Source of the DNA: Rhodocyclaceae bacterium
Lineage (GTDB): Bacteria > Pseudomonadota > Gammaproteobacteria > Burkholderiales > Rhodocyclaceae
NCBI GenBank assembly: GCA_013426785.1
Contig: JACDZI010000017.1
Span: forward strand, 1 to 50,441
Direction of reading: 5' to 3'
DNA length: 50,441 nucleotides
A program made the position numbers and the translations under genes. This document shows, in pieces, positions 1 through 50,441 of this stretch (positions are counted from its first letter, which is position 1; the number at the start of each line of letters is the position of its first letter). The notes below the pieces were generated by a model that did not search any database, had not been told where the DNA came from, and was given only the letters and a program-made list of their open reading frames with translations.

Positions 1-21
1 GAGCAGCGCGCCTCGCTCTGA

Positions 22-44
22 AAAAGTCGGCGTTGGCGAGACGG
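22..44 (+). repeat. Dispersed 23 bp repeat, copy 1
   Basis: Four A followed by a core that matches the window consensus GTCGGCGCTGGCGGGACGG at 17 of 19 positions. It ends exactly where the first usable GTG of the YheT-like gene begins. The hydrolase frame stays open through it to the window edge, so the repeat could be either leader or coding DNA. Confidence 0.8.
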
Positions 45-1033
45 TGGTGACGGGCAGTCGAGACAGCTTGCTCCCCTATCGGGCGCCGCACTGGCTGCCC
101 GGCGGCCACGCCCAGACGATCTGGCCGTTGCTGCTCAGGGCCGCGTCGCCGGCCTACCGGCGCGAGCGCTGGGAGACCCCCGATGGCGACTTCATCGACC
201 TCGACTGGCGCGCTGCGCCGGCCGGCTCCCCCCTGGTGCTGCTGTTCCACGGCCTCGAAGGCAGCTCGGCGAGCCACTACGCGACCGCGCTGATGGCGGC
301 TTTGTCCGCCCGCGGCTGGGCGGGGGTGGTGGCGCATTTTCGAGGCTGCTCGGGTGAGCCGAACCGCCTGCCGCGCGCCTACCATTCGGGCGATGCGGCC
401 GAGATCGACTGGATCCTGCGCCGCCTGCGCGAGCGGCATCCCGGCCGGCCCCTGTACGTGGTCGGCGTGTCCCTGGGCGGCAACGCGCTGCTCAAATGGC
501 TCGGCGAGCAAGGGGAAGCCGCCGGGGCGGTCATCGATGCCGCCGCTGCGGTATCGGCGCCACTCGACCTCATGGTCAGCGGGCCCGCGCTCGGGCGCGG
601 TTTCAATCGCCTCTACACCTGGCGCTTCCTGCGGACCCTGAAGCCGAGCGCGGCGGAAAAGCTGGCGCGTTTCCCCGGCCTGTTCGACGGTGCCCGCCTG
701 GCGCGGGCGCGCAACCTGCACGATTTCGACGATGTGGTCACCGCGCCGCTGCACGGTTTTCACGACGTGGCCGACTACTGGCGGCGCGCCTCGTCCAAGC
801 CCTTCCTGTCAGGCATTCGCGTGCCGACCCTGGTGCTCAACGCCCGCAACGATCCCTTCCTGCCGGCGCATGCGCTGCCGCGCCCGGATCAGGTATCCGC
901 CTCAGTAACGCTGGAGCAACCACGGGAGGGCGGCCATGTCGGATTCGTCAGCGGGGCCTGGCCGGGACGGCTCGACTGGCTGCCGCAGCGCCTGCTGCGG
1001 TTCTTCGCATGCGCCGGGAATAATCATGATTAA
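44..1033 (+). CDS. YheT-family alpha/beta-hydrolase
   Basis: A 329-residue alpha/beta-hydrolase of the YheT/ABHD1-3 family (esterase-like, substrate unknown). The N-terminal block WLPGGHAQTIWP is characteristic of the family. The nucleophile elbow GVSLGGN puts Ser143 as nucleophile; Asp270 (NARNDPF) and His298 (GGHVGF) complete a plausible triad, and LFHGLEGS near residue 68 would form the oxyanion region. No signal peptide or membrane segment is seen, so it is probably cytoplasmic. The start is uncertain: GTG at 44 or 47 abuts a dispersed repeat, and the frame has no stop back to base 1, so the true start may lie outside the window. The family assignment is strong; the physiological role is unknown. 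Confidence 0.88.
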   Translation: MVTGSRDSLLPYRAPHWLPGGHAQTIWPLLLRAASPAYRRERWETPDGDFIDLDWRAAPAGSPLVLLFHGLEGSSASHYATALMAALSARGWAGVVAHFRGCSGEPNRLPRAYHSGDAAEIDWILRRLRERHPGRPLYVVGVSLGGNALLKWLGEQGEAAGAVIDAAAAVSAPLDLMVSGPALGRGFNRLYTWRFLRTLKPSAAEKLARFPGLFDGARLARARNLHDFDDVVTAPLHGFHDVADYWRRASSKPFLSGIRVPTLVLNARNDPFLPAHALPRPDQVSASVTLEQPREGGHVGFVSGAWPGRLDWLPQRLLRFFACAGNNHD

Positions 1034-1066
1034 ATCGCCGGGCACGACAACTTCAGGAGAGCGAAC

Positions 1067-1639
1067 ATGAGTGTGACCCTGCTGGTGATCCTCGGCATCG
1101 TGGTGGTGCTGGCCCTCTACGGCGTGACGACCTACAACCGCCTCGTGGCGATCAAGCATGCGGTCGACAAGGCGTGGGCCAACATCGACGTGCTGCTCAA
1201 GCAGCGGCATGACGAACTGCCCAAGCTGGTCGAGGTGTGCAAACAGTACAAGCAGTTCGAGCAGCAGACCCTGCAGCAGGTGGTCGAGGCGCGCTGCCGC
1301 GTGCAGGCGGCGCGCGAGACACAGGACATCGCGGCGCTCGGCGCGGCGGAGGGCATGCTGCGTGCCGGGCTGGGCCAGATCTTCGCGGTGGCCGAGGCTT
1401 ATCCCGAACTGCGTGCCAACGAGAGCTTCATGCAGTTGCAGGGGCGCATCAGCCAACTGGAGGATGCCATCGCCGACCGGCGCGAGTTCTACAACGAGTC
1501 GGTGAACATCAACAATGTGCGCATCGAGCAGTTTCCGGATTCGGTCATCGCCGGCATGTTCCGCTTCGATGCCAAGCCCCTGCTGAAGTTCAGTGCCACC
1601 CAGAAGAGTGACGTCGACCTGAAACAACTGTTTAGCTGA
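1067..1639 (+). CDS. LemA family protein
   Basis: A 190-residue LemA-family protein. One N-terminal membrane segment (about residues 3-22) is followed by a helical, coiled-coil-rich body. Conserved LemA landmarks are visible: YNRLVAIKHAVDKAWANID after the membrane segment, LRANESFMQLQ in the middle, and RREFYNESVNINNVRIEQFP near the C-terminus. The family function is not established; members are envelope proteins often paired with other membrane proteins. A GA-rich RBS (aggagag) precedes the ATG. The next gene, a GIDE-like membrane protein, starts 5 bp after this stop, so the two are almost certainly co-transcribed and may work together at the inner membrane. Confidence 0.9.
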   Translation: MSVTLLVILGIVVVLALYGVTTYNRLVAIKHAVDKAWANIDVLLKQRHDELPKLVEVCKQYKQFEQQTLQQVVEARCRVQAARETQDIAALGAAEGMLRAGLGQIFAVAEAYPELRANESFMQLQGRISQLEDAIADRREFYNESVNINNVRIEQFPDSVIAGMFRFDAKPLLKFSATQKSDVDLKQLFS

Positions 1640-1643
1640 GGCC

Positions 1644-2534
1644 ATGCTGGTCCGCCTGCGCCACGGCTACCGCCAGTGGCTCGTCTCCGGCGGTTACCTG
1701 CTGCTGGTCTTCGTTGGCGCCCAGATCGACGATCCGCTGGGCTGGCGTTGGTGCGCCGTCGCCATCGCCCTGCTGGCACTGGTCGCCTGGGTGATGACCC
1801 TGCGCCGCGCGCGGGTGGTGGCCGACACGCCGACCTCCGCGATCGCTTCGGCAGCGCAGGGCTATGTCGAACTGCTCGGCAGCGGCGTGGCGCTGGCCGG
1901 CACGCCCCTCATGACGCCGCTGCGGCCGATGCCCTGCCTGTGGTATCGCTACCGGGTGGAGCGCAAGCAGGACGACAAGTGGGTCACGGAAAGCAGCGGT
2001 GAGTCGACCGACTCCTTCCTGATCGACGACGGCAGCGGCCAGTGCGTGGTCGATCCCGAAGGCGCCGAGATCCTGCCGCGCGACAAGCAAACCTGGACCG
2101 AGGGCGATTACCGCTACACGCAGGCGACCCTGGTGGCCGGCGAGCCGATCTACGTGCTGGGCAATTTCCGCACCTGGGGTGGCGACAACCTGGTCCTCGA
2201 TACGGACGAAGACGTCAAGTTCCTGCTGGCCGAATGGAAGAAGGACATGCCCAAGCTGCTGGAACGTTACGACCTCGATGGTGACGGCAGCCTCGACATG
2301 CGCGAATGGCAACTGGCCCGCTCGCAGGCGCGCCGCGATGTCGCGCGCAACCATCGCGAACTGCGGGCGGCGCCCGACACGCACATGATCGGATTGCCGG
2401 AAGCCGGGCGCCTGTTCCTGATTTCCTCGCTGCCGCCGGAAAAGCTTGAACGCTATTACCTGCGCTGGGCCTTCGCCCACGTCACCATCTTCATCGGCGC
2501 GCTGGCGGGCTTCGCCTGGCTACGGCAGTTCTGA
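1644..2534 (+). CDS. Membrane protein, GIDE-like region with EF-hand
   Basis: A 296-residue protein with two membrane segments near the N-terminus (roughly residues 14-28 and 35-52) and one at the C-terminus (about 272-292). The stretch from about 70 to 200 (the block LRPMPCLWYRYRVERK, then FLIDDGSGQCVVDPEGAEI, then GEPIYVLGNF) matches the organisation of GIDE domains, known from the eukaryotic mitochondrial E3 ligase MUL1 and from bacterial LemA neighbours. There is no RING finger here. A canonical 12-residue EF-hand loop, DLDGDGSLDMRE, sits at about residues 210-221 with Asp at positions 1, 3, 5 and 9 and Glu at 12, so calcium binding is likely. The gene is coupled to lemA. The role is unknown; a membrane-stress or envelope function is only inference. 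Confidence 0.75.
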   Translation: MLVRLRHGYRQWLVSGGYLLLVFVGAQIDDPLGWRWCAVAIALLALVAWVMTLRRARVVADTPTSAIASAAQGYVELLGSGVALAGTPLMTPLRPMPCLWYRYRVERKQDDKWVTESSGESTDSFLIDDGSGQCVVDPEGAEILPRDKQTWTEGDYRYTQATLVAGEPIYVLGNFRTWGGDNLVLDTDEDVKFLLAEWKKDMPKLLERYDLDGDGSLDMREWQLARSQARRDVARNHRELRAAPDTHMIGLPEAGRLFLISSLPPEKLERYYLRWAFAHVTIFIGALAGFAWLRQF

Positions 2535-2559
2535 CCCCGTAGTCGTGGCTCAATCTGCA

Positions 2560-2582
2560 TAAAGTCGGCTCTGGCAGGACGG
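2560..2582 (+). repeat. Dispersed 23 bp repeat, copy 2
   Basis: Core GTCGGCTCTGGCAGGACGG, 17/19 to consensus. It shares the CTCTGG variant only with the copy at 3078. It lies 25 bp after the stop of the GIDE-like gene and on the left side of the restriction-enzyme fragment. Confidence 0.85.
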
Positions 2583-2605
2583 CGGGAGTCGGCCATCAAG
2601 AGACA

Positions 2606-2938
2606 GTGGCGCTCAAAATCCGACTGAGTGCTTCAGACTGGTTGCTGCCGTTGAGGATTTGCCGTTATCGGGCCGGTCTGGGCGAGCTGAAAGGTGGCAT
2701 TGACCCGGCCGGGGCTGACGAGCATTGGAAAACAGCAAGTACAGCGCTTCGGCGAATTAGAGAGTCCTTTGCGGCTAAAGGAAATCCAGTCCATACGTTT
2801 TTTGTCGGTGCCGCAATTGAAGCGAGTATGGCGAGGGAGATTTTTGCCCAATGCGAGAGTGGAGAATTGGGCTCGGCTGCCAATCTTACGAACCAAGACC
2901 AATTAGCGGAATTATGTGCTTGGCTCATTGATTTGTGA
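2606..2938 (+). pseudogene. AvaI/BsoBI-like restriction endonuclease, C-terminal fragment
   Basis: A 110-codon open stretch whose last ~85 codons look like the C-terminal end of a type II restriction endonuclease of the AvaI/BsoBI family. The key motif is GELKGGIDPAGADEHWKT: the E-L-K triplet corresponds to the second half of the PD-(D/E)xK active site, followed later by HTFFVGAAIEASMA and a Trp-containing end. Whole enzymes of this family are about 300 residues; the N-terminal half, with the first catalytic Asp, and any partner methyltransferase are absent. The first ~25 codons do not resemble the family. The DNA is clearly more AT-rich than the flanking genes, a sign of transfer. The fragment lies between two matching dispersed repeats. 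The family call is from memory of the motif, so it is moderately sure. Confidence 0.6.
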
Positions 2939-3077
2939 TTTGAATACAGGCCGACCGGCCGGTTTTTGCCCGCAACTGCCTGATGGCTTGCTGATCCGAC
3001 GGTCCGCAATCGCTGCACTGCCGACGTTGCAGGGAAAAACCCGAACGGCTGTTGAGGGTCGGTAGTCGTCTTCCGAG

Positions 3078-3100
3078 AAAAGTCGGCTCTGGTAGGACGG
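3078..3100 (+). repeat. Dispersed 23 bp repeat, copy 3
   Basis: Core GTCGGCTCTGGTAGGACGG, 16/19 to consensus and 18/19 to the copy at 2560, in the same orientation. It lies 14 bp beyond the dnaE stop, on the right side of the restriction-enzyme fragment. Confidence 0.85.
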
Positions 3101-3114
3101 CATTCGCGGCTGGA

Positions 3115-6100
3115 TCAGCCGTAGATCACGCGCACGTTGGCGGGCGTCAGCCAGTCGTGTAATTCGGCGATCAGCGCATCTTCGAGACGCACGCGCCAGG
3201 TGTCGGGCAGTGTGAGTTCGGTTTCGGCTTCGGCATTCCGGTAGCAGATGCGCACCGGGCAGGCATTTTCCGTCGATCGGTAAGGTGACAGCAGGCTGCG
3301 CAAGTGGTTGGCGCTGGCGGCGCTGGTGTTGCCGTTCAGCGCCAGCTTGAGCACCCGGGCATAGCGCCCGCGCGCTTCGGCGAGCGTCATCAGCTTGTCG
3401 GCCGAGACGCGCAGCCCGCCGCTGTAATCGTCGCGCTGCACCTTGCCCTCGACCACCAGCAGTTCGTCTTCCTTGATCTTGCCGCGCTGGGCGTCCCACA
3501 GCTCGTTGAAGATCGATACTTCGACTTGCGCCGAGGCATCGTCGAGCATGACGATGGCCATCTTGCCGCGGCGGGTCATCTGCGTGCGTACGCCGAGGAC
3601 GATGCCGGCGAGCAGGGTCGGTTCCCGCTGCGGCTCCAGTTCGCCAAGGCGCCGTCTCACGAAAGCCGAGATTTCCCCGGCGCAGGCATTGAACGGATGG
3701 CCGGAGAGGAAGAAGCCGAGCGCCTGCTTCTCGTTGAGCAGTTGCTCGCGCTCGCTCCAGCGCGGCACGTCGAGGTAATGGGTTTGCGTGTCCACTGGCG
3801 CATCGGGTAGGTCGAACAGTCCGCCCTGGTGGGCGTTGCGTTCGGCCTGTTCCGCCGCTTCCAGGGCGCGGCTGGCCGAGGCCAGCAACTTGGCCCGATG
3901 GTTGTCGAGGCTGTCGAAGGCGCCGGCGCGGATCAGCGCCTCGATGACGCGGCGGTTGACGACGCGCTTGTCGATGCGCCGGCAGAAATCGAACAGGTCG
4001 GTAAAGGGGCCACTTTCGCGTGCCTTGAGGATGGCGCCGAGCGCGGATTCGCCGGTGCCCTTGATCGCGCCGAGGCCATAGCGGATGGTACGGCCGTCGA
4101 CCGGCCGGAAGCGCACGGTGCCGGTGTTGATGTCGGGCGGCAGGAAGGCGATGCCATTCTCTTTCGCGTCGTTGAAAAAGAACTGGACCTTGTCGGTGTC
4201 GGCCATTTCCGACGACAGCGTGGCGGCCATGAAGGCGGCCGGGTGGTGGCACTTGAGCCAGGCGGTGTGGTAGGCGACCAGCGAGTAGGCGGCGGCGTGC
4301 GACTTGTTGAAGCCGTAGCCGGCGAACTTCTCCATGGTGTCGAAGATCTCGTTCGCCTTCGCTTCGTTGATGGCGTTTTCCGCTGCGCCCTTGACGAAGA
4401 TCTGGCGCTGCAGTGCCATCTCCTCCGGCTTCTTCTTGCCCATCGCCCGGCGCAGCAGGTCGGCGCCGCCGAGCGAGTAGTTGGCGGCTACCTGCGCCGT
4501 CTGCATCACCTGTTCCTGGTACACCATGATGCCGTAGGTGTTGGTCAGCACCTTTTCGAGGCTGGGATGCGGATAGAGCACGCGCTCGCGGCCGTGCTTG
4601 CGGGCGATGAAGCTGGGGATGAAGTCCATCGGGCCGGGTCGGTAGAGCGCGTTCAGGGCGATCAGGTCTTCCAGGCAATCGGGCCGCGCCTGCACCAGCG
4701 TGTCCTTCATGCCGCGCGATTCGAACTGGAATACCGCCGTGGTGTTGGCCGTCTTGAAGACGTTTTCGTAGGTGTCCTTGTCGTCGAGCGGCAGGTCGTC
4801 GAGGCGAATGTCGACGCCTTCCACCTTCTTCACGAAATCCACCGCTTCGGCCAGGATCGTCAGCGTGCGCAGGCCGAGGAAGTCGAACTTCACCAGCCCG
4901 GCTTTTTCAACGTCGTCCTTGTCGAACTGGCTGACCGTTATGACACGTTCGGCGCCGCCATCGGTCGCATAGAGCGGGCAGAAGTCGGTGAGTTTGCCTG
5001 GTGCGATCAGCACGCCGCCGGCGTGCATGCCGACGTTGCGCGTCAGGCCTTCAAGCTTCTCGGCCAGCGTCCACAGTTCGCGCAAGCCTTCCTCCTGCGC
5101 CAACCGCTCGTTGATCGCCGGTTCCTTCTCGCGCGCGTCTTTGAGCGTGATGCCCAGTTCATTGGGGATTTGTTTGGCGAATTGGTCGACGAAGTTGAAG
5201 CCGAGGTCGAGCACGCGACCGACATCGCGGATGACCGCCTTCGCCGCCATGGTGCCGAAGGTGACGATCTGCGAGACGGCGTGCTGGCCGTAGTGCTGGC
5301 GCACGTACTCGATCACCCGGTCGCGGCCTTCCTGGCAGAAGTCGATGTCGAAGTCGGGCATCGACACGCGCTCGGGGTTGAGGAAGCGTTCGAACAGCAG
5401 GTCGTAACGCAGCGGGTCGAGGTCGGTGATGCCGAGGCTGTAGGCCACGAGGGAGCCGGCACCTGAGCCGCGCCCCGGTCCGACGGGAACGGGAGGAACA
5501 GCTTTGTGTTTGCCCCAGTTGATGAAGTCGGCGACGATCAGGAAGTAGCCGGGGAAGCCCATCTGGATGATGGTCTGGATCTCGAAGTCGAGCCGCTCGC
5601 CGTACTGCGGGCGCCGACTTTCCCGCTCGGCCGGGTCGGGGTAGAGGTGGGCGAGGCGCTTCGCCAGCCCGGCCTTGGCCTGCTCGGCCAGCAGGTCATT
5701 GATGGTCATGCCCGGTGGGGTGGGGAACTCCGGCAGACGGCTCTTGCCGAGTTCGACGCTCAGGTTACAGCGCTGGGCGATGGCGATACTGTTGGCCAGC
5801 ACATCAGGCAGGTCGGCGAACAGTTCGGTCATTTCCGCCTGCGTCTTGAAGTATTGCGCCTCCGTGTACAGCTGCGGCCGGCGCTTGTCGCCCAGCACAT
5901 AGCCCTCCGCGATGCACACCCGCGCCTCATGGGCGCGGAAATCGTCGGCATCGAGGAACTGCACCGGATGCGTGGCAACGACCGGCAAGTCGAGGCTTGA
6001 TGCCAGTTGCAGGGTCGCGGCAATCAGGCGTTCTTGCGCGGGGTGATTGGCCTCGCCGTTGGGTCGCTGGATTTCGAGATAGAAATTGCCGGGAAACAGG

Positions 6101-6594
6101 GTGGCCCAGTCTTGCGCGGCGGCGGCGGCTTTCTCGGCCTTGTCGGCGATAAGCCACTGGCCCACGTCGCCCAGTTGTGCGCCGGACAGCGCGATCAAGC
6201 CGGTGTTATCGCCGGCGACTAAAGCTTCGCGCGGAATTTCGGCCCGTCCATGGCGGCGCGGACGCAGATAGGCGGTCGACAGCAGTTCGCACAGACGCAG
6301 GTAGCCACCGCGATCCTTCGTCAGCAGCAGCAGCCGTGTGGTCGCCTCGCGGCCGGGATCGAGGGCATGGTCTTCGGCGATCCAGACATCGGCACCGATG
6401 ATCGGCTTGATGCCCGCGCCGCGTGCCGCCGTATAGAACTTGACCATACCGAACAGGTTGGCGAGGTCGGTGAGCGCGAGGGCGGGCATTTGATCTGCCG
6501 CCGCCCGTGCCACGGCATCATCGAGGCGGGTCAGGCCGTCGGTGATCGAGTATTCGCTGTGGAGACGGAGATGGACAAAGCAGGGGAGGGACAT
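3115..6594 (-). CDS. dnaE: DNA polymerase III subunit alpha
   Basis: The replicative polymerase alpha subunit, 1159 residues, the usual DnaE1 length. The N-terminal PHP domain starts with HLRLHSEYS. The C-family polymerase core is shown by the block GPGRGSGAGSLVAY and by PDFDIDFCQEGRDRVI at about residues 400-420, which carries two of the catalytic aspartates. The C-terminal part holds the OB-fold region (LLAGIVLGVRTQMTRRGKMA). It follows the MBL-fold gene by 24 bp on the same strand and may be transcribed with it. A degenerate copy of the window's dispersed repeat falls inside the coding sequence at 5600-5622, where the protein reads RESRRPQYGERL, an alignment-neutral stretch. The gene looks intact. 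Confidence 0.97.
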   Translation of the reverse strand: MSLPCFVHLRLHSEYSITDGLTRLDDAVARAAADQMPALALTDLANLFGMVKFYTAARGAGIKPIIGADVWIAEDHALDPGREATTRLLLLTKDRGGYLRLCELLSTAYLRPRRHGRAEIPREALVAGDNTGLIALSGAQLGDVGQWLIADKAEKAAAAAQDWATLFPGNFYLEIQRPNGEANHPAQERLIAATLQLASSLDLPVVATHPVQFLDADDFRAHEARVCIAEGYVLGDKRRPQLYTEAQYFKTQAEMTELFADLPDVLANSIAIAQRCNLSVELGKSRLPEFPTPPGMTINDLLAEQAKAGLAKRLAHLYPDPAERESRRPQYGERLDFEIQTIIQMGFPGYFLIVADFINWGKHKAVPPVPVGPGRGSGAGSLVAYSLGITDLDPLRYDLLFERFLNPERVSMPDFDIDFCQEGRDRVIEYVRQHYGQHAVSQIVTFGTMAAKAVIRDVGRVLDLGFNFVDQFAKQIPNELGITLKDAREKEPAINERLAQEEGLRELWTLAEKLEGLTRNVGMHAGGVLIAPGKLTDFCPLYATDGGAERVITVSQFDKDDVEKAGLVKFDFLGLRTLTILAEAVDFVKKVEGVDIRLDDLPLDDKDTYENVFKTANTTAVFQFESRGMKDTLVQARPDCLEDLIALNALYRPGPMDFIPSFIARKHGRERVLYPHPSLEKVLTNTYGIMVYQEQVMQTAQVAANYSLGGADLLRRAMGKKKPEEMALQRQIFVKGAAENAINEAKANEIFDTMEKFAGYGFNKSHAAAYSLVAYHTAWLKCHHPAAFMAATLSSEMADTDKVQFFFNDAKENGIAFLPPDINTGTVRFRPVDGRTIRYGLGAIKGTGESALGAILKARESGPFTDLFDFCRRIDKRVVNRRVIEALIRAGAFDSLDNHRAKLLASASRALEAAEQAERNAHQGGLFDLPDAPVDTQTHYLDVPRWSEREQLLNEKQALGFFLSGHPFNACAGEISAFVRRRLGELEPQREPTLLAGIVLGVRTQMTRRGKMAIVMLDDASAQVEVSIFNELWDAQRGKIKEDELLVVEGKVQRDDYSGGLRVSADKLMTLAEARGRYARVLKLALNGNTSAASANHLRSLLSPYRSTENACPVRICYRNAEAETELTLPDTWRVRLEDALIAELHDWLTPANVRVIYG
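5600..5622 (-). repeat. Degenerate dispersed-repeat match inside dnaE
   Basis: On the minus strand the core is 15/19 to consensus (GTCGGCGCCCGCAGTACGG) and is preceded by GAAA. It is the weakest member and could be chance, but it sits in a variable stretch of dnaE and keeps both conserved ends of the element. Confidence 0.4.
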
Positions 6595-6618
6595 CGCGGA
6601 CGATTTTACCCCTGCGAT

Positions 6619-7569
6619 TTACCCCCGCGCCCAGATCAGCAAGCCTTGCGCGTCGAGGTCGATATCCATGGCCCAGAGCTTGAGGATTTCCGCCTCAGGC
6701 AGCGTACTGCCGTGGGCGCGCACTTCGCTGACGAGGTAGCTGGCGAGCCTGTCCTTGATGATGGGCAGGGCATCGCCACCGTTGGCGTCGGCCAGGGATT
6801 GCTTGGCCAGCCGCACGCATTCGTCGAGGCGGTGCAGCATCTGCTCGGCCAGCGGGCGCGGCGGCGCGAGGCGGCTGAAGTGGGTGAGGTAGACCGCCTC
6901 GGGTCCCAGCGCCATCATGTGCTCGACGCTATCGCGCCAGTCCACCGGATCGAACTGGGAAGGCGTCGGGCAGGGGAAAACAAAGGGCCGCCCATCCGGG
7001 CTGTCGCATTCGCGATACGCAATGCCAAACGTATCGCCGGTGAAGATGCCGTTGGCCGCGCGGTCGTGGATGAAGACGTGGTGCTTGGCATGGCCGGGGC
7101 AGTCGTAAAACGCCAATTCGCGCTTGCCCAAATGCAGCACCATGCCATCGGTTGTCTCAATGACCTGCTCCGCCGGCACCGGGATCAGTTCACCGTAAAG
7201 GGTCCTTGCGGTTTCGCGGCCATAGACTTCTTCGGTGGCCGCCATCAGCTTGGTCGGGTCGATCATGTGGCGGGCGCCGCGCGGATGGACGACGAAGCGT
7301 GCGTTCGGGAAGGCCTGCATGTAGGCGCCGGAGCCGCCGGCATGGTCGAGGTGGATGTGCGTGACGATCACGTAGTCGACGGATTCTGCCGTCAGGCCGA
7401 GTTCGGCCAGCGCCTGTTGCGCGCGCGGCAGGCTGGCGTTGCTGCCGTTGTCGACGAAAGCGGCATGGCCGTCATCGACGATCAGGTGCACGGCGGCGAG
7501 TTGGTGGCGCACATAGCCGGCATCGAAGGCGTAGATGCCGTTGCGGTAATCGATCAGCTTGAATTCCAT
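6619..7569 (-). CDS. MBL-fold metallo-hydrolase
   Basis: A 316-residue metallo-beta-lactamase-fold hydrolase. The metal site motif HIHLDHAGG begins at His71 (His71, His73, Asp75, His76); a later His (CPGHAKHH, about residue 160), an Asp in FTGDTFG and a His in YLTHFSR supply the other ligands of a dinuclear centre. There is no signal peptide, so it is cytoplasmic. The C-terminal third (after about residue 230) is helical. Substrate is not evident; the family includes glyoxalase II-like and lactonase-like enzymes. It lies between soxB and dnaE on the same strand, separated from soxB by 47 bp that contain a dispersed repeat, so a link to sulfur oxidation is possible but unproven. Confidence 0.88.
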   Translation of the reverse strand: MEFKLIDYRNGIYAFDAGYVRHQLAAVHLIVDDGHAAFVDNGSNASLPRAQQALAELGLTAESVDYVIVTHIHLDHAGGSGAYMQAFPNARFVVHPRGARHMIDPTKLMAATEEVYGRETARTLYGELIPVPAEQVIETTDGMVLHLGKRELAFYDCPGHAKHHVFIHDRAANGIFTGDTFGIAYRECDSPDGRPFVFPCPTPSQFDPVDWRDSVEHMMALGPEAVYLTHFSRLAPPRPLAEQMLHRLDECVRLAKQSLADANGGDALPIIKDRLASYLVSEVRAHGSTLPEAEILKLWAMDIDLDAQGLLIWARG

Positions 7570-7576
7570 GATGATG

Positions 7577-7599
7577 AAAAGTCGGCAGTGGCGGGACGG
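7577..7599 (+). repeat. Dispersed 23 bp repeat, copy 4
   Basis: AAAA followed by GTCGGCAGTGGCGGGACGG, 17/19 to consensus, in the 47 bp gap between the soxB stop and the start of the MBL-fold gene, antisense to both. Confidence 0.85.
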
Positions 7600-7616
7600 C
7601 GATTATGCCAGCCCGG

Positions 7617-9332
7617 CTAAGCTATTCCCGGATTGCCGGCGATGCCAATCAGCTTAGGTGTATTGAGTTTTCGGGGCGTGATCGTCTTCTTGTTGCGCAG
7701 CCAGGTACTGACCACCTCCCAGATCGGCTCGCCCGTGGCGCCTTCGGCGACCGGCGCCCAGCCGGCCACCTTGTATTTCTTGCCCGCTTCGAGGGGTTTG
7801 CCATGCAGGCGCATGTCCTGGATGCGCTTGCCGATCTTCGCATTCGGGTCGCAGGCATACGCAAGCCCGCCGACGCGCACCATGTCGCCGCCCTGCTGGT
7901 AATAGGGGTCGGGGTTGAACAGGTTGTCGCAGACATCTTCGAGGATCATCTTGATCTGCTCGCCGCTCATCTCGGTCAGCGTCGAGGCGGGGTAGGTGAT
8001 GGCGGTCTGATCCATGACATGCTCGAAGGTGATGGTTTGCCCCGGCAGGATGGTCGTGCCCCAGCGGAAGCCGGGCGAGAAGGCGAGGTCGGCGCCTTTC
8101 ACTTCCATCAGCGCGTCGACGATGAGCTGGTCCCAGCTGCCGTTGAAGTTGCCGCGGCGGTAGAGCAGACCTTCGGAGACGGCGAGTTTTTCTTCGAGTT
8201 TGCCGAGATAGGGGGCACGGATCTTGTCGATCAGCGCTGCCATTTCCGCATCGGCCGGCAGGAGATTGGAGAACACCGGCAGCAGCTTGTAGCGGAAGTC
8301 TGAAACCTTCCCGCCCTTGACGTCGAAGTCCAGCACGCCGAGGAACTTGCCGTTCGAGCCGGCGTTGGTGACCAGCGTGACGCCGCCCTGGTTCTGCACC
8401 TTGACCGGCTGCGGCACACCGTCATGCGTGTGGCCGCCGAAAATGGCGTCGATGCCGGTGACGCGCGCGGCTATCTTGAGGTCGACGTCCATGCCGTTGT
8501 GCGAGAGTACGACGACGACCTGCGCGCCGGCAGCGCGGGCCTCGTTGACGACCTTTTGCATTTCCTCGTCCTGGATGCCGAAGGTCCAGTCGGGCACCAT
8601 CCAGCGCGGGTTGGCGATAGGGGTGTAGGGGAAGGCCTGGCCGACGACGGCGACCTTCACGCCGTTCATTTCGCGCAGCGCATAGGGCTTGAACACCGGG
8701 TCGCCGAAATCGGTGGTCTTGACGTTCTGGGCGAGGAATTCGATCTTGCCGGCGAAGTCTTTTTCGACAATTTGCTTGACCCGCTCATGACCCAGCGTGA
8801 ATTCCCAGTGGGGGGCCATCATGTCGACGCCGAGCAGCTTGCAGGCATCGACCATGTCCTGCCCCTGGGTCCATAGCGCCGTACCCGAGCCCTGCCAGGT
8901 GTCGCCACCGTCGAGCAACAGGGCAGATGGGCGGCTGGCGCGCAGTTGCTTGACCAAGGTGGCGAGGTGGGCGAAACCGCCGACCTGCCCGTAGGTCTTT
9001 GCCGCCTGAGCGAAATCGAGATAGGTGAAGGCGTGCGCCTCGCGTCCGCCCGGTTTGATGCCGTAGGTTTTCAGCAGTTTTTCGCCGACCAGGTGGGGAG
9101 TCTTGCCGAGCGCACTGCCGATACCGATATTGACGTTCGGTTCGCGGAACCAGATCGGCAGCAGTTGCGCATGGCAGTCGGTGAAGTGCAGGAAATGTAC
9201 GTTGCCGAAATGCGGGACGTCGTATAGTCGCTCGCCGCCCTGCGCGGCCAGCACGGAGCGGGAATCGAGGGCAAACCCGGCGGCCGAGGCGGCAGCCAGG
9301 ATCTGCAGGAATTCGCGGCGGTTCATGGACAT
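7617..9332 (-). CDS. soxB: Thiosulfohydrolase SoxB
   Basis: SoxB, a dimanganese enzyme of the 5'-nucleotidase/calcineurin-phosphatase fold, hydrolyses the terminal sulfone from cysteine-S-sulfonate on SoxY, releasing sulfate in the periplasm. The 571-residue product has the usual length. A twin-arginine signal (NRREFLQILAAASAAG) targets it for folded export by Tat. The metal-binding start HFTDCHAQLLP is at about residues 49-59, and GGHTHDGVPQP carries further His ligands near residue 300. The upstream ATG at 9332 is preferred: AAGGA lies 6 bp ahead of it; an alternative ATG is two codons inside. A strong hairpin with a T-run separates it from soxX, so its expression may be lower than, or independent of, soxYZAX. 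Confidence 0.95.
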   Translation of the reverse strand: MSMNRREFLQILAAASAAGFALDSRSVLAAQGGERLYDVPHFGNVHFLHFTDCHAQLLPIWFREPNVNIGIGSALGKTPHLVGEKLLKTYGIKPGGREAHAFTYLDFAQAAKTYGQVGGFAHLATLVKQLRASRPSALLLDGGDTWQGSGTALWTQGQDMVDACKLLGVDMMAPHWEFTLGHERVKQIVEKDFAGKIEFLAQNVKTTDFGDPVFKPYALREMNGVKVAVVGQAFPYTPIANPRWMVPDWTFGIQDEEMQKVVNEARAAGAQVVVVLSHNGMDVDLKIAARVTGIDAIFGGHTHDGVPQPVKVQNQGGVTLVTNAGSNGKFLGVLDFDVKGGKVSDFRYKLLPVFSNLLPADAEMAALIDKIRAPYLGKLEEKLAVSEGLLYRRGNFNGSWDQLIVDALMEVKGADLAFSPGFRWGTTILPGQTITFEHVMDQTAITYPASTLTEMSGEQIKMILEDVCDNLFNPDPYYQQGGDMVRVGGLAYACDPNAKIGKRIQDMRLHGKPLEAGKKYKVAGWAPVAEGATGEPIWEVVSTWLRNKKTITPRKLNTPKLIGIAGNPGIA

Positions 9333-9348
9333 GGGATTTCCTTGGACG

Positions 9349-9375
9349 AAAAAAAGCCTGGCGGGGCCAGGCTTT
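9349..9375 (-). terminator. Intrinsic terminator between soxX and soxB
   Basis: A perfect 10 bp stem (AAAGCCTGGC / GCCAGGCTTT) with a 3-nt loop, read from the minus strand and followed directly by a T-run. It is downstream of the soxX stop and 17 bp ahead of the soxB start, and should stop or attenuate transcripts coming from soxYZAX. Confidence 0.85.
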
Positions 9376-9389
9376 CGGGTTGCGGCAGC

Positions 9390-10001
9390 TTACTTGTTGA
9401 CCGGCGATTCGGGGTCGAGCAGCAGGGCAACCAGATCCTTGATCTGCTTCTCGTTCAGCGCACCGACATGGCCAAAACGCGGCATGGCCGAGCAGGCACT
9501 GAAGGCCTTGGAGTTGTAGATCTGCGAATAGGCGTTTTTCTGCGCTTCCAGGCTGGTGCCCTTGAGCTTGCCATAGCCGACGAGACTGGGGCCGATGGTG
9601 CCGAAGGAGATTTCATTCTTCGAGATGCGGTGGCAGTTGTAGCAGTTGCCGCCGTTGGGTTGGCCGGCCTTGTCGCTCCAGGTCATGCCGCGCCCGCTCT
9701 GGGCCAGCTTTTCGCCTTCCTTCCAGTCGCCCATGTGTGTACCGTCAGCCGGCAAGCGGATGGCTACCGCCTGTTCGGCTTCGATGGCTTCGGCGACATC
9801 GGGTTTGGGTTTGTTGCCGGTCTGGTTACAGGTTTGCAGCAGTTTGTCGGCTTCGAGGCGATCCATGCCGGCGATGCCCTTGGCCTGGAAGTCGCGCTTC
9901 ATGCTGTCGATGGCGAATCTGAGCTTGCCCTCAGGACCGGTGGGTTGGCTGGCGCAACCGGCAACCAGGAGAACGGCGAGGGGGATGAGGTAATTTTTCA
10001 T
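9390..10001 (-). CDS. soxX: Sulfur-oxidising cytochrome c subunit SoxX
   Basis: SoxX is the small c-type cytochrome of SoxAX, which oxidatively joins thiosulfate to the SoxY cysteine in the periplasm. The 203-residue product has one heme site, CYNCH, at about residue 120 and a likely distal Met in SACSAMPRFGHVG. The N-terminus MKNYLIPLAVLLVAGCAS has a lipobox (LVAGC), so the mature protein is probably a lipoprotein, unlike classical soluble SoxX. It also has a longer N-terminal part (about residues 20-100) than short SoxX proteins. soxA lies 12 bp upstream, implying co-translation of the two partners. A strong terminator follows. Confidence 0.9.
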   Translation of the reverse strand: MKNYLIPLAVLLVAGCASQPTGPEGKLRFAIDSMKRDFQAKGIAGMDRLEADKLLQTCNQTGNKPKPDVAEAIEAEQAVAIRLPADGTHMGDWKEGEKLAQSGRGMTWSDKAGQPNGGNCYNCHRISKNEISFGTIGPSLVGYGKLKGTSLEAQKNAYSQIYNSKAFSACSAMPRFGHVGALNEKQIKDLVALLLDPESPVNK

Positions 10002-10013
10002 GTGCGTTCTCCG

Positions 10014-10841
10014 TTAGCGCTTGAGGGCCGGGCCCTTGTACTCGGCACCGGTCGCCATGACCGCCATGTAGGTGATCAGGGCATTGACGGATTCGGACAT
10101 GTACTTGGGTTCCGGGAGGCGTTGCTGGCGGAAGCAGTCGTTGATGCGCCACTGCATGCTATGCACCTGGCTGGTGGAGACCCGGTAGGCCGGCCAGCCG
10201 ATGTAGGCGCGCTGGTTGTCGGCGGCCTTGGTCAGGTTGGGCAGTTCCTGCAGGCGGATGCGTTTGCCATCCTGGCCGTGGCAGGTGGCGCACGAGAAGT
10301 CGTAGGGGCCGGCACGAACATGGAAGATCGACTGGCCGAGTTCGAATGCGGCCTTTTCCTGCGGATGTGTGTTTGGCGGCGCGATCTTGAAACCCTTTGA
10401 GGCGGTGACGACATAGGTGACCAGGTCTTCCATCAGCGAGGGTTTGTCGGCGGAGCCAAATGGCCGCTTGCGCATGTCAGCTTCGCTGATGCCCTGCACG
10501 GTCATCATGCACCAGGCGATGCGGGATTCGATGTCCATCACGCGGCCCGCGTCTTCGAAGTAACGAGGCGTCTGGGCATAGGCACCTTTGACGATGCCCG
10601 CGCCGAGGCCGAGGTCACATTTTTCGAGCGAAACGTTGTTCGGTCCTGCCGGCTTCTTCCAAGCGGCCTCACCGCGCATTTCGTAAAGTTCGGCCGGGTT
10701 GTCGTCGCCGAGCATCTCGCGGTATTTTTCGATGCCGGCGATGGTCTCGTCCTTTTTCTGCGCCAGGCTCGGCGTGGCGAACGAGAGCCCGAGCACTCCG
10801 CATAGACTGACCAAGGCGGCCGCCATGATGCGCTTTTTCAT
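10014..10841 (-). CDS. soxA: Sulfur-oxidising cytochrome c subunit SoxA
   Basis: SoxA, 275 residues from the ATG at 10841 (MKKRIMAAALVSLCG, a Sec signal ending near SLAQ). One heme motif, CATCH, is present. The cysteine needed as active-site ligand is in NDCFRQQRLPEP. The first heme of diheme SoxA is missing: where it would sit only single cysteines occur (LEKC and IAWC), as in monoheme SoxA proteins where the pair is thought to form a disulfide. It pairs with SoxX encoded 12 bp downstream. A longer reading from a GTG or TTG further upstream is possible but would put residues ahead of the signal peptide. Function follows from the family and the operon. Confidence 0.93.
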   Translation of the reverse strand: MKKRIMAAALVSLCGVLGLSFATPSLAQKKDETIAGIEKYREMLGDDNPAELYEMRGEAAWKKPAGPNNVSLEKCDLGLGAGIVKGAYAQTPRYFEDAGRVMDIESRIAWCMMTVQGISEADMRKRPFGSADKPSLMEDLVTYVVTASKGFKIAPPNTHPQEKAAFELGQSIFHVRAGPYDFSCATCHGQDGKRIRLQELPNLTKAADNQRAYIGWPAYRVSTSQVHSMQWRINDCFRQQRLPEPKYMSESVNALITYMAVMATGAEYKGPALKR

Positions 10842-10916
10842 GTTTTGTCTCCTCCAGGGGTTACGCACTGCCGGCCTTGGCACCGGCCTGTGTGCGCTAG
10901 AGCTTGTCTATGCGTG

Positions 10917-11228
10917 TCAGGCGATGCTGGCTTCGTCGGTACGCGAGTCGCCCTTGTTGTCCTTCCAAGTGACGGCAACCTTGTCGCCAGCCTTGGCGCC
11001 TTTGACCTTGAAGCCGAACACCGGATTGCGCGATACCGAGCCGCCGGTCTGGCCGGAGACCACGTTCTTGCCATTGAGCGCGACGGTGACGGTCTGGATG
11101 TAATGTGCCGGGATGATCTTGCCATCGCTGTCCTTGCGCTGGCCGGTCTCCATCGGGTGCGACATCAGCACGCGGATTTCGGCCACGTCCCCCTTTATCT
11201 GGGCGCGAATTTTCATTGGATCTGCCAT
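10917..11228 (-). CDS. soxZ: Sulfur carrier complex protein SoxZ
   Basis: SoxZ, 103 residues, forms the SoxYZ carrier heterodimer; it lacks a signal peptide, as is normal, because it is exported piggy-back with Tat-targeted SoxY. The sequence opens with MADPMKIRAQIKGDVAEIRV and contains the family block MSHPMETGQRKDSDGKIIPA, followed by an immunoglobulin-like beta fold. soxY is immediately upstream (28 bp) and soxA lies 75 bp downstream. Confidence 0.95.
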   Translation of the reverse strand: MADPMKIRAQIKGDVAEIRVLMSHPMETGQRKDSDGKIIPAHYIQTVTVALNGKNVVSGQTGGSVSRNPVFGFKVKGAKAGDKVAVTWKDNKGDSRTDEASIA

Positions 11229-11256
11229 GTTCCTGTCCTTTCCTTATCCTGTTGGA

Positions 11257-11727
11257 TCAGCCGCCGCAGCCGCCGACCGTGACCTTGACTTCCTTCTGCG
11301 TGCTGTAGAACTTGCCGTCGGCCTTGGCGATAGCGCGGATGACCGACGTGTCGGCCACCTTGACGCGGATCGAAACATCGGTCATCGCCCCGTTCGAGAA
11401 CTCGAACTGCGAACTGAGCGGGAAGGGGTTCTTGAGGATCAGGATGGCGATCGAAGTGGTGTTCGGAATATTGCTGCTGACGTCGACGGGAACAACGGAG
11501 CCGTTTTCGGCGATTTCCGGGGCCTTGATGACCAGATCTTTGTGGTCGGCGGCGCTTGCTGCACCCAGGCTCTTCAATGCTTCATTGATATCCTTGGCCT
11601 CGAAGGCCGCCTTGTTCCAGTCTTCGGCGTAAGCCAGCGTCGGCTTCAGTACACCGGCCGCGAGCAATCCGGCGAGCATGCCCGTCGCGCCTGCCCCCTT
11701 GAGCACGGTTCTGCGAATCATGTCCAT
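11257..11727 (-). CDS. soxY: Sulfur carrier protein SoxY
   Basis: SoxY carries the sulfur chain on a C-terminal cysteine during periplasmic thiosulfate oxidation. The diagnostic GGCGG end is present (VTVGGCGG at the C-terminus). The 156-residue reading starts at the ATG at 11727, giving a Tat signal with RRTVLKGAG and a hydrophobic stretch ending near LAYA; AGGAGG lies about 10 nt ahead. The open frame extends further upstream but with no signal-like sequence. It is the first gene of soxYZAX; a candidate promoter and operator lie about 60-85 bp upstream. No soxCD is found nearby, so oxidation of the sulfane sulfur probably takes another route. Confidence 0.95.
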   Translation of the reverse strand: MDMIRRTVLKGAGATGMLAGLLAAGVLKPTLAYAEDWNKAAFEAKDINEALKSLGAASAADHKDLVIKAPEIAENGSVVPVDVSSNIPNTTSIAILILKNPFPLSSQFEFSNGAMTDVSIRVKVADTSVIRAIAKADGKFYSTQKEVKVTVGGCGG

Positions 11728-11783
11728 TGCGAGATTTCCTCCTCTGTTGAGTGCGTTGATATTGTCAGGACTGCTGGCTGGTA

Positions 11784-11812
11784 ATTCTGTCGATATTTCC
11801 ATCGACGCACAA
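11784..11812 (-). promoter_or_regulatory. Candidate soxY promoter with operator in spacer
   Basis: Read on the minus strand: TTGTGC (-35-like), a 17 bp spacer, then CAGAAT (-10-like). The spacer is almost entirely an inverted repeat, GTCGAT / ATCGAC with a 6-nt centre (11789-11806). A dyad exactly between -35 and -10 suggests a repressor or MerR-type regulator. The hexamers are weak matches, so this is tentative. Confidence 0.4.
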
Positions 11813-11856
11813 GCGCCAGATAGTTATGCGCGCATCAGTAGGACAAATACCCCGGA

Positions 11857-12654
11857 CTAGGGTTTCTCGATCAGGGCATAAGCCGAGTGGTTGTGGATGG
11901 ACTCGAAGTTCTCCGATTCCACGGTATAGGCGACGATACGCGGGTCGGCGTTCAGCGCGCCGGCGACGTCACGGACGATATCCTCGACGAACTTCGGGTT
12001 GTCGTAGGCACGCTCGGTAACGTATTTCTCGTCAGGTCGCTTGAGCAGGCCGTAGAGTTCGCAGGATGCTTGGCTTTCGGCCATCTGTACCAATTCCTCG
12101 ATCCAGACAAAGCTGTTGGTGGTCGCGGTGATGGTGATGTGGGAACGCTGGTTGTGGGCCCCGCGCTCGGAGATTTGTTTCGAGCAGGGGCACAGGCTGG
12201 TGGCCGGAACCACGACACGCGTCGTCTGGCGGTATTGATTGCCTTCGACGATTTCACCGACGAAGGTGACCTCGTAATCCAGCAGGCTCTTCACCTGCGA
12301 GATCGGTGCCTGCTTGTTGATGAAATAGGGAAAACTCATTTCGAGGTGGCCCGTGGCGGCCTCCAGGCGCTGCACCATCTCGCGCAGCATCGACTCGAAA
12401 CTTTCGACCGAGATCTCTCGCTCGTGGGCGTTGAGGATCTCGACGAAGCGCGACATGTGGGTGCCCTTGAAGTTGTGCGGCAGCCCGACATACATGTTGA
12501 AGGTGGCGATGGTGTGCTGCACGCCGCCATCCTTGTCCAGTACCTTCACCGGGTGGCGGATCGACTTGATGCCGACCTTGTTGATCGGCAGTTGGCGCGA
12601 ATCGTTGCTGGATTGGACGTCAGGAATGGCCATCATGATGTCTTTCATGTTCAC
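11857..12654 (-). CDS. folE2: GTP cyclohydrolase FolE2
   Basis: A type IB GTP cyclohydrolase (FolE2/COG1469) that converts GTP to dihydroneopterin triphosphate, the first step of folate and 7-deazapurine (queuosine) synthesis, without an obligatory zinc. The 265-residue product has the family block [18 protein letters not shown] and the metal-binding Cys in [12 protein letters not shown], with His in SIHNHSAYA. queG, the last step of queuosine synthesis, is also in this window, though not in the same operon. The GTG at 12654 is 7 nt after GGAGG; an ATG two codons later is the alternative. A sigma-70-like promoter lies just upstream. Confidence 0.94.
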
Positions 12655-12687
12655 GGGAGTGCCTCCGTCGGGTTGACAAGGCGACCC

Positions 12688-12715
12688 AATATAGCATCCC
12701 GATAAAAATACTCAA
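12688..12715 (-). promoter_or_regulatory. Probable folE2 promoter
   Basis: On the minus strand TTGAGT is followed after 16 bp by TATATT, giving a predicted start site about 25-30 bp ahead of folE2. The -35 box overlaps the dxs stop codon, so folE2 can be expressed apart from the xseB-ispA-dxs operon upstream. Confidence 0.55.
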
Positions 12716-14562
12716 GTAATCGATGCCCGGAATGTCTGGATGCTTTCCGCGATTCCGGACGCGCTCAGACCGACTTCGGCGAGCAGTTGCGTTTGTTCGC
12801 CGTGTTCGATGAAGCGGTCCGGCAGGCCAAGGCGCAACAACGGTTTGAAGATACCCATGTCTGCCAGGGCGCGGGCGACCTCGGCGCCGCCGCCGCCAAT
12901 GATGGCATTTTCTTCAACCGTGACCAGCAGATCATGCGATTTGGCGATTTCCCTGATCAGCTCCAGATCGAGCGGCTTGACGAAACGCATGTTGGCGACC
13001 GTGGCATCCAGTGTTTCCGCCGCGTTAAGGCTGGCGGCCAGCAGGGTGCCGAAAGCCAGGATGGCAACGCCCTTGCCCTGGCGGCGGATTTCACCCTTGC
13101 CGATCTCAATGGTGTCGAGTGTCATTTCCGGAGCGGTATTGCCGCCACCGCGTGGATAGCGTACGGCGGCGGGTCCGGGATGTTGGTAGGCCGTGGTCAG
13201 CATGCGGCGACATTCGGCCTCATCGGACGCCGCCATGATGACCAGATTCGGCACGCATACCAGAAAGGACAGGTCGAAGGCACCCTGATGGGTGGCACCA
13301 TCGGCACCAACCAGGCCGCCGCGGTCGATAGCGAACGTGACATCGAGGTTTTGCAGGGCGATGTCGTGGATCAGTTGGTCGTAGGCGCGCTGCAGGAAGG
13401 TGGAATAGATCGCCACCACTGGTTTCATGCCTTCGCAGGCTAGGCCGGCAGCGAAAGTCAGTGCATGCTGCTCGGCGATGCCGACATCGTGGAAGCGGGT
13501 CGGGAATGCCGCGGCAAAGCGCGTCAGGCCGGAGCCCTCGCACATGGCAGGCGTGATGCCGACCAGACGGTTGTCACTCGTCGCCATGTCATAGAGCCAG
13601 TCTCCGAAAACCTGTGTGTAGGTCATCTTGCCGCCACCCTTGCCCGACTGGATACCGTTGGTGGCGTCGAATTTCGAGACGCCGTGGTAGAGCACCGGAT
13701 CGGACTCGGCGAGCTTGTAGCCCTGGCCCTTACGCGTGATGACATGCAGGAAATACGGACCCTCGCGCTCGCGCATGTTCTGTAGAGTCGGGATTAGCGA
13801 GTCGAGATCGTGGCCGTTGATCGGGCCGATGTAGTTGAAGCCGAGTTCCTCGAACAGAGTGCCGGGAACGAACATGCCCTTGACGTGTTCCTCGGCACGC
13901 TTGGCCAGTTCCAGCAGCGAGGGCGACATCGACAGGAACTTGCCGGTAGCGTCGCGTGCGGCATTGAAGGTGCGGCCGGAAAACAGTCGCGCCAGATACT
14001 TGTTGAGGGCGCCGACCGGCGGCGAAATTGACATGTCATTGTCGTTGAGGATGACGAGCAGGTTGGCGTCGATCACGCCGGCGTTGTTCATCGCCTCGAA
14101 GGCCTGGCCGGCGGTCATTGCGCCATCGCCGATGATGGCGACCACGCGGCGGGATTCACCCTTGTCGCGGGCCGCCACGGCCATGCCCAGTGCGGCCGAG
14201 ATCGAGGTCGAGGAATGGCCGACGCCGAAGGTGTCGTAGGGGCTCTCGTCTCGCTTCGGGAAACCCGACACGCCGCCCTGCATGCGCAGGCGATCCATGC
14301 CGAAGCGGCGCCCCGTCAGAATCTTGTGCACGTAGGTCTGGTGTCCGACATCCCAGACCAGTCGGTCATCGGGTGTATCGAAAACGTAATGGAGAGCAAT
14401 GGTCAGTTCGACGGTGCCAAGGTTCGATGACAGATGGCCACCTGTCTTGGCAACCGAGTCGACGAGAAAGGCACGCAGCTCGTCGGCGAGTTGCGGCAAC
14501 TGCTCGCGTGACAGCTGGCGAAGGTCGGACGGATCGGCAATGGTGTTGAGCAAGGTGGTCAT
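12712..14562 (-). CDS. dxs: 1-deoxy-D-xylulose-5-phosphate synthase
   Basis: DXS makes 1-deoxy-D-xylulose 5-phosphate from pyruvate and glyceraldehyde 3-phosphate, the entry step of the MEP isoprenoid pathway, in the cytoplasm. At 616 residues the length is typical. Thiamine-diphosphate binding is seen in the [18 protein letters not shown] region and in [12 protein letters not shown]; the transketolase-like pyrimidine domain has [18 protein letters not shown]. It is the third gene of an xseB-ispA-dxs operon, 2 bp after the ispA stop. ispH, the last MEP enzyme, is also in the window at 25.6 kb. Confidence 0.97.
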
Positions 14563-14564
14563 GG

Positions 14565-15455
14565 TCAGAAGCTGCGGTCGACAATGTAGTTGGTCAGTGC
14601 GTGAAGGCGGGAGGTATCCTGAGTACAGGCATCCAGGGTGGCATGGGCTTCCACGCGCAGGCGCGCCGCAAGTTCCTTGGCACGCGGCAGGCCCAGCATG
14701 CTCACATAAGTGGGCTTGTCGTTGGCGGCATCCTTGCCGGCTGTCTTGCCCAGGGTGACGGTACTGCCCTCGGCGTCGAGGATGTCATCCACCACTTGGA
14801 ACAACAGGCCGGCACGGTTGGCGAAATGGCCCAGGGCTGCCAGCGTGGCGGCATCGGCCGCACCAGCGTGCGCACCCAGCAGCACGGCGGCACGGATCAG
14901 CGCTCCCGTCTTGTGGATATGCATGAATTCAAGTTCTTCCACCGTCAACGCCAAGCCGATCGAGCCAAGGTCGATGGCTTGGCCACCGGCCATGCCGCGC
15001 GAGCCGGAAGCCTGTGTGAGCAGGACCAGCATGGTCAGTTGCCGCTCAGGCGCCAGGGTGGCCTGATGTTCGGCGAGTAACTGGAAGGCCAGGGTTTGCA
15101 GGGCATCGCCCACCAGCAGGGCGGTCGCTTCGTCATATTCGACATGGCAGGTGGGGCGACCGCGCCGCAACACGTCGTTGTCCATGCAGGGCAGATCGTC
15201 ATGCACCAATGAATAGGCGTGGATCAGTTCGACGGCGCACGCCGCGACATCCACCCGTTGCGGATCGGCACCGAGCGCTTCGCCGGCGGCATGGCACAGT
15301 AGTGGGCGCATGCGCTTGCCGCCGCCAAGGCTGCTGTAGCGCATCGCCTCGTGCAGGCGTGCCGGTGCGGCGTTGGCGGCGGGCAACCAGCGCTCCAGGG
15401 CGGTTTCGGTGCGGTGCTGAATGACGGTCATCCACGCGGCGAAATCGTTCTTCAA
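14565..15455 (-). CDS. ispA: Farnesyl diphosphate synthase
   Basis: A 296-residue prenyltransferase of the short-chain trans type. The first aspartate-rich motif is in [12 protein letters not shown] and the second in [11 protein letters not shown]; these bind the magnesium and diphosphate of the allylic substrate. The small residues before the first motif ([12 protein letters not shown]) fit a farnesyl-length product. The start overlaps the xseB stop by 4 bp (ATGA), a translational coupling, and dxs follows 2 bp after the stop. The order xseB-ispA-dxs is conserved in many proteobacteria. Confidence 0.96.
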
Positions 15456-15709
15456 TTGGCCTGATCTCCTAGCGGTGGTCCGTTCTCGGTAGCGAATGCG
15501 CGCAGTACGCCGTTATCGAGGATGTGAATCTTCTGCTCGGCCTGATCAAGGGTGTCCTGGCAGTAGGCAAGCAGTGCCATGCCGCGTTCATAAGCTTGCA
15601 GTGAGGCCTCAAGCGGCGCACCGCCGCCCTCGAGCGACTGGACGAGTGTTTCGAGTTCCTGCAGGGCCGCTTCGAAAGAGGCGGGTGGCTTGTTGGCGGG
15701 CGGCTTCAT
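15452..15709 (-). CDS. xseB: Exodeoxyribonuclease VII small subunit
   Basis: XseB, 85 residues, the small helical subunit of exonuclease VII that binds the large subunit XseA. The family pattern FEAALQELETLVQSLEGG, then LEASLQAYERGMALLAYCQ and LDQAEQKIHIL, is complete. The Pro-rich first ten residues are ordinary. It is the first gene of xseB-ispA-dxs and is divergent from the Rieske gene. Confidence 0.95.
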   Translation of the reverse strand: MKPPANKPPASFEAALQELETLVQSLEGGGAPLEASLQAYERGMALLAYCQDTLDQAEQKIHILDNGVLRAFATENGPPLGDQAN

Positions 15710-15868
15710 GATGGTATGGAGCGTTGTGCGAGCCGCGGAAAATAGCCTATAGCAACCCTTCCGGTCAAATCGACAGCAAATTGGCTATACTTCCCGCCCC
15801 TGTTCCATTGCCTCTTTTTGGCAGTCAGCACAGAGGTTTTCGGCTGTTTTCATTGAGGTTGGTAAATC

Positions 15869-16978
15869 ATGTCCGACATCGCATCGCGGGGGCAGCTGGC
15901 CCCGGGAGTTTCGCAGTTTCCGGTCGAATGGTATTTCGACGAAAAGCTATTCGAACTGGAGAAGAAACTTATCTTCGATGCCGGGCCGGGCTATGTCGGC
16001 CATGAATTGATGGTCCCCGAGCCGTACAACTACCGTTCGACCGAATGGACCGACCACGCCAATATCTTGGTGCGCCAGCCGGATGGTATCTATGAGATGT
16101 CAAATGTCTGCCGTCACCGTCAGGCCATCATGTTGCAAGGGAGCGGCACGGCCAGAAATGTCGTCTGCCCGATCCACCGCTGGACCTACGACACTGCGGG
16201 CGAACTGATTGGTGCGCCGCATTTTCCGGCCAATCCCTGCCTCAACCTGAACAAGACCCGGCTGGAGAACTGGAACGGTCTGCTGTTCAAAGGCCCGCGG
16301 TCCGCCAATGCCGACCTGACCGGCATGAATGTGGCCGGCGAGTTCGCTTTCTCCGGCTACAAGCTTGATCATGTCGAGTTGCACGAGTGCAACTACAACT
16401 GGAAGACCTTCATCGAGGTCTACCTAGAGGACTACCATGTGGTGCCCCACCATCCGGGCCTGGGTAATTTCGTCACCTGCGACGACCTGACCTGGCAGTT
16501 CGGCGACTGGTATTCGGTGCAGAAGGTCGGCATTACTTCGCTTGCCAGGACCGGCAGCGACACCTACGCCAAGTGGCACCGGGCGGTGCTGGACTATTAC
16601 AACGGCGAATTGCCCAGGCAGGGCGCCGTGTGGCTGACCTACTACCCCAACATCATGGTCGAGTGGTACCCGCACGTGCTGGTGGTGTCGACCCTGGTCC
16701 CGCAGGATGTGGACAAGACGCTCAATGTCGTCGAGTTCTATTACCCGGAGGACATTGCCCTGTTCGAACCCGAGTTCATCAAGGCCGAGCAGGCCGCCTA
16801 TATGGAAACGGCGATCGAGGATGATGATATCGGCGAGCGCATGGACCGCGGCCGCCATGCCCTGCTCAGGCAGGGGCGCAACGAAGTCGGCCCTTACCAG
16901 TCACCGATGGAGGATGGCATGCAGCATTTCCATGAGTTCTACCGCCGCGTCATGGCAGAAACCTTGTGCCCGCAATGA
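15869..16978 (+). CDS. Rieske non-heme iron oxygenase, alpha subunit
   Basis: A 369-residue oxygenase alpha subunit. The N-terminal Rieske [2Fe-2S] site has Cys81, His83, Cys100 and His103 (CRHR ... CPIH). The catalytic domain has the mononuclear iron motif NWKTFIEVYLEDYHVVPHHP with His190 and His195 as ligands and a bridging acidic residue at 187/188. No reductase, ferredoxin or beta subunit gene is adjacent, so the electron donor is encoded elsewhere. The stop overlaps the start of a STAS-like gene, which in turn overlaps a sulfurtransferase gene; the three look like one operon. AGG lies upstream of the ATG. The substrate cannot be told from sequence: aromatic or quaternary-amine compounds are typical of the family. 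Confidence 0.9.
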   Translation: MSDIASRGQLAPGVSQFPVEWYFDEKLFELEKKLIFDAGPGYVGHELMVPEPYNYRSTEWTDHANILVRQPDGIYEMSNVCRHRQAIMLQGSGTARNVVCPIHRWTYDTAGELIGAPHFPANPCLNLNKTRLENWNGLLFKGPRSANADLTGMNVAGEFAFSGYKLDHVELHECNYNWKTFIEVYLEDYHVVPHHPGLGNFVTCDDLTWQFGDWYSVQKVGITSLARTGSDTYAKWHRAVLDYYNGELPRQGAVWLTYYPNIMVEWYPHVLVVSTLVPQDVDKTLNVVEFYYPEDIALFEPEFIKAEQAAYMETAIEDDDIGERMDRGRHALLRQGRNEVGPYQSPMEDGMQHFHEFYRRVMAETLCPQ

Positions 16979-17328
16979 TTACCATCGACCATCAAGCGCC
17001 CCTGGTCTCCGCGATCGTCCTGGGTGAATTCACTCTGGAGGATTTTCGTGAGTTCGAGGAATACCTGCTAGCCGAGGGCCTCTTCGACGGTTCCTGCTCG
17101 CTGTTGTTCGATTTGCGCGAGATGGCCGGTTTCACTGTCGATCTCGCCATCGAGGAAATCAAGTTCTCGCGCATCCACGGCGGCGATTTCCGCCGCATCG
17201 CGGTCGTCACCGATAGCCAGTGGGTGGCGTGGAGCGCTTGGCTCGAACAACTGTTTGTCAGTGCCGATTTGCGCATCTTCAATAGCCTTGAGGATGCCCA
17301 GTCCTGGCTGACGCAGGAAGACGCCTGA
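16975..17328 (+). CDS. SpoIIAA-like (STAS/SEC14) protein
   Basis: A 117-residue protein resembling the SpoIIAA-like fold: alternating strands and helices, with LLFDLREMAGFTV in the middle and FRRIAVVTDSQWVAWSAWLEQLF near the end, then FNSLEDAQSWL, the usual closing helix of this family. Such proteins are thought to bind lipids or partner proteins; no enzyme motif is present. The start at 16975 overlaps the Rieske stop (ATGA), and its own stop overlaps the ATG of the sulfurtransferase gene, so all three are translationally coupled. Role in the cluster is unknown. Confidence 0.72.
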   Translation: MITIDHQAPLVSAIVLGEFTLEDFREFEEYLLAEGLFDGSCSLLFDLREMAGFTVDLAIEEIKFSRIHGGDFRRIAVVTDSQWVAWSAWLEQLFVSADLRIFNSLEDAQSWLTQEDA

Positions 17329-18182
17329 TGGCCGATCGCCTGGTCAGCGCCGAAACACTGGCTGCCCACGTTGATGATCCGGCCTGGCGCGTCTTCGACT
17401 GCCGCCACGACCTGAAAAATACCGCCTACGGCGAGCAGGCCTATGCCAAGGGCCACATCCCCGGCGCCCTGTTCCTGCACCTCGACCGCGACCTGTCGGG
17501 GCCCATGACCGGCAGCAACGGTCGCCACCCCTTGCCTGACATTGAGTGCTTCGCGGCGCTGATGTCGGCCTGCGGGGTTGGCCCCGACACCCAGGTGGTC
17601 GCCTACGACAACGAGGGCAGTGTTTTCGCCGCCCGCCTGTGGTGGATGCTGCGCTGGCTCGGTCACGACAATGTGGCCGTGCTCGACGGCGGCTTGCCCG
17701 GCTGGCGGCGCGCCAAGCTGCCGCTCGAAACCGACGTCCGCTCGGTGCAGCCGGCACAGTTTCTTCCCCGCCCACGCGACATCAAGGTCGATGCCACCTA
17801 TGTGCTGGCACACCTGCGTAGTCCAGACATGCTGCTGATCGATGCGCGCAGCGAGGATCGCTATGCTGGCGAGAACGAAACCCTTGATCCGGTCGGCGGC
17901 CATATTCCCGGCGCGCGCAATCGCTTCTTTGGCGAAAACCTCGACGATGCCGGTTGCTTCTTCAAGCCGGTCGAAGCGCTGCACGCTGAGTTTGCCGACC
18001 TGCTTGACGGCCGCGATCCGCGCAGCGTCGTCCAGCAGTGCGGCTCGGGCGTGACCGCCTGCCACAACCAGCTGGCGATGGAGATTGCCGGACTGACTGG
18101 TTCCCGGATCTACCCCGGTTCATGGAGCGAGTGGTGCAGCGATCCGTCGCGGCCCGTTGCGACCGGGGATCAGCCGGGATAG
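17328..18182 (+). CDS. sseA: 3-mercaptopyruvate sulfurtransferase
   Basis: A two-domain rhodanese of 284 residues. The C-terminal domain carries the persulfide-forming cysteine in CGSGVTA (Cys238); this loop, with Ser rather than charged residues after CG, marks mercaptopyruvate sulfurtransferases rather than thiosulfate rhodaneses. The N-terminal domain has the family blocks FDCRHDL and YDNEGSVFAARLWWMLRWLGH but no catalytic Cys. No signal peptide is seen, so it is cytoplasmic. The gene is coupled to the STAS-like gene and converges with queG, overlapping it by 13 bp at the 3' end. A link to the Sox system is not implied by position alone. Confidence 0.9.
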   Translation: MADRLVSAETLAAHVDDPAWRVFDCRHDLKNTAYGEQAYAKGHIPGALFLHLDRDLSGPMTGSNGRHPLPDIECFAALMSACGVGPDTQVVAYDNEGSVFAARLWWMLRWLGHDNVAVLDGGLPGWRRAKLPLETDVRSVQPAQFLPRPRDIKVDATYVLAHLRSPDMLLIDARSEDRYAGENETLDPVGGHIPGARNRFFGENLDDAGCFFKPVEALHAEFADLLDGRDPRSVVQQCGSGVTACHNQLAMEIAGLTGSRIYPGSWSEWCSDPSRPVATGDQPG

Positions 18183-19207
18183 CGGACGAGCGCCCAGGCC
18201 ACGTGCTCGCGCACCAGCGCCGAGGGGTGATCCAGCCGGGTCAGTAATGCCGCCCACGCCTGCCGGTTAGGTGAGGCATTACCCAGCGCCACGGCGATAT
18301 TGCGCAGCCAGCGCTCATGGCCGATACGGCGAATCGGCGAGCCGGCCAACCGGTCGTTGAAATCCGTTTCCGTCCAGGCGAACAACTCCACCAGCGTTGT
18401 GCGGTCGAGACCATGACGCGGCAGGAAATCCGCTTCCCGCGTTCTCGAGGCGAAGCGGTTCCATGGACAGACCATTTGGCAATCGTCGCAGCCGTAGATG
18501 CGATTGCCAAGCAGCGGCCGCAATTCTTCCGGGATGCTGCCCTTGAGTTCGATGGTCAGGTAGGAGATGCAGCGCCGCCCATCGAGCCGATACGGTGCGA
18601 CGAAAGCACCGGTCGGGCAGGTGTCGAGGCAGGCGGTGCAGCTGCCGCAATGTGGATTGACCGGCGTATCCGGGGGCAGCGGCAGCGCCACGTAGATCTC
18701 GCCGAGAAAGAACCATGAGCCGGTTTGGGACAGGAGCAGGGTGTGCTTGCCGCGCCAGCCGAGCCCGGCACGTTCGGCCAGCGCCACCTCCATCACCGGT
18801 GCGGAGTCGGTGAAAGTGCGGTAGCCGAAGGGGCCGATTGACTGTTCGATGCGCTCGGCGAGCTTCTGCAGGCGGGTGCGTAGCAGCTTGTGGTAATCGC
18901 GGCCCAGGGCGTAGCGGGAAATCTCGGCGTGCAAAAGGTCGGTGCCGGCGGGACGGCAATCGCCGGGCAAGTAATCCAGGCGGCAACTGATCACCGCCTG
19001 CGTGCCGTGCACCAGTTCGGTTGGGCGAGTCCGTTTGGTGCCGTGGGCGGCCATATAATCCATTTCGCCGTGGCAGCCGGCGGTAAGCCAATCGAGCAGG
19101 TCTCGTTCCGAATCGCCGAGATCAATGCTCGCAATGCCCACGGCGGTGAAACCGAGTTCCTCACCCCAGCCGCGAATACTTTCCTTTAAGGCCACCCAGT
19201 CTTGCAT
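18170..19207 (-). CDS. queG: Epoxyqueuosine reductase
   Basis: QueG reduces epoxyqueuosine to queuosine in tRNA, using cobalamin and two [4Fe-4S] clusters. The 345-residue reading starts at the ATG at 19207. The iron-sulfur cysteines are in HCGSCTACLDTCPTGA and GCDDCQMVCPWN, and the cobalamin/active-site region includes SRYALGRDYHK and FTDSAPVMEVALAERAG. The C-terminal HEAT-like tail is complete. The ATG is immediately adjacent to the divergent TTG of tsaE, so their translation starts touch and each promoter must lie inside the other gene. A dispersed-repeat copy lies in the coding region (18933-18956), where the protein reads GDCRPAGTDLL. Confidence 0.95.
   Translation of the reverse strand: MQDWVALKESIRGWGEELGFTAVGIASIDLGDSERDLLDWLTAGCHGEMDYMAAHGTKRTRPTELVHGTQAVISCRLDYLPGDCRPAGTDLLHAEISRYALGRDYHKLLRTRLQKLAERIEQSIGPFGYRTFTDSAPVMEVALAERAGLGWRGKHTLLLSQTGSWFFLGEIYVALPLPPDTPVNPHCGSCTACLDTCPTGAFVAPYRLDGRRCISYLTIELKGSIPEELRPLLGNRIYGCDDCQMVCPWNRFASRTREADFLPRHGLDRTTLVELFAWTETDFNDRLAGSPIRRIGHERWLRNIAVALGNASPNRQAWAALLTRLDHPSALVREHVAWALVRYPG
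18933..18956 (+). repeat. Dispersed 23 bp repeat, copy 5, inside queG
   Basis: AAAAG followed by GTCGGTGCCGGCGGGACGG, 17/19 to consensus, on the strand opposite to queG. Like the tsaE copy it has one extra G after the A tract. The encoded QueG stretch lies in a variable loop ahead of SRYALGRDYHK. Confidence 0.75.
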
Positions 19208-19726
19208 CCTGCCGATGATACCCGCCGTGAATATGCCTTGCCGGACGAAACGGCGACGCGCGCGCTGGGTGTGGCTCTCGCTCAAGTGCTGAATTCCCCG
19301 GCCGTGATTTACCTTGAGGGTGACCTCGGCGCGGGCAAAACCACCCTGGTGCGCGGGCTGTTGCAAAAGGTCGGCGTTGGCGGGACGGTGAGAAGCCCTA
19401 CCTACACACTGGTTGAACCTTATGTAGTTTCTGGATTAAACTTATATCACTTTGATTTTTATAGATTCAATATCCCTGGAGAATTTCTCGATGCAGGACT
19501 GGAAGATACTTTCGCCGAGCCGGGAATCTGCCTGGTCGAGTGGCCCGACCGGGCGCAGCCCTATGTGCCACCCGCCGACCTGCGGGTACGACTGGAACAT
19601 GCCGGCCATGCCCGCCGTGCCTGCCTCGAAGCCAGTAGCCCACGGGGGCAGGCGTGGTTGAACGCACTGCCGCCAAGCTTGGGTGGTCGCGCCGCGATGT
19701 CCTGCGCGCCACTTGCGCCGGCCTGA
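19202..19726 (+). CDS. tsaE: tRNA threonylcarbamoyladenosine ATPase TsaE
   Basis: TsaE, the ATPase that recycles the TsaBD complex in t6A37 tRNA modification. Walker A is GDLGAGKTTLVRG; the family block SPTYTLVEPY follows, then NLYHFDFYRF and CLVEWPDR. At 174 residues it is a little longer than usual at the C-terminus, where it runs 73 bp into the amidase gene. No ATG fits: TTG at 19202, adjacent to the queG start, gives MHPADDTRREYALPDETATR; TTG at 19238 is the alternative. A dispersed-repeat copy encodes QKVGVGGTV between Walker A and SPTYTL, a stretch with the same length as in relatives. The short AT-rich piece near 19420-19480 stands out from the GC-rich surroundings. Confidence 0.93.
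   Translation: MHPADDTRREYALPDETATRALGVALAQVLNSPAVIYLEGDLGAGKTTLVRGLLQKVGVGGTVRSPTYTLVEPYVVSGLNLYHFDFYRFNIPGEFLDAGLEDTFAEPGICLVEWPDRAQPYVPPADLRVRLEHAGHARRACLEASSPRGQAWLNALPPSLGGRAAMSCAPLAPA
19365..19388 (+). repeat. Dispersed 23 bp repeat, copy 6, inside tsaE
   Basis: AAAAG followed by GTCGGCGTTGGCGGGACGG, 18/19 to consensus, in sense with tsaE and read as QKVGVGGT. It overlaps a conserved-length loop just ahead of SPTYTL. Confidence 0.8.
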
Positions 19727-20925
19727 CCCTGCTGGTCACGCCTCTGGCCCGGGCCGGGGCAGCACCAAACCTGATGGCCGTGCGTGTCTGGCCGGCTGCC
19801 GATTACACGCGCATTACCCTCGAATATGATCAGACGTTGAAGTTTTCACACCTGATGCTGAAGGAGCCCGACCGGTTGGTGGTCGATCTGGAGGGCGTGG
19901 AATTCAACTCGGTGCTGCAAAGCCTGCCTGACAAGATCAATGCAGCCGACCCGCAAATTCGCCTGATCCGCGCCGGGCGCTTCAAGCCGGGCGTGGTGCG
20001 CATCGTCATCGACCTCAAGGGCGAGGTCACGCCACAGGTATTCAGCCTTGCTCCCGTCGGCAGCTACGGCCACCGCCTGGTGCTGGATCTCTACCCGGAC
20101 AATCCGCCCGATCCGCTACTGGCGCTGATCGAGCGCCATGGTCAGTTGCAGCAAAACGACGTACTTGGGCGCAAACCGGCGGCGGGCGACATCGCCCGCC
20201 TCGTGACCGTGGCGATCGATCCTGGTCATGGCGGGGAGGACCCCGGCGCGGTCGGGCATGGTGGCAGCCTGGAAAAGGATGTCACGCTCGCCATCGCCCG
20301 GCGCCTCAAGGCACGCATCGATGCCACGCCCAACATGCGTGCGGTGCTGACGCGCGACGGCGATTACTTCATTCCGCTACAGCAGCGCGTGGCCAAGGCC
20401 CGCCGCGTCCAGGCCGATCTGTTCGTGTCGGTGCATGCCGATGCCTTCGTCAAGCCGACCGCGCGTGGCTCCTCGGTGTTCGTGTTGTCCGAGAACGGCG
20501 CCTCCTCGACGGCGGCGCGCTGGCTGGCCAGCAAAGAAAACGCCGCCGACTTGATCGGCGGCGTAAACCTCGGCGTCAAGGATCCGCACCTGGCGCGCAC
20601 GCTGCTTGACCTGTCGCAGACGGCGACCCTCAACGACAGCCTCAAGCTCGCCCGCGCCGTGCTCGGCGAGATCGGCGACATCAACGACCTGCACAAGGGC
20701 CATGTCGAGCAGGCCGGTTTTGCCGTGCTGAAGGCGCCCGACATTCCCTCCATCTTGGTCGAGACGGCCTTCATCTCCAATCCCGAGGAAGAAAAGCGCC
20801 TGACCGACGAGCGCTATCAGGATAGGATGGCCGATGCCCTGCTGGGGGGAATGCGCCGCTATTTTGCCCAGAACCCGCCGCTGGGCAAATCCAAGATGGC
20901 TGAGCTATCGCCCCGGTTTCGCTAG
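19654..20925 (+). CDS. amiC: N-acetylmuramoyl-L-alanine amidase with AMIN domain
   Basis: A periplasmic zinc amidase that cleaves septal peptidoglycan during cell separation. The 423-residue product has a Tat-type signal (SRRDVLRATCAGLTLLV), an AMIN targeting domain (about residues 40-155, with ADYTRITLEYDQTLKFS), and an Amidase_3 domain with VAIDPGHGGEDPGAVG, the zinc His in LFVSVHADAF and the catalytic Glu in ILVETAFISNPEE. The insertion around SSTAARWLASKENAADLIGG is the regulatory helix seen in EnvC/NlpD-activated amidases. It starts with GTG inside the last 73 bp of tsaE; this tsaE-amiC coupling is common. A partner such as EnvC is not in this window unless the M23 protein at 41.4 kb serves. 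Confidence 0.93.
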   Translation: MVERTAAKLGWSRRDVLRATCAGLTLLVTPLARAGAAPNLMAVRVWPAADYTRITLEYDQTLKFSHLMLKEPDRLVVDLEGVEFNSVLQSLPDKINAADPQIRLIRAGRFKPGVVRIVIDLKGEVTPQVFSLAPVGSYGHRLVLDLYPDNPPDPLLALIERHGQLQQNDVLGRKPAAGDIARLVTVAIDPGHGGEDPGAVGHGGSLEKDVTLAIARRLKARIDATPNMRAVLTRDGDYFIPLQQRVAKARRVQADLFVSVHADAFVKPTARGSSVFVLSENGASSTAARWLASKENAADLIGGVNLGVKDPHLARTLLDLSQTATLNDSLKLARAVLGEIGDINDLHKGHVEQAGFAVLKAPDIPSILVETAFISNPEEEKRLTDERYQDRMADALLGGMRRYFAQNPPLGKSKMAELSPRFR

Positions 20926-20978
20926 CCCCGGCTGATACAATTTGCCGCTTTCCCGCCGGGAATCCATTTCCTTCCGCA

Positions 20979-21917
20979 ATGCATCTGTTCCGCACCATTC
21001 CAACGCAAGCGAGTGCATCGCGGGTGCTGGCCATCGGCAATTTCGATGGCGTTCACCTCGGCCACCGTGCTCTGCTCGAACGTCTGGTTACTACCGCCCG
21101 CCAGCAGGGTTTTCCGTCGGCGGTGATGACCTTCGAGCCGCATCCGCGCGAGCTGTTCACGCCCGAGCAGGCACCTGCCCGCCTCACCAGCCTGCGCGAA
21201 AAGCTGGCCCTGCTGGAAGCCTGCGGCATCTCGGAGGTGTATCTGCTGCATTTCAGCCGCAAGCTGGCCGGCTTGACCGCGCAGGATTTCATCGAGCGCG
21301 TGCTGGTGGGTGGCTTGGCGGTGCGCCACCTGATCATCGGCGACGACTTCCGTTTCGGCCAGGGGCGGGCCGGCGACTTCGCCCTGCTGCAATCGGCTGG
21401 CCAGACGCATGGCTTCGGGGTCGAGGCGATGCATACCATCGAGGTGGCTGGCGAGCGGATCTCCAGTTCCGCCGTGCGCGATGCGCTGGGTAGCGGTGAC
21501 CTCGAACATGCGGCGCGTCTGCTGGGTCGTCCCTACAGCATCGCTGGCCGGGTGGTGCATGGCGACAAGATAGGTCGCCAGCTCGGCTTCCCGACCGCCA
21601 ACATCCAACTCAAGCGCAAGCGGGTGGCCCTTACCGGTGTTTTCGCGGCGACGGTATCTGGTCTTGACAAGCGCTTCCTGCCCGGCGCGGCCAGCCTCGG
21701 CGTACGTCCTACGCTGGGAGAAGGGCTGCGGCCCGTGCTCGAAGTGCATCTGTTCGACTTCGATCGGGACATCTACGGCGCGCACGTCACCGTGCATTTG
21801 CTGCACAAGCTGCGCGACGAGGCGAAATACGATTCCCATGCGGCACTGGCGGCGCAGATCGCCCGCGACGTGCAAGCAACCCAGGATTACTTTGCAGGCA
21901 ATCAGATTGGTAAATGA
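20979..21917 (+). CDS. ribF: Bifunctional riboflavin kinase / FAD synthetase
   Basis: RibF makes FMN and then FAD. At 312 residues it has the standard two domains: an N-terminal nucleotidyltransferase ([17 protein letters not shown], with the HxGH-like motif, and [16 protein letters not shown]) and a C-terminal kinase ([20 protein letters not shown], then a Gly-rich block around PTLGEG and [12 protein letters not shown]). It is the first gene of ribF-ileS-lspA-fkpB-ispH, an order known from E. coli; ileS starts 1 bp after its stop. Confidence 0.96.
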
Positions 21918-21918
21918 G

Positions 21919-24729
21919 ATGGCTGACTACCGCAAGACATTGAACATGCCCGACACCCCCTTCCCGATGCGCGGCGACCTTGCCAAGCGCGAGCCGGGCT
22001 GGGTGAAGGACTGGCAGGAAAAACGGCTCTACCAGCAGATCCGTGCAGTATCGCAAGGCCGGCCGCGTTTCGTGTTGCACGACGGGCCACCCTACGCCAA
22101 CGGCGACATCCACATCGGCCACGCCGTGAACAAGATCCTCAAGGACATCATCGTCCGTGCCAAGACGCTGGCCGGTTTCGATGCACCCTACATTCCCGGC
22201 TGGGACTGCCACGGCCTGCCGATCGAGCACCAGATCGAGAAAACGCACGGCAAGCACCTCGAAGGTAATCAGGCGCGGACGCTGTGTCGCAGCTATGCCG
22301 AGGAACAAGTCGAGCGGCAGAAGAAGGATTTCATCCGCCTCGGCGTACTCGGCGACTGGGACAACCCCTACAAGACGATGGAGTTCTGGACCGAGGCCGA
22401 CGAGATCCGCGCGCTCGGCGAGATGTACCGCAAGGGCTATCTGTTCAAGGGCCTCAAGCCTGTCAACTGGTGCTTCGACTGCGGTTCGGCGCTGGCCGAA
22501 GCCGAAGTCGAGTACGCTGACAGGAAGAGCCCGGCCATCGACGTCGCCTTCCCGCTGGCTGCCGCCGAGCGTGGCCGCCTGGGGAGCGCTTTCGATGTCG
22601 CCGCGTTGCCGGACAAGACGGTTTTTGCGGTGATCTGGACCACCACGCCGTGGACCCTTCCCGGCAACCAGGCGCTCAACATCCATTCCGAGTTCGTCTA
22701 TGAACTGGTCGATACGCCGAAAGGGCTGCTGATCCTCGCCGCCGAGCTGAGGACCAGCGCGCTGGAACGCTACGGGCTGGAAGGCAAGGTGCTCGGCGCC
22801 TGCCGTGGCATCGCGCTGGATCGGATGCAGTTTCGCCACCCGTTCTATGACCGCGCCGCGACGGTGTTCCTCGGCGACTACGTGACGCTCGATACCGGCA
22901 CGGGCATCGTACACAGCGCGCCCGCCTACGGCATGGAAGACTTTGATTCCTGCAAGCGTGCCGGCATGAAGAACGACGAGATCCTGACCCCCGTGCAGGG
23001 CGATGGCCGCTTCGCCGACAGCCTGCCGTTCTTCGGTGGCCAGCACATATGGAAGGCCAACCCGCTGATCGTCGACAAGCTCGCCGAAGTCGGCGCCCTG
23101 CTGGCCGGCGGCGAGATCGTCCACAGCACCATGCACTGCTGGCGGCACAAGACGCCGACTATCTATCGCGCCACGACGCAGTGGTTCGTCGGCATGGACC
23201 GCCAGCCGCGCGAGGGCGAGACGCTGCGCAGCGCGGCGCTGGCCGCCATCGAGGCCACCGAGTTCTTCCCCGGCTGGGGCAAGGCGCGCCTGCACGCGAT
23301 GATCGCCAACCGGCCCGACTGGTGCGTGTCCCGACAAAGAAACTGGGGCGTGCCGATCCCCTTCTTTCTGCACCGGGAAACGGGCGAGCCGCATCCGCGC
23401 ACGCTGGAATTGCTGGAAGCCGTGGCGCAGCGCATCGAACAGGGCGGCATCGAAGCCTGGTTCGCGCTTGACGCAAAAGAACTACTTGGTGATGAAGCCG
23501 GCCAGTACGACAAGATGACGGACACGCTCGACGTCTGGTTCGACTCCGGCACCACTCACCGCAGCGTATTACGTGGCAAAAGCGGCGGCTCGCACGCCGA
23601 CGCTTGTGATTGGCCGGCCGACCTGTATCTGGAAGGCTCGGACCAGCATCGCGGCTGGTTCCACTCGTCCCTGCTCACTGGCTGCTGCATCGACGGTCGC
23701 GCGCCTTACCAGGGGTTGCTGACGCACGGCTTCGTCGTCGACGGCAAGGGCATGAAGATGTCCAAGTCGAAGGGCAATGTCGTCGCGCCGCAGCAGGTGT
23801 CGGACACGCTCGGTGCCGAGATCCTGCGCCTATGGACCGCCTCGACCGATTACTCGGGCGAACTGACCATCTCCAAGGAAATCCTCGACCGCGTGGTGGA
23901 GGTTTATCGCCGCCTGAGGAATACCCTCAAGTTCCTGCTGGCCAATACCGCCGATTTCGATGCGGCCAGCCAGATGCTGCCGGTTGGGGAGTGGCTGGAA
24001 ATCGACCGCTACGCGCTGGCGCTGACGCACGAGTTGCAGGACGACTGTGTGGCCACCTACGACCGCTACGAGTTTCACAAGGTCGTGCAGGGTTTGCAGA
24101 ACTTCTGCGCCGAGGACCTCGGCGCGTTCTACCTCGACATCCTCAAGGATCGCCTGTACACCAGCGCCGCCGATTCGCGCGCCCGCCGTTCGGCGCAAAG
24201 CGCACTGTGGCACATTGTGCAGAGCCTCACCCGCCTGATGGCGCCGATCCTCGCCTTCACTGCCGAGGAGATCATGGCGGTGCAGGGCATGGAAAGCGTT
24301 ATGCTGACGACCTGGCACACGCTGCCCGCGCTAGATGAAAAGTCGGCGCTGGCGGGACGGTGGAGTTCGATCCGTGCCGTGCGCGCCGAGGTGCTCAAAA
24401 AAATCGAGGAAGTGCGCAGCGCGGGTGGCGTCGGCTCCTCGCTGCAGGCGGAAGTGACGATTGCCGCCAGTGGAGAAACCCACGACCTGCTGGCCTCGCT
24501 GGGTGACGACCTGAAGTTCGTGCTGATTTGTTCGAAAGTTACGCTCGAAAAACTCGGTTCCGGCGACACGGCCATTACCGTTGCGCCCAGCGAGCACAAC
24601 AAATGTGCCCGTTGCTGGCACTGGCGGGACGACGTCGGCCGGCACGACCATGCCGCCGAGCATCCGGAACTATGCGGTCGCTGCACGACCAACCTGTTTG
24701 GTACCGGCGAGGCGCGCGACTTTGCCTAG
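21919..24729 (+). CDS. ileS: Isoleucyl-tRNA synthetase
   Basis: A class I tRNA synthetase of 936 residues from the ATG at 21919. The HIGH motif is in [19 protein letters not shown] in [12 protein letters not shown], and the editing domain (CP1) lies between them with the [14 protein letters not shown] block. The C-terminal zinc finger is intact ([12 protein letters not shown] ... CGRC). The frame continues upstream through ribF, but the synthetase family starts at [12 protein letters not shown] perfect dispersed-repeat core lies at about residues 807-814 (EKSALAGRW), in the variable linker before the C-terminal helical domain. The stop overlaps the TTG start of lspA. Confidence 0.97.
24338..24360 (+). 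repeat. Dispersed 23 bp repeat, copy 7, inside ileS
   Basis: AAAA followed by a core identical to the consensus (19/19). It is read in ileS as EKSALAGRW, a different frame from the tsaE copy. Confidence 0.85.
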
Positions 24730-25198
24730 GCTGACGCGCTGGCTGGGCTTGGCCGGCGCGGTGATCGCGCTCGATCAGCTCAGCAAGCTGTGGGTGCTGG
24801 GCAGCTTCCGGCCCGGCGAGAGCGTGGCGGTGACGGGCTTCTTCAACCTGGTACTGGTGTTCAATCCGGGTGCGGCCTTCAGTTTCCTGTCCGACGCTGG
24901 TGGCTGGCAGAAATGGTTTTTCGTCGCGCTGGCCTTGGCGATTTCCGCCTGGCTGGTGATGATGCTGCGGCGGCATGCGGCCGAGACCCTGCTGCCGGCG
25001 GCACTCGCGCTGGTGCTGGGCGGCGCGCTGGGCAATGTCATTGACCGGCTGCGCTTTGGCGCGGTGGCTGATTTCCTCGACTTTCATGTCGCCGACTGGC
25101 ACTGGCCAGCCTTTAACGTTGCCGACTCCGCCATCACCGTTGGCGTCATCGTGCTGCTGTGGCAGCAACTCACCCACAAGGAACAGCGCAATGACTGA
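24722..25198 (+). CDS. lspA: Lipoprotein signal peptidase
   Basis: LspA (signal peptidase II) removes signal peptides from prolipoproteins in the inner membrane; SoxX here is a likely client. About 158 residues with four membrane segments. The catalytic aspartates are in [19 protein letters not shown] and FNVADSAI, and the conserved NPGAAFSFL block is present. The best start is the TTG at 24722, overlapping the last codons of ileS and giving a product beginning [11 protein letters not shown]; no ATG fits. The start of fkpB lies 8 bp inside the lspA 3' end. Confidence 0.94.
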
Positions 25199-25634
25199 CC
25201 GTGTCCGGCTCGATAGCCTGGTTACCCTCCATTACCGTGTTGCCACGGCCGACGATATCGAGGTCATCGCCACCTTTGGCAGCACGCCGGCCACCCTGCA
25301 ACTGGGCAGCGGCGAACTGGCTCCCCCGCTTGAAGCCTGCCTCGACGGCCTGCCGGTGGGGGAGCGCCATGTTTTCCTGCTCGACCCGGAGCAGGCCTTC
25401 GGCCCGCATAATCCAGACCTGATGCAGCGCCTTCCCCGCAGCGAACTACCGAACGGCGGCGAGGGCATCGGTGTGCTTACCCTGATCGAATTCGCCGTTC
25501 CCGGTGCACCGGGCGGCCCCAAGTTTACCGGACTGGTGCGCGAACTGGATGAGGACAGTGCCTTGGTCGACTTCAACCATCCGCTCGCCGGCAAGTCGAT
25601 CCGTTTCGAAGTCGAAGTGATAGGAGTGCTCTGA
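25191..25634 (+). CDS. fkpB: FKBP-type peptidyl-prolyl isomerase (SlpA/FkpB)
   Basis: A 147-residue SlpA-type prolyl isomerase and chaperone. The family pattern is clear: VTLHYRVAT, then [23 protein letters not shown], then [24 protein letters not shown] (the insert-in-flap start), and [21 protein letters not shown] at the end. It is cytoplasmic. It overlaps lspA by 8 bp and ispH by 1 bp in the conserved ileS-lspA-fkpB-ispH operon. Confidence 0.94.
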
Positions 25635-26560
25635 TGGACATCCTGCTTGCCAATCCCCGCGGTTTCTGCGCTGGCGTCGAACGCGCTATCGCCATCGTCG
25701 AACGCGCCCTGGAAAAGTACGGTGCGCCGATCTATGTGCGCCACGAAGTGGTGCACAACCGTTTCGTCGTCGACAGCCTGAAGGCCAAGGGTGCATTGTT
25801 CATCGAAGAACTCGACGAGGTGCCGGATGGGGCGACGCTGATCTTCAGCGCCCATGGCGTGCCGAAGAGCGTGCGCGAGGAAGCCGACCGGCGTGGCCTC
25901 AAAGTATTCGATGCCACCTGCCCGCTGGTGACCAAGGTGCATCTCGAAGTGGAGCGCCATCGCCGTCAGGGGCGTGAAGTGATCATGATCGGACACAAGG
26001 GCCATCCGGAGGTCGAGGGCACGATGGGTCAATGGGAGAGCGGCATGCATCTGGTCGAGAGCGTCGGAGATGTCGCGCAGCTAACAGTTAATTCCGGTGG
26101 GATGGTCCCTGCGCTCGCCTACGTGACGCAGACCACCCTGTCGATGGATGATGCTGCCGCCATCGTATTGGCGCTCAGAAAGCGCTTCCCGAATATCGTC
26201 GGGCCGAAGAAGGACGATATCTGCTATGCGACGCAGAACCGGCAGGATGCCGTGCGCGAAATCACCAAATTATCCGAAGTCGTCCTGGTGGTCGGTTCTC
26301 CAACCAGTTCCAATTCCAATCGCTTGCGTGAAACCGCAGCGAGCCGCGGCTTGCCTGCCTATCTGATCGATGGTCCGGAGGAGATTGATCCGGCTTGGCT
26401 GGAGGGGAAGTATCGGGTTGGCGTGACGGCCGGTGCCTCGGCCCCGGAGATTCTGGTCGAGCAGGTGATAGATCGTCTTCGACAGTTAGGCGCCGATAAT
26501 GTGGAAAAGGTCTCAGGTGTCGAGGAAAACATCGTCTTTGCCATGCCGCGCTTCGATTGA
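25634..26560 (+). CDS. ispH: 4-hydroxy-3-methylbut-2-enyl diphosphate reductase
   Basis: IspH, the last MEP-pathway enzyme, reduces HMBPP to IPP and DMAPP using an iron-sulfur cluster. The 308-residue product has the three conserved cysteines: [13 protein letters not shown] (about residue 13), DATCPLVTK (about residue 97) and [11 protein letters not shown] (about residue 197), plus the catalytic Glu in [10 protein letters not shown] and the His residues in VRHEVVHN and [11 protein letters not shown]. The ATG overlaps the fkpB stop. It converges with the TonB-like gene, whose stop is 8 bp away. Confidence 0.97.
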
Positions 26561-26567
26561 GGTTCCA

Positions 26568-27266
26568 TTAACGGCGCAACAGCGGCCGGACAAGAATTTC
26601 GATTCGCAGGCGGCTTTTCACCGGAAAGTCATCAATCCGGGCTGGTTCGAAAGCGATTTTTCCAAACTGCCTCGCCAGGGCCTCCGCGAGTCCAGGGTTG
26701 ACAGCGGCATCCCCGATTTCAACCCGGTCAATGCGCCCGACCTCATTGATGAAGAGTATCAGATGTAGCTTGCCTGCCCCCCCCAGGTTATCGAGTTCCG
26801 TTGTCTCCAATTCCGGTTCGTCCAGTACCCGCGGACGCAGCGATACCTCGTTAGCATCATAGTAGTTGGGCAGCGGCAAGCCCGGAGGCAGTGCCGGGTT
26901 TGCATGGCGTTCTGCCGGGTCGAGCGTGAAGCCACCGCTACCTAGCTCGGTCGCGACGATGGCAGGCGCACTCGGCATTACAGGTCGTGACAGTGGCGAT
27001 TTTGGCTCAACCGGAGTAGTCATGGCCACCGCAGGCAGTAGCTGGTACGACGCCAGCCTGACGGTTATCGGGGCAGCAGACCCTGTCGCCTGAGCGCGCG
27101 GTTCGGCAGCATTCTGCACTCTTGACCAGTGGGCATCACCCGGATGGGTGAATAGGGCTCCCGCATGGATGGATAGTGAAATTGTCATGGCCACCGCCAA
27201 TCTCAACCACGCAGCATGCTGCGCCGCAACCAGCGAGGTAGGATGGATCAAGGTTGATTCAGACAT
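26568..27266 (-). CDS. TonB-like C-terminal domain protein
   Basis: A 232-residue protein starting MSESTLIHPTSL at 27266. A membrane segment at about residues 20-40 (WLRLAVAMTISLSIHAGALF) is followed by a Pro-rich periplasmic stretch (VEPKSPLSRPVMPSAP), then a C-terminal domain with the TonB-like pattern LHLILFINEVGRIDRVEIGD and GLAEALARQFGKIAFEPARID. This layout matches energy-transducer TonB proteins, but ExbB and ExbD are not encoded nearby and the membrane helix lacks a clear SHLS motif. It precedes the pilin operon divergently. It may be a TonB paralogue or a pilus-region envelope protein; function is unproven. Confidence 0.7.
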   Translation of the reverse strand: MSESTLIHPTSLVAAQHAAWLRLAVAMTISLSIHAGALFTHPGDAHWSRVQNAAEPRAQATGSAAPITVRLASYQLLPAVAMTTPVEPKSPLSRPVMPSAPAIVATELGSGGFTLDPAERHANPALPPGLPLPNYYDANEVSLRPRVLDEPELETTELDNLGGAGKLHLILFINEVGRIDRVEIGDAAVNPGLAEALARQFGKIAFEPARIDDFPVKSRLRIEILVRPLLRR

Positions 27267-27434
27267 GTTTTCGATAGGGTAGCCCGGCTCGGCGGGTCTT
27301 GCCGGGTGGATGCAACGATAATCGAAACACCCATAATTGCTACCCGCCATTCATAAGCTCCAACAAACCATTCGTCGTGAAATGCTGGTATTGAATGGGT
27401 GGGACGCTAACATCATGATCAAGGAGAAAACCCA

Positions 27435-27857
27435 ATGGCACTTCCCATCATCCAACACACCCACCGTTCGGCGCGTGGCTTTTCACTCATCGAATTGATG
27501 GTCGTCATAGCCATCATCAGTATTCTTTCTGCGATTGCGCTTCCCTCTTATCGGGATTACCTGGCGCGCGGTTTCATTTCGGGTGCAACCGGTGCCGTAT
27601 CCGAAATACGTACGCGCGCCGAACAGTGGTTTGCCGACCGGCGCACCTACGTCGGCTTTTCCTGCGCACCGACCGGGGCGCCGGAGAATTTTGCCGTCAC
27701 CTGTACTGCCGACACCAATACGTACACGATTAGCGCGACAGGGTCTGGCTCAATGTCGGGCTATTCCTATACGATCAACCAGTCGAACGCGAAAACTTCG
27801 ACTACCCCAACTTCTTCAGGTGCTTGCTGGATCACCAAAAATGGCGGGGTCTGCTGA
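27435..27857 (+). CDS. Type IV pilin (PilE-like)
   Basis: A 140-residue pilin. The class III signal is RSARGFSLIELMVVIAIISI: cleavage after Gly leaves an N-terminal Phe with Glu5, followed by the hydrophobic assembly helix. The globular part has SYRDYLARGFISGATGAVSEI and RAEQWFADRRTYVGFSC, and a C-terminal Cys pair (CWITKNGGVC) for the D-loop. It opens the cluster pilE-fimT-pilV-pilW-pilX-pilY1, whereas in Pseudomonas PilE is last. AAGGAG lies 8 nt ahead of the ATG. Its stop shares one base with the next ATG. It is more likely a minor pilin than the major subunit. Confidence 0.88.
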   Translation: MALPIIQHTHRSARGFSLIELMVVIAIISILSAIALPSYRDYLARGFISGATGAVSEIRTRAEQWFADRRTYVGFSCAPTGAPENFAVTCTADTNTYTISATGSGSMSGYSYTINQSNAKTSTTPTSSGACWITKNGGVC

Positions 27858-28420
27858 TGTCCGTGCGCCGCCATCGCGGAGTTACCGCCCTTGAGTTGAT
27901 CATTGTTGTTGCGGTGATGGGGGTGATACTGCTGATTGCCATGCCGTCGTTCATGTCGATGATGGCAAACCAACGGATCAAAACCACGGCCGAATCTTTA
28001 CGAGCCGGGTTGCAGTCTGCGCGCATGGAGGCTATCAAACGGGGCCGTGGAGTCGTGTTCAGCATGGCAACCCTGGATTCGTCGTGGATTGTCGGCTGTG
28101 AAATACCGATCAGTGAAGATAACGATGGCGATGGCCTGGCTGACTGTCCAGCTCAGATCCAGTTTTCCGCCAGTGTGGTGGGCGGGGCTGATTCAATCAC
28201 CATCACATCCGATGACGGTACGCTCGCGACCTTCACCCCCATCGGACTGGTTCGTCAGGTCAATCAGGATGGGTCTACTCCGTTCACGCAGATCAATGTG
28301 ACGGCGCCCTTAGTCAATGTCGCCGGGTTGCGGCCGATGCGTGTCCTGCTGCCTGCAGGTGGATTGTCGCGCATTTGCGACCCGGCGGTGACAGATTCTG
28401 GAGACACACGAAAATGCTGA
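27857..28420 (+). CDS. fimT: Minor pilin FimT/GspH family
   Basis: A 187-residue minor pseudopilin with a type III signal (RHRGVTALELIIVVAVMGVI; Glu5 follows the cleavage) and a FimT/GspH body: MMANQRIKTTAESLRAGLQSARMEAIKRGRGVVF, then the trailing SRICDP. FimT has been linked to DNA binding during natural transformation in other bacteria, so it is of interest beside the dispersed repeat. Start and previous stop share a base, and its stop overlaps the pilV start by 7 bp. Confidence 0.88.
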   Translation: MSVRRHRGVTALELIIVVAVMGVILLIAMPSFMSMMANQRIKTTAESLRAGLQSARMEAIKRGRGVVFSMATLDSSWIVGCEIPISEDNDGDGLADCPAQIQFSASVVGGADSITITSDDGTLATFTPIGLVRQVNQDGSTPFTQINVTAPLVNVAGLRPMRVLLPAGGLSRICDPAVTDSGDTRKC

Positions 28421-28830
28421 AAAATCAGGCTGGCTCGATTCTTATCGAAGGGCTCGTCTCTGTCGCCATCTTTGCCTTTGGGGTTTTGGCGCTGATAGGT
28501 ATGCAGTCGGTTGCCATCAAAAATGCCAGTCAAGCCCAGTACCGCAACGAGGCGGGCCAGTTGGCCAACCAGATTCTCAGCCAGATCATGGTCGATCAGG
28601 CGAACACCGCCAACTACGACGATGACAGTTCCGGTAGTCCGGCCAAGGACGCGTGGCTCACCCAGGTCCAGAACGTGTTACCGAACGGTACCGGCTCGGT
28701 TGCTTATGTCGATACGTCAACGACACCGCGACAAGTCACCATCACCCTGACATGGCGTTCCCCCGGTGAGGAGGTTGGCCAGGAGCATCAGTACGTCGTT
28801 ACGGCCACTGCCATGCCGGCGGTGAATTAG
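28414..28830 (+). CDS. pilV: Type IV pilus modification protein PilV
   Basis: A 138-residue minor pilin. The signal segment NQAGSILIEGLVSVAIFAFG has the Glu5 equivalent and a hydrophobic helix. The PilV pattern RNEAGQLANQILSQIMVD follows, and ITLTWRSPGEE lies near the end. It starts inside the last bases of fimT, so translation is coupled. In related systems PilV sits in the tip complex with PilW, PilX and PilY1. Confidence 0.9.
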   Translation: MLKNQAGSILIEGLVSVAIFAFGVLALIGMQSVAIKNASQAQYRNEAGQLANQILSQIMVDQANTANYDDDSSGSPAKDAWLTQVQNVLPNGTGSVAYVDTSTTPRQVTITLTWRSPGEEVGQEHQYVVTATAMPAVN

Positions 28831-28841
28831 GAGAGGGGCGC

Positions 28842-29924
28842 ATGGCTATCCACCCTGGACAAAAAGGCTTTTCGCTGATCGAATTGATGATTGGCGTAGC
28901 CCTCGCCTTGGTCGCTTTATTGGCATTGACCGCCATTTTGGCGGGGTTTAATCAGCAAAAAAAGGCGACCGTCAGTACCTCGGATGCACAAGTGGCCGGT
29001 GGGGTAGCCGCATTCATGATCGAGCGCGATTTGCGCAGGGCAGGTTATGGCATCAACAGCGAACCCTTACTCAATTGCTCCCTTCATCTGAAGGACACCA
29101 GCGGCGGCCCCGTCCCCATGCAACTCCAGCCGGTCGCCATTACCGCAGGCGCCACCGACCAGATTTCTATTGTCTATGGTGTCGCGCGGCACGGTTGGTA
29201 CTATGCGACGCTGACCCCCCCGACCGGCACCAATTTTCCCGGTGACCAGAGCGACCTGACGGTAGACAATGTTTACGGGTTCAAGGTAGGCGACTTGATC
29301 GCCATCGGCCAGAGCGGGGTTGATCCCGATGCGAATGGCGTCAATGACTGCTCGCTGCGGGAAGTAACGGCGATTGACCCGTTTGCTTTCCGCTTGTCGC
29401 ATGCGGGTGGAACCTACAACACGACAGGCGGAGAGGGTATTCCCTATACCAAGGGGGCGCGTATCTACAACCTGGGGCTGGCGGCCAATGCCGAATTGCC
29501 CGAAGTCATTACCTATGCCATCAATGCCAATAATGAGCTGACCATGACTAGTCGTCAGACGGGATTCCAGCCGGTTGCCATCGGCGAGAACATCGTCATG
29601 CTGCGCGCCTGGTACTGCAAGGATACGGTGAATGCCATACCCAGCACGATTAACACCTGCGATCAGACGCTGCCGCTCAACGTGGCGGCCTGGCGCCAGG
29701 TGATCGCTGTTCGTTTTGCCGTGGTTTCCCGCAGCCCCAATCGCGAGAATACCGCTATCAGCGATGCCACCCTGCCACTCTGGCCGGACATGACCTTGCC
29801 TTCCGGCCCGGTGTTGGCGGGGCCGACGCTGGCCTTGACTGCCGAACAGCAGCACTATCGTTACCGCGTCTATGGCACGCTGGTTCCCATTCGCAACATG
29901 ATCTGGCAGGTTCCAACCAACTGA
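28842..29924 (+). CDS. pilW: Type IV pilus assembly protein PilW
   Basis: A 360-residue minor pilin. Signal: GQKGFSLIELMIGVALALVA; then FNQQKKATVSTSDAQVAGGVAAFMIERDLRRAGYGI, a PilW hallmark, and a long globular part ending in ALTAEQQHYRYRVYGTLVPIRNM. It is part of the tip/priming complex that initiates pilus assembly and presents PilY1. AGGAGAGG precedes its ATG and pilX follows after 11 bp. Confidence 0.92.
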   Translation: MAIHPGQKGFSLIELMIGVALALVALLALTAILAGFNQQKKATVSTSDAQVAGGVAAFMIERDLRRAGYGINSEPLLNCSLHLKDTSGGPVPMQLQPVAITAGATDQISIVYGVARHGWYYATLTPPTGTNFPGDQSDLTVDNVYGFKVGDLIAIGQSGVDPDANGVNDCSLREVTAIDPFAFRLSHAGGTYNTTGGEGIPYTKGARIYNLGLAANAELPEVITYAINANNELTMTSRQTGFQPVAIGENIVMLRAWYCKDTVNAIPSTINTCDQTLPLNVAAWRQVIAVRFAVVSRSPNRENTAISDATLPLWPDMTLPSGPVLAGPTLALTAEQQHYRYRVYGTLVPIRNMIWQVPTN

Positions 29925-29935
29925 GGCAGGCAGAC

Positions 29936-30562
29936 ATGAAACGCGAACAAGGTTTCATCCTCTTCATTGCACTCACCATGCTGGCCTTGATGACGATCAT
30001 TGCCCTTGCACTGGTGCGCGCCGTGGATACGACCAACGAGGTGGCGAACAATATCGGCTTCGTCCAGTCCACGCTGATTTCCAGCGATAGCGGTCTTGAG
30101 GCCGCCACGACCTGGCTGCAGGGCAACCCGGGTCTTCTGAACGCGGATGACGACACGAATGGTTACTATGCGCGCGATGTCGAATTGCTGGCCACCAACC
30201 AGTTGATCGACTACACCGGCAGTGCCTCGCCGGGTAACGTAAACGACGATGTCGATTGGGACAATACCGGCAACGGACCCTATAAGGTCAAACTGCATGC
30301 CGCCGCCGATACGGCCGGCAACCAGATTGCCTACATCATCCACCGCCTGTGCGATGCCTACGGCTCACCGGGGGCCAGCGGTGTGCGTTGCGCCCGCATG
30401 AGTCTGAGCGCGACCGGGGGCGCATCGAAAAGCGGTGCCGGCGGCTATGGCAGCCTGGCCATTTCGACCAAATCGCAAATCTATTACCGGATCACCACCC
30501 GGGCCAAGGGCCCACGCAATACGGCCAGTTTCACCCAGGCCACCATTGTCATCGAATATTGA
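29936..30562 (+). CDS. pilX: Type IV pilus assembly protein PilX
   Basis: A 208-residue PilX protein. REQGFILFIALTMLALMTII is the type III-like segment, with Leu/Phe rather than Glu at position 5, as is common in PilX. NIGFVQSTLISSDSGLEAATTWL follows, then a globular part with a Cys pair. It works with PilW and PilV. The product is encoded 11 bp after pilW and 12 bp before pilY1. Confidence 0.9.
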   Translation: MKREQGFILFIALTMLALMTIIALALVRAVDTTNEVANNIGFVQSTLISSDSGLEAATTWLQGNPGLLNADDDTNGYYARDVELLATNQLIDYTGSASPGNVNDDVDWDNTGNGPYKVKLHAAADTAGNQIAYIIHRLCDAYGSPGASGVRCARMSLSATGGASKSGAGGYGSLAISTKSQIYYRITTRAKGPRNTASFTQATIVIEY

Positions 30563-30574
30563 ACGGGGACCACC

Positions 30575-33500
30575 ATGAGACATTTCCTCCGGCTTCTGAA
30601 GTCCGCCCTCTGCATCGGCAGTGTTCTTGTTGGAACCCAGGCCCACTCCTATGACGTGCTGGATATTTCGGCCGAACCGCTGGGTACCGGTACGGGCTTG
30701 TCGGTCAAACCCAACCTCTGGTTCATCCTCGACGATTCAGGCAGTATGAACTCGACCTTTACGCCTGATTATGTCAGCAGCTCGATCTGCTCGACCAACA
30801 TGAGCGCGCCCGGTTCGACCTACGATTGCGGCATTGGCGACGCCCCCTACATGGCAGCCGGGTTCAACAAGAGCTACTACAACCCGGCGATCACCTACAC
30901 ACCGCCGGTCGATTCCAGCGGCACCTCCCTCGGCAATGCCACTCCGACGGCAGCCAAGGGCAATGCCTTCCAGTATCCCGGTGCGAGTTCGCCCGTGACC
31001 ACGAGCTGTTATTCCACGGCATACTCCAATATTGGCAGCCACGGCAACAAGGTCTGTGATTTGACGACCAAGTTCCCACACCGTTACTACTGCAAAAGCG
31101 GCGTGGCTGTGAGCACGGCTAATTGCGTTGAACCGCAGACAGGTACGCCGTATGCCTATCCCAATGGTACCTATCTTTATCGTGTGGCAGGGACTGTATC
31201 TGTCTCACGTAAATCGAACGAGGCCACGATAGAGACAGCCGCACCGCACTATTTGTCAGTTGGGCAGGTGGTCTCGATAGACGATGTGTCCGTTGGGCCG
31301 GGGGTCTCGACAGAAGGTGAAGGCACTGGTAACAGTTTCAATGGCCGCTTTGTCATCACGGCTGTCCCGACAGCAACCACGTTCACTTATTTGAATGCAG
31401 GTCCGTATACAGAGAAGACTCCAGACACTGATGGATCAGTCTATTGGACGCCCGACGGTGCGCCTTATTACTACGTAATGTCCGGTTCTCCGATCTGGTG
31501 TAGTGATAAGGGGCTGACGAACTGCCCTGGCACCAAGTGGTCATCGACAAATAAGTACCCCCGCTTCGGTTGGGGAGGTGCGGTTGAGGGAGTGGCCTCC
31601 GCCGTAACCGTAACCGTTACCAAGGCAGGCGGCAGTGGCTGTGATCTGGACCGGTGGTGGCTGCCATGTCGGGTGACCACCATCATGGTGGATAGCCGTG
31701 GTGCCAATGAATTGCTGCTTTATGAACCAACGTCAGACCGATCTCAACGCGTAAGCGTCGGCACTACCGACAACAATGCCACCCGCCAGCATCTTGCAGA
31801 TGAGATCATGTGGGCCATCAACTTATCGGGGAGGTTTGAAGCCACGCCGACCGTCTCCTGTAGCGGCAGGGGGACGAATTGTCAGCCGAAATTCATCGTT
31901 ACTGCCCCGCCGGGAGCGACGGCGGCACAAACCGCGACTACCGGCAACGATACCTTCAACAATAAGACGCTGACGATAACCGACAACAGCGCCAACATCA
32001 CCACGACGGTGTCCAACAACGGCCGGTTCTCCGGTGGCAAAAATTACCAGGCATCCTCCGCGGGCGTCACTTTTACCCGCTACGACATCGTCCCGGGAAA
32101 TACCTTCCCGAAAGCGGCGACGCGCACCGATTGTGCCGGCGCCACTTGTAACCATACCGAAGAGTTGCAGAACTTCGCCAACTGGTTCTCCTACTATCGT
32201 GGTCGCCTGCTGATGACCAAGTCGGCGATTGCCCGGGCCTTCAAGGATGTCAACGATGCATCGCCCGGCATTGGTTTCCGTGTCGGCTTCTCGGTGATCA
32301 GCGTGGGCACCAGCAACCCGCAGGGCAGCTTTGCCGAGTTGGGTATTGCCGACTTCAATGCCAGCCAGCGCAGCAGTTTCTATAGCAAGCTCTTCGCCAT
32401 CACGCCCAACAGTGGGACCCCGTTGCGCACGGCGCTGTCGCGCGCCGGCCAGATGTATGCCGGCAATCTGGGTACCGATCCGATGCAGTATTCCTGTCAG
32501 CAGAACTACACTTTTCTGGCGACGGATGGCTACTGGAACAACGACATCGAGCTGAATACCAACTTCAACATGACGCGGGAGGGCCCGGTGGGCAATGCCG
32601 ATCCCTCGGCATCCACCAATGCGCCTTACAAGGACAAACGGGATCAATCCGATACGCTGGCCGACATCGCCCGCTACTACTACAAGAACGACCTGAAGAC
32701 CAGCGTCATGGATGACGTGCCCAAGGCTTCAGGAGACGAGACCACAGATGCAAAAATGTGGCAGCACATGAAGACCTTCACCATGGGACTGGGCGTGGAT
32801 GGCAACCTCACCTTCTGTTCCTCCTATGCCGCTGGTTGTTCGGCCGACTACAACACCATCCTGGCCGATGGCGCAAAGGACTGGGGCAACCCGATCACCA
32901 ATCCGAAGTCCGACCGTATTGACGATCTGTGGCATGCGGCGGTGAATGGCCATGGCCAATATTTCTCGGCAGCCGATCCCAATGATGTGGCTGACGGCAT
33001 TGCGAAGGCTTTGGCCGCAACCGAGCAGCAGACCGGTTCGGCGGCGGCAGCAGCGACCTCGAACCTCGAACCGGTGGCCGGTGACAACTACGCCTATGTC
33101 GCCAGCTATACGACCAATGTCTGGGATGGCAACCTTGAAGCGAAGAACATCAATCTTTCCACGGGGGAACTGTCGAGCAGTTCTGTCTGGTCGGCACGCG
33201 ACCAACTGGATACCCTTGCGCAGGGCACCGGGCGCATCATCTACACCTACGGAGACGATCCGCTGACAACCCCCGCGGTTGAAAAGAAGAAGCTTATGAC
33301 GTGGTCCAGATTGACCACCGCCGAGCAGGTCTACTTCAATCCCGCCCAGATGACAGCGTGCAATCCCGTCGCCAACTGTCCCGGCGCGACCAGCGAAGTC
33401 CTGTTCGACTTCATTACCGGCAAGCTCGATGCCACGACCAACAGCACCTTCCGTGTACGCGAACACGTATTGGGAGACATTGTCAGTTCGCAGCCGGTTT

Positions 33501-34822
33501 ACGTGAAGACCCCGGGGTTCAACTATGCCGACTCGGGTTACGCCAGCTATAAAACCACCACCCGCCAGGGTATGGTCTATGTGGGCGCCAATGATGGCTT
33601 CTTACATGCCTTCAATGCCGATACCGGATCTGAAGTGTGGGCTTACGCACCCAGCGCGGTAATGCCCAATCTGTGGCGGCTTGCCGATCCTGCGTATAGC
33701 CACAGGTTCTATGTGGATGGCACCCTGACGGCCGCCGATGTGAAGGATTCCGGCTGGAAAACCATCCTCGTGGGAGGCATGAACGATGGCGGCAAGCATT
33801 ACTACGCTTGGGATGTCACGCTGCCAGCCTCCCCTGAACTGCTTTGGGAGTTCACGGATACCGACATGGGCTTTACCTACGGCAACCCGGTCGTCACCAA
33901 GCTGGCCGATGGCAGTTGGGTGGTATTGCTCACCTCCGGTTACAACAATGCCAGCGGTAAAGGTTGCCTCTATGTTCTCGATGCAATCACCGGCGCTGAA
34001 AAGATGTCAAAAATATGCGTCAGTGGCGGATCATCAACCAGCCAGATCGGCCTGGCGAAGATTGCCAACTGGGTGGATGACTTGATGGTCAATAATACGA
34101 CCAAGTATGTTTATGGCGGCGACCTGAATGGCGACATGTGGCGTTTCGACCTCGATGCTGGCACAGTCACTTTGCTGGCTTCGGTAGGTGAACCGATCAC
34201 GACCCGACCCGAACTGGCCGAGGTCAAGGACAAGCGTGTCGTCTTGTTCGGCACCGGCTTGTTCCTACAGGGCGCCGATCGAACCGATGCGGATGATCGG
34301 GCTATCTATGCCATCAAGGACGATGGTACGACCTACTATTCGAGCGTCAAGGGTAACAGGCAATTTGTTGAGCAAACGTATACCGCGACCGGCAGTACCC
34401 GAACACTTTCAAGCTATCCAGTGGATTGGGACTCCCGGGGAGGTTGGTATATCCCCCTGCCGGATAGCGGCGAGCGCGTCAACGTCGATCCGAAGATCCA
34501 GCTGGGCACCATGGTAATTGCCTCAAACGTTCCAACGACAGTGGGCGCCAATACCTGTACCGTCGGCGGCTATGCCTGGATCAACTACATCGATTTTGCT
34601 ACCGGTTCCGATGTCAAGAACATCAATGGAGAGACCATCTATCCTTCGCTAAAGATTGAAGGTGCGCTCGCGGTCGGTGTCAACATCGTCCGACTCCCCG
34701 ACGGTAAGGTTGTTGCCATTATCACGACGGCTGACAACCGCCACCCGGTGACGGAAGTTCCCGTCGGCGTAGGCAGCAGCAAGGCGCGGCGGATCTCGTG
34801 GCGGGAGATCATCAACAACTGA
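30575..34822 (+). CDS. pilY1: Type IV pilus tip adhesin PilY1
   Basis: A 1415-residue PilY1/PilC-type protein: Sec signal (SALCIGSVLVGTQAHS), a von Willebrand A region whose MIDAS motif DDSGSMN is at about residue 53, and a C-terminal quinoprotein-like beta-propeller (about 1000-1340; YVGANDGFLHAFNADTGSEVW, DLNGDMWRFDLDAGT). The rest of the vWA fold (FANWFSYYRGRLLMTKSAI) appears only at about residue 530, so ~470 residues are inserted after the MIDAS. At about 205-285 this insert contains a segment resembling repeats in phage tail proteins (YLSVGQVVSIDDVS ... FNGRFVITAVPTATTFTY). PilY1 proteins mediate adhesion, surface sensing and pilus extension. The terminator after the stop also overlaps the tRNA-Thr promoter. 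Confidence 0.93.
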   Translation: MRHFLRLLKSALCIGSVLVGTQAHSYDVLDISAEPLGTGTGLSVKPNLWFILDDSGSMNSTFTPDYVSSSICSTNMSAPGSTYDCGIGDAPYMAAGFNKSYYNPAITYTPPVDSSGTSLGNATPTAAKGNAFQYPGASSPVTTSCYSTAYSNIGSHGNKVCDLTTKFPHRYYCKSGVAVSTANCVEPQTGTPYAYPNGTYLYRVAGTVSVSRKSNEATIETAAPHYLSVGQVVSIDDVSVGPGVSTEGEGTGNSFNGRFVITAVPTATTFTYLNAGPYTEKTPDTDGSVYWTPDGAPYYYVMSGSPIWCSDKGLTNCPGTKWSSTNKYPRFGWGGAVEGVASAVTVTVTKAGGSGCDLDRWWLPCRVTTIMVDSRGANELLLYEPTSDRSQRVSVGTTDNNATRQHLADEIMWAINLSGRFEATPTVSCSGRGTNCQPKFIVTAPPGATAAQTATTGNDTFNNKTLTITDNSANITTTVSNNGRFSGGKNYQASSAGVTFTRYDIVPGNTFPKAATRTDCAGATCNHTEELQNFANWFSYYRGRLLMTKSAIARAFKDVNDASPGIGFRVGFSVISVGTSNPQGSFAELGIADFNASQRSSFYSKLFAITPNSGTPLRTALSRAGQMYAGNLGTDPMQYSCQQNYTFLATDGYWNNDIELNTNFNMTREGPVGNADPSASTNAPYKDKRDQSDTLADIARYYYKNDLKTSVMDDVPKASGDETTDAKMWQHMKTFTMGLGVDGNLTFCSSYAAGCSADYNTILADGAKDWGNPITNPKSDRIDDLWHAAVNGHGQYFSAADPNDVADGIAKALAATEQQTGSAAAAATSNLEPVAGDNYAYVASYTTNVWDGNLEAKNINLSTGELSSSSVWSARDQLDTLAQGTGRIIYTYGDDPLTTPAVEKKKLMTWSRLTTAEQVYFNPAQMTACNPVANCPGATSEVLFDFITGKLDATTNSTFRVREHVLGDIVSSQPVYVKTPGFNYADSGYASYKTTTRQGMVYVGANDGFLHAFNADTGSEVWAYAPSAVMPNLWRLADPAYSHRFYVDGTLTAADVKDSGWKTILVGGMNDGGKHYYAWDVTLPASPELLWEFTDTDMGFTYGNPVVTKLADGSWVVLLTSGYNNASGKGCLYVLDAITGAEKMSKICVSGGSSTSQIGLAKIANWVDDLMVNNTTKYVYGGDLNGDMWRFDLDAGTVTLLASVGEPITTRPELAEVKDKRVVLFGTGLFLQGADRTDADDRAIYAIKDDGTTYYSSVKGNRQFVEQTYTATGSTRTLSSYPVDWDSRGGWYIPLPDSGERVNVDPKIQLGTMVIASNVPTTVGANTCTVGGYAWINYIDFATGSDVKNINGETIYPSLKIEGALAVGVNIVRLPDGKVVAIITTADNRHPVTEVPVGVGSSKARRISWREIINN

Positions 34823-34838
34823 TGGCCTGCGCGACAGT

Positions 34839-34869
34839 TTGATCTGTGAACAAATCGGGCGGTTATAAT
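34839..34869 (+). promoter_or_regulatory. Candidate tRNA-Thr promoter within hairpin
   Basis: A perfect TATAAT at 34864-34869 lies about 20 bp before the tRNA 5' end, in the loop of the pil-operon terminator hairpin. A -35-like TTGATC is at 34839-34844 with a long 19 bp spacer. The -10 box is convincing, the -35 weak. Confidence 0.6.
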
Positions 34870-34888
34870 CGCGCCCGATTTGTTTTTT
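34851..34888 (+). terminator. Intrinsic terminator of the pil operon
   Basis: An 11 bp perfect stem (34851-34861 pairs with 34872-34882; CAAATCGGGCG / CGCCCGATTTG), a 10-nt loop and a run of six T directly after. It lies 29 bp beyond the pilY1 stop and just ahead of tRNA-Thr. Confidence 0.85.
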
Positions 34889-34889
34889 C

Positions 34890-34965
<76 letters not shown>

Positions 34966-35015
34966 ATAAAATCCGGCTCCCGCGATGGGGGCCGTTCTGG
35001 TTGATAAAGTACCCC

Positions 35016-35465
35016 ATGGATGTTCGCTCCCAAGCTTTTGACCGTATACGCCGCTTCCTGAGCGGCGGGCTTGACATAGTCGAGTATCTCGGCTTGGTAA
35101 TCATCGGCATTGCCACCACGGCGGCTATGTACCATGAAGTCGTCACCATGGTTGCCGCCAGCCGCGTACAGCTGGCTGACCTGCTGCTGATGTTCCTCTA
35201 CCTGGAAGTGTTGGCGATGATCGGCCAGTATTTCAAGTCCGGTCAGTTGCCGGTACGCTTCCCGATGTATATCGCCATGGTCGCGCTGGCCCGCTACCTG
35301 ATTCTCGACATCAAGGACATGACCGAATGGCGCATGCTGGCGGTCGCCATGGCCATACTCCTGCTGACGCTGGGCGTGCTGGCCATCCGCTACGGCCACG
35401 TGCGTTTCCCCTATCGCGAGGATGCCAGCGAAGGCACTGCCGAAAAACCGTTTGTGAAAGAGTAA
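35016..35465 (+). CDS. psiE: PsiE family inner-membrane protein
   Basis: A 149-residue protein of the PsiE (phosphate-starvation-inducible) family with four membrane segments: [51 protein letters not shown] and [18 protein letters not shown]. The family motif near [13 protein letters not shown] is present. The function of PsiE is not known. It starts 51 bp after tRNA-Thr and ends 2 bp before purC. No Pho box is evident in the short leader. Confidence 0.87.
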
Positions 35466-35467
35466 TC

Positions 35468-36349
35468 ATGCCCCAGCCCCTCTTTGAAGCCTCCATCACC
35501 AGCCTGCCGCTGCTCGGCCGCGGCAAGGTGCGCGATATCTTCGCCGTTGGCGGGGACAAGATGCTGATCGTCACCACCGACCGCCTGTCGGCCTTCGACG
35601 TAATCCTGCCGGATCCGATTCCCGGCAAGGGCGCGGTGCTGACGGCGGTGGCCGACTTCTGGTTCAAGAAGCTCGCCCACATCCTGCCCAACCAACTGAC
35701 CGGCATCGATCCCGAAACAGTGGTGGCCCCTGTCGAGCGTGACCAGGTGCGTGGGCGCGCCATCGTGGTGAAGAAGCTCAAGCCACTGCCAATCGAGGCG
35801 GTGGTGCGCGGCTACCTGATCGGTTCCGGCTGGAAAGACTACCAGGCGACCGGCAAGGTCTGCGGCATTCCCCTGCCGGCTGGCCTGCAGATGGCGCAGC
35901 AGCTTCCCGAGCCATTGTTTACGCCTTCCACCAAGGCCGAGATCGGCACTCACGACGAGAACATCGACTACGCCGCCGTCGAGAAGACCGTCGGCCCTGT
36001 CCTTGCTGCCCAGGTGCGCGATGCCGCGTTGCAACTCTATAGCGAAGCGGCGGCCTATGCCTTGACGCGCGGCATCATCATCGCTGACACCAAGTTCGAA
36101 TTCGGGCTCGATGCGGCGGGTACGCTGCACCTGATCGACGAGGTGCTGACCCCCGATTCCTCGCGCTTCTGGCCGGCAGACACTTATGAGGTCGGCACCA
36201 GCCCGGCCAGTTTCGACAAGCAGTTCGTGCGCGACTACCTTGAAACGATCGACTGGAACAAGCAGGCGCCGGGGCCGCGGCTGCCGGCCGGCATCCTCGA
36301 GAAAACTTCCGCGAAATACCGCGAAGCGCTGGACCGCCTGATTACCTGA
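35468..36349 (+). CDS. purC: SAICAR synthetase
   Basis: PurC (phosphoribosylaminoimidazole-succinocarboxamide synthase) joins aspartate to CAIR in purine synthesis. At 293 residues it belongs to the longer, yeast-like class. Motifs: [28 protein letters not shown] at the start, [18 protein letters not shown], and [30 protein letters not shown] at the end. The ATG at 35468 fits the family start; the open frame extends back into psiE. A dispersed repeat begins 3 bp after the stop. Confidence 0.96.
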
Positions 36350-36352
36350 ACG

Positions 36353-36375
36353 CCGTCCTGCCGGCGCCGACTTTT
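36353..36375 (-). repeat. Dispersed 23 bp repeat, copy 8
   Basis: On the minus strand AAAA is followed by GTCGGCGCCGGCAGGACGG, 17/19 to consensus. It starts 3 bp after the purC stop. Confidence 0.85.
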
Positions 36376-36417
36376 TGCGGGCATTGATTTCATGCCCGTC
36401 ACTCCCATGTGGACCCT

Positions 36418-38472
36418 ATGAACACAGAGAACCCCCTGCTCGATTTTTCCTGCCTGCCGCGCTTCGATATCATCGAACCGGGCCATGTCGCTCCCGCCAT
36501 CCGCCAGTTGCTCGACGAAAACCGGGCCTTGCTGGCCCGGCTTCAGCAGCCTGATGCGCCGGCGACCTGGGACGATTTCGTCACCCCGATGACCGATGCC
36601 GGCGAACGCCTGTCGCGTGCCTGGGGTGTCGTGGTGCACCTGCATGGCGTCAATGACGTACCGGAGTGGCGCGAGGCCTATAACGCCCTGTTGCCCGAGG
36701 TGAGTCGCTTTTTTGCCGAACTCGGGCAGAATCTGGCGTTGTTCGCCAAGCTCAAGGCGCTCGCCGCCAGCTCCGAATATGCGACGCTGTCGCCGACCCG
36801 TCAGCGCATCGTCGCGCACGATCTGCGCGACTTCCGCCTGTCCGGCGCCGAACTGCCCGAAGACCGGAAGCCGCGTTTCCAGGCGATCCAGGAAGAACAG
36901 TCCGCCTTGGCGTCCAAGTTCTCGGAAAACCTGCTCGATGCCACCAACGCCCACGCCGAGTGGGTGACCGAAGAAAGCCGCCTGGCCGGCCTGCCCGCCG
37001 ACGTGAAAGCTGCGGCCCGTGCGGCGGCGGAACAGGAAGGCAGGGTGGGTTGGAAGTTCACGCTGCACGCGCCGTCCTACATCCCCGTCCTGCAATATGC
37101 CGATGACCGCGAATTACGTGCTGCGCTCTATCGTGCCTATGCCACGCGTGCCTCCGAGTTCGGCAAACCCGACTGGGACAACGGCCCGCTGATCGATCGC
37201 ATTCTTACCCTGCGCGCCGAGGAAGCGGTCCTGCTCGGCTATGCCAGTTATGCCGAGGTCTCGCTGGTGCCGAAGATGGCCGAATCCCCGGCGCAGGTGG
37301 CGAGTTTCCTGCGCGAACTGGCGGCCAAGGCGCGCCCCTTCGCCGAACGCGACATGGCCGAACTGCGCGAATTCGCCCGCTGCGAACTGGGCCTGGCACA
37401 ACTGGCAAGCTGGGATCTGGCTTGGGCGTCCGAGAAACTCAAGCTAGCGCGCTACGCCTTTTCCGACGACGAGGTGAAGCAGTATTTCCCCGAGCACAAG
37501 GTGATTGAGGGCCTGTTCCGCGCCATCGAAACACTCTTCGGCGTGCAGATCGAGGCGGATGAGGCCGTGGTTTGGCATCCGGCCGTGCGGCTGTTCCGCA
37601 TCCGGCGCGCTGGCCGACTGGTCGGCCAGTTCTATCTCGATCTTTATGCCCGCGAAACCAAGCGCGGCGGGGCCTGGATGGCCGATGCGATCGGTCGCCG
37701 GCTCACGGTCGCGGGCGTGCAGACGCCCGTGGCCTATCTGTGCTGCAACTTTCCGGCACCGGTGGGTGATCGTTCGGCGACCTTCAGCCACGACGACGTG
37801 CTTACCTTGTTCCACGAGACCGGCCACGGCCTACACCACCTGCTGACGGAGGTGGATGAACTACCGGTGTCCGGCATCGTTGGCGTGGAGTGGGATGCCG
37901 TCGAATTGCCCTCGCAGTTCTTCGAGAACTTTTGCTGGGAATGGGATGTTCTCGAAAGAATGACCGCGCATGTCGACAGCGGTGAAAAGCTGCCCCGTAC
38001 CCTCTACGACAAGATGATCGCCGCCAAGAATTTCCAGAGCGGCATGCAGTTCCTGCGGCAGATCGAGTTCGCGCTGTTCGACCTGCGGCTGCACAGCGAA
38101 TATGCCCCCGGCGGCGAACGCTCGGTCATTGACCTGCTCGACGAAGTGCGCCGCGAGGTGGCGGTGGTCGTTCCGCCGGCCTGGAACCGTTTCCCGCACA
38201 GCTTCGGGCACATCTTCGCCGGCGGCTATGCGGCGGGCTATTACAGCTACAAGTGGGCGGAAGTCTTGTCTGCCGACGCCTACGCGGCCTTCGAGGAAGC
38301 GGCGCCGATAGCCGGCACGGTGATGGATGCAGCAACCGGTGCCCGCTTCAGGCGCGAAATCCTTGCCGTTGGCGGCTCCCGCCCGGCACTGGAATCGTTC
38401 ACCGCGTTTCGCGGTCGCGCTCCCAGCCCCGACGCCCTGCTGCGCCATAACGGCATGTTTGCCGACGTATAG
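36418..38472 (+). CDS. prlC: Oligopeptidase A (M3 metallopeptidase)
   Basis: A cytoplasmic zinc oligopeptidase of the thimet family that degrades short peptides, including cleaved signal peptides. The 684-residue reading starts at the ATG at 36418; a GTG three codons earlier is possible. The catalytic HExxH is FHETGHGLHHLL with the downstream Glu in PSQFFENFCWEWDVL. The C-terminus FGHIFAGGYAAGYYSYKWAEVLSADAYAAFE is the substrate-binding loop of the family. Intact. Confidence 0.95.
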   Translation: MNTENPLLDFSCLPRFDIIEPGHVAPAIRQLLDENRALLARLQQPDAPATWDDFVTPMTDAGERLSRAWGVVVHLHGVNDVPEWREAYNALLPEVSRFFAELGQNLALFAKLKALAASSEYATLSPTRQRIVAHDLRDFRLSGAELPEDRKPRFQAIQEEQSALASKFSENLLDATNAHAEWVTEESRLAGLPADVKAAARAAAEQEGRVGWKFTLHAPSYIPVLQYADDRELRAALYRAYATRASEFGKPDWDNGPLIDRILTLRAEEAVLLGYASYAEVSLVPKMAESPAQVASFLRELAAKARPFAERDMAELREFARCELGLAQLASWDLAWASEKLKLARYAFSDDEVKQYFPEHKVIEGLFRAIETLFGVQIEADEAVVWHPAVRLFRIRRAGRLVGQFYLDLYARETKRGGAWMADAIGRRLTVAGVQTPVAYLCCNFPAPVGDRSATFSHDDVLTLFHETGHGLHHLLTEVDELPVSGIVGVEWDAVELPSQFFENFCWEWDVLERMTAHVDSGEKLPRTLYDKMIAAKNFQSGMQFLRQIEFALFDLRLHSEYAPGGERSVIDLLDEVRREVAVVVPPAWNRFPHSFGHIFAGGYAAGYYSYKWAEVLSADAYAAFEEAAPIAGTVMDAATGARFRREILAVGGSRPALESFTAFRGRAPSPDALLRHNGMFADV

Positions 38473-38479
38473 CGGGTCG

Positions 38480-38500
38480 GCAGAGCAGGGGAGGCTCTGC
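38480..38500. terminator. Hairpin between convergent prlC and PilZ genes
   Basis: A 7 bp perfect inverted repeat (GCAGAGC / GCTCTGC) with a 7-nt loop, sitting in the 30 bp between two converging stop codons. There is no T-run on either side, so it is only a possible bidirectional terminator. Confidence 0.4.
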
Positions 38501-38502
38501 GC

Positions 38503-38877
38503 CTAGTCGCCCGCTTCCCGGATCAGCGCGGCAAGTTCGCGGTCGAGCAGTCCGGCATCACCAGCATTCAGTTCCACCAGGCGGCGCAAATGCGTCACGC
38601 TGTCGAGGTCGATGCTGTCGCAGCGCAACCCGACACGCCGGCCCGCTACATGGGTGATCGTGGCATTCATGGTGATGGTCGTGTTGGCCGCCAGGTTGAG
38701 GCGCAACAGACAGTGGTCACCGTTCTGGCCGGTCCAGTTTTCTGGAACCTTGACCAGAGCACCCTTCAGGGAAATGTCGTAAAGCTCGGCGGCGATCAAC
38801 TCTGCGTGTATCACGAGCTGGACGGGCGAGTGGAAATGGGCGCGCCAGAACTGGCGGCGATTCTTCGAGGTGTTCAT
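38503..38877 (-). CDS. PilZ domain protein
   Basis: A 124-residue single PilZ domain, the c-di-GMP receptor fold. The RxxxR motif (RRQFWR) and the DxSxxG motif (DISLKGALV) that together bind c-di-GMP are both present and correctly spaced. The start is taken at the ATG at 38877 (MNTSKNRRQ). It is divergent from xth and converges with prlC. A PilZ protein next to the exonuclease has no obvious functional link; control of pili or motility is plausible but not shown. Confidence 0.88.
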   Translation of the reverse strand: MNTSKNRRQFWRAHFHSPVQLVIHAELIAAELYDISLKGALVKVPENWTGQNGDHCLLRLNLAANTTITMNATITHVAGRRVGLRCDSIDLDSVTHLRRLVELNAGDAGLLDRELAALIREAGD

Positions 38878-38949
38878 TGGACGCTCCCGAGGGCAATGGG
38901 GACGATTGGCTTTGCGTATCATACCCGTCCTCCTGTCGGGAACCGATCC

Positions 38950-39717
38950 ATGAAAATTGCCACCTGGAACGTCAATTCACTGAAGGTCAGACTACCCCAC
39001 GTCCTCGACTGGCTGGCCATCGTACAACCCGATGCGCTTTGCCTTCAGGAGACCAAGACGGAGGATGGTGGCTTCCCTTTCGCCGCGCTCGAAGCCGCCG
39101 GCTATCATGCCTTGCACAACGGGCAGAAAACCTACAACGGCGTTGCCATCCTGTCCCGCGCCGAGCCGGAGAACGCCTCGCGCGACCTGCCCGGCTTCGA
39201 CGATCCGCAGAAACGCATCATTGCCGCGACGGTCAACGGGGTTCGCCTGGTCTGCGCCTACATGCCCAACGGCCAGGCGGTCGGTTCCGATAAATATGAA
39301 TACAAGCTGAAATGGCTGAAAGCCCTGACCGGCTGGCTCCGGGAAGAGTTGCAACGCTATCCACGCCTTGCGCTGCTGGGCGATTTCAATATCGCTCCTG
39401 AGGATCGGGATGTGCACGATCCCGCCGTCTGGCAGGGCCAGATCCTCTGTAGCGAGGCCGAGCGTGATGCACTTCGCTCAATGCTGGCGCTGGGACTGAC
39501 CGACGCCTTCCGCCTCTTCGATCAGCCGGAGAAGAGCTTTTCATGGTGGGATTACCGCATGATGGCGTTTCGTCGCAACATCGGCTTGCGCATCGACCAT
39601 ATCCTGCTGTCCCAAGCTCTGGCGGAGGTTTGCCATGCCTGCACGATCGACAAGGCGCCACGCCGGCTTGAGCGTCCATCCGATCATGCCCCGGTGATCG
39701 TGGAACTTGTTGATTAG
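38950..39717 (+). CDS. xth: Exodeoxyribonuclease III
   Basis: An AP endonuclease of the Xth family, 255 residues, acting in base-excision repair. Motifs: MKIATWNVNSLKVRL at the start, LCLQETKTED (metal-binding Glu), the LLGDFNIAPEDRDVHDP region (Asp/Asn), and RIDHILLS with SDHAPVIVEL (catalytic His) at the end. The ATG at 38950 fits the family start, with the frame remaining open upstream only by chance. Divergent from the PilZ gene. Confidence 0.95.
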   Translation: MKIATWNVNSLKVRLPHVLDWLAIVQPDALCLQETKTEDGGFPFAALEAAGYHALHNGQKTYNGVAILSRAEPENASRDLPGFDDPQKRIIAATVNGVRLVCAYMPNGQAVGSDKYEYKLKWLKALTGWLREELQRYPRLALLGDFNIAPEDRDVHDPAVWQGQILCSEAERDALRSMLALGLTDAFRLFDQPEKSFSWWDYRMMAFRRNIGLRIDHILLSQALAEVCHACTIDKAPRRLERPSDHAPVIVELVD

Positions 39718-39774
39718 GCTGATTTCCCCGGCTTTTCTGCTGCACTGCGGGGTCCGGTCGGGCTAGAATGCCGC

Positions 39775-40695
39775 ATGCTCAAGCAACGCACCCTTAAAAC
39801 CATTGTCCGCGCCACCGGCGTTGGCCTGCATTCCGGCGACAAGGTCACGCTGGTATTACGTCCCGCACCACCGGGGACGGGGATTGTCTTCCACCGTGTC
39901 GATCTGGTCCCGCCGGTCGATATCAAGGCCGACCCTTATGCCGTAGGCGATACACGCATGGCCTCCTGTCTCGAAAAAGAGGGAGCCAAGCTGGGTACGG
40001 TCGAGCATCTGATGTCGGCGCTGGCCGGTCTTGGGATCGACAACCTGCATGTCGACGTCGATGCCGAGGAAATCCCGATCATGGATGGCTCGGCTGCCCC
40101 TTTCGTTTTCCTCCTGCAATCCGTCGGCATCGTCGAACAAAATGCGCCCAAACGTTTCCTCAGGGTGAAAAAGGCGGTCGAGGTCACCGAGGGAGACAAG
40201 TGGGCGCGACTCCTGCCCTACGAGGGATTCCGCCTCGAATTTTCAATCCAGTTCAATCACCCGGCGGTGGATCGTTCCGGTACCCATGTGACCGTGGACT
40301 TTGCCGATCAGTCCTATATCCGCGATATTTCGCGGGCTCGCACTTTCGGCTTCACCCAGGATGTCGAGGCGATGCGTGCCCAGGGCCTTGCTTTGGGTGG
40401 CAGCCTCGAAAATGCCATTGTGATGGACGAATATCGCGTGCTGAATGCCGATGGTCTGCGTCAGCCGGATGAGTTCGTGCGCCACAAGGTGCTTGATGCC
40501 GTCGGCGACCTTTACCTGGTGGGCGCGCCCCTGCTGGCGTCGTTCGTCGCCAACAAGTCCGGCCACGCGATGAACAATCGCCTGTTGCATGCCCTGCTGG
40601 CCGATGCCACGGCTTGGGAATGGGTGAGTTTCGAGCAACCGGAGACCACGCCCGCCCGCGTGGCCAACCTGTATCCCGATCTACAGTTTGCCTGA
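39775..40695 (+). CDS. lpxC: UDP-3-O-acyl-N-acetylglucosamine deacetylase
   Basis: LpxC, the zinc deacetylase that commits UDP-acyl-GlcNAc to lipid A synthesis; 306 residues. Zinc ligands: His in [10 protein letters not shown] and the His/Asp pair in [15 protein letters not shown]. The opening [20 protein letters not shown] and the catalytic Glu/His regions are conserved. Its neighbours (M23 peptidase, then secA) match the lpxC-secA region seen across proteobacteria, here without secM. A small membrane gene starts 6 bp after its stop. Confidence 0.97.
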
Positions 40696-40701
40696 ACGGC
40701 G

Positions 40702-40887
40702 ATGCTACTGCTGCGCATTGTCGGCATCCTGACGGTTATCGCCATCGGCGCCGGGATTGTGGCCTACCTGATCACGCGCCAGAAGCGTTACCTCGGCTTC
40801 TCGTGGCTGATCGCCAAATATGCGCTCATCTTTGCCTTGGTGCTGTTTGCCCTGCTGATGTTTGAACGGCTGATCGTGATGATCTAG
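40702..40887 (+). CDS. Small membrane protein, unknown
   Basis: A 61-residue protein with two membrane segments (LLRIVGILTVIAIGAGIVAYLI and IAKYALIFALVLFALLMFERL) separated by a short basic loop, TRQKRYLGFSW. There is a weak RBS and a location 6 bp after lpxC, so it is probably co-transcribed with it. Its stop overlaps the end of the convergent DUF721 gene. I do not recognise a function. Confidence 0.62.
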   Translation: MLLLRIVGILTVIAIGAGIVAYLITRQKRYLGFSWLIAKYALIFALVLFALLMFERLIVMI

Positions 40888-41363
40888 TGATTACGCAGCA
40901 ATTTTTCCACCGCGCGCCGGATCGGAGAGCCCTCTTCAAGGCCACTGGCCAGTGAGGTGAGTGTCTGCTTCGATTGCAGGCTCAGTGTTCTGGGGTTCTT
41001 GGCGCGAACACCTGCCGCCAGCCGGCGTCTGGCTTGCACCCGGACCTCGATTCCGGTAACCTCATGGCCCTGTTGGCAAAATCCCTCGGCAAGACGTGGC
41101 GCCAGTTGCCGCAACTTGACCGCGACCGCGCCGCTGTCGGCGTGGATGACAACTTTGCCATGCTTGATATTCGCGATGTGGGTGCCTGGCAGCAAGTGAG
41201 CCGGCAAGGCTGCATCCAGAAGGGTTTGCAGGCGTCGCAGGCGGTTGGCCTGTTCTGCCAGGCGGTCGAAGCCGGCGGCGGCGTCGAGGTGGTCCTTGAG
41301 ACTGCGACGGAAGCCCGGACGTGCGCTGTTGTAAGGGCGTGGTTTCGGGGGGGGCGCTGGCAT
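40884..41363 (-). CDS. DUF721 / DciA-like protein
   Basis: A 159-residue protein from the ATG at 41363. The basic N-terminus (PAPPPKPRPYNSARPGFRR) is followed by a DUF721 fold: LLDAALPAHLLPGTHIANIKHGKVVIHADSGAVAVKLRQLAPRL, then QQGHEVTGIEVRVQA. DUF721 includes DciA, which helps load the replicative helicase DnaB in bacteria without DnaC. The helicase-binding role is inference from the family. The gene converges with the small membrane gene and diverges from the M23 gene, whose RBS is close to its own start. Confidence 0.75.
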   Translation of the reverse strand: MPAPPPKPRPYNSARPGFRRSLKDHLDAAAGFDRLAEQANRLRRLQTLLDAALPAHLLPGTHIANIKHGKVVIHADSGAVAVKLRQLAPRLAEGFCQQGHEVTGIEVRVQARRRLAAGVRAKNPRTLSLQSKQTLTSLASGLEEGSPIRRAVEKLLRNH

Positions 41364-41405
41364 GTCGATGGGCCTGAAGGCTGAAAGAAGTAAAGGGGAG
41401 TGCGC

Positions 41406-42362
41406 GTGCATATTATTCTGGTCTCCGACGGCAGGGCAACCGCCCGCAGCATTACGCTGACCAGCCGCCATCTGGCGTTGATCGCCACCGGTCTGCTGGT
41501 AACGATGCTGGTCATGTCTTCCACCTTCTCATATCTTACCGTGCGACATGCGGCCGAGATTCGCTTGCCCTTCCTGCAGGAGTTGCTTCGGTCCGTCAGC
41601 CTCGAGGAAACCGGCAAGACGCGCCAGTTGGTGCGCGAGAACCTGGCCAACATGGCTACCCGTTTGGGCCAGATGCAAGCCCAGCTCATGCAACTCGATT
41701 CACTCGGCGAACGGATGGCCGCCATGGCCGGCGTCAAGTTGAGGGACCTCAAGCCGGCCACTTCCGCCACGCCCGCCAAGGCAGGTGATGGTGGCCGCGG
41801 TGGCCCACTCTCCCGTCCCGATAACCTGACCACGACCGAATTGCAGCAGGCGCTCGATGACCTGGCGCGCCAGGTCGAGGTGCGCAGCGACGTGCTGGCC
41901 ACTCTTGAAAACCGCATTCTCGAAGAGCGATTCCGCAAGAACCTGGTGCCGTCCGCAAATCCCGTTGCCAACGATAGCCGCGCCTCCGGCTTCGGCTGGC
42001 GTACCGATCCCTTTACCGGACAAAATGCGATGCACGAGGGGATTGACTTCATCGCCGAGCCGGGCACGCCGATCCTCGCCGCTGCCGCCGGTATCGTCAA
42101 GGCGGTCGAGCGGCACCCGCAGTACGGCAACATGATCGAGATCGATCATGGCAATGATCTGATGACGCGCTATGCCCATGCCTCCCAGGTTTTCACCAAA
42201 CCCGGCCAGTTCGTCAAGCGCGGCCAGCGTATCGCTGCGGTCGGCTCCACCGGGCGTTCGACCGGCCCGCATCTGCACTTCGAGGTACGGGTCGGGGGCG
42301 TCGCCCAGAATCCGGCGCGTTTCCTTGAGCAGAGCACCGCGCGGCAACTCGCCCGCAAATAA
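41406..42362 (+). CDS. M23 family peptidase (LytM domain)
   Basis: A 318-residue membrane-anchored M23 protein. A membrane segment ([19 protein letters not shown], about residues 18-40) is followed by a coiled-coil stretch (about 60-175) and a LytM domain. The domain has the zinc His/Asp in [16 protein letters not shown] and the His-x-His in [11 protein letters not shown], so it is probably active, unlike degenerate EnvC/NlpD activators. GTG at 41406 is favoured because GGGGAG lies 5 nt ahead; another GTG is two codons upstream. It sits where secM lies in enterobacteria, between lpxC and secA. Confidence 0.88.
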
Positions 42363-42489
42363 TCCCCTGCGGCAGCCCGGTGTGCCTGGCCCCGGGCCGG
42401 GGACCGGCATGGCCCGCGTGATAAGATCGCCCCTTCCGTTCCCGCTGATTTCAGGCGGGACTTCCCTGTTCACAAGGCGTGATTCCTCC

Positions 42490-45222
<2,733 letters not shown>

Positions 45223-45245
45223 CCCGCCGCCCGGACGCTCCCGTC

Positions 45246-45878
45246 ATGAATGACCGGGCTGCCGCCGTTCTTGCCACCGCGCGGGCCATCAACGCCGCCG
45301 GCATCAACCGCGGCACGGCGGGCAATGTCAGTGCCCGCTACGCGGACGGCTTCCTCATCACCCCCACCGGCATGGCTTACGAGGAATGCGTGCCGGAAGA
45401 CATGGCAACAGTCGGCGCTGGCGGCACGGCCAGCGGCCGGCGCCAGCCCTCGTCCGAATGGCGTTTTCACCACGACATCTATGCCGCACGGCCGGAGGCG
45501 GGCGCGATCATCCACACCCACGCGCCCTTCGCCACGGCGCTGGCCTGCCAGCAGATGGAAATCCCGCCCTTTCATTACATGATCGCGCGCTTTGGTGGCG
45601 CTTCGGTGCGCTGTGCCGCTTACGCCACCTTCGGCACCCAGGCGCTGTCCGACGCCGTCCTGATTGCGCTGGAAAGCCGGCGTGCCTGCCTGATGGGCCA
45701 CCATGGCATGGTCGTATTCGGCGGCGACCTCAAGGAAGCGCTGGCGCTGGCCATCGAACTGGAAAGCCTTTGCGAGCAATACTGGCGCGTGCTGCAACTG
45801 GGCCAACCCAGGCTGCTGCCCGCCGACGAAATGGCGCGGGTGATCGAAAAGTTCCGGGATTACGGGCGGCAGACCTAG
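45246..45878 (+). CDS. Class II aldolase/adducin family protein
   Basis: A 210-residue class II aldolase resembling L-fuculose-phosphate aldolase. Zinc ligands: the His-x-His in IIHTHAPFA (about residue 96) and a third His in LMGHHGMVVFGG; the catalytic Glu is in PSSEWRFHHDIY. The N-terminal block INRGTAGNVSARYADGFLITPTGM binds the phosphate. Substrate is not evident. A dispersed-repeat copy lies in the variable stretch DMATVGAGGTAS just ahead of PSSEW. It starts 23 bp after secA. Another repeat copy begins 7 bp after its stop. Confidence 0.85.
   Translation: MNDRAAAVLATARAINAAGINRGTAGNVSARYADGFLITPTGMAYEECVPEDMATVGAGGTASGRRQPSSEWRFHHDIYAARPEAGAIIHTHAPFATALACQQMEIPPFHYMIARFGGASVRCAAYATFGTQALSDAVLIALESRRACLMGHHGMVVFGGDLKEALALAIELESLCEQYWRVLQLGQPRLLPADEMARVIEKFRDYGRQT
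45407..45429 (+). repeat. Dispersed 23 bp repeat, copy 9, inside aldolase
   Basis: AACA followed by a core differing from consensus at one base (18/19; a C in place of G near the end). Read as TVGAGGT, the same frame as the tsaE copy, in a variable stretch. Confidence 0.65.
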
Positions 45879-45884
45879 GTTTCG

Positions 45885-45907
45885 CCGTCCTGCCAGCGCC
45901 GACTTTT
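45885..45907 (-). repeat. Dispersed 23 bp repeat, copy 10
   Basis: Minus-strand AAAA followed by an 18/19 match to the consensus core, in the 31 bp gap between the converging aldolase and hicB genes. Confidence 0.88.
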
Positions 45908-45909
45908 CA

Positions 45910-46233
45910 TCAAGCCGCCAGTTTCGCGCTGGCCAATCGGTTGAGGCTGACGCCATTCTCCGCAGCCTGCAAGGCCAAGGCACGGTGAAGATGGGGCGGG
46001 ATACGGACGCGAAACTCGCCGCTATAGCGCCTTTCGGCGAGCGGATCTGGGACGGTCTCCCCTGCCGCCTGCATGTCCGCGACCGCTTCGGACACGACTT
46101 TGCGAATCCCTTTCAACGCAGCTTCCGGGCTCGCAGCCAGCCACGAAAGCGAAGGTAACTCGGCACACAAGCCGACATGTTCTCCATCCTCTGGAGACCA
46201 GGTGACGCGGTAGGTATAGTGCTCGATGATCAT
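45910..46233 (-). CDS. hicB: HicB-family antitoxin
   Basis: A 107-residue HicB-type antitoxin. The N-terminal HicB fold (YTYRVTWSPEDGEHVGLCAELPSLSWLA) binds the toxin; the C-terminal ribbon-helix-helix (FRVRIPPHLHRALALQAAENGVSLNRLASAKL) is the DNA-binding part. It follows hicA with a 4 bp overlap. Together they form a type II toxin-antitoxin module; HicB should repress the shared promoter. Confidence 0.88.
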   Translation of the reverse strand: MIIEHYTYRVTWSPEDGEHVGLCAELPSLSWLAASPEAALKGIRKVVSEAVADMQAAGETVPDPLAERRYSGEFRVRIPPHLHRALALQAAENGVSLNRLASAKLAA

Positions 46234-46481
46234 GGTTTGCTACCCTCCAGTTTTTGAATGGCCAACAGTACTTGTCGCACCTGATACGCCTTGGCTTTAC
46301 CCTTGTCATTCTGGATATTGACGCGCGGATCTCCTGGCCAGGGGGTTTTGAAGATGGCATGACTGGTGCCCTGTTGCCTTGGTTTGCCGAAGTAGGTTTC
46401 GCAAACCTGCATCAAGGCGCTAAACCGAACATTCGCCGGCTCCCGGCGCATTTGTTCAAGTGACTTTTCCAAGGATTTCAT
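46230..46481 (-). CDS. hicA: HicA-family mRNA interferase toxin
   Basis: An 83-residue toxin-type protein: KSLEKSLEQMRREPANVRF, a YFGKPRQQGTSHAIFK region with the catalytic His in GTSHAIF, then PWPGDPRVNIQNDKGKAKAYQVRQVLLAIQ. The dsRNA-binding-like HicA fold cleaves translated mRNA in known members. It is the first gene of the pair, with hicB overlapping its end by 4 bp. An inverted repeat lies just upstream. Confidence 0.82.
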   Translation of the reverse strand: MKSLEKSLEQMRREPANVRFSALMQVCETYFGKPRQQGTSHAIFKTPWPGDPRVNIQNDKGKAKAYQVRQVLLAIQKLEGSKP

Positions 46482-46490
46482 GGGGTCTAT

Positions 46491-46515
46491 GGTATCAATA
46501 ATGGAACCAGATACC
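46491..46515. promoter_or_regulatory. Candidate hicAB operator
   Basis: A perfect inverted repeat GGTATC / GATACC with a 13-nt centre, 9 bp upstream of the hicA start. This is the expected location for HicB autoregulation; no protein-binding evidence is available. Confidence 0.45.
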
Positions 46516-46617
46516 AAATAAACCATCGGCGCGATCCTTTGATCGAATTTCCCCGTTCAACGCCTGCCTGAACACCCCTCTCCCCTTGCAGTAGAGGAGC
46601 TGCCGCCTTGATTCCTG

Positions 46618-46639
46618 CCGTCCGCCAGCGCCGACTTTT
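46618..46639 (-). repeat. Dispersed repeat, copy 11 (1 bp deletion)
   Basis: Minus-strand AAAA followed by the consensus core with one G missing from the GGG run. It abuts the left end of the 160 bp porin-leader repeat (one base apart). Confidence 0.85.
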
Positions 46640-46640
46640 C

Positions 46641-46800
46641 GGGCCGGTTGCCAAAAAGCAACAAAGCCCCACCCCGAACGACGCAAAAGACCCATCTGGA
46701 GGCATTGCCTTGCCGATGGATGGAAGAATTGCGCCATTCTCTGAAACGCATTAGAGGGGAGCGGGAACAGTGACCAACCACGTGGTGTCATTGCACCCAA
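46641..46800 (+). repeat. 160 bp porin-leader repeat, left copy
   Basis: Ungapped match at 152 of 160 positions to 50202-50361, which lies directly upstream of a porin start. No porin follows here; instead a recombinase begins 195 bp later. Both copies contain three potential hairpins: GGATGG / CCATYC, CTCT / AGAG, and a palindrome with centre ACCACGTGGT flanked by TGAC / GTCA. The stretch 46527-46994 has no gene; beyond this copy it holds short palindromes near the recombinase. Confidence 0.85.
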
Positions 46801-46917
46801 CCAACTGAAAAATAATTGCTTCAAGCTCCTAAGGGTGTCCAAATACATCCTGTTTACAAGTTAAATCAATCGGTTAATGTCCATCACAGTCCATCCAAAT
46901 GGATTGCAATCCACTAT

Positions 46918-46940
46918 AAAAGCGGGTATTTATGCGGGTA
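46918..46940 (+). repeat. Left end of inverted pair (GGGTA motif)
   Basis: A 23 bp motif with two GGGTA units, 20/23 identical to the reverse complement of 50169-50191. It lies 54 bp ahead of the recombinase start. Nearby are a 12 bp palindrome GGATTGCAATCC (46901-46912) and direct repeats GTCCATC, which look like recombinase or operator sites. Confidence 0.6.
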
Positions 46941-46994
46941 TCTTTAAGATGATCTGATCATCGTCGAGGTTCCGTAAATGCAACACTTTTGCCC

Positions 46995-48302
46995 ATGCTG
47001 ACCGATCTGACCATCCGCAACGCGCGGTCAGCCGAGAAGCCCTACAAGCTAACTGATGCTCACGGGCTGTATATCGAGGTGCGGCCGACCGGTTCTAAAC
47101 TGTGGCGTATACGCTACAGAATCGACGGCAAGGAAAACCTCTTCGCCCTCGGCGAATACCCCGCCAAACCGATTTCGGCCGACGAGAGTGAAGCAGACCG
47201 GGCGGCCCGATTGGAGCAGGGTATCTTCACCCTTCTGGAGGCCCGCGAGGCGCGTCTCAAGGCGCGTGCCTTGATCAAGCAGGGCGCGCATCCGGCGCGC
47301 GAGCGCAAGTTCGCGAACTTGCGCCGCCGTCTGGAAAACACTCAGAGTTTCGAAGCCGTCGCGAAAAACTGGATGGAAGAACATGGCAAGGAGTGGTCGG
47401 CCAACTATCGCTACAACATCGAGCAGAGCTTCAAGAAGAATGTGTATCCCTACCTGGGGACGATGAACATTGGTGCCATCAAACCGGTGCATGTGCTGGA
47501 TGTCATTGATCGCATCAAGGGGCGGTCGCCGACTGGCGCCAAGGTCGCGCGCATGTGGTTGGGCGGCGTGTTCCGTTTCGCGATACTCAGGCTGCTGATC
47601 GAGGACGATCCCACCTATCCGCTCAAGGGGCTGATCAAGCTGGCCAAGGTCAAGCACCATCGGCCACTCGACGCAAGGCATATCGGCGACTTCCTCAAGG
47701 TCATCGACCGGTTCGATGGCTGGCTGCCGACCCGGTTCGCCTGCCAACTGTTGTGGCTGACGCTGGTCAGAAAGAACGAGCTATTGAATGCCGAGTGGGC
47801 GGAGTTCGATCTCGAACAGGCCTTGTGGCGCATTCCCGGCCCGCGCATGAAAATGCGCGAAGATCATGGCGTGCCCTTGAGTCGCCAGGCGGTGGCGATC
47901 CTGCGGGAACTCCAGCCGATGACCGGCACGCACCCCTTTGTGTTCACCAGCCACATGAGCCATCGCCAGGCGCTGGGACGGGTGGCCATCCACAATGTGT
48001 TTCTGCGGACCGGCAAGGCGCTGCAGTTTGCCGAACGCTTTACCGCGCACGGCATTCGCTCCACGTTTTCGACCATCGCCAACGATGCCGGGGTTCGTCC
48101 CGACGTCATCGAGCGCTGCCTGGCGCATCAGGAACGCAATGCGACGCGCCGGGCCTACAACCGGGCGACGCTATTGGTGGAGCGCAAGGAAGTGATGCAG
48201 GGCTGGGCGGATCTGCTGGATGATTTCAGGCAGGGCAAGACGGAGATTTCGCTGGTGCCGCGTCAGGTCGCGTGCGCGGAGGTAAGGCCGAGCTTGGATT
48301 GA
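46995..48302 (+). CDS. Tyrosine-type site-specific recombinase
   Basis: A P4-type integrase of 435 residues. The N-terminal DUF4102 arm-binding domain starts LTDLTIRNARSAEKPYKLTDAHGLYIEV; a SAM-like core-binding region is around QSFEAVAKNWMEEHGKEWSA. The catalytic residues are all present: Arg in LVRKNELLNAEW, His/Arg in TAHGIRSTFST, His in LAHQERN and the Tyr nucleophile in RRAYNRAT. The ATG at 46995 is preferred over a TTG two codons earlier. No tRNA adjoins it. Direct and inverted repeats upstream may be its binding sites. It probably mobilised the downstream dinJ-yafQ and porin genes. Confidence 0.9.
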   Translation: MLTDLTIRNARSAEKPYKLTDAHGLYIEVRPTGSKLWRIRYRIDGKENLFALGEYPAKPISADESEADRAARLEQGIFTLLEAREARLKARALIKQGAHPARERKFANLRRRLENTQSFEAVAKNWMEEHGKEWSANYRYNIEQSFKKNVYPYLGTMNIGAIKPVHVLDVIDRIKGRSPTGAKVARMWLGGVFRFAILRLLIEDDPTYPLKGLIKLAKVKHHRPLDARHIGDFLKVIDRFDGWLPTRFACQLLWLTLVRKNELLNAEWAEFDLEQALWRIPGPRMKMREDHGVPLSRQAVAILRELQPMTGTHPFVFTSHMSHRQALGRVAIHNVFLRTGKALQFAERFTAHGIRSTFSTIANDAGVRPDVIERCLAHQERNATRRAYNRATLLVERKEVMQGWADLLDDFRQGKTEISLVPRQVACAEVRPSLD

Positions 48303-48393
48303 ATACTTTGCTAGGCTGCGAGCAATGGTTGATGATGCAATGACATTTTTTGCGGCACGGATTTTTATCCGAGCCCTTTTAACTCAAGGCGTT

Positions 48394-48422
48394 TTGTGGC
48401 TTAATTGAGCTACAAACCACAA
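48394..48422. promoter_or_regulatory. Candidate dinJ-yafQ operator
   Basis: A near-palindrome TTGTGGCT / AGCTACAA with a 6-nt centre (7 of 8 pairs), plus a second half-site CCACAA that pairs with the first TTGTGG. It ends at the AAGGAG ribosome-binding site of dinJ, so bound antitoxin could block both transcription and initiation. Confidence 0.5.
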
Positions 48423-48432
48423 GGAGAAGACC

Positions 48433-48693
48433 ATGGCCGCCACTGCATTTGTACGTGCAAGAATCGATGAGTCCCTGAAGGAAGAGGCTGCTGTCGTGCT
48501 GGCGGAGATGGGGCTGACCGTCTCCGATGTGGTGCGTATCGTGTTGACCAAGGTGGCCAGGGACAAGGCGCTGCCTTTTGAGATGCGCATCCCTAATCAG
48601 CTCACTGCCGCAACGCTGGCCAAGAGCGAGCGTGGCGAAGATGTGCGCCACGCCAAGGATGCCAACGACCTGTTTGAGCAACTGGGCATCTGA
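48433..48693 (+). CDS. dinJ: DinJ/RelB-family antitoxin
   Basis: An 86-residue antitoxin. The N-terminal ribbon-helix-helix (AATAFVRARIDESLKEEAAVVLAEMGLTVSDVVRIVLTKVARD) binds DNA as a dimer; the C-terminal part (AKSERGEDVRHAKDANDLFEQLGI) wraps the toxin. AAGGAG lies 6 nt ahead of the ATG. Its stop overlaps the yafQ start by one base (TGATG). Confidence 0.9.
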   Translation: MAATAFVRARIDESLKEEAAVVLAEMGLTVSDVVRIVLTKVARDKALPFEMRIPNQLTAATLAKSERGEDVRHAKDANDLFEQLGI

Positions 48694-48965
48694 TGCGCCA
48701 GCCGGATTACTCGGGCCAGTTCAAGCGCGACGTGAAGCTATCGCAAAAGCGCGGCAAGGACATGGACAAGCTCAAAACGCTGCTGGGTCTGCTCATTGAG
48801 GGGATGCCGCTGCCGGCGGTGTATCTCGAGCATCCGCTCCAAGGCGACTGGCAAGGCTTTCGGGATGCGCACATCGAGCCTGATTGGCTGCTGATCTACA
48901 AGATCAAGGGTGATGTGGTGCGTTTCGAGCGCACCGGCCGGCATACGGACTTGTTCGCCGAATAA
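48693..48965 (+). CDS. yafQ: YafQ-family mRNA interferase toxin
   Basis: A 90-residue YafQ/RelE-fold toxin that cleaves mRNA on the ribosome in known members. Expected catalytic and structural residues are seen: His in YLEHPLQGDW, His/Asp/Trp in DAHIEPDWLLIYK and His/Phe in TGRHTDLFAE. It is the second gene of the module and the sequence is intact. A dispersed repeat follows 23 bp after the stop. Confidence 0.9.
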   Translation: MRQPDYSGQFKRDVKLSQKRGKDMDKLKTLLGLLIEGMPLPAVYLEHPLQGDWQGFRDAHIEPDWLLIYKIKGDVVRFERTGRHTDLFAE

Positions 48966-48988
48966 TAGATACCGATCCGGTAGGGTCG

Positions 48989-49011
48989 CCGTCCCGCCAG
49001 CGCCGACTGTT
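48989..49011 (-). repeat. Dispersed 23 bp repeat, copy 12
   Basis: Minus-strand AACA-type tract followed by a perfect 19/19 core, between the yafQ stop and the porin terminator, so within the putative mobile element. Confidence 0.85.
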
Positions 49012-49027
49012 ACTGCGCACCAATAAA

Positions 49028-49051
49028 AACAGCCGCCCGCAGGCGGCTGTT
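49028..49051 (-). terminator. Porin gene intrinsic terminator
   Basis: A perfect 10 bp stem (AACAGCCGCC / GGCGGCTGTT) with a 4-nt loop, followed on the minus strand by a T-rich stretch, 25 bp after the porin stop. Confidence 0.88.
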
Positions 49052-49076
49052 GAATCTAACGCAGACCAGGTCTGGA

Positions 49077-50105
49077 TTAGAAGGAGTGGTTGATACCAGC
49101 AGCAAAAGTCTTGTTCGACTCGCCGATCGTACCAGCAACAATCTTGGCATTCGCGAGGCTGTCGTTGCTCACGTGCGTGTAAGTCGTGTACAACGTGGTG
49201 CGCTTCGACATGCTGTGCGTGTAGCCAATGCCATAAGACTTCGAATCGAAATCGGCACGGTCGTCGCTCAGCTTGGCATACGAGAACATCAAGTTACCGA
49301 CTGCAGACACGGGCGCGACGACGCCGAGTTGCCAAACCTTGTTGTCGGCATCAGTTGCGCTCTTGTCGTTCTTGGACTGCCAAGAAGCAAAGGCCTTCAC
49401 AGCGCCGAAATTGTAAGAACCACCGAGGAACAATTCCGTCGTCTTGTCGCTGGTCGGGGCCGTAGACTGCTCAATGTCGTGGTAGACAACGTCAAAGTTC
49501 ATCGGGCCATTGGCGTAGTTAGCACCCAAGCCAAAACGGGGGTCGCGATCAGTAGTGGCGGTATCGTTTTCGTTGGTCTGGCCAAAACCGTAGTTAGCGG
49601 AGAAGCTCAGGCCAGAGAAGCTCGGCGAAATATAGGTAACGGCATTGTTCCAGCGGGCGGCACTGTTGCCAGCAATCGTGTTGCCGCCTGCGCTAACCAA
49701 TGCGCCATGCGGGCTGGGGACCGTAGCGCCAAAGGTATCGGTACGAGCAACAGCACTGTAGGCAGGCGAATATTGGCGACCGAGCGCTACCTGACCGAAA
49801 CCACCAGCCAGACCCACAAACTGCTGACGAGCGAGCGAGGTGCCAACACCCGCATTAATATCCATCGAGAGGCCATATTCCAAAGTGAACACAGCCTTCA
49901 GGCCACCACCGAGGTCTTCAGTACCCTTGAAGCCGAGACGCGAACCAGCCAGGTTGCCCGACTCGACGCCATTGTAGGTTTGGCCCGATGAAGTCGAATG
50001 GATATAGCCCATGTCAGCAATGCCATAAACAGTAACGTTGGACTGGGCGAAAGCTGCGCCCGACATCAGACCGGCAACTGCCAGAGCGATGATCTTTTTT
50101 TGCAT
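49077..50105 (-). CDS. Outer-membrane porin (16-strand general porin)
   Basis: A 342-residue general diffusion porin. Sec signal MQKKIIALAVAGLMSGAAFA, cleaved before Gln; the mature chain opens SNVTVYGIADMGYIHST, typical of betaproteobacterial porins, alternates amphipathic strands and ends in the Phe (FAAGINHSF) needed for BAM recognition. Loop 3 features PYxxx-like acidic residues but no selectivity can be inferred. Its own upstream region lacks the 160 bp leader found before the divergent porin and has only a weak RBS. A strong terminator follows. The signal-peptide DNA is nearly the same as that of the divergent porin (52 of 55 bases). Confidence 0.93.
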   Translation of the reverse strand: MQKKIIALAVAGLMSGAAFAQSNVTVYGIADMGYIHSTSSGQTYNGVESGNLAGSRLGFKGTEDLGGGLKAVFTLEYGLSMDINAGVGTSLARQQFVGLAGGFGQVALGRQYSPAYSAVARTDTFGATVPSPHGALVSAGGNTIAGNSAARWNNAVTYISPSFSGLSFSANYGFGQTNENDTATTDRDPRFGLGANYANGPMNFDVVYHDIEQSTAPTSDKTTELFLGGSYNFGAVKAFASWQSKNDKSATDADNKVWQLGVVAPVSAVGNLMFSYAKLSDDRADFDSKSYGIGYTHSMSKRTTLYTTYTHVSNDSLANAKIVAGTIGESNKTFAAGINHSF

Positions 50106-50168
50106 AATGCCATTTTTTTTCTCAAGATATTGTTATGAATGGATTACGCAAAATTTCATTTAATTTTC

Positions 50169-50191
50169 TACCCTCATATCTACCCGCTTTT
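50169..50191 (-). repeat. Right end of inverted pair (GGGTA motif)
   Basis: Reverse-complement partner (20/23) of 46918-46940. It lies 10 bp left of the second 160 bp leader copy and upstream of the minus-strand porin. Confidence 0.6.
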
Positions 50192-50201
50192 GTGCACCGT
50201 T

Positions 50202-50361
50202 GGGCCGGTTGCCAAAAAACAACAAAGCCCCACCCCGAACGACGCAAAAGACCCATCTGGAGGCATTGCCTTGCCGATGGATGGCAGAATTGCGCCATCC
50301 TCTGAAATGCCTTAGAGGGAAGCGGGGACAGTGACCAACCACGTGGTGTCATTGAACCCAA
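50202..50361 (+). repeat. 160 bp porin-leader repeat, right copy
   Basis: Second copy of the sequence at 46641-46800, ending 25 bp before the porin ATG at 50387. The hairpin GGATGGC / GCCATCC is perfect here; in the left copy C-to-T keeps a G-U pair on the plus-strand RNA, which hints at RNA structure. It could be the porin 5' leader, a small RNA, an attachment site, or more than one of these. Confidence 0.8.
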
Positions 50362-50386
50362 ACAAACCTAAGTAAAGGAGTTTCAC

Positions 50387-50441
50387 ATGCAAAAGAAAAT
50401 CATCGCTCTGGCAGTTGCCGGTCTGATGTCGGGCGCTGCTT
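50387..50441 (+). CDS. Second outer-membrane porin, 5' end only
   Basis: Only the first 18 codons are in the window: MQKKIIALAVAGLMSGAA, identical in protein to the signal peptide of the porin at 49077-50105 and differing at 3 of 55 bases. A clear AAGGAG lies 6 nt ahead of the ATG. The gene is divergent from its paralogue, with 281 bp between the starts. The rest lies beyond the right edge, so its length and integrity are unknown. Confidence 0.85.
   Translation, partial: MQKKIIALAVAGLMSGAA

Follow-up and report, generated by a model that had tools for sequence, protein, structure and literature searches.

According to a 2025 paper, the Pasteurellaceae and the Neisseriaceae are the only families known to have uptake sequences, termed USS and DUS, respectively. 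The available text of PMC1939737, PMC3630211 and PMC2346458 describes these sequences as having no orientation bias along the chromosome, a point-mutation origin and dialects. The same features are found for the repeat reported here and are therefore counted for an uptake-like reading of it. The repeat was noticed in a stretch of 50,441 nt from a Rhodocyclaceae bacterium (hereafter the window), and the preliminary description knew of no described element with its sequence; none was found in open-licence papers either. We propose, with a probability of about 0.6, that the repeat is an independently evolved, uptake-sequence-like mark of self DNA, a function which we infer from sequence comparison.

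A 24-bp repeat in the window

The repeat unit comprises 24 bp, AAAAGTCGGCGCTGGCGGGACGGC, and has an information content of 36.8 bits in 109 copies that were taken from 395 kb of sequence beyond the window. In a set of 47 copies the 19-bp core is preceded by four A's (91-96% each) and followed by a C (91%), and the flanks beyond the 24-mer showed no conservation; because 30 of the loci in this set were picked for a perfect core, the core itself is too uniform in it. The A-rich tract followed by the core had been recognised before, but the unit of 23 bp given at that time has to be replaced by one of 24 bp, made up of four A's, the core and the C. Variation had been placed at core positions 7-9 and 13, and positions 7, 8 and 13 are indeed among the weak ones, but 14 and 15 are the least informative, together with 13 and 7 (0.8-1.0 bits in the 109 copies), and are followed by 1 and 8. 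Aligned with its reverse complement, the 24-mer agrees at 6 of 24 positions and is thus non-palindromic, as first described; it has neither the make-up of an ordinary REP hairpin nor the palindrome of BIME or MITE elements. As in uptake sequences, a short non-palindromic motif is over-represented throughout the genome.

We identified 11 matches to the core at ≤3 mismatches in the window, compared to 0.09 expected from dinucleotide shuffles (0 of 100 reach 11) and to a mean of 0.10 (maximum 1) in 100 codon-block shuffles, so that the density is also above that of shuffles keeping codon use. They correspond to 11 of the 12 copies listed earlier, while the twelfth, at 46618 on the minus strand, carries the 1-base deletion reported for it. 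A further 15/19 match at 5600 on the minus strand was likewise recovered, and the identity of the surrounding gene as dnaE was confirmed. The copies are as follows, with mismatches counted against the 24-mer:

22..45, plus strand: repeat copy, 3 mismatches, just before a hydrolase gene (called 68-1033)
2560..2583, plus strand: repeat copy, 3 mismatches, 26 bp past the end of called gene 1644-2534
3078..3101, plus strand: repeat copy, 3 mismatches, 14 bp past the end of dnaE (3115-6594, minus strand)
5599..5622, minus strand: degenerate match within dnaE, 15/19 of the core, 5 mismatches
7577..7600, plus strand: repeat copy, 2 mismatches, 17 bp past the end of soxB (7617-9332, minus strand)
18934..18957, plus strand: repeat copy within queG (called 18170-19195, minus strand), 3 mismatches
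19366..19389, plus strand: repeat copy within tsaE (19202-19726, plus strand), 3 mismatches
24338..24361, plus strand: repeat copy within ileS, near the 3' end, 1 mismatch
36352..36375, minus strand: repeat copy, 2 mismatches, 3 bp past the purC stop codon
45407..45430, plus strand: repeat copy within a class II aldolase gene (45201-45878, plus strand), 2 mismatches
45884..45907, minus strand: repeat copy, 1 mismatch, 6 bp past the aldolase stop codon
46617..46639, minus strand: repeat copy with a 1-base deletion
48988..49011, minus strand: repeat copy, 1 mismatch, perfect core, flanked by a small called gene and a porin gene

Genome-wide abundance and gene context

Part of one family has the motif in strong excess on both strands, over the entire chromosome. 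The 3.24-Mb genome contains 754 core matches (19 bp, ≤3 mismatches), split 382/372 between the strands, compared to 8 for a reversed-pattern control. A genome count had been suggested as the check on whether copies are limited to this segment; they extend beyond it, and 17 of 18 congeners with 402-781 core matches likewise bear out the genome-wide family that had been supposed. In 445 kb of the genome 117 copies at ≤5 mismatches are spread over the two strands (61/56), and mismatch counts were 20, 42, 24, 18, 3, 10 and 7 at 0 to 6 mismatches, with controls of 0 at 0-4, 1 at 5 and 1 at 6. The small tail past the sharp drop at 4 mismatches could consist of decayed copies or copies of other dialects.

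Regarding gene context, 48 of these 117 copies are intergenic, compared to 12% non-coding sequence, and 69 lie within called genes; tsaE was missed by the purpose-written codon-score script used for gene calling, and the 'intergenic' class therefore includes at least one copy, 19366, that is in a gene. Intergenic copies at ≤4 mismatches sit ≤60 bp from the 3' end of a gene in 30 of 45 cases, 15 in each orientation, and many copies fall into convergent gaps (11 of 45 at ≤5 mismatches, in 3.5 of 44 kb). Within genes the copies number 9, 9, 11, 17 and 16 by gene fifth from 5' to 3', and in some cases the TAA stop codon of the gene itself forms part of the A-tract. The position near 3' ends and the copy-rich convergent gaps would suit transcription terminators or 3'-end RNA elements, but we consider such a role the least credible of the explanations, disfavoured by the equal orientation and the weak folding of the unit (-2.6 kcal/mol for the reverse complement). 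Moreover, more than half of the copies (69/117) are inside called genes, and Rfam at gathering scores returned only tRNA for the whole window and no RNA element at the repeat. Inverted pairs were not enriched, with a partner (≤9 mismatches) for 10 of 107 copies compared to 84 of 1000 in the control, and one true pair. One overlapping pair of copies was observed in genome G028.

The complete chromosome of congener G017 (2.74 Mb) served for analysis of orientation. Among the matches listed, 98 and 99 copies are interspersed by strand over the first 2.25 Mb, in a comparison that covers 100 of 121 copies per strand and for which the position of the replication origin was not located. The strand walk has a range of 12, which shuffles reach at P 0.93, hence no orientation bias along the chromosome, and the matches listed fall in 9 of 9 bins of 250 kb, with 9 to 33 per bin. 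This bears on a recombination or segregation signal of the Chi or KOPS type, since Chi and KOPS both have a strong orientation relative to replication. In favor of such a signal, the main dialect contains the octamer GCTGGCGG, which we take to be one base off the E. coli Chi sequence (GCTGGTGG). However, copies are interspersed on both strands, the two ends rather than the octamer are the best-kept parts across dialects, and the octamer is lost in the G028 dialect, so that we give this explanation very little credence.

In the window's genome the spacing of 107 copies is more even than random (CV 0.76, 445 kb), with 2 of 99 gaps below 300 bp compared to 7.8 expected. For G017 the CV was 1.23 in the ≤2-mismatch subset, and even spacing is therefore not general. 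A genome-wide and, in this genome, fairly evenly spaced repeat could be a chromosome-organising or nucleoid-protein site, in which case a cytoplasmic DNA-binding protein would need many spread sites and drift of this protein would give rise to dialects. A long, high-information motif maintained between species fits this explanation as well, which moreover requires no competence genes (ComEA was mostly not found, see below). We nevertheless regard it as unlikely: G017 shows no orientation bias and has copies in all nine bins, most of 68 sampled genera and congener G005 are near control (unknown dialects could be missed), and the argument from even spacing, which was made for USS too, is disputed in the available text of PMC1939737.

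Dialects and distribution among relatives

Six genera of the family have the 24-mer in abundance when up to 3 mismatches are allowed. Other genera, their family inferred as Rhodocyclaceae, have the 24-mer or dialects of it, namely AAACTCGGCGCTGGCGGGGCGGC, AAAAGTCAGTC...ACGGC and AAAAGTCGACGCTGG...ACGG. The dialects of G028 and G086 were recovered without a seed, and that of G016 emerged both from near-matches and from a logo of its own. All keep the 24-bp frame and most of both ends, AAAAGTC (AAAACTC in G016) and ACGGC (GCGGC in G016), and thus represent clade-specific dialects with a conserved part, as is the case for uptake sequences.

Congener G005 has no match to the 24-mer genome-wide and no such word in 151 kb. 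Counts near control were obtained for most of the 68 family genera sampled, a sampling that could miss unknown dialects. Mildly raised counts of the degenerate pattern in G064, G277, G065 and G107 (88, 45, 36 and 29) were not taken to indicate bearers, and no motif was found in 100 kb of G064 nor in 20 kb of G065. Outside the family, 386 genomes of 50 other families gave ≤9 matches each to the degenerate form, with an order-level pattern (≤1 mismatch) that would overlook dialects like the G016 one. G475 contains eight stray sites of two foreign dialects.

The best named relatives of the window's dnaE are that of 'Rhodocyclaceae bacterium RHDC1', at 72%, and that of a Betaproteobacteria MAG, at 73%. 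The MAG has one AAAAGTCAGTTCCTGCGGGACGGC site; the other loci among the 80 named ones have none at ≤5 mismatches. In searches bearing on a phage or plasmid origin, the exact 24-mer occurs in 23 stretches among 2.9 million viral contigs, 16 of them with one match at ≤3 mismatches in the portion examined. A 39-base query, too short for a strong test, found no phage match, and a plasmid search with a 7.2-kb query returned mostly conserved genes.

Changes at orthologous sites

Between species, the motif varies largely by substitution in place. The tsaE copy aligns free of gaps in 18 of 19 relatives, with a small gap in G006. For the ileS copy, 13 of 20 relatives are ungapped, 5 have small balanced gaps and 2 have 27 or 30 extra bases, and at this site congener G016 carries its own dialect. 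Alignments of the queG copy are gapped in 14 of 14 relatives. Altogether, in 751 syntenic comparisons the motif is kept in 361, absent without a gap in 114 and absent with a small in-phase net gap in 161, while a net gap ≥18 bp occurs in 33 (8 of 58 copies) and other gaps in 82. Among repeat-bearing genomes the motif columns are slightly more conserved than the flanks (0.780 vs 0.758; 661 pairs, G016 excluded); towards the repeat-free G005 they are less conserved (0.609 vs 0.712; 28 pairs). Gaps are more common in motif columns than in flanks (14% vs 6%).

Origin and decay by point mutation, in and between genes, as known for uptake sequences, is seen at tsaE and ileS, whereas queG and the 33 large gaps count against it. 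These gaps, together with the extra bases at ileS and the hundreds of dispersed copies enriched between genes, could point to a mobile-element relic or a REP-like family spread by insertion. Such an origin appears very unlikely to us, as the unit is non-palindromic with flanks that share nothing, the tsaE and ileS copies mostly change at constant length, A-tracts have formed from stop codons, a dialect occupies an orthologous site, and the drop at 4 mismatches leaves only a small tail. Of the three readings offered in the preliminary description, 'uptake sequence' fits best because of the dialects, the lack of strand bias and the substitution in place; the mobile relic is disfavoured, and a chromosome-organising site is less probable, with no replichore orientation bias in G017.

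Pilins and competence genes

The window also encodes a candidate receptor within a type IV minor-pilin operon:

27435..27857, plus strand: type IV minor pilin with a Pfam ComP_DUS domain (36.8 bits, cut-off 27.3), candidate receptor
27824..34822, plus strand: rest of the type IV minor-pilin operon
27824-28420, plus strand: GspH/FimT-like
28375-28830, plus strand: PilV
28842-29924, plus strand: PilW
29936-30562, plus strand: PilX, assigned by place only, with no family match
30575-34822, plus strand: PilY1

Relatives of this ComP-family pilin, some over the first part only, are present in 33 of 33 genomes, and its presence therefore does not explain the repeat. ComEC was also found in 33 of 33 genomes tested, so that neither gene follows the repeat, both being present in repeat-poor genomes as well. 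A ComEA match above the curated cut-off was obtained for G105 alone of the 15 repeat-bearing genomes and for 5 of 18 repeat-poor ones, G064 being grouped with the 15 bearers in all three tests. Eleven repeat-bearing genomes gave a weaker ComEA match in a frame of 781-1000 aa, which is Tex in the one checked, and three gave no match of any kind to the ComEA profile; since not even the Tex-type match appeared in these three, the search may not be exhaustive. We further clustered 147 pilin-like proteins of 8 repeat-bearing and 3 repeat-poor genomes (11 in total), a set in which some genomes are thinly covered, with 3 pilins from the window's genome and 4 from G016. Among the pilins listed, no cluster was present in all repeat-bearing genomes and in no other, and one cluster of two members (G026, G079) was confined to bearers.

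According to our uptake-sequence reading, a type IV minor pilin probably serves as the reader of the mark. A ComP-like or FimT-like pilin on the cell surface would bind the motif on extracellular DNA and draw the DNA in. Motif-bearing incoming DNA would then recombine preferentially, and near-matches would for this reason be driven towards the preference of the receptor. Copies would accumulate where proteins tolerate them, just past stop codons and in permissive codons, and a change of the receptor would let the whole genome drift to a new dialect. The odds appear about even to us that the Rhodocyclaceae have a third self-DNA uptake-sequence system of independent origin, defined by a two-ended mark of 24 bp, at least four dialects in eight genera, a reader of the ComP or FimT type and, in most tested bearers, no recognisable ComEA.

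If true, this would be a third, unrelated case of uptake sequences, and its several dialects among close relatives would offer a test of whether molecular drive or a benefit underlies the evolution of such marks. Shifts in dialect could also be linked to shifts in the receptor in a new lineage. A further implication would be DNA exchange among these bacteria by transformation, with a preference for kin built in. Should the repeat not serve uptake, it would still call for an explanation, being a long mark that occurs genome-wide, has dialects and is of no known function.

Comparison with known systems

With REP/BIME, MITE and other dispersed repeats the motif shares the many dispersed copies and the enrichment between genes; unlike them it has no palindrome and no clear insertion signature and is frequent inside genes. 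Chi and KOPS are likewise over-represented, non-palindromic and genome-wide, but the repeat has 24 bp and no orientation along the chromosome. The USS of Pasteurellaceae resembles it as a long motif which in its extended form has an A-tract next to the core. Copies that lean to gene ends and a point-mutation origin are further common traits, as far as the available text of PMC2346458 and PMC1939737, respectively, describes them for USS. Sequence and bacterial class differ, however, and the USS core comprises 9-10 bp, while the repeat has 24 bp with information at both ends.

Compared to the DUS of Neisseriaceae, whose receptor is ComP, the repeat is unrelated in sequence, has 24 bp instead of 10-12 and, with about one copy per 4 kb, is less dense than DUS or USS and longer than either; frequent inverted terminator pairs, a DUS trait, are not enriched, and the receptor is a candidate only. 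Both are non-palindromic, occur in very many copies on both strands, in and between genes, and have clade dialects with a conserved part. Even the stray foreign-dialect copies in G475 have a counterpart in the 'peregrine DUS' described in the available text of PMC3630211.

Repeat unit and location of the copies

All 12 copies of the repeat that the preliminary description had placed in the window were recovered at the same positions: 11 match the 19-bp core at ≤3 mismatches (0.09 expected), and the 12th carries a 1-base deletion, as had been described. Codon-block shuffles of the window gave at most 1 core match. The consensus AAAAGTCGGCGCTGGCGGGACGGC was derived from 47 ungapped matches in the window and in 30 loci of the same genome selected for a perfect core, and no conserved flank outside this unit was seen in these matches. 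The 24-mer is indeed nonpalindromic, with 6 of 24 positions matching its own reverse complement, and 109 sites in 395 kb outside the window yield a motif information of 36.8 bits.

In 445 kb of the window's genome we identified 117 sites at ≤5 mismatches (20, 42, 24, 18, 3 and 10 sites with 0 to 5 mismatches, respectively) and a further 7 with 6 mismatches; the reversed control gave 0 at ≤4 mismatches, 1 at 5 and 1 at 6. Coding regions make up 88% of this sequence and 48 of the 117 copies lie between called genes, a figure that is somewhat too high because our own gene calls missed tsaE. Two thirds of the intergenic copies at ≤4 mismatches (30/45) are located ≤60 bp from the 3' end of a gene, equally divided between the two orientations (15 each), and in several of them the TAA stop codon forms part of the A-tract. 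Distances between neighbouring copies, taken over the 107 with ≤4 mismatches, vary with a CV of 0.76, and 2 of 99 gaps are shorter than 300 bp compared to 7.8 expected. For the sparser ≤2-mismatch set of genome G017 the CV is 1.23, again with a deficit of gaps below 1 kb (8 vs 16.5). Among the matches listed for the first 2.25 Mb of the complete G017 chromosome, 98 copies on the plus strand are intermingled with 99 on the minus strand; together they amount to 33, 20, 28, 18, 19, 31, 22, 9 and 17 copies per 250 kb with near equal strands in every bin.

A phage-type integrase gene (46989-48302; PF00589, Arm-DNA-bind_3) lies between the repeat copies at 46617 and 48988, and this region is possibly the edge of an integrated element. 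Nearby is:
49077-50105, minus strand, porin gene

Distribution in the family and dialects

The suggestion of a genome-wide family was borne out, as the core occurs at ≤3 mismatches 382 times in forward and 372 times in reverse orientation in the 3.24 Mb (241 contigs) of the window's genome, compared to 8 matches for the reversed pattern. We counted 402-781 core matches in 17 of 18 congeners and 7 in the remaining one, G005. Single genomes from other genera of the family, 18 in all, gave 724 and 808 matches in two cases and 6-32 in 16. The range was 0-32 for 24 genomes from other families of the order, and in the genome with 32 the reversed pattern reached 29. The 24-mer, sought at ≤3 mismatches in 395 genomes of the family, is abundant in genera g1 (except G005), g2 (except G277, with 17), g9, g62, g70 and g88, of which g9 and g62 comprise one genome each. 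Counts are low (16-28) in G064, G086 and G097, and all remaining genomes show 0-8 matches; the reversed control gave 0-1. Across 71 genomes of the family, representing 68 genera, counts of a degenerate pattern clearly exceed the control in g1, g2, g9, g11, g62, g69, g70 and g88, exceed it mildly in G064, G277, G065 and G107, and stay close to it in the rest. Outside the family, a degenerate form at ≤1 mismatch had no more than 9 matches in any of the 386 genomes searched, which represent 50 other families of the order. G005 gave 14 matches to the panel pattern vs 6 in the control, and a word of the repeat's kind is absent from 151 kb of this repeat-free congener.

The clade-specific dialects retain a common 24-bp frame and largely agree at both ends. 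A seed-free search of 60-kb samples gave AAAAGTCAGTC as the strongest word for G028 and AAAAGTCGACG for G086; the logos are aAAAGTCAGTCnccgCggcACGGC (34 sites, 153 kb) and AAAAGTCGACGCTGGggatACGGt (13 sites, 78 kb), respectively, and the dialect of the congener G016 is nAAACTCGGCGCtGGCGgGGCGGC (19 sites, 100 kb). G475, the genome with the maximum count from another family, contains eight sites resembling two Rhodocyclaceae dialects (contigs C5, C8, C23, C34, C45, C56 and C67), possibly tracers of DNA received by transfer, or assembly contamination.

Two overlapping inverted dialect copies in G028 (L114:1851-1883) make up a hairpin-like stretch with a T-run, which resembles a terminator pair of the DNA uptake sequence (DUS) of Neisseriaceae. 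G016 carries a second over-represented word, ATGCCAGACA / TGTCTGGCAT, with 10 copies in 100 kb vs about 0.1 expected (sample L150, L259-L262).

Substitution and insertion in relatives

For the region around ileS and tsaE we aligned the syntenic sequence of 20 relatives. The tsaE copy aligned gap-free in 18 of 19 relatives; for the ileS copy 13 of 20 were ungapped, 5 had small balanced gaps and 2 had 27 or 30 additional bases. The alignment of the queG copy was gapped in all 14 relatives. A wider comparison covered 58 copies, two of them without any comparison, and 751 comparisons, in 361 of which the orthologue matches the motif too. Where the motif is absent (390), 114 comparisons have no gap; the net gap is small and in phase in 161 and ≥18 bp in 33, the latter confined to 8 copies, and gaps of other kinds occur in 82. 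Conservation of motif columns is slightly higher than that of flanks among repeat-bearing genomes (0.780 vs 0.758) and clearly lower against G005 (0.609 vs 0.712), with gaps commoner in motif columns (14% vs 6%); orthologues recur across these comparisons, which are not independent.

The betaproteobacterial dnaE relatives include two MAG records (L040, L075) titled 'Bordetella parapertussis' (59% identity) and 'Akkermansia muciniphila' (53%), of which at least the latter title looks misapplied.

Minor pilins and competence genes

The window encodes minor pilins:
27435-34965, type IV minor-pilin operon together with the tRNA that follows it: ComP-family pilin, GspH/FimT-like, PilV, PilW, PilX (by place), PilY1
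34890-34965, tRNA-Thr, after the minor-pilin operon

The first pilin of the operon passes the Pfam cut-off for ComP_DUS, the family of the DUS receptor pilin. So do 19 pilins of relatives, 4 of them from repeat-poor genomes, all chosen for clustering with it; the 20th clustering pilin, a PF00114 pilin of the window's own genome, falls below. ComEC and relatives of the ComP-family pilin were each found in 33 of 33 genomes, and ComEA passed its cut-off in 6 of 33, among which only G105 is repeat-bearing; a weaker ComEA match in G017 is Tex. The uptake machinery is therefore partly present, and the ComP-family pilin is a candidate receptor. The want of a recognisable ComEA genuinely weakens the uptake reading.

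Comparison with known uptake sequences

Neither the core sequence nor the term 'DNA uptake sequence' together with Rhodocyclaceae gave a match in the open-licence literature. The listed records on natural transformation and competence in Rhodocyclaceae show nothing on the repeat, nor do the records listed in broader open-licence searches. A 2025 paper names Pasteurellaceae and Neisseriaceae as the sole families in which uptake sequences are known. The accessible part of a 2026 terminator survey describes uptake motifs in Pasteurellaceae and Neisseriaceae (PMC13020248).

While inverted pairs at terminators are habitual for DUS, they are not enriched among the repeat copies, and enhanced uptake is the defining feature of the class; we therefore describe the repeat as probably working like an uptake sequence and as a putative member of this class. 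For DUS and the uptake signal sequence (USS) of Pasteurellaceae, the accessible parts of earlier studies report no chromosome orientation bias, an origin by point mutation, dialects and, according to some, even spacing (PMC1939737, PMC3630211, PMC2346458), and the observations on the Rhodocyclaceae repeat largely agree with these properties.
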